A DNA stretch of 35,237 nucleotides from Terriglobales bacterium (GTDB lineage Bacteria > Acidobacteriota > Terriglobia > Terriglobales > Acidobacteriaceae), in NCBI GenBank assembly GCA_035624455.1, contig DASPRM010000122.1, positions 1-35,237 on the forward strand, read 5' to 3'. The notes beneath the pieces were generated by a model that was not told the DNA's origin, searched no databases, and saw only the letters and a list, made by a program, of their open reading frames with translations. The stretch's first letter is position 1. Every line of letters begins with the position of its first letter. A program made the translations under genes and the position numbers. Shown here in pieces: positions 1-35,237 of the stretch.

Positions 1-2277
1 ATCGACGGCCAGGGCAATTTCGGCTCCGTCGATGGCGATCCTCCCGCGGCCTACCGTTATACCGAGTGCCGCCTCACCGCCATCGCCGAAGAGATGATGG
101 CCGACATCGAGAAAGACACGGTCGATTTTGTCGAGAACTTCGACAATACCACCGCTGAACCTGTCGTTCTCCCCACCAAGATTCCCAACCTGATCATCAA
201 CGGCGCCAATGGCATTGCCGTCGGCATGGCCACTAACATCCCGCCACACAACCTGACTGAGATCGTTAACGCGGCCATCACCCTGGTGAACAATCCCAAT
301 GCCACGCTGGCCGAAGTCATGAAAGACGTGCAGGGACCCGACTTCCCCACTGGCGGCTTCATCTACGGCAAGGCTGGAATCGTGGACGCTTACAAGACCG
401 GACGTGGCCGTTTCACCATGCGTGCCAAGGCATCGATCGAGAAGATGACCGAAGGCCGGCAGGCCATTGTAGTCACTGAAATTCCCTACCAGACCAACAA
501 GGCAGCGCTGGTCCGGCGCATTGCGGAATTAGCCGAGAACAAAGTTATCGACGACATTCAAGGTGAGCCGCGCGATGAATCAGATCGCGAAGGAATGCGC
601 ATTGTTGTGCCGCTCAAGCGAGGCGCAGAAGCCCAGATCGTGCTGAATCAACTCTACAAGCACACCCAGATGCAGGAGAACTTCAGCATGATCTTCCTGG
701 CCGTGGTGAACGGCCAGCCACGGGAAATGGGTCTGGTCGAGGCGATCCGCCACTTCGTCGATCACCGCATCGACGTGGTGCGCCGGCGCACCGCGTTCCT
801 CTTGGCCAAGGCTCGTGAGCGGGAACACATCCTGGAAGGCTACAAAGTCGCTCTCGATCACGTTGACGACGTGATCGCCATCATTCGCGGCAGCAACAAC
901 CGCACCGAGGCACGCGACAACCTGGTCGCATATTTCGGCGGCAAGAGCATCGAAGTCAACGTCAATGGCAGGAAGAGCAACGTCAGCGTGGGCCGCAACA
1001 AGCCCGAGCGCCCCTTCGACGCCAAGCAGGCCGATGCCATCCTGGAGTTGCAACTGCATCGCCTCACCCGGCTCTCCATCGACGAAATCATCAGCGAGTT
1101 GAAACAGATTCGCGAGCAGATTGCCGATTACGAATCAACCTTGGCGTCCGAAAAGAAGCTGCGCGGCATCATCGTGAAGGAATTGGAGGAGATCAAGAAA
1201 GAATACGGCGACGCCCGCCGCACTCAGTTAGTCGACGAGACCACCGAGATCCAGCTCGAGGACCTCATTGTCGACGAGCAGGTGGCAGTCACGATCTCGC
1301 ATTCCGGTTACCTGAAGCGCACCCCGATCTCCACTTACCGCTCGCAGCGTCGCGGTGGCACTGGCCGGCGCGGCATGAGCACGCGCGAGGAGGACTTCGT
1401 CGAACATCTCTACATCGCATCCACTCATGCCTACCTGTTGGTGTTCACCAACAACGGCCGTGTGTACTGGCTGAAGGTGTACGAAATTCCCGACGTCGGC
1501 GCAGCCGGCAAGGGTAAGCACATCGGCAACCTGGTAGCTCTGCAGCCCGGCGAAAACGTTCGCGCCTTCCTGCCGGTGCGCAACCTGGAAGAGGAAAACA
1601 GATACATCCTCTTCGTCACTCGCCAGGGCACTGTGAAGAAAACTCCGCTCAAGGACTTCTGCAATGTGATGTCCCGCGGCATCATTGCCATCGGCATCGA
1701 CAAAGGCGACGAACTGGTCGCCGCCCAGGTCACCGACGGCAACCAGATCATCTTTCTTGCTACTCACGAAGGGATGGCCATCCGCTTCGACGAGGAGGAT
1801 GTCCGCCCCATGGGCCGTCCTGCCTTCGGCGTGCGTGGAATGGATCTGGACAAAGGCGACTACATCGTGGGCATGGCAGTCACGCCCAAACATCCGCCCA
1901 AGCCGGAAAGCGAGCAGGAAGCCGAGGAAATTGCCGACAAGATTCTCTCCGTCACCGAGAACGCTTACGGAAAACGCACGCCGGTGGACGAATACCGCCT
2001 GCAGTCGCGCGGAGGTAAGGGCGTGATCAACGTGAAGACCACGGCGCGCAATGGAAAAGTGGTCTCCATCATGTTGGTCACGGAAGATGCCGAAGTGATG
2101 ATCATTAGCCAGTTCGGCAAGATCATCCGCACCGAGACCGAGCAGATCCGCGAAGCGGGCCGCTCAACCCAGGGCGTCCGCCTGCTGTCGCTGGAAGAAG
2201 GCGATCGCGTAGCGGCAGCCGTGGTCATCCCCGCCGAGGAGACAAACGGCAACGGAAACGGCACGCTAATCCAGTAA
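1..2277 (+). CDS. gyrA: DNA gyrase subunit A, 3' portion (5' end outside window)
   Basis: GyrA cuts and rejoins DNA in the A2B2 gyrase complex, which introduces negative supercoils. The frame is open from base 1 (758 residues plus stop), so the first hundred or so residues lie outside the window. The fragment begins with the breakage-reunion signature [11 protein letters not shown] (residues 3-13), followed by AAYRYTE, where Tyr20 (nt 58-60) matches the catalytic tyrosine. A coiled-coil/tower region follows. The C-terminal beta-pinwheel starts near residue 420 and carries the GyrA box QRRGGTG at residues 449-455 (nt 1345-1365). The box separates gyrase from topoisomerase IV ParC, so this is gyrA rather than parC. 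The C-terminus ends in a short Asn/Gly tail. It faces gyrB convergently across two intervening genes, instead of following it in an operon. Confidence 0.97.
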
Positions 2278-2290
2278 GTGGCTTTGAAGG

Positions 2291-2310
2291 GGCGCGGCTT
2301 CAGCCGCGCC
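2291..2310. terminator. Perfect GC hairpin just after gyrA (terminator or REP-like)
   Basis: An 8-bp perfect stem, GGCGCGGC / GCCGCGCC, encloses a TTCA tetraloop 13 nt after the gyrA stop. The following bases (GATCAAGGTTCTTCTATTT) are T-rich but not a clean U-tract. It may end gyrA transcription, or it may be a dispersed GC hairpin repeat that sits at gene ends. Confidence 0.5.
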
Positions 2311-2327
2311 GATCAAGGTTCTTCTAT

Positions 2328-2406
2328 TTGTCATCCTGAGCGACGCGCCTGTCTGCTTTCCGACCCGCGCTTTTTGCGGGTCGCGGGCGCGGAGTCGAAG
2401 GATCTT
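2328..2406. repeat. Dispersed intergenic repeat, TGTCATCCTGAG...GAGTCGAAGGATCT type
   Basis: The edges TTGTCATCCTGAGCGA and GGAGTCGAAGGATCTT surround a variable GC-rich core. The core contains a perfect hairpin CGACCCGC-gcttttt-GCGGGTCG (2361-2383). The same edge motifs recur at 18084-18140 and, degenerately, at 31288-31320. It lies between the convergent gyrA and DUF4139 genes. Confidence 0.5.
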
Positions 2407-2515
2407 GCGTTTTCCTTACTCCTGTCCAAGAGCAAACTGTCACGTAAATGTCGACAGAACGGTTACGCTGAATCCGTCCACGGCTTGCGCTTCCGAGCCG
2501 TTGAACAACCCCTCC

Positions 2516-4102
2516 CTACCACGTGTAGTGCACTGTGTACGTCACCACCTGCTCCCCATCCGGCGGCACCGTCACCTGAAACTCCATCCGTTGCGCTTCT
2601 GTCTTCTTGTGTGGATGCGACTCTTCCGTGATCTGCCAATTCACACATCGATACAGGTGCTCCTGCACGGTGAAGGTCGCCGCCTCTTTCTTGTGATTGC
2701 GCAGCCGGATTTCGAACGACTCATCGATCCAGCGACGGTTTGTGTCGATCGCGTAGTTGGTCCGCTTGCGCTCGCCCACTAGGTCAAAGGCGTTGCCGGT
2801 GTACACTCGCACCGTTTCATCCTTGGGCGTGTGGTCGATCTCGCTCTCGCCGGTGAATTCCAGATGGCCATCGTTGTCGCGCCGATAAAACCGCAGCCGG
2901 CCTTTCGGCAGAGGCATGCCGAGGTGATTCTTCTCCGAATTCTTGAACTCCTGTACTACCCAGACCTTCTTGTTCGTCTGTGTGCCTAGATCGCGCTCCA
3001 CGCGCAACTGCTCCGGCGAATAGTACTGGAACCGAGCCCAATCGAAGCTGGCGCCGTCGTACAGATACAGCCGGTTGGATGACACCCCAGCCGCGCGCAC
3101 GAATTCCACCTGCTTCACCTCCTGATCGTGCAAAGTGGTCGGGCGCTCCAGCGTGTACAGGTGATATTCGTCGAACGTCTTCTCGGTCACAGCCTCGCGC
3201 CGCTCGTCCGACAAGACTGCCATCGCCTTAGCGGTGCGGGCATAGTTGTCCCGCTCGCCAGGCTGTAGCTTGTTGACGTCACCCGCCATCAACTTCAGGC
3301 GCGCATTCTCGAACACGCGGCCGCTGCGGTTGTCGATCGTGACCCAGCCGATCACATCGAGCGTGTTGCCCTTCTCAGGCGCGACCAGGTTGTAGTCCGC
3401 CTGCCAACTCATCCCGCCAGTGATGTACGAGAGCTCGGCATCGAACCGGCCCGGCTTGTCCGTACGCAGTTGCCAGTTGAGCGTGGGCTTGAGGATGGTG
3501 TCGCCGGTGAGCGCAGGAAACAGCGGCTGCCCCGGCAATCCGAAGCGCAGCACACCATCCACTTCGATGATCGGCTGCTGATACTGCGGCTGCTGGTACT
3601 GCCCCAAGCGGACCAGGCTGGGGATGTAGCCGCTGCGAATGATCTTTCCCTTCACCATCTTCTGTGGCTCGCCTGGGTTCACCAGAAAATCAATCGTCTT
3701 GCCTTCATAGAGCGAAAGCAGCAGCTCCTGCGAGATGGGATCGGCGCGATAGTTCTGCTCCAGCACCTGGAGCGAGCGTTGACCCAAGGGGTCGCGCAGC
3801 ACCACCGACGACGGCTCTAGTTGCGACGTAATCTCGCTGAAGCGCATGGTGTTCACCCCCGCAGTCAATTCCAGCGGCAGGCGCTCTTTTACCAACGCAA
3901 AATTCTGGTTGTAGATGGTCAGCGCGGGCGAGGCACTGCGGGAATTCGAGTTACCGCCTGCTTCTTGTGTCCCTTCACTCGTCCCTTGCGGCGGACTTTG
4001 CTGCGTACTTCGCCATGCAGGCGAATTTTCTTCCGCAATGGCATTGGAAGCGCCGGCAAATAGGCTGACGGCGATAATGGCTGTCCAGATCAGACTTTTC
4101 AC
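2516..4102 (-). CDS. Secreted DUF4139 domain protein
   Basis: A 528-residue protein of unknown function that resembles the DUF4139 family. It starts at GTG 4102, with GGGAG about 9 nt upstream. Residues 1-23 form a signal peptide (hydrophobic core IIAVSLFAG, probable cut after NAIA). A low-complexity Gln/Ser/Gly linker spans about 24-58. From about residue 58 the family pattern begins: LTIYNQNFALVKERLPLEL, a typical opening in which the protein reports on oxidised/native side effects of basal-type beta-rich domains of unknown role. Later segments such as ELSYITGGMSWQADYNLV and the C-terminal TVPPDGEQVVTYTVHYTW are beta-rich and typical of these proteins. No catalytic residues can be assigned. 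It is expected outside the inner membrane. It is convergent with gyrA and monocistronic as far as I can see. Confidence 0.82.
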   Translation of the reverse strand: MKSLIWTAIIAVSLFAGASNAIAEENSPAWRSTQQSPPQGTSEGTQEAGGNSNSRSASPALTIYNQNFALVKERLPLELTAGVNTMRFSEITSQLEPSSVVLRDPLGQRSLQVLEQNYRADPISQELLLSLYEGKTIDFLVNPGEPQKMVKGKIIRSGYIPSLVRLGQYQQPQYQQPIIEVDGVLRFGLPGQPLFPALTGDTILKPTLNWQLRTDKPGRFDAELSYITGGMSWQADYNLVAPEKGNTLDVIGWVTIDNRSGRVFENARLKLMAGDVNKLQPGERDNYARTAKAMAVLSDERREAVTEKTFDEYHLYTLERPTTLHDQEVKQVEFVRAAGVSSNRLYLYDGASFDWARFQYYSPEQLRVERDLGTQTNKKVWVVQEFKNSEKNHLGMPLPKGRLRFYRRDNDGHLEFTGESEIDHTPKDETVRVYTGNAFDLVGERKRTNYAIDTNRRWIDESFEIRLRNHKKEAATFTVQEHLYRCVNWQITEESHPHKKTEAQRMEFQVTVPPDGEQVVTYTVHYTW

Positions 4103-4467
4103 AGATGTTCTCCCTCGTCAGGCCGGGACGGATAACTCTCCTCCCGGCATTCGAACAAAGAACGTAAGCTTGGATCAGTGCTTGCAAAACTCTGGTAATC
4201 CCCGAAAGTGCCACTTCCTTGGGTGTCATCCTAGCAAGGCCGAGCACGCGGAATCCCCAACAAACCCGCCTTTGGTTTCTTGGGGGCCGGAGGAGGGGGT
4301 CGAAGAATCTTTTGGTTCTAAAGAACCGCGTGGGAACGGACGTCTCGTCCGTTCAGGCGGAGCCCCGCTCCGCTGCGTGATCAGTCGCCACAGCAGATGC
4401 TGCCCGCAAGAGCCGAATCGTCTGCCAATCCCAGAAGCTCTGTGAACGCCGCCACAGCCGCGCCCCT
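4103..4467. other. Intergenic region with one dispersed repeat
   Basis: The 365 nt between the DUF4139 gene start and the end of the small membrane protein gene (both minus strand) should hold the promoter of the former. No convincing -35/-10 pair was picked out. The only clear structure is the repeat at 4331-4373. The reading frames here have no family resemblance and no ribosome-binding sites. Confidence 0.6.
4331..4373. repeat. GGACGTCTCGTCC palindromic repeat, copy 1
   Basis: TGGGAACGGACG, then TCT, then CGTCCGTTC forms an inverted repeat with a 9-bp stem (GAACGGACG/CGTCCGTTC). It continues as AGGCGGAGCCCCGCTCCGC, a second hairpin. A close copy with the same order of elements lies at 14926-14969, upstream of dnaA. 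Confidence 0.6.
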
Positions 4468-4830
4468 TCAACGCAAGGCGGCTACTTCGTCGTCTACACC
4501 TTTCTCCGCGCTTACCTGATCAAATTCCAGCGCCAGTAGACTCAGTTCAATCGTCACAGCATCAGGGAATGCCGGTTGCTCGTCCCCATTTGACAGATTA
4601 AGCGAGGCAACAGATTCCTTCTGCTTGCTTCGGAGCATGATCGTAAGGCCAGCCGTAAGCCCAAGCATGAGTATTGGCATCGCCCAGAGCACGAATTCAC
4701 CCTGCACGTCCTGAACAGTGGTGCCGCTCGATACAGCCGCGTCATCATCTACCGGACAAGCTTGGGCACACACGCTTGCCACGAGACCCAAAGTCAAGGT
4801 TGTCAGCATCAGAACTCGCCACATCTTCAT
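4468..4830 (-). CDS. Small exported single-span membrane protein, function unknown
   Basis: A 120-residue protein that I do not recognise. The start at ATG 4830 is supported by AAAGGGGC directly upstream. Residues 1-23 form a signal peptide (MLTTLTLGLVASV, probable signal peptidase I site after AQA). A Cys/Asp-rich stretch (ACPVDDDAA) follows, then one transmembrane helix at about residues 46-66 (VLWAMPILMLGLTAGLTIML), a basic stop-transfer RSKQK and an acidic cytoplasmic tail (about 50 residues). Signal plus stop-transfer predicts a short periplasmic N-terminus and a cytosolic C-terminus. It lies downstream of gyrB but is separated from it by a strong terminator, so it is probably transcribed independently. 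Confidence 0.55.
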   Translation of the reverse strand: MKMWRVLMLTTLTLGLVASVCAQACPVDDDAAVSSGTTVQDVQGEFVLWAMPILMLGLTAGLTIMLRSKQKESVASLNLSNGDEQPAFPDAVTIELSLLALEFDQVSAEKGVDDEVAALR

Positions 4831-4935
4831 GCCCCTTTCGACACCATGACGACCGCGAAAGTTCCGCGATTAACAGCCCTTTCTTCTGAACCGCAGACCC
4901 TTTGGCATCTTCCTTATCGAAAACAAGAGCTTCTG

Positions 4936-4971
4936 CAAAAAACAATAAGCCCGGCCATTTTCGGCCGGGCT
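4936..4971 (-). terminator. Intrinsic terminator of gyrB
   Basis: On the minus strand, a perfect 9-bp stem AGCCCGGCC / GGCCGGGCT (4948-4956 with 4963-4971) with a 6-nt loop is followed by TATTGTTTTTT. It begins about 27 nt after the gyrB stop, which is classic rho-independent geometry. Confidence 0.88.
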
Positions 4972-4998
4972 CACGAACGATCTGCAAAACTCTGCGAC

Positions 4999-8146
<3,148 letters not shown>

Positions 8147-8839
8147 TCACAGCAGCAACTCGTCAACGATGGCTTCGACGTGAATCACAGTTGTATCCAG
8201 AATCTTGAGGCCTAAACCTGCGTCACGCAATAACAACGGCAGTTCCGTCCCTGCGAGCACCACCGCCTCGATCCCGTCCTCGTTCACCATCCTTTGCGCG
8301 ATGCGCACAATCTCCGTCCTGGTTTCCGGCAGAAATTTATTCTTCAGCAATTCACCTATGTACTTTCGGTGGATGAATTCCTGTTCTCCTTCCTTTGGCC
8401 GGACCATGGCAATACCCGCCCGCCGGAACTCCTCCGGGTAAAAATTCGCTCGCATGGTAAATCCGGTCCCAAACAGCCCCACCTTCTTCAAACCGAGTGA
8501 CCTTGCGTGATCGGCTGTGGCGCGAACGATGCTGAGAAGCGGTATTGCCGAACGGCGTTGGGCCTCATCGAAGACCAGATGCGGCGAGTTTGCCGCGATA
8601 CAACCAAACTCCGCACCGGCGCGCACCAGCACCTCTATGCCAGTGGCAAGGTATTCAACCAGCTCCTCAAGCTGCCCTGCATCAAGGAGGGCGATACCTT
8701 TATCGACGTCAAGGCTGTTGATGATTACGTGGGGATACCCGCTATCCGGCTTACGTTCGCGATAGCGCGCGAGGATAAACCGGTAATAGTCGATCGTGGA
8801 CTCGGGCCCAAGCCCGCCAATCATTCCTAGGGTGCGCAC
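8147..8839 (-). CDS. Aspartate/glutamate racemase superfamily protein with altered active site
   Basis: A 230-residue protein of the Asp/Glu racemase fold, which normally interconverts amino acid enantiomers using two cysteines as acid/base pair. It starts at GTG 8839; ATG 8824 is the alternative but would cut into the conserved N-terminal strand MRTLGMIGGLGPEST. The first active-site motif reads AANSPH (82-87), so the residue before Asn, usually Cys (CNT.H), is Ala83. The second reads LAGTELP, so the usual Cys of GCTE is Gly197. Cys80 is the only nearby thiol. The fold and length fit YgeA/RacX-type amino acid racemases, but the substrate and even racemase activity are uncertain. It stands alone upstream of gyrB on the same strand, about 500 nt away. 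Confidence 0.82.
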   Translation of the reverse strand: MRTLGMIGGLGPESTIDYYRFILARYRERKPDSGYPHVIINSLDVDKGIALLDAGQLEELVEYLATGIEVLVRAGAEFGCIAANSPHLVFDEAQRRSAIPLLSIVRATADHARSLGLKKVGLFGTGFTMRANFYPEEFRRAGIAMVRPKEGEQEFIHRKYIGELLKNKFLPETRTEIVRIAQRMVNEDGIEAVVLAGTELPLLLRDAGLGLKILDTTVIHVEAIVDELLL

Positions 8840-9018
8840 AATACTCGGAAGAGATGCAGAGGCATCCTGCAGGATTCCGCAATAAAACGATCTCCCTGCA
8901 CTGCCAGAGAGGAACGAGCCGTATCGATATCTTCAGATCTCTCGGGGCCCGGTGTCAGGTCAGGTTCCTGCGCAGTTTCACGCCTGCATGGAATTGGACG
9001 CTCGTGCATCATGGCATC

Positions 9019-9705
9019 ATGCGCACGCAAACCCGAATCGCCCTCTTCGCCTCCGCAATGCTCCTCTACGCAAGCTGCCCACTGGTCATCCCAGTCGCAG
9101 CACAGACCGGGACCACGGCCGATTCGGCGCGGCAGCAATTTGCCAGGAATTACATCGCTGCGGTGCAATCGAAGGATCCCACCCGCGTCCGGCAGTTGCT
9201 TCACCCGCAGCTCCTGGCTTGCATCAATGCTTCCAATCGCGAGTACTTTGATTTCCTCATCAACCACGATGTTGAGGAAGCGCCGCGCGGCAAATATGAC
9301 ATTTCAATAACGCCCGTCGAACACGAGATGGTGGTTCCCGGAGCTCCTCCGCGGGCATTCAAGTATCCGGTGCACCCCAGCTACCAGGTTCAGATCAACT
9401 GGGAGCCTCGCCCGAACAGCTCAGTGACCATCATTCGCACCATTGCGGCAAACAACGGGGAATGGTTCCTTGTTTATCCCTGTGCCAATGCGGAAGGTGC
9501 CAGGTTGTTTCGCGAGAACCTCGAAAAGGGAAGGGCACAGAGAGAGCACGCTCGCGAGCTGGCGTCCGAAATAAAGGACCCGTTACTGACCCAACTGAAG
9601 ACGCTTGTCGGTCAGGGCCAACGAATTGACGCAGTGAAGAAATACCAATCGGCTACCGGCGCGGATCTCACCACAGCGGTGCAGGTGATCAACGCTCTGG
9701 AATAA
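9019..9705 (+). CDS. Secreted protein with ribosomal L7/L12 C-terminal-like tail
   Basis: A 228-residue protein of unknown function. The frame is open from 8854, but ATG 9019 starts a clean signal peptide (MRTQTRIALFASAMLLYA..., probable cut after PVAA), so this start is preferred. The mature part begins with an alpha-helical segment (ARQQFARNYIAAVQSKDPTR) that, with the region to about residue 160, resembles a nuclear-transport-factor-2-like secreted domain (tentative). A charged helix (EKGRAQREHARELASE) leads to the last 40 residues, where GQRIDAVKKYQSATGADL followed by TTAVQVINALE closely resembles the conserved end of ribosomal protein L7/L12 (K.EAIK.YREATGLGLKEAK..VEAL). That motif is unexpected outside the cytosol. 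The gene stands alone. Confidence 0.65.
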   Translation: MRTQTRIALFASAMLLYASCPLVIPVAAQTGTTADSARQQFARNYIAAVQSKDPTRVRQLLHPQLLACINASNREYFDFLINHDVEEAPRGKYDISITPVEHEMVVPGAPPRAFKYPVHPSYQVQINWEPRPNSSVTIIRTIAANNGEWFLVYPCANAEGARLFRENLEKGRAQREHARELASEIKDPLLTQLKTLVGQGQRIDAVKKYQSATGADLTTAVQVINALE

Positions 9706-9966
9706 GAGTGCGACATGGAATTGACCCCTTGTCCGCTGTGAGTTTTGCGAAAACCCGCTGCCGGCAACGGGGCGGGGTAGCGTCATCATTCGGTCTGTAT
9801 CCGCCAAACAGAGGCCACGCCGGCGGTAATTCAAATCGGACAGCGAAGCGAACACATATAGCAGCTATCGCATTTGCGATCACCGGGGCTAAGAACTAGG
9901 CAGTCATTACAACTTTGCTCCCCCATGATGGCCAACTCGGAAATTCGCCGTTGACAACTTGATTGC

Positions 9967-10839
9967 TCACCCCACTCTTGTGCGAAACCAGTCCTGCGCG
10001 CTGCCGTACCCGGTAAACACCGCCGATCCCAGCGCCAGCAGGACAAACACCACAAACGCAATCCCACCAATCAGCGGGATTGCCTGCAGGATGCAGATCG
10101 CGACCGCGCCAACCAGCACCACCGCCAGCGGCTGTGCATTCTTCGCCAGCTGCCGTCCGATCCACGAACTCAACCCGGTGTAACCGACAACTAGCGTGAC
10201 CACGAAGCCCAAGCACACAATAAACATCAACACACGCAGGCTGTGCCCCACCCGGATCGCTAATCCGCATAACAGCACCATGGCAACCACTACTGCCAAG
10301 CCCGCTAGCAGCACCGCGCCGGTTTGCGTTTTGGCGGCGTTGGCCATGACATTCACCCGCGGCTCTTTAAGAATCAGAAACGCGAGCAGGGTAAGAAGCA
10401 GCGCGAGCGGAATCGCCCCTAGTAGTGAGAACAGGAACAGCATCCCTACCCCGCCAATGCCGAACATTGCCTTGCCTGGCAGGTTCTGCACATCGCCCTT
10501 CACGCGCGCGGCCGGATCACGGTGGACTTCGCCCCCTGCCACCGCCACGTCTCCGCGCACGTCCGCCTGAGGCCCCAGTTCGATTGAGCCTCCGAAAACA
10601 GCCACGTCAGCAGTCCTGCCGTTGACGGAAACGCTTCCGCCAAACACCACCACGTCGCCGGTTTCACCCTCAATCCGGACCGAGCAACCAAAACAAACCG
10701 CATCGCCGATCTTCTCCCCAGACGCTACCGTGATGCTCTGCCCGAAGCGCACTTTATCCTCAACATCGGATCTTGCCCACGCCTGAAGGCAACCGGCAAC
10801 CGCCAGCGCAAGCGTAAGGAGTATGGCTTTGCGGGACAT
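9967..10839 (-). CDS. Bactofilin-like beta-repeat domain fused to a multi-span membrane region
   Basis: A 290-residue protein of unknown role. ATG 10839 is chosen over the upstream in-frame 10902 because GGAGG lies 9 nt before it. Residues 1-23 are an export signal with a possible lipobox VAGC (Cys17). Residues about 35-120 contain repeats built on GDxVVFGGSVxVxG (GDAVCFGCSVRIEG, GDVVVFGGSVSVNG, ADVAVFGGSIELG), a pattern like the right-handed beta-helix of polymer-forming cytoskeletal (bactofilin) proteins. From about 128 to the end, several hydrophobic helices (four or five) make a membrane region. The arrangement suggests an extracytoplasmic or membrane-anchored scaffold. It is not obviously co-transcribed with mscL, which is on the same strand 104 nt upstream. 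Confidence 0.72.
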   Translation of the reverse strand: MSRKAILLTLALAVAGCLQAWARSDVEDKVRFGQSITVASGEKIGDAVCFGCSVRIEGETGDVVVFGGSVSVNGRTADVAVFGGSIELGPQADVRGDVAVAGGEVHRDPAARVKGDVQNLPGKAMFGIGGVGMLFLFSLLGAIPLALLLTLLAFLILKEPRVNVMANAAKTQTGAVLLAGLAVVVAMVLLCGLAIRVGHSLRVLMFIVCLGFVVTLVVGYTGLSSWIGRQLAKNAQPLAVVLVGAVAICILQAIPLIGGIAFVVFVLLALGSAVFTGYGSAQDWFRTRVG

Positions 10840-10942
10840 CTCAGCGTTCCTCCAAGCGATTCCCGCGTACTCACGACGGGCGTGAACCATGTGATTCGAC
10901 AACCGCCGGGTACCCGCTCTTCTAAAACAAGGGCTCAGCCGC

Positions 10943-11356
10943 TCATGCCGCGCGTGCCGGCGCCACCGCTTGCCCGCAGTGCGAGCAGCGACGTGCCTCT
11001 ACAGGAATCGCACTCAAGCACTCCGGGCACGACCGGACTGTTGGATCCGATGGCGGCGCTTTCTTGAACCGGTCCATCAGGACATTCACCGGCAGCACCA
11101 CAAAATAGTAGACAGCCAGCGCTATCAGCAGAAAGGAAATGGCTGCATTGAAAAAGTCGCCATAGAGAAATTTGGCGCCATTGATCTCAAAGGAAAACGC
11201 GGAGAAATCCGGCTTCTTAACAATCGCCGCGATCAGCGGAGTAAGCAAATCCTTCACGAAGGCGGTAACCACCGTGCCAAATGCTGCACCAATCACCACC
11301 CCAATCGCCAGATCCACTACATTGCCGCGCAGTATGAATTCCCGGAAGCCTTTCAT
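10943..11356 (-). CDS. mscL: Large-conductance mechanosensitive channel with C-terminal zinc ribbon
   Basis: MscL forms a homopentameric inner-membrane channel that opens under membrane tension and releases solutes in hypo-osmotic shock. The 137-residue protein starts at ATG 11356 with TGGAGG 5 nt upstream. It opens with FREFILRGNVVDLAIGVVIG, the conserved N-terminal helix and start of TM1. TM1 is about 15-45, the periplasmic loop about 48-65 and TM2 about 68-92 (FFNAAISFLLIALAVYYFVV). Instead of the usual helical-bundle end, residues 110-127 carry CPEC and CSHC (Cys110, 113, 124, 127), a zinc-ribbon pattern. Similar tails occur in some MscL homologues. dnaN lies just upstream on the same strand (151 nt), but mscL's strong ribosome-binding site and the gap do not prove co-transcription. 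Confidence 0.95.
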   Translation of the reverse strand: MKGFREFILRGNVVDLAIGVVIGAAFGTVVTAFVKDLLTPLIAAIVKKPDFSAFSFEINGAKFLYGDFFNAAISFLLIALAVYYFVVLPVNVLMDRFKKAPPSDPTVRSCPECLSAIPVEARRCSHCGQAVAPARAA

Positions 11357-11507
11357 GTTGCCTCCAGAGCTCGAATTTTGTGGATTGCGAGCCTAAAACG
11401 TCACTTGGTTTACGTCAATCCGGGAAAAGCGGCGGAAGGATAGTCCTCACTCAAACAACGAATATGCGCCCAAATTGGGATAGGGGCTGACGATCAGGAA
11501 ATCGCCT

Positions 11508-12626
11508 TCAGATCCGCATCGGCATCACGATGTAGCGATATTTGAAATCCACATCGCCATTCTCTTCCGGACGCAACTGGCCTGCCGACTGCGCATCCTT
11601 GAACTCCAACCGGATGTCGCCGCCGCTGCTTGCTTTGAAGAAGTCCAGCAGATATCCGGAATTGAATCCGATCACCATGGGCTCAGCCTGGTAAGCCGTC
11701 TCAATCGTATCTTCCGACTCTCCCGTGTCCGCCGACGAAGACGAAACCGTCATCACTCCCTTGTCCAGCCGCAGCTTGATCGCTCCCGAGCGCTCATCGG
11801 CAAACTGCGCCACGCGTTGGATGGCGCCAGAAATATCCTCACTCCGTACCGTCACCTGCTTGGTGTTGTCCTTGGGCAGCACGGCTTCATAATTCGGGAA
11901 CTGGCCGGTCAGTTGACGTGAAGTGAGCACCCGGTTTCCTATGCGGAAGAACAGCGTCGATTCATCACGCGCAAACTCAATCGTCTGATCTTCATTCGCC
12001 TGGAGTAGCGAATTCAGCTCGGCCATAGCCTTCTTGGGGACCAGCGTTTTCAAATCCGAAACATCGGGAAAGCTTTCGTGAGCCTTCTCGATGTGTGCCA
12101 GGCGATGTCCGTCGGTAGCTACCATGGTGATCGATTCTGGCTTCAGCACCATCAAAGCGCCGTTCAGGGTGTAGCGGGATTCCTCGTTTGATATGGCAAA
12201 GATGGTTTTGGCGATCATGGTGTGCAGCACCTGCGCCGGAATGCGGATTACACCGCTGGTGGGAAACACAGGTAAGCTGGGGAAATTAGAGCGTGCCATT
12301 CCCACCATCTTCGTGTTGGACCGCCCCAGACGAATATTGACCCAGTGATTGTCCAGCAGCTTGATTGTGATATCGCCGTCAGGGAGCAATTTCACATAGT
12401 CGTAGAGCTTGCGGGCGGGGATCGTGCAGGAGCCCTCTTTTTTCACCTTTGCGGGACAGCAGGTGCGAAGTCCGAGGTCAAGATCGGTTGCGGTGAGGGA
12501 AAGCTTGTCGCCAGTTGCTTCGAATAAGAAATGCGAAAGAATGGGAATCGTGGTCTTGCGTTCGACCACGCCCTGCGTGGCGCTAAGTTCCTTCAGGAGG
12601 TCAGACTTACTGACGGTGATCTCCAT
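11508..12626 (-). CDS. dnaN: DNA polymerase III beta subunit (sliding clamp)
   Basis: The beta clamp encircles DNA as a dimer and tethers Pol III and other clamp-binding proteins. The 372-residue length is standard for the family (366 in E. coli). The start at ATG 12626 has TAGGAG about 8 nt upstream. The three clamp folds are present: N-terminal MEITVSKSDLLKEL...TIPILSHFLFEA, central segments with TDGHRLA and the end YRYIVMPMRI, matching the usual C-terminal VMPMRL peptide that closes the hydrophobic protein-binding pocket. It follows dnaA in the usual order, dnaA to dnaN, on the minus strand. A candidate promoter for dnaN lies in the gap (12714-12742), and the usual recF does not follow. 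Confidence 0.97.
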   Translation of the reverse strand: MEITVSKSDLLKELSATQGVVERKTTIPILSHFLFEATGDKLSLTATDLDLGLRTCCPAKVKKEGSCTIPARKLYDYVKLLPDGDITIKLLDNHWVNIRLGRSNTKMVGMARSNFPSLPVFPTSGVIRIPAQVLHTMIAKTIFAISNEESRYTLNGALMVLKPESITMVATDGHRLAHIEKAHESFPDVSDLKTLVPKKAMAELNSLLQANEDQTIEFARDESTLFFRIGNRVLTSRQLTGQFPNYEAVLPKDNTKQVTVRSEDISGAIQRVAQFADERSGAIKLRLDKGVMTVSSSSADTGESEDTIETAYQAEPMVIGFNSGYLLDFFKASSGGDIRLEFKDAQSAGQLRPEENGDVDFKYRYIVMPMRI

Positions 12627-12988
12627 ATCGCAGTCTCCTAAGCCCGCTGCCGTCAGAGTGCGCGCAAGGGCCCTGGCACGGCCAGGTACTTCTTGAAGCT
12701 GGCTACGGACTTACTTATATATCATTAGGATAATTCAATCAGACAGCCGTAGAGAAGTAGTAGAGGATGGCGTAGGAAATGTGGAAACCTTTGCTAAGCA
12801 GCATCCGTCCCAACTACTTGCCCCTATCCTGAATCCCGTAAAAATCCAGCCCCGGGCTGAAACTCCCCCTAATTCCGCCAACTCTTCACTACTCGGGCTG
12901 GTTTCTTGCACACTTTTCACAAAGGCTCCACAGGGAAATCGAGCTCATGTTCCGCGTTGGGGTGAATCGGCTATCGAAAACCCTATTG
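12627..12988. other. dnaA-dnaN intergenic region
   Basis: These 362 nt separate two co-oriented genes. They hold a candidate dnaN promoter (12714-12742) in an AT-rich patch, a small perfect hairpin CCTGGC-acg-GCCAGG (12671-12685) in the dnaN leader, and TGTGGAAAC at 12780-12788 (reverse GTTTCCACA, two differences from the TTATCCACA DnaA box). The same 9-mer recurs upstream of dnaA at 14907-14915. No further gene is seen. The spacer could be a secondary DnaA-binding or autoregulation site. Confidence 0.55.
12714..12742 (-). promoter_or_regulatory. Candidate sigma-70-type promoter for dnaN
   Basis: On the minus strand, CTGATT (12737-12742; 3 of 6 matches to TTGACA) is followed by a 17-nt spacer and TATAAG (12714-12719; 5 of 6 matches to TATAAT). 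It lies about 90 nt upstream of the dnaN start in the most AT-rich part of the gap. The -35 is weak. Confidence 0.4.
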
Positions 12989-14374
12989 TTACCCGCTCAA
13001 GATCTCAGTCAGCTTGTTCAGCATCCTGTTCAAATCTTTGTCCGCCTTGCGTACTTCCTCGATTTTTTCAATGGAATGCAGGACGGTGGTATGGTGCTTG
13101 CCGCCAAACTGCCGCCCAATCTCCGGCAGCGACGCATCGGTCAGGTGCTTCGCTAAGTACATGGCAATCTGCCGCGGATACACGATGGCCCGGGAGTTGT
13201 TCTTCGCCTTGATCTCCTGTACCCGCAACCCAAACTGCTCGGCTACGGACTTCTGGATGGCGTCAATCGACACCTTGCGGGTTTGGGAGTCGATGAAATT
13301 CTTTAGCACCTGCTGGGCGTAGGGCAGCGTGATCTCAGTTCCAATCAGCGAGGAATGAGCGATCAGCCGGATCAGCGCCCCTTCCAACTCGCGTACGTTG
13401 GAGCGAATGTTGGAAGCAATGAACAGCGCCACGTCGGTGGGAATCAGCACTCTCTCCAGTTCCGCTTTCTTTTGCAGAATGGCGACCTTGGTCTCCAGAT
13501 CGGGAGGCTGAATGTCGGCGATCAAGCCCCATTCGAAGCGGCTTCGCAGCCGGTCTTCGATTTCCGCCAGCTCTTTCGGCGGCCGGTCGCTCGCGATAAT
13601 GATCTGCTTCATCGACTCATGCAGCGCATTGAAGGTATGGAAGAACTCCTCCTGGGTCCGTTCTTTCTGCGCCAGAAACTGGATGTCGTCCACCAGCAGC
13701 ATGTCGACATTGCGGAACTTATCGCGGAAGCTCGACATCTTGTCGTAGCGTAGAGAGTTGATCATCTCGTTGGTGAAGCGCTCGCTGGAGAGATAGCAGA
13801 TGGAATATTGCGGACTGCGCTTTTTCACCTCATGACCGATGGCCTGCATCAGGTGGGTCTTGCCCATACCCACACCGCCGTACAGGAACAACGGGTTGTA
13901 GGCTTTCGAAGGATTTTCTGCCACTGCCCGGGCCGCGGCTGCCGCGAACTGATTTCCCGAACCGATGACGAAGGCTTCGAACGTGTACTTGGGGTTGAGT
14001 TGCGCCGCTCCGTCCCAGTCAAAGCGGGTCTGCTTAGCAGTTTGCCCAACCGCATGCGTCGAGTTCGAGAAGCCTCCGTCGTGACGCACAGGTGTTGCCG
14101 AAGCCGGAGGACGGGAATCCTCTGCCGTGATGAACCTCACGTCATTGAAGTCCATTCCAAGATTGTCGATGGCTTCCTGGATTAGGTCGCCGTACTTGTC
14201 GCCAATGTCGCGGAACTCCGGCGTGGGCACCCGGATGAACATCACTCCATTCTGCTGGTGGCTGAAACGGGTAGGCTTCAACCAGGTGTCATAGGAGTGA
14301 CGATTAATTTTCTTTTCCAGGGCGCTGAGAATTTGTACCCAGGGATCGTCAATGCTGGTCGTAGTACTCGCCAT
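12989..14374 (-). CDS. dnaA: Chromosomal replication initiator DnaA
   Basis: DnaA binds 9-mer boxes at oriC, oligomerises with ATP and opens the duplex. The protein has 461 residues, a normal length. Domain I is about 1-80 (PWVQILSALEKKINRHSYDTWLKP pattern, interaction with DnaB and regulators). A variable linker covers about 85-125. The AAA+ domain carries Walker A GGVGMGKT (166-173), Walker B LLVDD (226-230) and RLRSRFEWG with the sensor/arginine box (275-283). Domain IV ends with GGKHHTTVLHSIEKIE around 424-439, the DNA-binding signature (usually RDHTTVLHA). The start at ATG 14374 has GCAGGA about 12 nt upstream. dnaN follows on the same strand. Confidence 0.98.
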   Translation of the reverse strand: MASTTTSIDDPWVQILSALEKKINRHSYDTWLKPTRFSHQQNGVMFIRVPTPEFRDIGDKYGDLIQEAIDNLGMDFNDVRFITAEDSRPPASATPVRHDGGFSNSTHAVGQTAKQTRFDWDGAAQLNPKYTFEAFVIGSGNQFAAAAARAVAENPSKAYNPLFLYGGVGMGKTHLMQAIGHEVKKRSPQYSICYLSSERFTNEMINSLRYDKMSSFRDKFRNVDMLLVDDIQFLAQKERTQEEFFHTFNALHESMKQIIIASDRPPKELAEIEDRLRSRFEWGLIADIQPPDLETKVAILQKKAELERVLIPTDVALFIASNIRSNVRELEGALIRLIAHSSLIGTEITLPYAQQVLKNFIDSQTRKVSIDAIQKSVAEQFGLRVQEIKAKNNSRAIVYPRQIAMYLAKHLTDASLPEIGRQFGGKHHTTVLHSIEKIEEVRKADKDLNRMLNKLTEILSG

Positions 14375-14751
14375 GTCGTATTAGTCCTGCATGCGTCAGT
14401 GGAACAAGAAAATTTGAAATTCGCTTTACCGCAAGCGCCACGTGCGCCGAAGTCGCTCACTAAAACAATACGCACCTGCGACTCAGAACCGTGCTGAATC
14501 CACAGGCGGGCCGGAAATATTTCCCGTGATGACCGGCATGGGACAGCCAGCCCTGCAGTCCCGCATTCGCCGTTTTCATTGCGCTGGCTTCTTCCGGCTG
14601 GTCAGAGTCCACGCGGACTCACTCAAGACGATCTAATCTGCTTCCGAGTATCCGGCCGCGAATTGCATATCCTGCGGCGATGTTGCGAGAAGCACGGCAG
14701 AAAACCCGGATTTGCACAGAACCTAAAGCAGTGTCTCGTTGCCTGAACCGA

Positions 14752-14800
14752 CTAGCATGCTAGCACGAAGATTCTCGCGTGGTGAAAAAACTCACCACGC
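14752..14800. promoter_or_regulatory. Palindrome plus perfect hairpin upstream of dnaA
   Basis: CTAGCATGCTAG at 14752-14763 is a perfect 12-bp palindrome. Eleven nt or so later GCGTGGTGA (14777-14785), loop AAAAAC, TCACCACGC (14792-14800) forms a perfect 9-bp hairpin. No clean U-tract follows on the minus strand, and only AAAAATTC follows on the plus strand, so it is not a typical terminator. Symmetric sites like these are candidates for regulator or origin-protein binding. Confidence 0.4.
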
Positions 14801-14925
14801 AAAAATTCAGTGCCGCGCTAATGTGAGAACTCACGATGCCTTCTGTCAAGTGTCTCTCATCTAACTGCCGCGCGATTGGTGCATAAGATGTTGTTCCGCA
14901 ATCTCGTGTGGAAACGGTGCTCCTG

Positions 14926-14969
14926 TGGGAACAAACGTCTCGTCCGTTCAGGCGCAGCCTAGCTCCGCC
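14926..14969. repeat. GGACGTCTCGTCC palindromic repeat, copy 2
   Basis: TGGGAACAAACGTCTCGTCC then GTTCAGGCGCAGCCTAGCTCCGCC matches the element at 4331-4373 in order and sequence, with a few changes that weaken the first hairpin. It sits within the candidate origin region. Confidence 0.6.
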
Positions 14970-15148
14970 AAATCGGGTCTTCGCTCGACCTCAGTTTTGA
15001 CAGCCGCGCCGTTCATTCCGAATGCATAAAGAGTTCCTTGCTATTCTTTTCTGACGGATGCTCTCATGCAAGTCGACGTAAGTTCCGCAATCATTGATCG
15101 CAGATACCGCCGTGCGTTGGCTCGAGAAGGTACGAGTTGGATCCGTTA

Positions 15149-15285
15149 TTAGCTAACAGACTCTGGATCGCGCTCGAACGGGTTGATGACAATTACTCCC
15201 GCGAAGTTTTGATCACTCGGAAATCTTCCGAAGGGTCGATCGCGTAAATCAGCACCTTAGTGTCGACGAAGACTGTGCAGGTCAT
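15149..15285 (-). pseudogene. Remnant of VapC-type PIN-domain toxin, internally deleted and frameshifted
   Basis: Translated from ATG 15285 the frame reads MTCTVFVDTKVLIYAIDPSE then DFRVIKTSRE and a stop (15193-15195). The first part is the PIN-domain N-terminus (hydrophobic strand and conserved Asp in FVDT; the usual next Asn is Lys). After TCG the +1 frame continues FAGVIVINPFERDPESVS to a stop at 15149-15151, which matches a PIN C-terminus (DFRxI..FAGVIVINPF). The residues between YAID and PSEDF, roughly 80-90 in a full-length VapC, are missing. The result is an internal deletion plus a frameshift, so no functional RNase is expected. It overlaps the end of the broken antitoxin by 29 nt, the usual vapBC overlap. 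Confidence 0.7.
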
Positions 15286-15510
15286 CCGCCTCTTCACCCG
15301 AGAGGTAGTGGCCGCCAGTTCGCATGAAGGGCTTTCGCGTTAGGGCTCGGCACCTCGCGCGGTCGTAGTTGTTCTCCTGCTGCATACGCTCTTTCAGCAG
15401 ATCACCCAGTAGACGCGAGACGCTGATCTCGCGGCGGGCGGTCAGGCGCGCGCGCAACCGGCCACATCTTCTTCAACCCGGACGCTGACGTGTCGCAACT
15501 GGAACTTCAT
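15257..15510 (-). pseudogene. Frameshifted VapB-like (ribbon-helix-helix) antitoxin
   Basis: A good ribosome-binding site (GTGAGG) precedes ATG 15510. The first frame reads MKFQLRHVSVRVEEDVAGCARA then TGA. The next frame picks up from about 15457 as RLTARREISVSRLLGDLLKE, then a C-terminal region (RMQQENNYDRARCRALTRK...) to the stop at 15257. Joined, VSVRVEEDV + ARR.ISVSRLLGDLLKE gives a ribbon-helix-helix strand and helices typical of VapB-like antitoxins, with the short C-terminal toxin-binding tail. A single-base change near 15445-15455, within the repetitive GCGCGCGCG run, breaks the gene. Partner remnant lies immediately downstream. Confidence 0.7.
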
Positions 15511-15703
15511 ATTGCCTCACACTGTTTGTCACGGTTTCCTGTCGACTGGAGCTCACAGCTTGAGCTTACGTCCCTTAAACCACCCGCCGTTACCATCTTG
15601 AGTATTTGCGCCTGAAATTCCACGAAGTGTGCACTTTCTGCCACACACCTTCTTTGCAGAGCTGGGTTAATCTTATGTAGTACTAGGGCTTTATTCCCCC
15701 GCT

Positions 15704-16606
15704 TTGACCTACGAGCAGACAATCCGCGATGCCGTCGAATGTCACGGGATTGGTCTGCACAGTGGCGTGAAGGCGAACATGCGCCTGCTGCCGGCCAGTG
15801 CCGGTACAGGCATCCTGTTTCGCCGCACCGATCTCGATGGATTCGAGATCGAAGCCACCAGCCGCAATGTCGCTCGTGTCAGCTACGCTACCAGCCTGAT
15901 GAAAAAAGGCGTGCTGATCTCGACTACCGAGCACGTCCTGGCGGCCCTCGTGGGAGCCGGCGTCGATAACGCCATCATCGAGCTCGATAACTTGGAGCTC
16001 CCGATTCTTGACGGCAGCGCCCGGCCATTTATGGAGATGATCGATCGCGTAGGCCTCCGCCGCCAGCGGCGGCCGCGCACCTACTATCGCATTCGCAGGG
16101 AGCTGTCACTGGTGGAAGGCGACAAGTTCATTAGCGTCTCCCCCGGCTGCGGATACACCGTCTCCTACACCATCGATTTTGCTCACCCGCTTATTGGCCG
16201 GGAAACCTATGAGGTCGATCTCAGCGACGGCCAATTCCGCCGGGAAATCGCGGCTGCCCGCACATTCGGCTCTACTCGCGACGAAGCCAAGATGCGAAGC
16301 ATGGGCCTGATCCGCGGGGCCTCGCTCGACAACGTCGTCGTCCTCGATGACGAAGCCGTGGTCAATGGGCCGCTTCGCTACCCCGACGAATTTGTTCGCC
16401 ACAAAGTCTTGGACCTGATCGGCGACCTTGCGCTCCTGGGACGCCGCATCATCGGCCGCGTGGTCGCCAATCGCGCTGGCCACGCCATGCACACCGCCTT
16501 GGTATCGCGCCTGCTCCGCGATTCCAGCCTGTGGGAAGAAACCAGCGAGGAGTCGCCGGCCGTTACAGCTTCTGCCATCGAGTCCACTTCCGCGAGTCCT
16601 GTTTGA
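15704..16606 (+). CDS. lpxC: UDP-3-O-acyl-N-acetylglucosamine deacetylase
   Basis: LpxC is the zinc enzyme that removes acetate from UDP-3-O-acyl-GlcNAc, the committed step of lipid A synthesis. The 300-residue protein keeps all key residues: STTEH (Glu76 and zinc ligand His77), HKVLDLIGD (zinc ligands His233 and Asp237) and RAGHAMH (catalytic-side His260). The N-terminus YEQTIRDAVECHGIGLHSG is the expected LpxC opening. The start is TTG 15704: no ATG or GTG occurs in frame between the upstream stop (15668-15670) and this codon, and the ribosome-binding site is weak. A Ser/Thr/Glu-rich tail of about 25 residues follows the core. It is tail-to-tail with the cyclase gene (7 nt apart). Confidence 0.96.
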   Translation: MTYEQTIRDAVECHGIGLHSGVKANMRLLPASAGTGILFRRTDLDGFEIEATSRNVARVSYATSLMKKGVLISTTEHVLAALVGAGVDNAIIELDNLELPILDGSARPFMEMIDRVGLRRQRRPRTYYRIRRELSLVEGDKFISVSPGCGYTVSYTIDFAHPLIGRETYEVDLSDGQFRREIAAARTFGSTRDEAKMRSMGLIRGASLDNVVVLDDEAVVNGPLRYPDEFVRHKVLDLIGDLALLGRRIIGRVVANRAGHAMHTALVSRLLRDSSLWEETSEESPAVTASAIESTSASPV

Positions 16607-16613
16607 TCGTACT

Positions 16614-17435
16614 CTAGGGCAGCACTGCCACAACTCGCGTAGGCGCTCCTGTCCCGCCGCCGATTTTCATTGGGAGTGCAATAAGGGTAGCTCCAGTCGC
16701 CGGCAGCTTCTCCATGTTGGCCACATTCTCCAACCCATACAGATCAGCGCCATTGATGACCCCATGTGTCGGAAAATCCTTTGACCGTCCATAGTCCATA
16801 CTCGCCGTGTCGAGTCCGACTCCAACAATTCCTCGCGACACCAGCAGCTTGGCTGCTTCCGGCCCAATGCCGGGGAAATCGAGATGCGCGGTGTCCCCTT
16901 TTACATCCGTTCCCATGTACTGCTTCTTATCCGGCCAGAACTTGCCCCAGCCGGTGCGCACCAGCGCGATCGATCCAGCGGGCACGCGGCCGTGCACTTT
17001 CTCCCACGCATCTACATCCGCAGGTTGAAGCAGGTAATCGGGGTGCCCTGCGCACTTGTCGCTGATGTCGATCACCACCGCCGGCGCTACCAGTTGCGAC
17101 ACCGGAATCTGGTCCAAAGTGCGTTTCCCCTTGGCGAAGTGAATGGGGGCGTCCATGTGCGTGCCACCATGCTCTGCCGCCGAGAAATGCGCTGCCGCGT
17201 ACCACCCTCCATCCTCGCGCGGGCCCCAATGATCGACATGCCTCTCAAAACCTTCGGCATTGGGCCAGTAGATCGTCTTCTCGTCGAACGTGTAGCTGAG
17301 ATCTACCAGCTTGGAAGGATTGATCGACGCCGGCGAGACTGCTTTTTGTTGCGCACCCACCGCCGGCGCAAAGAAAAGCACGGACCAGAATGCGATTCGG
17401 CAAAACCGGGCAAACCCCAGATAAGACCAAAACAC
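16614..17435 (-). CDS. Secreted cyclase-family (kynurenine formamidase-like) hydrolase
   Basis: A 273-residue member of the cyclase family that includes bacterial kynurenine formamidase and related metal-dependent hydrolases; the substrate is unknown. The start is GTG 17435, with AGGAGG 7 nt upstream. Residues 1-28 form a signal peptide (RIAFWSVLFFAPAVGA, cut before QQ). The metal-binding motif HGGTHMDAP is at 89-97, with PIHF next. DISDKCAGHPDYLL and the later RTGWGKFW and VGLDTASMDYG segments fit the family core. An export signal is less common for kynurenine formamidase, so a periplasmic cyclic amide or ester hydrolase is more likely. No tryptophan-degradation genes lie nearby. Confidence 0.87.
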   Translation of the reverse strand: MFWSYLGFARFCRIAFWSVLFFAPAVGAQQKAVSPASINPSKLVDLSYTFDEKTIYWPNAEGFERHVDHWGPREDGGWYAAAHFSAAEHGGTHMDAPIHFAKGKRTLDQIPVSQLVAPAVVIDISDKCAGHPDYLLQPADVDAWEKVHGRVPAGSIALVRTGWGKFWPDKKQYMGTDVKGDTAHLDFPGIGPEAAKLLVSRGIVGVGLDTASMDYGRSKDFPTHGVINGADLYGLENVANMEKLPATGATLIALPMKIGGGTGAPTRVVAVLP

Positions 17436-17516
17436 GACACACCTCCTGCCGAGCTGCCAAGTGTAACTCGGCGAAAGCAGAATGATGAGGGTTCAGGCAC
17501 AGCGCATTCGTCGTTC

Positions 17517-17549
17517 GTGTTCTGGTCCTCTGTATCCTCTGTGGTCAAA
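17517..17549. repeat. CCACAGAGGAYACAGAGG repeat bordering folK
   Basis: The reverse complement reads TTTGACCACAGAGGATACAG then AGGACCAGAACAC. In one frame this gives the familiar spurious TTEDTED peptide found as an intergenic repeat in many genomes. It abuts and includes the first in-frame ATG used for folK, so that ATG may be part of the repeat. Confidence 0.55.
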
Positions 17550-18046
17550 TGGTCCTCGTGCGCAAGACCGCCTATCTCTCGCTCGGCTCGAATATGGGAG
17601 ATCGCGAAGGCAACCTGCGTACGGCCGTTGAGTATTTGCGCCAACTAGGCGATGTGAAGGCGGTTTCCTCTTTGTACGAGACAGAACCTGTCGAGTTCGT
17701 CCGTCAGCCCTGGTTCCTGAACTGTGCGGTTGCGCTGGAGACCGAGCGCATGCCTCGCCAGCTCCTTTCTGCAGTGCTCTCGATCGAACAATCGATGGGA
17801 AGGCGCCGCCTTCAGCCCAAGGGGCCGCGCGTCATCGACATCGACATTCTGCTCTTCGGCGGTTCGGTCGTGGACGATCCGCGCCTGGTCATCCCCCATC
17901 CTGCGATGCACGAACGCCGCTTCGTGCTCGAGCCGCTGGCGGAGATCGCCCCGGAGGTTCGTCACCCTATCTTCAAACAAACCATCCGCGAGCTACGCGA
18001 CATGCTCGGCCCCGGCCCGCCAATTGTGCGCAAGTTGGAGACCTGA
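17549..18046 (+). CDS. folK: 2-amino-4-hydroxy-6-hydroxymethyldihydropteridine pyrophosphokinase
   Basis: FolK transfers pyrophosphate from ATP to the 6-hydroxymethyl group of dihydropterin in folate synthesis. The 165-residue protein matches the family: YLSLGSNMGDR near the start, YETEPVEFVRQPWFLN (43-58) with the substrate-binding aromatic and Asn, RRRLQPKGPRVIDIDIL (85-101) with the ATP/metal-binding Asp pair (DIDI), and HPAMHERRFVLEPLAEIAP at the end. Start is uncertain: ATG 17549 begins inside a dispersed repeat, while GTG 17558, three codons in, gives VRKTAYLSLGSN. Neither has a clear ribosome-binding site. No other folate gene is adjacent. Confidence 0.95.
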   Translation: MVLVRKTAYLSLGSNMGDREGNLRTAVEYLRQLGDVKAVSSLYETEPVEFVRQPWFLNCAVALETERMPRQLLSAVLSIEQSMGRRRLQPKGPRVIDIDILLFGGSVVDDPRLVIPHPAMHERRFVLEPLAEIAPEVRHPIFKQTIRELRDMLGPGPPIVRKLET

Positions 18047-18083
18047 AACAAAAGCTGAGCAGACCTCCCGCGAGACTCTTTCA

Positions 18084-18140
18084 TTGTCATCTTGAGCGAG
18101 GGCCGGACACACCGGTCCCGGCCCGAGTCGAAAGACCCGG
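18084..18140. repeat. Dispersed repeat, TGTCATCYTGAG...GAGTCGAARGAYC type
   Basis: TTGTCATCTTGAGCGAG and CGAGTCGAAAGACCCGG flank GGGCCGG-acacaccggt-CCCGGCCC, which forms a hairpin. The edges match the element at 2328-2406 but the core is different. Confidence 0.5.
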
Positions 18141-18240
18141 TGTTTAGCTCTTTGTGAGAAGCATGGGGAGGGACTGTGGCATCTCAGCTGTGGGAGTCCC
18201 GGTCTTGCTGCCGTTGGAGCGACAGGGGTATTCGAGAACT

Positions 18241-18918
18241 CTATGGCATCACAATCTGCCGCGCTTCTCCCGGTGCAGCAATCGCCGACTTCTGCTCAGG
18301 AAATTGACGCAACAGAAAATCCAGAAACGCCCGCGACTTAGGACGCCCATTGGTGTGCATCAGCCCAAGCCGCATCAGGAAGACCACAGCCTGAAGCGCA
18401 TCACTGTCGCGTAGCGAGGAGTAGCCCTGGTTCTTGACCTCCACTTCGCGATACTGATCCAGCATCTTGCGCAGCTGATCCACCAGGGCTTGTTGCGGAA
18501 GGCTCGCGGACCGTTCCTCATACACCAATCCCGATTCCACGCGCGTCTGCAAACCCTTGGCCAGCGCAGTCAACGCGGCTATAGCCTCACGGTCCTGTAA
18601 GGATCTGTCTGCATGCGCCGCCTGGGCTATGGTGTACCCGAGTCCCAGAATCAGCGGCTCCCGGTCATAGACAAACTGTTCCGGGATCTCTACCTCCGTC
18701 ATCAGCGCTTCCCGCCCCACCTCCTCCACCGTGCGCAACTTCTCGTTGCGGTGCGCCTGTTGCAGGTAAGGGCAGTCGAGCGGACAGTCCAGCGTCACCT
18801 CGCGCTCCGTGCCGCAGCAAGTGGAACAGATGCGGCCGTGCACCGCCGGGCAAAAGCGCTTCTCCTTGCGGGTGTGGCAGATTTCGCAGCTCACGGAAGC
18901 AGGATTCTCCACTTCCAT
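18241..18918 (-). CDS. Cys-rich zinc-binding-like protein of unknown function
   Basis: A 225-residue protein (ATG 18918; the frame is open to 18978, but the upstream residues are encoded by the repeat region and have no family sequence). The N-terminus has eight cysteines (11, 14, 23, 31, 34, 35, 45, 49) in CEIC, FCPAVHGRICSTCC and CPLDCPYL, a pattern of structural zinc sites. The remainder is alpha-helical with charged segments (EVGREALMTEVEIPE, MLDQYREVEV). I do not recognise a named family, although N-terminal zinc cluster proteins like this recur in related genomes. No ribosome-binding site is visible. No signal peptide, so it is expected in the cytosol. It is preceded by repeats on its 5' side. 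Confidence 0.65.
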   Translation of the reverse strand: MEVENPASVSCEICHTRKEKRFCPAVHGRICSTCCGTEREVTLDCPLDCPYLQQAHRNEKLRTVEEVGREALMTEVEIPEQFVYDREPLILGLGYTIAQAAHADRSLQDREAIAALTALAKGLQTRVESGLVYEERSASLPQQALVDQLRKMLDQYREVEVKNQGYSSLRDSDALQAVVFLMRLGLMHTNGRPKSRAFLDFLLRQFPEQKSAIAAPGEARQIVMP

Positions 18919-18935
18919 TATGGCATTTTGACCGG

Positions 18936-19076
18936 GATTGTCATCACGAGGGCGCCGGAGGCGGCGCAGGTGCCCCACTCAAGCCTGCTTTTGGCTTGAG
19001 TGGGAATGAGCCGCTCAAGGAGTTCTCATGATTGTCATCACGAGGCCGCCAACGGCGGCCGAGGGATCTGCAGTTG
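18936..19076. repeat. Two GATTGTCATCACGAG elements flanking a hairpin
   Basis: Element A begins at 18936 (GATTGTCATCACGAG, then GGCGCCGGAGGCGGCGC) and is interrupted or replaced by a CCCACTCAAGCC hairpin (18974-19004). Element B (19029-19076) is complete: ATTGTCATCACGAG, perfect hairpin GGCCGCC-aac-GGCGGCC (19044-19060), then GAGGGATCTGCAGTTG. The same edges occur at 26171-26217 and 34296-34345. Confidence 0.65.
18974..19004. repeat. CTTTTGGC-loop hairpin repeat, copy 2 (perfect 12-bp stem)
   Basis: CCCACTCAAGCC (18974-18985), loop TGCTTTT, then GGCTTGAGTGGG (18993-19004) is a perfect 12-bp stem. It resembles the hairpins near 8095, 22191 and 23566 in stem ends (CCCAC/GTGGG), loop and position between genes. 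The lack of a U-tract argues against a simple terminator. Confidence 0.65.
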
Positions 19077-19144
19077 AAAATCGGCTAAGAGCTGGCCATA
19101 GAGCAACCGAATCATTGGCCTTTGCTCGCTTTCGCCTCGCTCCC

Positions 19145-22042
19145 CTACTTCGCCCTCGCCGCCGTAGCCTTCACCGGATTGCCCTCATAATCAACGGCTG
19201 CAACCGTGCCGAGGTCCAGCTTCTTCAACTCGGGTTCGATCTTGGCGCGGTCACCCACCGCCACGATCACCATCGACTCCGGCACCAGCCATGTTTGCGC
19301 TACTTTCTGCACATCGGCCGTAGTAACGGCGTCGATTTTGGCAGGCAACGTTTGGTAATAATCGAGTGGCAGATCATAAACAAACAGCTGGCCCACTGTG
19401 GCTGCCATCACCGTCGAAGTCTCGAACAGTGCCGGCAACGAGAGTGCTATCGCCCCTTTGGCCATAGCCAATTCCTCTGCACTGATCGGCGCTTCGCGAA
19501 TTCCCTCGATCTCGTTGAAGATCTCCTTCACCGCCGGAGCAGTTACATCCGTTCGGATGCTTCCCCCTGACACGAAGTGCCCGACCGCACGGCGATAGGC
19601 GAACACAGAAAATCCTCCATACGTGTACCCGTGCTTTTCACGGATGTTCATGTTGATGCGGCTGGAGAACAATCCTCCCAGTGCCATGTTCATGACCTCC
19701 AGCGGCACGTAGTCGGGGTTGGACCGGGCCACTGACAGCGTGACAATGCGCAACTCCGTCTGCGGAGCATCGGGCTTATCGACTACAAAGATGCTCCTCT
19801 GCAATGTGTTCTTTACCGTCACCGGCTGGTGCTTGGCGCCGCTGCTCTTCCAACCGCCGAAATACTTGGTTGCTAGAGCACGCGCCTGCTCCTGGGTGAG
19901 ATCTCCGGTAATCACCAGCGCCGAATTAGCCGGCGTATATTGCGATTGCCAGAACTTCACCATCTCGTCGCGCGTGATCGCTTTGTTTGACTCCTCGGTA
20001 CCAAGCTCAACGTATCCGTACGGATTCCCAGGCCCATACAGCAGGTGATACATAACCCGCCGCGCCGTCAGGGAAGGCTCATCCTTCTGCTGAATGACGG
20101 AGGTTACGCGCCGTGAGCGCAAGCGTTCGATTTCCTTCGAATCGAAAGCAGGATCGAGTGCGACATCCGAAAACAGCTCAAAGGCCGCGTCCGCATTCTT
20201 GGTCAGGGAACGGATGGTGACAGACGTCGAGTCCACGCTCGGTACCGTACCGATGGTGGCTCCAATCTGGTCGGCATCCTCGGCGATCTTCAGCGCCGGA
20301 CGCTTCTTCGTGCCCTCATCCAGCATCGCCGCGGTGAACGATGCCAGTCCCGGTTTGTCTGGCGGATTTGCTTCGCTCCCGGCCAGGACCACAAGATTCG
20401 CAGAAACGATGGGCAGACTGTGACGCTCCACCAGCATCACGGTGAGCCCATTCGGAAGCGTGAAACTCTCAGGTGTGGGCAGGGTGAGCTTCGATAGCGG
20501 ACCGGGCTTAGGTGGGTTGGCACGCCACGGCTCCTTGGGAGAGTTGCTCGCCACAACTGGTCCGCCCTGCGATTCTTTTTCCTCCTGCTCGGCCGGCGTT
20601 TTGGGAACGTCGTTGACCACCTTCTTTCCCCGCACCCCGTAAACCACCACGCGAGCGTTGGGCTTCAATTCTTCGCTGGCAATCTCATGGACACTCGCAG
20701 CCGTAGCCTGGTTGTAGCGTTCAAGGTCTTTGGGCAGGTATCCGGGATCGCCGAGATAATGGTTGTACTGGTTCAAGCGGTCGGCCACTCCGCCGAAGCC
20801 TCCCAGCCGCTCGAGCTGATGAATCATCTGGGCTTCGGTCGTGTTGCGGGCGCGTTCCAGTTCCGCTTGCGTCGGCCCGTTGGCGCGCAGATTTTCAATC
20901 TCTTCGTTGATAGCCTTTTCCAGCTCTTCCGGCTTCACCCCCGGCTTTGCCGTAGCCTGGATTTCAAACACCGAGCCCAGAATTAGGGAGCTGTTCGAGG
21001 CCTGCACGTCCTGGGCGATCTCCTTCTCATAAACCAGCTTCTTATACAGACGGCTGGATTTTCCTCCCCCGAGAATGCGGGCCAGCAGATCAGCTTCGGC
21101 ATCGCCGGGCTTGAAAATAGGCGTGCCCAGCCAGGCCATGTACACCCGAGGTAATTCGACCTGATCCGTGACCGTCACGCGGCGCTCGGAGGTAATTGGT
21201 GGCGTGGTCGCCTGGATTTTCGGAACCGGCGGACCTGCAGGGATCGAACCAAAATACTTCTCCACCAACGCCTTGGTCTGCGCCTTATCGAAGTCACCCA
21301 CGATGGCGAGACTGCAGTTGTTCGGAGAGTAGTACTGCTTGAAGAATTCGCGGATGTCATTTATACGTGCCGCTTCAATGTCAGCATGCGAGCCCATCAC
21401 GTAGGCGTAATACGGATGACCCTTGGGGAACAGCTGATGGTAGACCTCCTCCTCGGCCAGGCCGTAGGGTGCGCCCTCAATGCTCTGGCGACGTTCGTTG
21501 CGAACCACGTCCCGCTGATTGGCCAGCTTCTCGCGATCCACGGTGTCGAGCAGGTAGCCCATGCGGTCGCTCTCCAGCCACAGCGCCAGTTCCAGTTGAT
21601 TCGAGGGCAACGTCTCAAAATAATTCGTGCGGTCAAATTCAGTCGTGCCGTTGATGTCGCTTGCCCCTGCGCCTTCCAGGTAGCGGAAGTGAGCTTTGGC
21701 ACCCACGTTCTTCGAACCTTCGAACATCATGTGTTCGTACAGATGAGCGAATCCCGTGCGGCCCGGCCGTTCGTTGGCAGGCCCCACGTGATACCAAAGA
21801 TTCACGGCGACCAGCGGCAGCCGGTGATCCTCTGAAAGGATCACGTCCAGGCCATTCTTAAGCTTGTATTTTTCGTATGGAATTGTGGGCAGCGCACTAT
21901 CGGTCTTTACCTTCGTGGCCACCTGAACCGCCGGCTTCGCTGCAGCCTTGGACGTCGCGCCTTGTGACCAGCCAAAGCTGGAGAAAACGGGCAGTGCTAT
22001 GAGGACATACAGATACGAGCGCAGTAACTTCTTGGCAGGCAT
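19145..22042 (-). CDS. Two-domain M16 zinc metallopeptidase (pitrilysin family), exported
   Basis: A 965-residue protein with a signal peptide (LYVLIALPVFSSFGWS) and an Ala/Lys-rich spacer, so it is probably periplasmic or outer-membrane-associated. The first M16 half has HLYEH (100-104; zinc His100 and His104, catalytic Glu103) and the distal Glu in RNERR (Glu183). A Pro/Glu/Lys-rich linker (about 490-530) leads to a second M16 half (from LPTPESFTLPNGLTV) where the usual HxxEH region reads ASFTAAMLDEGT, so it has no zinc site. Tandem active/inactive halves form the usual M16 clamshell. Peptide or small protein degradation outside the cytosol is likely, but the substrate is unknown. The start at ATG 22042 has TAGGAG about 8 nt upstream. 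Confidence 0.95.
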   Translation of the reverse strand: MPAKKLLRSYLYVLIALPVFSSFGWSQGATSKAAAKPAVQVATKVKTDSALPTIPYEKYKLKNGLDVILSEDHRLPLVAVNLWYHVGPANERPGRTGFAHLYEHMMFEGSKNVGAKAHFRYLEGAGASDINGTTEFDRTNYFETLPSNQLELALWLESDRMGYLLDTVDREKLANQRDVVRNERRQSIEGAPYGLAEEEVYHQLFPKGHPYYAYVMGSHADIEAARINDIREFFKQYYSPNNCSLAIVGDFDKAQTKALVEKYFGSIPAGPPVPKIQATTPPITSERRVTVTDQVELPRVYMAWLGTPIFKPGDAEADLLARILGGGKSSRLYKKLVYEKEIAQDVQASNSSLILGSVFEIQATAKPGVKPEELEKAINEEIENLRANGPTQAELERARNTTEAQMIHQLERLGGFGGVADRLNQYNHYLGDPGYLPKDLERYNQATAASVHEIASEELKPNARVVVYGVRGKKVVNDVPKTPAEQEEKESQGGPVVASNSPKEPWRANPPKPGPLSKLTLPTPESFTLPNGLTVMLVERHSLPIVSANLVVLAGSEANPPDKPGLASFTAAMLDEGTKKRPALKIAEDADQIGATIGTVPSVDSTSVTIRSLTKNADAAFELFSDVALDPAFDSKEIERLRSRRVTSVIQQKDEPSLTARRVMYHLLYGPGNPYGYVELGTEESNKAITRDEMVKFWQSQYTPANSALVITGDLTQEQARALATKYFGGWKSSGAKHQPVTVKNTLQRSIFVVDKPDAPQTELRIVTLSVARSNPDYVPLEVMNMALGGLFSSRINMNIREKHGYTYGGFSVFAYRRAVGHFVSGGSIRTDVTAPAVKEIFNEIEGIREAPISAEELAMAKGAIALSLPALFETSTVMAATVGQLFVYDLPLDYYQTLPAKIDAVTTADVQKVAQTWLVPESMVIVAVGDRAKIEPELKKLDLGTVAAVDYEGNPVKATAARAK

Positions 22043-22346
22043 GACTTATGCTCCTAGGGACATCGTAGGCAGGGATCAAGTTCTAGAACTAGACGCAGCA
22101 AAGCTGGAGATGTTAGCAGAAATGGCGATTCCAGGCGCGAGGGCGGTCTCAGACTACTGTTCTACGCTGCAGAAAGCAGACTTGAGGCTGCCCCACTCTA
22201 ACCGTTCTTTGGCTAGGGTGGGGTAGTTCCACAATTCATCGTGCCCCAGGTTCTCCCCGTGCAGCTCGCGTCTAGTCGACGGATCTTGCGGTCCAAACCC
22301 CCCCGACTCGAGGTTACTTTTCAGCCTTGAACCTCCCGTTTACAGC
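22043..22346. other. Intergenic region between the M16 and M50 genes with hairpin repeat
   Basis: These 304 nt separate two minus-strand genes. They should contain the M16 promoter. The visible feature is the hairpin at 22191-22223. No gene was recognised. Confidence 0.6.
22191..22223. repeat. CTTTTGGC-loop hairpin repeat, copy 3
   Basis: CCCCACTCTAACC, loop GTTCTTT, GGCTAGGGTGGGG folds into a 13-bp stem with two G-T pairs. It shares the CCCCAC...GTGGGG ends and pyrimidine-rich loop with copies at 8095, 18974 and 23566. Confidence 0.6.
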
Positions 22347-23486
22347 TTATCCCCGGTTCTCTGGCGACTCCCCTCGCCGCAGCTTCTTCGACTCCGCCAG
22401 TAGACGAATACTGTGCATCAGGTTCTGAAAGGTTACGATGCCCACCAGCCGTCCCTCATCCACGATAGGAATCAGGCTCAATCCTCGGCGGCTCAGCTTG
22501 CGCAGCCCTGAAGCGAGAGATTCTGTGCGCTGCGCTGCTTCAAACATCCGATTCATCACCGTCTGCACGTAACCATTTCCCTGCGAGCGCAGCTCGGTCA
22601 TGATCTTCTGGCGTGACACCACGCCCACCATGTCGCTGCCGCGGATGACAGGAAAATCATCCTGTAGCGTGTGCACCGCCTTCGCCAGCGCGTCTTCGAG
22701 GGTGTCGGCAGGCGAGAGAGTGGAAAAATCGGTCAGCATCACATCTTCCAGCCGCAGATTCTCCATTACCGACTGGAACAGGATGGAGCGCTCCTCTAGC
22801 TGTGCTGCCAGGAACAGGAAGAAGCCAGCCACCATCAGCCAGGTGTTCCAGATGCCCGCGAAGATGAACACCATCGCAAATAGCTGCCCTACGCTCACTG
22901 CTCGCCGCGTGGCTGGCACCAGGTTATTGTGTCTCGCCAGCCGCCCCCGCAGAATGCGTCCGCCGTCGGTGGGGTAGGCCGGAAGCAGATTGAACGCGCA
23001 GAGGAAGGCATTCACCCACACGAAACTGCGCAGCAGATTGCCGGCGTAGACGAGAGGCGGAGTCCACAACCTGGCGTCCGGCATTAACGCCAGCACGATG
23101 CTCGCGCCGACAAATGCCAGCAGCAAATTCGCCAGCGGTCCGGCCAGCGCAACCGGCAACTCGCCGCTTGGATCCTGCTGTTTTTGGTTGGCGTCATCGA
23201 CCAGCGTGATCCCGCCTATAGGAAGCAGAATCAGCACTCGCGGAGGAAGGTTGCGGCGAATGGCGGCCAGCCCATGCGCCAGCTCGTGCACAACCACTGA
23301 ACCCAAGACGATGGCGGTCAGCGCCAGGCTTCGGGCCACCCCTGAGCTGCGCAGAGTGGCCGCCTCGGTCATCCAGATGAACAGCAGAAGAAACAGGAAA
23401 GAAAGATGCACCCGCACATGGGCCCTTCCTATGTGCCCGATAGGAAAGGACCAGCTGCGCATGATGCCAGAGATCCACGTACCCAT
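22347..23486 (-). CDS. Site-2-type (M50) membrane protease with two CBS domains
   Basis: A 379-residue intramembrane zinc protease related to the SpoIVFB branch of site-2 proteases. Several transmembrane helices occupy about 25-230. VHELAH (66-71) supplies the zinc ligands His67 and His71 with Glu68, and NLLPAYPTDGG (166-176) supplies the third ligand, Asp174 (family pattern NxxPxxPxDGG). A GPLAN/GG motif region lies between (115-120). Two CBS domains follow at about 243-360 (DFSTLSPADTLEDALAKA..., LSLIPIVDEGRLVGIVTF), which bind adenosyl ligands in other proteins and probably gate activity by energy state. ATG 23486 (with AAGG upstream) or ATG at residue 9 could be the start. The substrate is unknown. 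Confidence 0.95.
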   Translation of the reverse strand: MGTWISGIMRSWSFPIGHIGRAHVRVHLSFLFLLLFIWMTEAATLRSSGVARSLALTAIVLGSVVVHELAHGLAAIRRNLPPRVLILLPIGGITLVDDANQKQQDPSGELPVALAGPLANLLLAFVGASIVLALMPDARLWTPPLVYAGNLLRSFVWVNAFLCAFNLLPAYPTDGGRILRGRLARHNNLVPATRRAVSVGQLFAMVFIFAGIWNTWLMVAGFFLFLAAQLEERSILFQSVMENLRLEDVMLTDFSTLSPADTLEDALAKAVHTLQDDFPVIRGSDMVGVVSRQKIMTELRSQGNGYVQTVMNRMFEAAQRTESLASGLRKLSRRGLSLIPIVDEGRLVGIVTFQNLMHSIRLLAESKKLRRGESPENRG

Positions 23487-23565
23487 ACCCTTCTATTTTA
23501 TCGTGCGCTGTTCGCTTATCCCTTATTGGATCTGAATATCGAATCGCATGAGCAATAAAGGGGGG

Positions 23566-23601
23566 CCCCGTCCTTCTGCCGTCTTTTGGCGGAGGGTGGG
23601 A
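23566..23601. repeat. CTTTTGGC-loop hairpin repeat, copy 4
   Basis: CCCCGTCCTTCTGCC, loop GTCTTTT, GGCGGAGGGTGGGA folds imperfectly. It lies between the divergent M50 and rsmD genes, so it is not a terminator for either. Confidence 0.55.
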
Positions 23602-23639
23602 TCGCCTATACACTTTGGCTCAATGCGCTCTTACGACCA

Positions 23640-24212
23640 ATGCGGATAATCGGCGGGAAATATCGCAGCCGGCATCTGAAATCGCTGCCTGGCCTCGATC
23701 TGCGGCCGACCTCCGACCGGCTGCGTGAGACCCTGTTCAACGTCCTTACCGCCGGCAACTCGCAAGCCTTATCGGGCAGCACTTGGCTCGATCTCTACGC
23801 CGGCACTGGAGCGGTGGGGATCGAAGTTCTCAGCCGTGGCGCAGTTCAGGTCGTGTTTGTGGAGGACTCTAAGCAAGCCTCCAATCTGATTCGGCAGAAT
23901 TTGCACGCACTGGGCATTCAGCATGGCTTCGAGATCCTGGATCAGGATGCGACAAAGGCGCTCCGCCGGCTGGAGGCGCGAGGCGCGCACTTTAGCTATT
24001 GTTTTCTAGACCCGCCCTATCGTTTGCGAGAGCAATACGCTCGCACTCTGGAAACGCTGTCGCAGAGTACGCTGATAACAGCTGAGAGCCTCGTGATTGC
24101 CGAACACGAAAAGAAGTTCGACCCCGGTGACGCCTTCGGATCGCTCCAGCGCGTTCGGCGGTTGGTCCAGGGAGACGCCGCGCTGAGCTTCTATCGTCGG
24201 ACTTCAGGCTGA
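23640..24212 (+). CDS. rsmD: 16S rRNA (guanine966-N2)-methyltransferase
   Basis: RsmD methylates G966 of 16S rRNA in the assembling small subunit, using S-adenosylmethionine. ATG 23640 starts MRIIGGKYRSRHLKS, the standard N-terminus; the frame upstream to 23586 encodes no family sequence and overlaps a repeat. The 190-residue protein has the SAM site DLYAGTGAVGIE (51-62) and the catalytic DPPY (124-127). A DUF488 gene follows 43 nt downstream, probably co-transcribed. In many bacteria coaD follows rsmD; it is absent here. Confidence 0.93.
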   Translation: MRIIGGKYRSRHLKSLPGLDLRPTSDRLRETLFNVLTAGNSQALSGSTWLDLYAGTGAVGIEVLSRGAVQVVFVEDSKQASNLIRQNLHALGIQHGFEILDQDATKALRRLEARGAHFSYCFLDPPYRLREQYARTLETLSQSTLITAESLVIAEHEKKFDPGDAFGSLQRVRRLVQGDAALSFYRRTSG

Positions 24213-24255
24213 ACTCGCGCTCACAAAGTCAGAATTGCCGAGTCCTCTTCTTCTT

Positions 24256-24786
24256 ATGGCCACGATCTACACCATTGGGCATTCCACGCGAATTCTGGAG
24301 GATCTGATCGCCGCACTGGGTGCTCATGGTATTCAGACTCTGGTAGACATTCGGGCTTTCCCTATGTCTCGCCGGCTCCCGCACTTCAACCGCGAATCAC
24401 TCGCCCAGGCGCTCCCCGCCGCCGGAATTGAGTACGCCTGGGAAAAGCGGTTGGGAGGGCGCCGCAAGAAAATTATGTCAGTCTCTCCGAATATGGCTCT
24501 GCGTAGCGACAGCTTTCGCAATTACGCCGACTACATGTTGACGCCTGATTTTCGCCAGGCGATCGACGACGTGATTTCCCGCGCCCAGCATGACCGTGTC
24601 GCCATCATGTGTGCGGAGCGGCTGTGGTTCCGCTGTCACCGCATGCTGGTATCGGATTGGCTGGTCGTGCACGGGCATACGGTGCTTCACATCGACGGCA
24701 CTGGTCCAACCAAACCGCATCGGCTTACGGCGGAAGCCCGTTTGGAAGGCGATCAGCTCATGTATAGCGAAAGCTCCCTGTTCTGA
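24256..24786 (+). CDS. DUF488 family protein
   Basis: A 176-residue member of the DUF488 family, small soluble proteins of unknown function sometimes placed near nucleotide or DNA-repair genes. ATG 24256 begins MATIYTIGHSTR, the conserved opening; a TTG start 21 nt upstream is less likely. Family motifs present: TIGHS (6-10), LVDIRAFPMSRRLPHFN (29-45) and MCAERLWFRCHRML (118-131), with Cys119 and Cys127 in the conserved C-A-E...C-H-R pattern. No transmembrane segment. It follows rsmD closely. Confidence 0.9.
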   Translation: MATIYTIGHSTRILEDLIAALGAHGIQTLVDIRAFPMSRRLPHFNRESLAQALPAAGIEYAWEKRLGGRRKKIMSVSPNMALRSDSFRNYADYMLTPDFRQAIDDVISRAQHDRVAIMCAERLWFRCHRMLVSDWLVVHGHTVLHIDGTGPTKPHRLTAEARLEGDQLMYSESSLF

Positions 24787-24985
24787 CGAGCTGAGATCGA
24801 GCCAACACTTCCCAAGTTGAGCGCTGAGCTGCAACAATCCGCCGAGCAGGATTCGGAAAAGATTTCCATGCAAATTATCGGATCGTCCAAGTTTGCGCAT
24901 GGTTCCAACGCCACCATGGGTTACGATATAGCGCGCCCAAAATCAAGCTTCGCCGTTGCGTTTAGGACAGGATCGGCCCGCCCAG

Positions 24986-26125
24986 ATGAAGGATTTCTAC
25001 ATTCGCGATGCCGCGCAGCAGGAGAACAAGACCATTACTTCCTGCTTCGTAGTTTGTTCCAAGCAGATCAAACCTAAAAAGTCCGGGGACCTTTTTATCG
25101 CCCTCACACTTGCTGACCGGACGGGTCAGCTCGAAGCCAAGGTCTGGGACAACGTACAGCTCTACCTTGATTGCTTTGAGCAGGACGATTTCATCAAGGT
25201 CAAAGGCCTGTTGAATAAGTACAACAACCACTTTCAGCTGACGATCCATAAACTCCGCCGGCTGGATGAAAACGAGATTGACTACGCCGACTACCTGCCC
25301 AAGACCGATAAGGACGTCGAGCAGTTGTGGGCTACGCTGGTGGATTATGTCGGCGGCTTCCGCAACCAGAATCTGAAAGCGCTGCTCCAAGCCTTCATCA
25401 ACGACCCCGAGATCGCTCAGGCCTACAAGACTGCGCCTGCGGCCAAGACGCTCCATCACGCCTACATCGGCGGACTTCTGGTGCACGTGGTCTCGCTGTT
25501 TCAGTTGTGCGAGCTTGCCGCCCGAAATTATCCCCAGATCGATCGCGATCTCCTGCTCACCGGCGCCTTCCTCCACGACATTGGCAAGCTGCACGAGCTC
25601 TCCTATGCCCGTTCGTTCTCCTACACCACGCGCGGCCAGCTCCTGGGGCACATGATCATCGAACTGGAGATGCTGCAGTCCAAGCTCGAGCAGCTTCCCG
25701 GTTTCCCCCCTGAGCTCAAGACCTTGATCGAGCACATGATCATCAGCCACCATGGTCAGTACGAATTTGGATCCCCCAAGCTGCCGATGTTCCCCGAGGC
25801 GCTCATGCTCCATTACCTGGATGACCTGGATTCGAAAATGGAGAGCATGCGGGCGCAGTTCGAGCGCCAGGCTCTTAACGAGGACGCCTGGGCAGGCTAC
25901 AACTCAGCTTTGGGACGACCACTGCTCGATCCCGCAAAGTTTCTCAATCCCAAGCCCGCGGATAATGGCAAGCATTCGGAAGTCGCGCAAACCGAGGCGC
26001 CGCAAGCCTGCCCTCAGGCCAAGGACAAGGACAACGACAACGGCACGGGGAAGGGCGCCAGGCAAACTGCTGAGCCAGGCACGCAGGAAGCTTGCGCAGC
26101 TGCGCCGGAAAATGCGACCAAGTAA
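24986..26125 (+). CDS. YhaM-like OB-fold/HD-domain phosphohydrolase or exoribonuclease
   Basis: A 379-residue protein with the arrangement of the YhaM 3'-to-5' exoribonuclease family: N-terminal OB fold (about 1-100, KPKKSGDLFIALTLADRTGQ region for nucleic acid binding) and HD domain (about 150-310). HD metal ligands are visible in TLHHAYIGGLLVHV (155-168), FLHDIGKLHE (196-205, His197-Asp198), GQLLGHM and SHHGQYEFGSPK, ending in EALMLHYLDDLDSK. After about 330, a low-complexity Lys/Asp/Asn/Gly/Glu tail appears to be linker-like. ATG 24986 is chosen over the upstream TTG 24956 because MKDFYIRDA is the usual family opening. Ribosome-binding site weak. Role in RNA turnover is inferred from the family only. 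Confidence 0.88.
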   Translation: MKDFYIRDAAQQENKTITSCFVVCSKQIKPKKSGDLFIALTLADRTGQLEAKVWDNVQLYLDCFEQDDFIKVKGLLNKYNNHFQLTIHKLRRLDENEIDYADYLPKTDKDVEQLWATLVDYVGGFRNQNLKALLQAFINDPEIAQAYKTAPAAKTLHHAYIGGLLVHVVSLFQLCELAARNYPQIDRDLLLTGAFLHDIGKLHELSYARSFSYTTRGQLLGHMIIELEMLQSKLEQLPGFPPELKTLIEHMIISHHGQYEFGSPKLPMFPEALMLHYLDDLDSKMESMRAQFERQALNEDAWAGYNSALGRPLLDPAKFLNPKPADNGKHSEVAQTEAPQACPQAKDKDNDNGTGKGARQTAEPGTQEACAAAPENATK

Positions 26126-26170
26126 TAGTTGACGCTGGATGATAGCGATTCCGCACTACGTGAACCTTAG

Positions 26171-26217
26171 TTTGTCGTCACGAGGAGGGCGTCAGCCCGA
26201 CGAGGGATCTGCAGTTG
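26171..26217. repeat. GATTGTCATCACGAG...GGATCTGCAGTT repeat
   Basis: TTTGTCGTCACGAGGA, hairpin GGGC-gtca-GCCC, then CGACGAGGGATCTGCAGTTG. Same edges as 18936-19076 and 34296-34345, with a different core. Confidence 0.6.
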
Positions 26218-26314
26218 GTCTCTTTCAACCTTCAACACCAACATCAGGATTCAAGCAATTGCAGGTGCATAAGTCCCCAAGGGGAAACACCGTCCCTACT
26301 GCTAGACTGTCTCC

Positions 26315-27028
26315 ATGCTCGACTTCTCGCGTTTCGAGTGTCTCACGTTTGACTGCTACGGAACCATTGTCGATTGGGAAACCGGCATTCTGGCCGCCTT
26401 ACGTCCGATCCTGAGCGCTCATCGTCGAAATCTGACGGATGCCGGCATCCTGGAACTTTACGGCGCTCTCGAGTCGCAGGAAGAGCAGGGAGAATACAAG
26501 ACCTACCGCGAAGTGCTTCGCTCCGTCACGGAGAAGTTTGCCGCCCGGCTGGCTTGTTCACTCGATGCCTCCGAACTTGACGCTTTGCCCCGCTCGCTTC
26601 CTGACTGGCCTCCGTACGCCGACAGCGTTCCCGCACTCAGGCAGCTCAAATCGCGTTACCAGCTCGCAATCATCTCGAACACAGATGACGACCTTTTTGC
26701 CGGAACTGCGCGCCATCTTGATGTCGCCTTCGATCACGTCATCACAGCCCAGCAGGCGCGGGCCTATAAGCCATCGCCAAAAATATTTGAGCTCGCGCTG
26801 AAAACAGAACGCATCGGCCTTCCCCGCGATCGAATTCTTCATATTGGCCAGAGCGTCTGGCACGACGTAATACCAGCGAAATCCCTGGGACTCGCCACCG
26901 TGTGGGTCAATCGACGGCCAGGCACAACTCTCTTTGGCAGCCGTCCGGCCCCGTCACAGGCTCCAGACCTGGAGGTCAAAGACCTGAAGACGCTCGCTGC
27001 AATGGCAGTCGGCGAGCAGGCTGCCTGA
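26315..27028 (+). CDS. HAD superfamily hydrolase (haloacid dehalogenase-like, type II)
   Basis: A 237-residue HAD-fold hydrolase. FDCYGTIVDWE (12-22) supplies the nucleophile Asp13 in the DxYGT form typical of L-2-haloacid dehalogenase-like members. ISNTDDD (119-125) has the Ser/Thr motif 2. KPSPKIFELAL (around 150) is motif 3 (Lys). HIGQSVWHDVIPAKSLG is motif 4. The alpha-helical cap lies between motifs 1 and 2. Phosphatase or dehalogenase substrates cannot be told apart from this. Start ATG 26315 has no strong ribosome-binding site. It is 86 nt ahead of aroC on the same strand and may be co-transcribed. Confidence 0.9.
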   Translation: MLDFSRFECLTFDCYGTIVDWETGILAALRPILSAHRRNLTDAGILELYGALESQEEQGEYKTYREVLRSVTEKFAARLACSLDASELDALPRSLPDWPPYADSVPALRQLKSRYQLAIISNTDDDLFAGTARHLDVAFDHVITAQQARAYKPSPKIFELALKTERIGLPRDRILHIGQSVWHDVIPAKSLGLATVWVNRRPGTTLFGSRPAPSQAPDLEVKDLKTLAAMAVGEQAA

Positions 27029-27114
27029 AGCCGAAGTCAGCCACCGGCGCACGCCATCGGCTGCATCGGATACAATTCGGTCGGGGAAGTCATTACTATC
27101 CCAATCTGCTGAAA

Positions 27115-28305
27115 ATGCTGCGTTTCTCGACAGCGGGAGAATCTCACGGCGAGGCCCTGATCGCGCTTCTGTCGGGCATCCCGGCCGGGCTGGCCGTTGA
27201 CCTTGCCTTCATTGATCGCGACCTCTGGCGCCGCCAGCAAGGCTACGGCCGCGGCGGACGCATGCGCATCGAGCGCGACTGCGCCCACATTCTCTCCGGT
27301 GTGCGTCATGGGCACACCATCGCCTCTCCGATTGCCATCCTGATCGAAAATCGTGACTGGAAAAACTGGACTGATGCCTTGCCGGTCACGCCTGGAGACC
27401 CCGCTCAACACAAACGCGTCGCTTCTCCGCGTCCCGGCCACGCCGACCTTGCGGGTGCGCTCAAATATAACTTCCCCGAAGCCCGCTATGTCCTGGAGCG
27501 TGCCTCGGCGCGGGAATCAGCCGCCCGGGTCGCGGTGGGTGCGATTGCCAAACTCTTTTTACGCGAATTGGGCATCGAAGTACTTAGTCACGTTGTCGCC
27601 GTGGGGAATGCCATTCTCGCCAATGACGTCGGCTGGGAGGAGATTCGCGCTCTATACGGCAAAGACGAGGTGTTGCTTAACTGCGCCGACCCCGATGCCG
27701 AGCAGCGGATGAAATCCGAGGTCGACGCGGTTCTGAAGACCGGTGATTCCGTAGGCGGCGTCTTTGAGGTGCGCGCCCACAACGTTCCCCCCGGTCTCGG
27801 CACTTACATCAATTGGGATGAGCGGCTCGATGCCCTCCTGGCGGCCGCGGTCATGTCGCTACAGGCGGTAAAAGCAGTGGAGATCGGCTCTGGAGTGACC
27901 GCGGCTGCTTCCCCCGGCTCCGCCGTGCATGATGAAATAGGTTACAGAGGCGGAACGGAAGAGAACGCGGGCGGAAATTTCACCGGCTTCACCCGCAGCT
28001 CCAATCGCGCCGGCGGAATTGAAGGCGGCGTTTCCAATGGCGAGGACATCATCGTTCGCGGCTACCTCAAGCCGATTTCCACGCTGCGACGGCCACTGGC
28101 CTCGGTGGATTTCGCCACTCGGGAACCGGTAAAAGCGGCTTACGAGCGCTCTGACGTGTGTGTTGTTCCGGCGGCGGGCGTTGGGGCTGAGGCCATGGTC
28201 GCCCTCGTGCTGGCGCGCTGCGCCTTGGAAAAATTCGGCGGCGATTCCATGCAAGAAACCTTGCGTAATTTCGAAGCCTACAAGCAACAGCTGCGAAAAT
28301 TCTGA
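27115..28305 (+). CDS. aroC: Chorismate synthase
   Basis: AroC converts 5-enolpyruvylshikimate-3-phosphate to chorismate, the last shikimate step, with reduced FMN as cofactor. ATG 27115 starts MLRFSTAGESHGEALIALL, with GESHG (8-12) containing the conserved His11; the upstream open frame (to 26902) has no family sequence and overlaps the HAD gene. GYGRGGRMRIERD (42-54), GVRHGHTIASPI and the C-terminal RSSNRAGGIEGGVSNGEDI block (about 295-315) are family signatures. 396 residues is normal. The stop is immediately followed by the def ATG (0-nt gap), so these two are an operon. Confidence 0.97.
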   Translation: MLRFSTAGESHGEALIALLSGIPAGLAVDLAFIDRDLWRRQQGYGRGGRMRIERDCAHILSGVRHGHTIASPIAILIENRDWKNWTDALPVTPGDPAQHKRVASPRPGHADLAGALKYNFPEARYVLERASARESAARVAVGAIAKLFLRELGIEVLSHVVAVGNAILANDVGWEEIRALYGKDEVLLNCADPDAEQRMKSEVDAVLKTGDSVGGVFEVRAHNVPPGLGTYINWDERLDALLAAAVMSLQAVKAVEIGSGVTAAASPGSAVHDEIGYRGGTEENAGGNFTGFTRSSNRAGGIEGGVSNGEDIIVRGYLKPISTLRRPLASVDFATREPVKAAYERSDVCVVPAAGVGAEAMVALVLARCALEKFGGDSMQETLRNFEAYKQQLRKF

Positions 28306-28818
28306 ATGATTCACCCCATCGTTAAATTTGGCGATCCGGTTCTGGAAAAACCCGCGGCTCCGGTTACCGTTTTCGACGGCGATCTTAAGAAGCTGATTGA
28401 AGAGATGTTCGAGTCCATGTACGCCGCGCACGGCGTCGGCCTCGCGGCTCCGCAGATCGGTATCTCCAAGCGTGTTGCCGTAATCGATGTGACTTTCAAG
28501 GAAGACCCCGAGGCCAGGCTGGTGCTCGTGAACCCGGAAATCATTCACACCGAAGGCCGCATAACCCAGAACGAGGGCTGCCTCAGCATTCCTGAGTTTC
28601 GCGAGAACGTGACTCGCGCACGCTCCTGCACCGTGCGCGCCCAGGATATTACAGGCCAGTGGTTCGAGCGCACGGGAGAAGACCTTCTGGCGCGTGCCCT
28701 GCAGCACGAAACCGATCATCTCAACGGCAAGCTCTATATCCATCGCATCAGCGCGCTGAAACGCGATCTGATCCGGCGCAAGATTCGCAAATTGGAAAAA
28801 GCCGGCGAGTGGAAATAG
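28306..28818 (+). CDS. def: Peptide deformylase
   Basis: Peptide deformylase removes the formyl group from N-terminal fMet of new proteins as they leave the ribosome. The 170-residue protein has all three motifs: GVGLAAPQIG (43-52), EGCLSIPE (90-97, metal ligand Cys92) and QHETDHLNG (133-141, metal ligands His134 and His138, catalytic Glu135). Type 1 length and sequence. It begins right after the aroC stop and is 46 nt ahead of fmt, the enzyme that adds the formyl group. The def-fmt pair is a common gene neighbourhood. Confidence 0.97.
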   Translation: MIHPIVKFGDPVLEKPAAPVTVFDGDLKKLIEEMFESMYAAHGVGLAAPQIGISKRVAVIDVTFKEDPEARLVLVNPEIIHTEGRITQNEGCLSIPEFRENVTRARSCTVRAQDITGQWFERTGEDLLARALQHETDHLNGKLYIHRISALKRDLIRRKIRKLEKAGEWK

Positions 28819-28864
28819 GCTCCATTTCCGGGTTCATCTTCCTCGCGGCCATCTACAATCAACC

Positions 28865-29842
28865 ATGATGGATCTAGTCTTCTGCGGCACCCCGCAATTC
28901 GCCGTACCTACGCTGCGCGCGCTTCTGGACCACGGTTTCAGCATTCGTCTGGTGGTCACGCAGCCAGACCGTCCCAGCGGCCGTGGGTTGGAGCTCTCGT
29001 CTTCGCCGGTGAAACAGCTTGCACTCGAGCGGGGCCTTCCAATCACGCAGCCGGACAGAATCAAGAACAATCAGGAATTTCGCGCCCAGCTCGACTCCAT
29101 CCAGCCTGCGGCGATTGTGGTGGTGGGCTACGGCCGCATCATCCCGCAATGGATGATCGACCTCCCTCCACTCGGCAATATCAATCTGCATGCTTCGCTC
29201 CTGCCTAAATACCGGGGAGCCGCGCCCATCCAATGGGCAATCGCTATGGGCGAGACCGTCGCCGGTGTAACCACCATGCGCATCGATGCAGGTCTTGATA
29301 CGGGCGACATTTTGCTTCAACGCCAATTGCCCATCGCACCCGAAGACACCGCCGTCACACTCGCTCCGCGTCTCGCCGAAATCGGAGCCGAGCTGATGGT
29401 CGAAACCCTGCCTGCCCTGGAGCAGGGCAAAATCCAACCACATCCGCAGGATCACTCGCAATCCAGTCTGGCGCCGATCCTGAAAAAGGAAGACGGACTC
29501 ATTGATTTCCAGATGACGGCAACCGAGATCTGCAATCGCCTGCGCGGATTCCAGCCCTGGCCGGGTATTTTCACCATCTTTCGCGGTAAGCATCTCACCA
29601 TCACGGCAGCAAGGCCATTAGCAAAGGCGTCAGTCGAACTCGAGCCCGCACTGCTCAAGCTCGAATCAGACCGTCTGCTGGTGGGATGTGGAGGATCAAC
29701 AGCGATAGAACTGCTTGAGGTTCAGCCCGAAGGCAAGAAGCGCATGTCGATTAAGGATTTCATCAATGGTTATCGTCCCAAACCAGCCGAGAAATTGGGT
29801 CAGCCGGCGACAGAATCTGCGCCCGCAAAAACCCAAGCCTGA
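28865..29842 (+). CDS. fmt: Methionyl-tRNA formyltransferase
   Basis: Fmt formylates Met-tRNAfMet with 10-formyltetrahydrofolate for translation initiation. The 325-residue protein opens MMDLVFCGTPQFAVPTLRALL and has the active-site block NLHASLLPKYRGAAPIQWAI with the conserved Asn-His pair. MRIDAGLDTGDILL follows with the catalytic Asp. The C-terminal tRNA-binding domain starts near GFQPWPGIFTIF. Start could be either of two adjacent ATGs (28865, 28868); no strong ribosome-binding site. A Lys/Ala/Thr-rich tail ends the protein. It sits between def and rsmB. Confidence 0.97.
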   Translation: MMDLVFCGTPQFAVPTLRALLDHGFSIRLVVTQPDRPSGRGLELSSSPVKQLALERGLPITQPDRIKNNQEFRAQLDSIQPAAIVVVGYGRIIPQWMIDLPPLGNINLHASLLPKYRGAAPIQWAIAMGETVAGVTTMRIDAGLDTGDILLQRQLPIAPEDTAVTLAPRLAEIGAELMVETLPALEQGKIQPHPQDHSQSSLAPILKKEDGLIDFQMTATEICNRLRGFQPWPGIFTIFRGKHLTITAARPLAKASVELEPALLKLESDRLLVGCGGSTAIELLEVQPEGKKRMSIKDFINGYRPKPAEKLGQPATESAPAKTQA

Positions 29843-29906
29843 ATTCTGACATGCCACACGCTCAGCGCCTCTCTTACACGGCGGATCGCAGATCGGGTCC
29901 TCAAAA

Positions 29907-31277
29907 TTGTTAAGCCCGGCCCGATCTGCGGCATTCGATATCCTGCTCAAGGTTGAGCAGCAGAAGGCCTACGCGTCCGAGCTGCTGAATTCTGCGCGTC
30001 TCGCCCACCTCTCTTCTGCGGACCGCGCCCTATGCACAGAGCTGGTGATGGGAGTGCTCCGCTGGCAGTCCCGGCTCGACCACACATTGGCTGATCTGGT
30101 CTCCAAGCCGGTCGCGAAACTCGACCCCGAGGTGTTGCTGGCGTTGCGCCTGGCTGTGTATCAGATCATGTTTTTACAACGCATTCCTGCCCACGCTTCG
30201 GTGAACGATAGCGTGGAGCTGGTTAAGCGGAAACGTAAGCGCTCAGCTGCGCCATTCGTAAATGCCGTTCTGCGCAAGCTCGCAGCCAACCCGATCTCCG
30301 CCGAACCAGTGCTGGCTCCTGGGCCAACGACCGTCCCCGATCTTGTTCAAATTTACGCTCATCCTCTCTGGCTGGTCGACCGCTGGGCGGTCCGCTATGG
30401 CTTGGAACGAGCTGCCGCCATCTGCGCCTACGATCAGAAGGTGCCGCCCACATCTATTCGATTGCTCGATCCTTCGGCTGAGCGTGAGCTGATGGGGGCG
30501 GGCATTGAGATTTCGCCGGGGCTTCTGATGCAATCCGCACGTCGCATCGTCGCCGGCGATGTCACCTCGACCACGGCTTTCCGTGACGGTCGCATCACGA
30601 TACAGGATGAAGGCTCACAGCTCGTCGCTCACGTGGTCGCGGCCGGAAATCGCATCCTGGATTGCTGCGCCGCGCCCGGAGGCAAGACAATTCTGCTGGC
30701 TGCCCGCAACCCCAACGCTCAAGTGATCGCCGCCGAGTTGCATCCCCAGCGGGCCTCCGCCATGCAGGCGCGAGTAGCCCATTTGTCTTCCTCGCTCGCA
30801 GTCCGCGACCGCATCCGAATCGTTGCGGCCGATGTTACCCGGCTGCCTTTTGCAACTTCTTTCGACAGCATTCTTGCAGACGTCCCATGTTCTGGCACCG
30901 GCACGCTGGCCCGCCATCCTGAAATAAAGTGGCGTCTCACCCTCGACGATCTTGCCGATCTCCACTCCCGCCAAATTTCCATTCTCACCTCGGCACTGGA
31001 TCGGCTTTCGCCCGGCGGGTGCCTGCTCTACTGCAGCTGTTCCCTGGAGCCGGAAGAGAATGAGGAAGTCGTGCGTGAGGTCCTGCGGCAGAAACCGGAC
31101 TTCCGGCTTGTCGATTGCAAGCCAGAGCTGACGCGCCTGCGCCAATCCGGTGAGCTGATCTGGCCTGACCTCGACTCGCTGCTCGATGGCTCCTCTGTAA
31201 GAACATTTCCCGGAATCCATCCCTGCGATGGCTTTTTCGCCGCAATGATAATGATGCCAAGTGTCCGCCAGCGCTAA
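29907..31277 (+). CDS. rsmB: 16S rRNA (cytosine967-C5)-methyltransferase RsmB
   Basis: RsmB methylates C967 of 16S rRNA. The 456-residue protein has an N-terminal NusB-like RNA-binding domain (about 1-150, ILLKVEQQKAYASELLN and ILADVV-type helices) and the methyltransferase domain: SAM site ILDCCAAPGGKT (about 250-261), motif IV DVPCSGTGTLARHP (about 325-338) and the nucleophile motif LLYCSCSLEPEEN (about 372-384), where Cys replaces the usual Thr-Cys pair by Ser-Cys. Start is TTG 29907; no in-frame ATG or GTG lies in the short upstream gap. It is 64 nt after fmt and probably belongs to the aroC-def-fmt-rsmB run. Confidence 0.94.
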   Translation: MLSPARSAAFDILLKVEQQKAYASELLNSARLAHLSSADRALCTELVMGVLRWQSRLDHTLADLVSKPVAKLDPEVLLALRLAVYQIMFLQRIPAHASVNDSVELVKRKRKRSAAPFVNAVLRKLAANPISAEPVLAPGPTTVPDLVQIYAHPLWLVDRWAVRYGLERAAAICAYDQKVPPTSIRLLDPSAERELMGAGIEISPGLLMQSARRIVAGDVTSTTAFRDGRITIQDEGSQLVAHVVAAGNRILDCCAAPGGKTILLAARNPNAQVIAAELHPQRASAMQARVAHLSSSLAVRDRIRIVAADVTRLPFATSFDSILADVPCSGTGTLARHPEIKWRLTLDDLADLHSRQISILTSALDRLSPGGCLLYCSCSLEPEENEEVVREVLRQKPDFRLVDCKPELTRLRQSGELIWPDLDSLLDGSSVRTFPGIHPCDGFFAAMIMMPSVRQR

Positions 31278-31287
31278 ACCACAGACG

Positions 31288-31320
31288 ATCATGCTGAGCG
31301 AAGCGACGCATCTGTGCTTT
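31288..31320. repeat. Degenerate copy of the TGAGCGAAGCGA...GGATCT repeat
   Basis: ATCATGCTGAGCGAAGCGAC then GCATCTGTGCTTT resembles the ends of the 2328-2406 type element joined without the hairpin core. It lies in the 145-nt gap between rsmB and the PASTA gene, which are convergent. Confidence 0.4.
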
Positions 31321-31422
31321 TATCCGGCGCCGACATTCTGTTTCCCTCGCCGCCTGAACTCGAGCAAGCCCAAACAAAAGGGCGCCAAACCGACCGACTA
31401 CCCGAGGAAGAAATCCATTGCC

Positions 31423-32166
31423 TCAGCGACTGACTTCCAGGGTGACACTCGAGCCGGCAAAAACCTTCTGTCCTGCCGGCGGGTATTGCTTGATCACCAT
31501 GGTAGGAGCCGCAATCGGCTCGGGAGCAGGCTCGGGAAAGATTTGCTGCCCGATTGCGTCCGCACCACTCACCTTACCCAGTTTCAGTCCCCCGGCCTCG
31601 ATCGCGGCCGCCGCTTCCACCAGCGGACGCCCCACGAAATTCGGCATCACCAGCGCCTCCGGCAGCTCTGGAGCGCCGACCAGCAGGCTTACTTTGGGCG
31701 ACGCTACCTGCGCGTTCGCCGCTGGACTCTGTGCTGCTATTTCGTCCGGCGAAATGCCGGGCAAAGCGATCACCGCTACAGTTCCCAATTCCAGCCCGCG
31801 CTGCCTTAGATTGAGCTCCGCCGCGCGCATGCTTTCTCCCACCACATCGGGGATAGTAGACCGTTGCGGGCCCAGACTCACTGCTAGCTGTACCCGCCAG
31901 CCCCGCCGCACTTTGCTTCCTGCTGGCGGTACCTGCGACATAATCTGTCCCTCCGCCACATCTGGACTGTAGAATTTCCCCTCCATCTGCAGCAGTAATC
32001 CTTTCGCTTGCGCCGCGCGTTCTGCTTCCTTGGAAGCCATGCGCACGAAGTTGGGCACGCTGACTTCTCCACCGTGGATGGCCAGGCGCATCGCCGTAAG
32101 TGCGGAGAGCACGGCTACCGAGATCAGCACAAGCCCCAGCGGGACAATCTGCAGTAATCGTCGCAT
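31423..32166 (-). CDS. Membrane-anchored protein with three PASTA domains
   Basis: A 247-residue protein with one N-terminal transmembrane helix (about 6-26, PLGLVLISVAVLSALTA) and three extracytoplasmic PASTA domains: about 35-97 (VPNFVRMASKEAERAAQAKG...), 104-163 (IPDVVGESMRAAELNLRQRG...) and 170-246 (MPNFVGRPLVEAAAAIEAGG...). PASTA domains in Ser/Thr kinases and PBPs bind cell wall fragments. There is no kinase or transpeptidase domain here, so it is a stand-alone sensor or scaffold of unknown partner. No Shine-Dalgarno is visible upstream of ATG 32166 on its own strand. It is convergent with rsmB and divergent from selA. Confidence 0.9.
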   Translation of the reverse strand: MRRLLQIVPLGLVLISVAVLSALTAMRLAIHGGEVSVPNFVRMASKEAERAAQAKGLLLQMEGKFYSPDVAEGQIMSQVPPAGSKVRRGWRVQLAVSLGPQRSTIPDVVGESMRAAELNLRQRGLELGTVAVIALPGISPDEIAAQSPAANAQVASPKVSLLVGAPELPEALVMPNFVGRPLVEAAAAIEAGGLKLGKVSGADAIGQQIFPEPAPEPIAAPTMVIKQYPPAGQKVFAGSSVTLEVSR

Positions 32167-32285
32167 CGGAGGAGAAGCCGATTGTATCGTGCCAGCATGA
32201 AAGCGGTTGGTGATTGGCTGAGGGGCATGATGAAATACTGTTTAGGCACAGCAGGATTTTTTCAGCTGCTGCAGCGAACTGGAGA

Positions 32286-33716
32286 ATGAACACGAATCTT
32301 ACGGAGCAGGCTGCTCTCTTTCGCAAACTCCCGTCGGTGGATGAACTGCTGCGCCACCCGGAGATAGCGACTCTGGTCGCCCGTGAGGGCCACGCCGCGG
32401 TAACCGAGGCCTCCCGGACAGTGCTCGCCAAGTTGCGCGAGGAGATCTCGGCTGGCCGCCTCGATCAGGCTACGGTTGACCTTGCACTCACGGGTGTAGC
32501 TGCAGCCGTCGAACGCCAGTTACGGCAGTCGCTTCGTCAGTCTCTTCGCCCCGTGATCAATGCCACCGGGGTGATTCTGCACACCAATCTTGGACGTGCG
32601 CCATTGTCGCAAGCTGCGCTGGAAAACATCCAGCAGACAGCGAGAACCTACTCCAATCTTGAATTCAACCTCGAGGCGGGAGAGCGTGGCAAGCGCGACG
32701 TCCACGCAGATCGACTGTTTGCGCGCTTGCTGGCGGCAGGAAGCACTGCCGCACCCATCTCCACCATTGTGGTCAACAACAATGCCGCTGCCGTATTTCT
32801 TGCCCTTAACACGCTGGCCGACGGATTCGAGGTCATTGTTTCGCGGGGTGAGTTGGTTGAGATCGGAGGCTCCTTTCGCATTCCCGACGTGATGGCAAAA
32901 TCGCACGCCGTCCTGAAAGAAGTCGGGACCACGAATCGTACGCGCATTTCGGATTATGAGCGCGCCATCGGTGAACGCACTCGCCTGCTTCTGCGTGTCC
33001 ACCGATCAAATTTTCAGATCACTGGCTTCACCGAACAGCCCGCCCTGGAAGAGCTGGTTGCGCTGGGACGCAGCCATGGCATCCCCGTGATGGAGGACCT
33101 GGGCAGTGGCGCGCTGTTTGACCTTCGCTCCGTCGGAATCCAGGGCGAGCCTGGCGTAACCGAGAGTCTTCAGGCAGGCATCGACATTCTGACTTATAGC
33201 GGTGACAAGCTGCTCGGCGGGCCACAGGCCGGAATCATCAGCGGCCGGAAGGATCTGGTCGCGCGCATCCGCTCTAATCCCCTGTTCCGCGCTTTGCGTG
33301 TCGACAAGCTTACGTACGCCGCCCTGGAAGCCACCCTGCTCGCATACCTGCGCCAGGATTACGATGCCATCCCCGCCATTCGCCTGATGCGTGTGCCGCT
33401 GGCGGATATCGCCCGTCGAATCGAAGTCGTCCTCACTCTGCTCAAACCTTCCGCGCCCAGCCTGACGGCGGAAACGATCGATGGGGAGTCGGTGGTCGGT
33501 GGCGGCGCCGCGCCCGCTTCCACTCTGCCCACCCGCCTTCTGGCTATTGCTTTGACGAGCATGAGCGCGGGGGATCTGGCATCACGTCTGCGCCTCAATG
33601 ATCCACCCATCATTGCCCGGGTTGACGAAGGTCGCCTGCTCATCGATCTGCGCACAGTTTTCCCCGAGCAGGACCAAGCCCTCTCTCAAGCACTCATTGA
33701 CATCGCGAGAACTTGA
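32286..33716 (+). CDS. selA: L-seryl-tRNA(Sec) selenium transferase
   Basis: SelA is a PLP enzyme that converts Ser-tRNASec to selenocysteinyl-tRNASec using selenophosphate, so the organism probably makes selenoproteins. The 476-residue protein (ATG 32286; upstream frame to 32214 has no family sequence) has PSVDELL near the N-terminus, VINATGVILHTNLGRAPLS (90-108), the Gly-rich turn GELVEIGGSFRIPDVMA (188-204), MEDLGSG (269-275) and the PLP lysine in SGDKLLGGPQAGI (305-317, Lys308). The C-terminus TVFPEQDQ fits. The ribosome-binding site GGAG is very close to the ATG. No selB, selC tRNA or selD is in the window. Confidence 0.95.
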   Translation: MNTNLTEQAALFRKLPSVDELLRHPEIATLVAREGHAAVTEASRTVLAKLREEISAGRLDQATVDLALTGVAAAVERQLRQSLRQSLRPVINATGVILHTNLGRAPLSQAALENIQQTARTYSNLEFNLEAGERGKRDVHADRLFARLLAAGSTAAPISTIVVNNNAAAVFLALNTLADGFEVIVSRGELVEIGGSFRIPDVMAKSHAVLKEVGTTNRTRISDYERAIGERTRLLLRVHRSNFQITGFTEQPALEELVALGRSHGIPVMEDLGSGALFDLRSVGIQGEPGVTESLQAGIDILTYSGDKLLGGPQAGIISGRKDLVARIRSNPLFRALRVDKLTYAALEATLLAYLRQDYDAIPAIRLMRVPLADIARRIEVVLTLLKPSAPSLTAETIDGESVVGGGAAPASTLPTRLLAIALTSMSAGDLASRLRLNDPPIIARVDEGRLLIDLRTVFPEQDQALSQALIDIART

Positions 33717-33718
33717 GC

Positions 33719-33802
33719 CGTTTTGGGCGTGAGGGGAAGTCCCCAGATCCGGGGTCCCCGACGAGACCATTATCCGCTCCTTGGGGTGTGAGGCGAAATC
33801 CC
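33719..33802. repeat. Imperfect direct repeat after selA
   Basis: TTGGGCGTGAGGGGAAGTCC near 33722-33743 and TTGGGGTGTGAGGCGAAATC near 33780-33802 match with a 1-nt shift and a few changes. A CCCC-agatcc-GGGG hairpin lies between. It may be another worn interspersed element. Confidence 0.3.
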
Positions 33803-33829
33803 GAGCGCAACGAAGAATTCTTTTTGCTG

Positions 33830-33863
33830 CCGCAAACGAAAAGGGCTGCTTTTCGCAGCCCTT
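33830..33863 (-). terminator. Intrinsic terminator of the His/Asp/Trp-rich protein gene
   Basis: On the minus strand, AAGGGCTGC, loop GAAAA, GCAGCCCTT (33841-33849 with 33855-33863) is a perfect 9-bp stem followed by TTCGTTT. It lies about 25 nt after the stop of the upstream gene. Confidence 0.8.
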
Positions 33864-33886
33864 AGTCGCGCGATCAGAGAAGCTAC

Positions 33887-34165
33887 TTACCGCGGCCAGA
33901 CGTGATAGCGTTGCCAGTACTCCTGCCGCCAACGCCAATCGTCACGATCATGGTGACGCCAGTAATCGCGGTCATGGTCGTAGTTGTAACGCCGCCATTC
34001 CTCGCGCTCCTGGCGATGCCGCCAATCGTCTCGGTCATACACACGATGACGATGGTCCCAATCGTGATCATGATCCTCGGCAAATGCCGCGCCACTTAAA
34101 CTGAGCATCACGCCCAGCAGACCCAGTACTGCCCACCTCCTGATCGACTTGAATTTCGTAATCAT
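33887..34165 (-). CDS. Secreted His/Asp/Trp/Arg-rich small protein
   Basis: A 92-residue protein. ATG 34165 is chosen because GGAGGG lies 5 nt upstream; a TTG 12 nt further up has no better site. Residues 1-25 are a signal peptide (WAVLGLLGVMLSLSGAAFA, cut after AFA). The mature 67 residues are almost all His, Asp, Arg, Trp, Tyr and Glu, in repeats like DHDHDWDHRHR, YDRDDWRHRQE and RRYNYDHDRDYW. The pattern may bind metals or nucleic acids, or aid adhesion, but no family was recognised. The gene has its own terminator on the 3' side. Confidence 0.75.
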   Translation of the reverse strand: MITKFKSIRRWAVLGLLGVMLSLSGAAFAEDHDHDWDHRHRVYDRDDWRHRQEREEWRRYNYDHDRDYWRHHDRDDWRWRQEYWQRYHVWPR

Positions 34166-34295
34166 CGGGCCCTCCAATCCTCGACCCTGCGGCGCATCCG
34201 CCGCTTTATGTCAATACAAACCCCAAACTGGGCAGATAGTTTCCGCGCTGCAAATCACTGATCGCAGGGGGAATGGGGAGTCTTACACTTTCAAT

Positions 34296-34345
34296 GATTG
34301 TCATCACGAGTAAGCGAATAGCGAGCGCGGGATCTGCAGTTCGAA
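34296..34345. repeat. GATTGTCATCACGAG...GGATCTGCAGTT repeat
   Basis: GATTGTCATCACGAG, core TAAGCGAATAGCGAGCG, then CGGGATCTGCAGTTCG. Same edges as the copies at 18936-19076 and 26171-26217, with a different core that does not form a perfect hairpin. Confidence 0.6.
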
Positions 34346-34382
34346 GTCAATATCCACTGGAAGACCTGCTATCCTGCCCTCC

Positions 34383-34514
34383 ATGGAATCGAATTTCCAT
34401 GAACACAGAATTACCCAGCTGAACCATGTGCGCAGCTGCACCACTTGCAAGGCGAAAATCGGCGGCGGAGTTTTTCTGATCGCGCTGTTGGCGTATTGGT
34501 TTTTCCTGAGGTAA
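34383..34514 (+). CDS. Possible 43-residue CxxC/single-span membrane microprotein
   Basis: ATG 34383 opens 43 codons to TAA 34512-34514. The product has a polar start (MESNFHEHRITQLNHVRS), a CTTC motif (residues 19-22), a basic KAK and then one hydrophobic helix of about 15 residues (GGVFLIALLAYWFFLR). Positive residues before the helix suggest N-in topology, placing the CxxC in the cytosol. No clear ribosome-binding site, and the gene is short, so it may be chance. It starts about 40 nt after a dispersed repeat. Confidence 0.35.
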   Translation: MESNFHEHRITQLNHVRSCTTCKAKIGGGVFLIALLAYWFFLR

Positions 34515-35237
34515 GCCCTTCCGGCCCAAGCCCACCACGGCAAAGATAGGAAGGAACACGAGACCAACTTGGCGACCACTGGGCTGCAGCAGCGCGGAAA
34601 TAGCTGAGGAGGTGAACGTGGACTCTTGCGGCCGACTACTGATTCTTGAGGGCTAAAGTAATTAAGGGTCCCAAGGTTTTCTGTCAGGCTCGTTCTTCTC
34701 GGCCAGCCGCTCGCTTTAGACCCTCGCTCACCTCTGCCTGACCCCTGTTGCCAGTATGATCACGCCGATTTCGCTTGGGCTCCGGGCTCACCACCAACCG
34801 GATAAACCAGCTCGACTCCTCGGGACCCTATCCTGCTCTTGACTACGTCTCTCATTCTCCTCAACCAGCGCTTTGCTAAAGACCGTCGCTTAACCTTCCC
34901 ATCCCCAGTCTCGAGAACCAAAAACGGGTGACTAAGCTTCAGCCCCGGTACGCCGCACCAACCGGGAAAATTCAGAGGCTGTCAAAGAACGATTGTCTTT
35001 TTACTCTCCCCTGCTTTTCCGTCAAGAATGAATCTGCCCCTTTTATGTAGTTTGTTTTCAACCAAGTGCAGCTCATCCACAGCCCGCTGCCCCAAACTGG
35101 GGCAAACCCAGAATTTCATTCTGGGCAAAAGCCGCTCTTGGCGCATGTTTTGCTTATATGAGCTACCTCCCAACCGCATATTCCCTATCCGGGAACCCAC
35201 TCTCAATGTGCAAAACCCAGCAGAATCCGCACTGGAT
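34515..35237. other. Terminal unassigned region
   Basis: These 723 nt lack a recognisable gene. On the minus strand a frame is open without an ATG near its start from 34981 to a TGA at 34760-34762 (73 codons, running through PFLVLETGDGKVKRRSLAKR and ending GGEPGAQAKSA); it has no family resemblance. Two hairpins sit side by side near the right end: GCCCC-aaact-GGGGC (35089-35103) and CCCAGAAT-ttc-ATTCTGGG (35107-35125). A minus-strand 74-codon frame (34982-35206) has no ribosome-binding site or homology signal that I can see. Confidence 0.5.
35089..35125. repeat. Tandem hairpins
   Basis: GCCCC-aaact-GGGGC (35089-35103) and CCCAGAAT-ttc-ATTCTGGG (35107-35125) are both perfect and only 3 nt apart. 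The 12-mer CCCCAAACTGGG also occurs at 34221-34232. Confidence 0.45.

Follow-up and report, generated by a model that had tools for sequence, protein, structure and literature searches.

A GTCAT-edged family of REP-like hairpin repeats in a Terriglobales genome

The closest described systems are the CGTC-tagged REPs, which include the neisserial dRS3 and the rickettsial RPE-4 and RPE-6 (Di Nocera et al. 2013, PMC3733652). According to that survey, these REPs carry an unpaired CGTC tag (variants TGTC and CCTC), A-T residues at the first and second stem pairs, a stem of 8-9 bp, a loop of 4-5 nt and a short unpaired tail that is mostly CCA. The 2013 survey did not settle how repeats of this class multiply in the absence of a RAYT. 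The hairpin units described herein resemble the CGTC/TGTC-tagged REPs of that account in the tag, in the A-T residues of the first two pairs, in their mostly intergenic location and in the formation of dimers. Furthermore, stems and loops vary between copies in both. The CGTC class has no attached transposase, and the units here flank 0/86 RAYT loci. Set against the 8-9 bp stem and CCA tail given there, the units here have an interrupted basal stem with a GA/GA block, an apical stem often of 5-6 pairs, and the tail CTGCAGTT, replaced by CTGG in the majority of the copies printed for three other genomes. Close dimers are tail-to-tail here, whereas CGTC dimers are described as mainly HH, a difference that holds if H, as we provisionally take it, denotes the tag end. 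The layout is otherwise that of the CGTC/TGTC-tagged REPs; the hairpin is longer and in two parts, and the tail is another one.

The GTAG REPs and REPINs that accompany RAYT (TnpA-REP) are similar in size and mostly intergenic, and inverted pairs are the likely mobile unit in both cases. Unlike GTAG REPs, the units here have edges without a GTAG/GTGG foot, and no RAYT gene examined is flanked by them. TIRYT terminal repeats, known in the Acidobacteria K. versatilis, T. saanensis, A. capsulatum and G. mallensis from the part of the survey that lists them (PMC3733652), have the phylum in common with the GTCAT units. They sit at the transposase gene, whereas the edges of the RAYT-flanking hairpins here are GGTGCC or others but never GTCAT. 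Repeats of the form GTCATCCTGAGCG...CGAAGGATC occur in many bacteria. They share the frame GTCATnnYGAR ... YGARnnATC with the units here but differ in basal pairs and tails; repeats of this type were found in other genomes of the phylum, and a longer form lies in the window (by eye). A literature description of the family was sought by sequence letters, with none among the matches listed, and via spurious peptides encoded by such repeats, with none found.

Copies in the window and across the genome

The window, by which we mean the whole stretch of 35,237 nucleotides analysed, holds the features collected in Table 1. The initial annotation had placed at least three complete copies and one partial copy, and its positions were correct, being off by a few bases at most. 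The core of the 26170 element is GAGGGC GTCA GCCCGA, which by eye reads as GGGC/GCCC plus a second GA/GA. The hairpin beside the left half has a 12-bp stem with arms at 18974-18985 and 18993-19004 (by-eye reading), and G004 contains a stretch with 95% identity to window positions 18964-19005.

Table 1. Family members and neighbouring hairpins in the window
Feature	Position	Strand	Parts
Complete element	19030..19075	+	TTGTCATCACGAG / 7-bp GC stem, AAC loop / CGAGGGATCTGCAGTT
Complete element	26170..26216	+	left edge TTGTCGTCACGAG, one change
Complete element	34296..34341	+	core TAAGCG AAT AGCGAGC, stem weak; right edge GCGGGATCTGCAGTT
Element left half	18936..18968	+	GATTGTCATCACGAG GGCGCC GGA GGCGGCGCA; without right edge
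RAYT-flank-like hairpin	18969..19005	+	GGTG CCCCACTCAAGCC ... GGCTTGAGTGGGA; adjoins the 18936 left half
Long-core cousin	2328..2408	+	TTGTCATCCTGAG ... GAGTCGAAGGATCTTGC; edges by eye
Long-core cousin	18084..18137	+	TTGTCATCTTGAGCGAGGGCCGG ... CCGAGTCGAAAGACC; edges by eye

In the 4.39 Mb genome, the two-edge pattern GTCATNNNGAGN{5,30}GGGATCT was matched exactly at 35 places (22 on the plus and 13 on the minus strand), and the same pattern read backwards as a control had 0 matches. This comparison rules out chance and the absence of a real family, in agreement with the proposal that the repeats are not accidental. A covariance model was built from 30 of the 35 exact-pattern copies. Searching the genome with it gave 93 matches with E<=1, 80 of them with E<0.01, which puts the family at about 80 copies genome-wide. 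For placement and pair counts, the best 82 of 95 model matches were kept (E up to 0.00052). The initial annotation had all copies between genes. This holds for 76/82 copies, which are clear of genes predicted by a simple, unpublished codon-score method; the remaining 6 overlap predicted ORFs, five within ~85 nt of the ORF end and one (L019) well inside.

Unit architecture and covariation

In each unit, TGTC is followed by a basal stem whose first pairs are A-T and T-A, then by the GA/GA block, a variable apical hairpin and the tail. The edges TTGTCATCACGAG and GAGGGATCTGCAGTT were invariant or mostly so in an alignment of 30 copies, with 19 columns invariant and 8 more conserved at >=90%, and the core varied. 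The TGTC tag was present in 30/30 aligned copies, but the retrieval pattern itself contained GTC, and several of the 82 copies have CGTC instead. The tag was taken as unpaired by assumption, and an outer RNA helix can pair part of it. The first two basal pairs were A-U and U-A in 30/30 copies, in which the retrieval pattern had fixed those bases.

Pairing was counted over 117 elements; 21 unreadable by the anchors were left out, giving 96, and 4 duplicates among the 39 matches of one search were excluded. An apical run of >=4 contiguous pairs was found in 61% of the 96 readable elements, compared with 6.6% when the cores were shuffled. The longest apical run reached >=5 pairs in 48/96 elements, often with 5-6 contiguous pairs, and loop length varied from 3 nt upward. 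Both sides of an apical pair had changed in 31 cells versus 10.8 in shuffles (0/500 shuffles reached 31), and the apical covariation score was 0.199 against a maximum of 0.038 with slid partners. Of the 96 elements, 66 had C-G and 24 had T-A at basal pair 1, and the basal stem co-varies between genera. The pair within the GA block was G-C in 78/96 and A-T in 8/96. The GA/GA block itself was present in 80/96 elements, a conservation that is partly selected for because the relatives were fetched with a model built from the family's own copies.

Covariation over copies is stronger evidence for the hairpin than the folding of any single copy. In the window, the 19030 copy folded better than shuffles (z -2.68 with RNA and -2.07 with DNA parameters). 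The 26170 copy (z -0.71, RNA; -0.80, DNA) and the 34296 copy (z -0.46, RNA; +0.66, DNA) folded no better than shuffles. The suggestion that the core usually forms a GC hairpin stands genome-wide, as the 61% shows, but is uneven in the window.

Dimers and occurrence in other genomes

Tail-to-tail dimers with spacers of 10-18 nt occur in G001, G018, G022, G024 and AA83 (G116), at least nine of them among the matches listed; dimer length in other genomes is ~100-135 bp. In G024, one two-stem dimer of ~101 bp is present twice in opposite orientations. The similarity spans TTGTCATT to AATGACAAGG, with a unit alignment score of 161, and the flanks of 160 nt on each side score only 17 and 13 and are unrelated. 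G143 had 76 hits, and 5 of the 9 stretches fetched and inspected contain two full inverted units, spanning ~105-117 bp in those with both units listed. The upstream flank is common to L304, L308 and L311 and the downstream flank to L307, L309 and L310 (3/36 pairs each), so the G143 flanks are partly non-independent and larger repeats or mosaics exist in this genome. An inverted pair dispersed as a unit, as expected of a REPIN or MITE, is found in the relatives G024 and G143. Such pairs are rare in the genome studied here (G000): among its 82 copies there is one tail-to-tail pair (C77), with 47 nt between the units, and a second pair (L146) has a weak second unit (E 0.027) at 43 nt. The initial annotation's proposal of a mobile MITE/REP-like element is supported by the many dispersed, mostly intergenic copies in both orientations and by the inverted dimers in relatives, one of them repeated in dissimilar flanks.

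The pattern was found patchily in 35/297 genomes of the phylum, a figure that overstates the true carriers because many of the single hits have no hairpin and seem to be accidental. Only one further genome carried the CAC/GGG version with tail GCAGTT, in a search from which the genome's own and very near records were perhaps left out. The majority of the copies printed for G143, G179 (116 hits, 8 stretches fetched) and G189 have the tail CTGG. Forty relatives of the present genome were returned, all from other genera, and long matches to relatives have only 63-75% identity. Within one genus, G189 and G313 are 67-80% identical over four matches of >400 nt. Both comparisons, made to look for empty sites, gave identities too low for intergenic DNA to be compared.

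Mobilisation and alternative explanations

The observed structure, covariation and copy number, together with the largely intergenic dispersal and the dimers in relatives, make it probable that the family consists of mobile DNA hairpins of REP/REPIN type, which are non-autonomous and would depend on an enzyme acting in trans. The unit would fold when single-stranded during replication, and the trans-acting enzyme would recognise the constant parts, namely the tag, the basal stem and the GA/GA block. The tail-to-tail pair (REPIN) may be the most efficiently mobilised form, and the singletons that prevail in this genome could be remnants or decayed pairs. The edges would be held constant by the recognising protein. 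The apical arms would drift by compensating changes because, as we propose, pairing alone is required of the apical stem; template-switch correction of imperfect palindromes may help.

A different source of the enzyme would be the resident RAYTs (TnpA-REP, HUH tyrosine), mobilising the units in trans while their own genes carry other hairpins. We regard this as unlikely. The genome does have three RAYTs above the NF047646 cut-off, plus fragments; two of the three genes are flanked by hairpins with the GGTGCC edge and the third by other hairpins. These flanking hairpins have a like design, with a constant edge and a variable paired core. One RAYT-type hairpin adjoins the left half at 18936, and element 57 (L151) contains a further one, by eye. 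However, GTCAT units flanked the RAYT gene on both sides in 0/86 loci (0/61 in this bacterial family and 0/25 in six GTCAT-carrying genomes of the phylum), a set that includes loci truncated at contig ends and in which L094/L100 and L243/L247 are the same gene twice. These loci do not support RAYT as the attached transposase. In one set, 13/33 loci yielded no ORF in the RAYT reading. A GTCAT unit lies on one side of the RAYT in a few loci (e.g. L054, L059 and L067), and the regex hits near the RAYT in L042 and L060 look spurious. Furthermore, a degenerate RAYT hit (E 1e-7) is all that accompanies the 281 copies of G189, whereas G313, from the same genus, has two RAYTs above the cut-off and 10 copies. 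This contrast from the phylum survey provides a handle: the missing enzyme can therefore be sought through presence and absence.

A structured RNA under transcript-level selection, acting in mRNA 3' end protection, as an RNase target or like an sRNA, appears improbable. G-U pairs permit an outer helix, GAUUGU/GCAGUU, in plus-strand RNA of 2/3 window copies, but the helix was given neither by minus-strand RNA of 19030 (the sole copy so folded) nor by DNA parameters. Convergent gaps hold a modest excess of copies (20 in 8.8 kb versus 7 in 7.3 kb of divergent gaps); against this, copies between codirectional genes are strand-neutral (23 on the same strand and 19 on the opposite one). No T run follows the stem in the constant edges on either strand, as read from the aligned copies, so the units do not look like intrinsic terminators. 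The window had no Rfam family at the gathering threshold, and the patchy occurrence in the phylum also speaks against an RNA element. Strand neutrality and the missing Rfam match in the window count against the alternative offered by the initial annotation, a conserved RNA structure, as the main cause of the family's existence.

It is very unlikely that the units are a passive target family, serving as a landing site for an integrase or an IS110-type recombinase and spreading via recombination. The precedent is dRS3, a member of the CGTC class that serves the integrase of a filamentous phage as its target, and the longer common flanks of some G143 copies are what recombination or larger repeats would give. 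But a sharp-ended 101-bp dimer in unrelated flanks is hard to explain by target use alone, and the sole IS110-like gene seen (L166:7227-8279, named by eye) has no GTCAT unit in its printed flanks. Template switching on imperfect palindromes could keep arms paired in the absence of selection, yet a mutational by-product or chance without any family is hardly credible as a full account and is refuted by the edge counts, 35 versus 0 in the reversed control, with constant edges that sit outside the palindrome.

Returning to REP/REPIN-type hairpins moved in trans, we tentatively suggest a narrower form of this reading: the units may be an orphan REPIN class scattered in the Acidobacteriota and grouped with dRS3 and the rickettsial RPEs, in which a non-RAYT enzyme might read the hairpin shape (tag, A-T/T-A base and tandem GA block) and ignore the apical sequence. 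The natural variation of the apical stem can help to separate the parts of such a hairpin that are recognised by sequence from those recognised by shape alone. In a viral collection, 5 stretches carried the pattern.

Copies in the window and anatomy of the unit

The window is C122, one of the 166 contigs that make up a 4.39 Mb genome, and gyrA, gyrB, dnaN and dnaA are among its genes (named by eye). The initial annotation had proposed a family of interspersed elements here, and three full copies and one left half of the GTCAT unit (TGTC tag, basal stem, GA/GA block, variable apical hairpin and tail) were found where it had placed them. They lie in intergenic DNA (gene names assigned by eye).

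Locations of GTCAT units, associated hairpins and other repeats (RAYT, TnpA-REP HUH tyrosine transposase; e, by eye)
Feature	Location	Description
Full copy	window 19030	Between two minus-strand genes: M16-like peptidase, small zinc-finger-like protein (e)
Full copy	window 26170	Between HD-domain-like protein and HAD-like hydrolase genes (e)
Full copy	window 34296	After selA (e)
RAYT-type hairpin	window 18936-19005	Hairpin directly at a GTCAT unit, the left half, within this range (e)
RAYT-type hairpin	stretch L151 (element 57)	Inside a GTCAT unit (e)
Separate 44-nt repeat	window 4330-4373, 14925-14968	89% identical; GTGGGAAC..ACGTCTCGTCCGTTCAGGCG
Unit cluster	contig C13, 4289-21359	Two weak units and five at E<0.01, of which four fall inside 6.2 kb; same strand throughout; neighbours ordinary genes, e.g. 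hslU/hslV-like (e)
RAYT-flanking hairpin	L039 (contig C71)	GGGTGCCCCATCCTGAGCG...
RAYT-flanking hairpin	L041 (contig C160)	GGGTGCCCCACCCTCTAGC...
RAYT-flanking hairpin	L040 (contig C81)	GGTGGAGCAGGCCTTCAGGCCTGC (e)
Long-core version	L201 (genome AA83), 1563-1640	~78 nt; 7-bp outer apical stem (GTCGTCC/GGACGAC)

In 30 aligned copies, the frame was TTGTCATCACGAG, an apical hairpin and CGAGGGATCTGCAGTT. The basal stem opened with A-U, U-A and C-G in every copy, followed mostly by an A/G mismatch, then C-G (29/30) and GA facing GA. Tandem sheared G-A pairs are stable where GA lies opposite GA and is enclosed, on both strands, by a pyrimidine and a purine; such pairs may form in this block. Inside this block a G-C pair was present in 30/30 copies, and all five variable apical pairs beyond it included changes on both sides. 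The paired fraction was 89.5%, compared with 25-46% in slid controls. Over the whole structure, 31 cells were changed on both sides versus 10.8 in shuffles (0/500 reached 31); the number of pairs with a both-side change, 5 versus 4.0 in shuffles, was not outstanding alone (111/500 shuffles). The 96 elements read from this genome and its relatives form a set biased to the structure seen here, since the relatives' elements were retrieved by a model of this genome's copies; basal pair 1 was C-G in 66 and T-A in 24, basal pair 2 was paired in just 34 because this genome's copies have the A/G mismatch, and the pair within the GA block was A-T in 8. The basal stem in other genera was mostly TCC...GGA or CCC...GGG.

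Copy number, placement and core variation

The exact two-edge pattern matched 35 times in this genome, versus 0 in the reversed control. Covariance model R1, which has 10 base pairs and was trained on 30 copies, gave 93 matches at E<=1 and 80 at E<0.01. Placement was determined for 82 copies, the best of 95 model matches: 42 lay between codirectional genes (23 on the same strand, 19 on the opposite), 20 between convergent and 7 between divergent genes; of the rest, 7 stood at the end of a stretch and 6 overlapped a predicted ORF. Density per intergenic base in convergent gaps was about 2.4 times that in divergent gaps. The placement of these 82 copies agrees with that of REPs and shows no hint of a transcript strand. 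The C13 cluster is a local hot spot of units.

Among 64 read copies in this genome, 48 distinct 5-nt arm pairs occurred, the commonest six times, and loops differed between copies of one stem type; therefore, edges and arms are under different rules. When the genome collection, possibly without records of this and very near genomes, was scanned for exact matches, the CAC...GGG version with tail GCAGTT came up in two stretches. Both belong to AA83 ('Acidobacteria bacterium isolate gp2 AA83'), and that scan gave no other carrier with a name. This version looks nearly private. Together with the genes of the window, AA83 as a carrier suggests that the genome belongs to Acidobacteriota.

RAYT transposases and CGTC REPs

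The transposase search covered the RAYT class. RAYT genes occurred in 90 of 100 genomes sampled from the family, with three above the cut-off in this genome. GTCAT units on both sides of a RAYT were found at 0/61 loci in this bacterial family and 0/25 loci in six further genomes of the phylum that carry GTCAT units. RAYT-like genes were present in G179, G143, G313, G388 and G298, and the match in G189 was degenerate only. Of 33 RAYT loci searched for inverted pairs, 20 were readable, and 13 of these had a GGTG[CG]CC-edged pair (counted by eye). At all three RAYT genes of this genome, the flanks carry an inverted pair of hairpins other than the GTCAT unit; the GGTGCCCCA edge is common to L039 and L041. 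The RAYT-type hairpins at or inside GTCAT units look as if one repeat family had inserted into the other.

Di Nocera et al. (PMC3733652) characterise CGTC REPs by a tag at the end (CGTC, in many cases TGTC), A-T residues at stem pairs one and two, stems of 8-9 bp, tails mostly CCA and no transposase. They place dRS3 and RPE-4/-6 among them and also report transposases of acidobacteria whose terminal repeats are different. Measured against that description, GTCAT units have the tag, the A-T base and, at the loci searched, no RAYT attached, but differ in stem length and tail. They are therefore called a variant that would work like a CGTC REP, rather than a filed member.

Relatives and dimers

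With free basal pairs, the pattern matched in 9/41 genomes, this one included. The wider frame GTCATnnYGAR..YGARnnATCTG matched in 35 of 297 phylum genomes, again including this one, and many single matches look like chance; all its reversed controls gave 0 matches. Copies were most numerous in G189 (281), G179 (116) and G143 (76), followed by this genome (40). Among the matches listed, nine tail-to-tail inverted pairs (dimers) with spacers of 10-18 nt occurred in five genomes, and no head-to-head pairs at that spacing.

In G024, one dimer is present twice in opposite orientations; the ~101 bp unit, TTGTCATT to AATGACAAGG, aligns with a score of 161, and the flanks of the two copies with scores of 17 and 13. 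Its presence in two places with dissimilar flanks is the best sign here that these elements may be mobile. In G143, five of nine fetched stretches have two full inverted units; the remaining four carry a second unit that is damaged or incomplete. Flank pairs lacked clear similarity in 33/36 comparisons upstream and 33/36 downstream; the exceptions are an upstream flank common to L304, L308 and L311 and a downstream flank common to L307, L309 and L310.

Among 25 full units in G189 (L263-L282), a same-strand left edge lay within 130 nt upstream in 11, often as a truncated left half (by eye), and downstream in only 2. In AA83, further matches of length similar to the long-core version recur.
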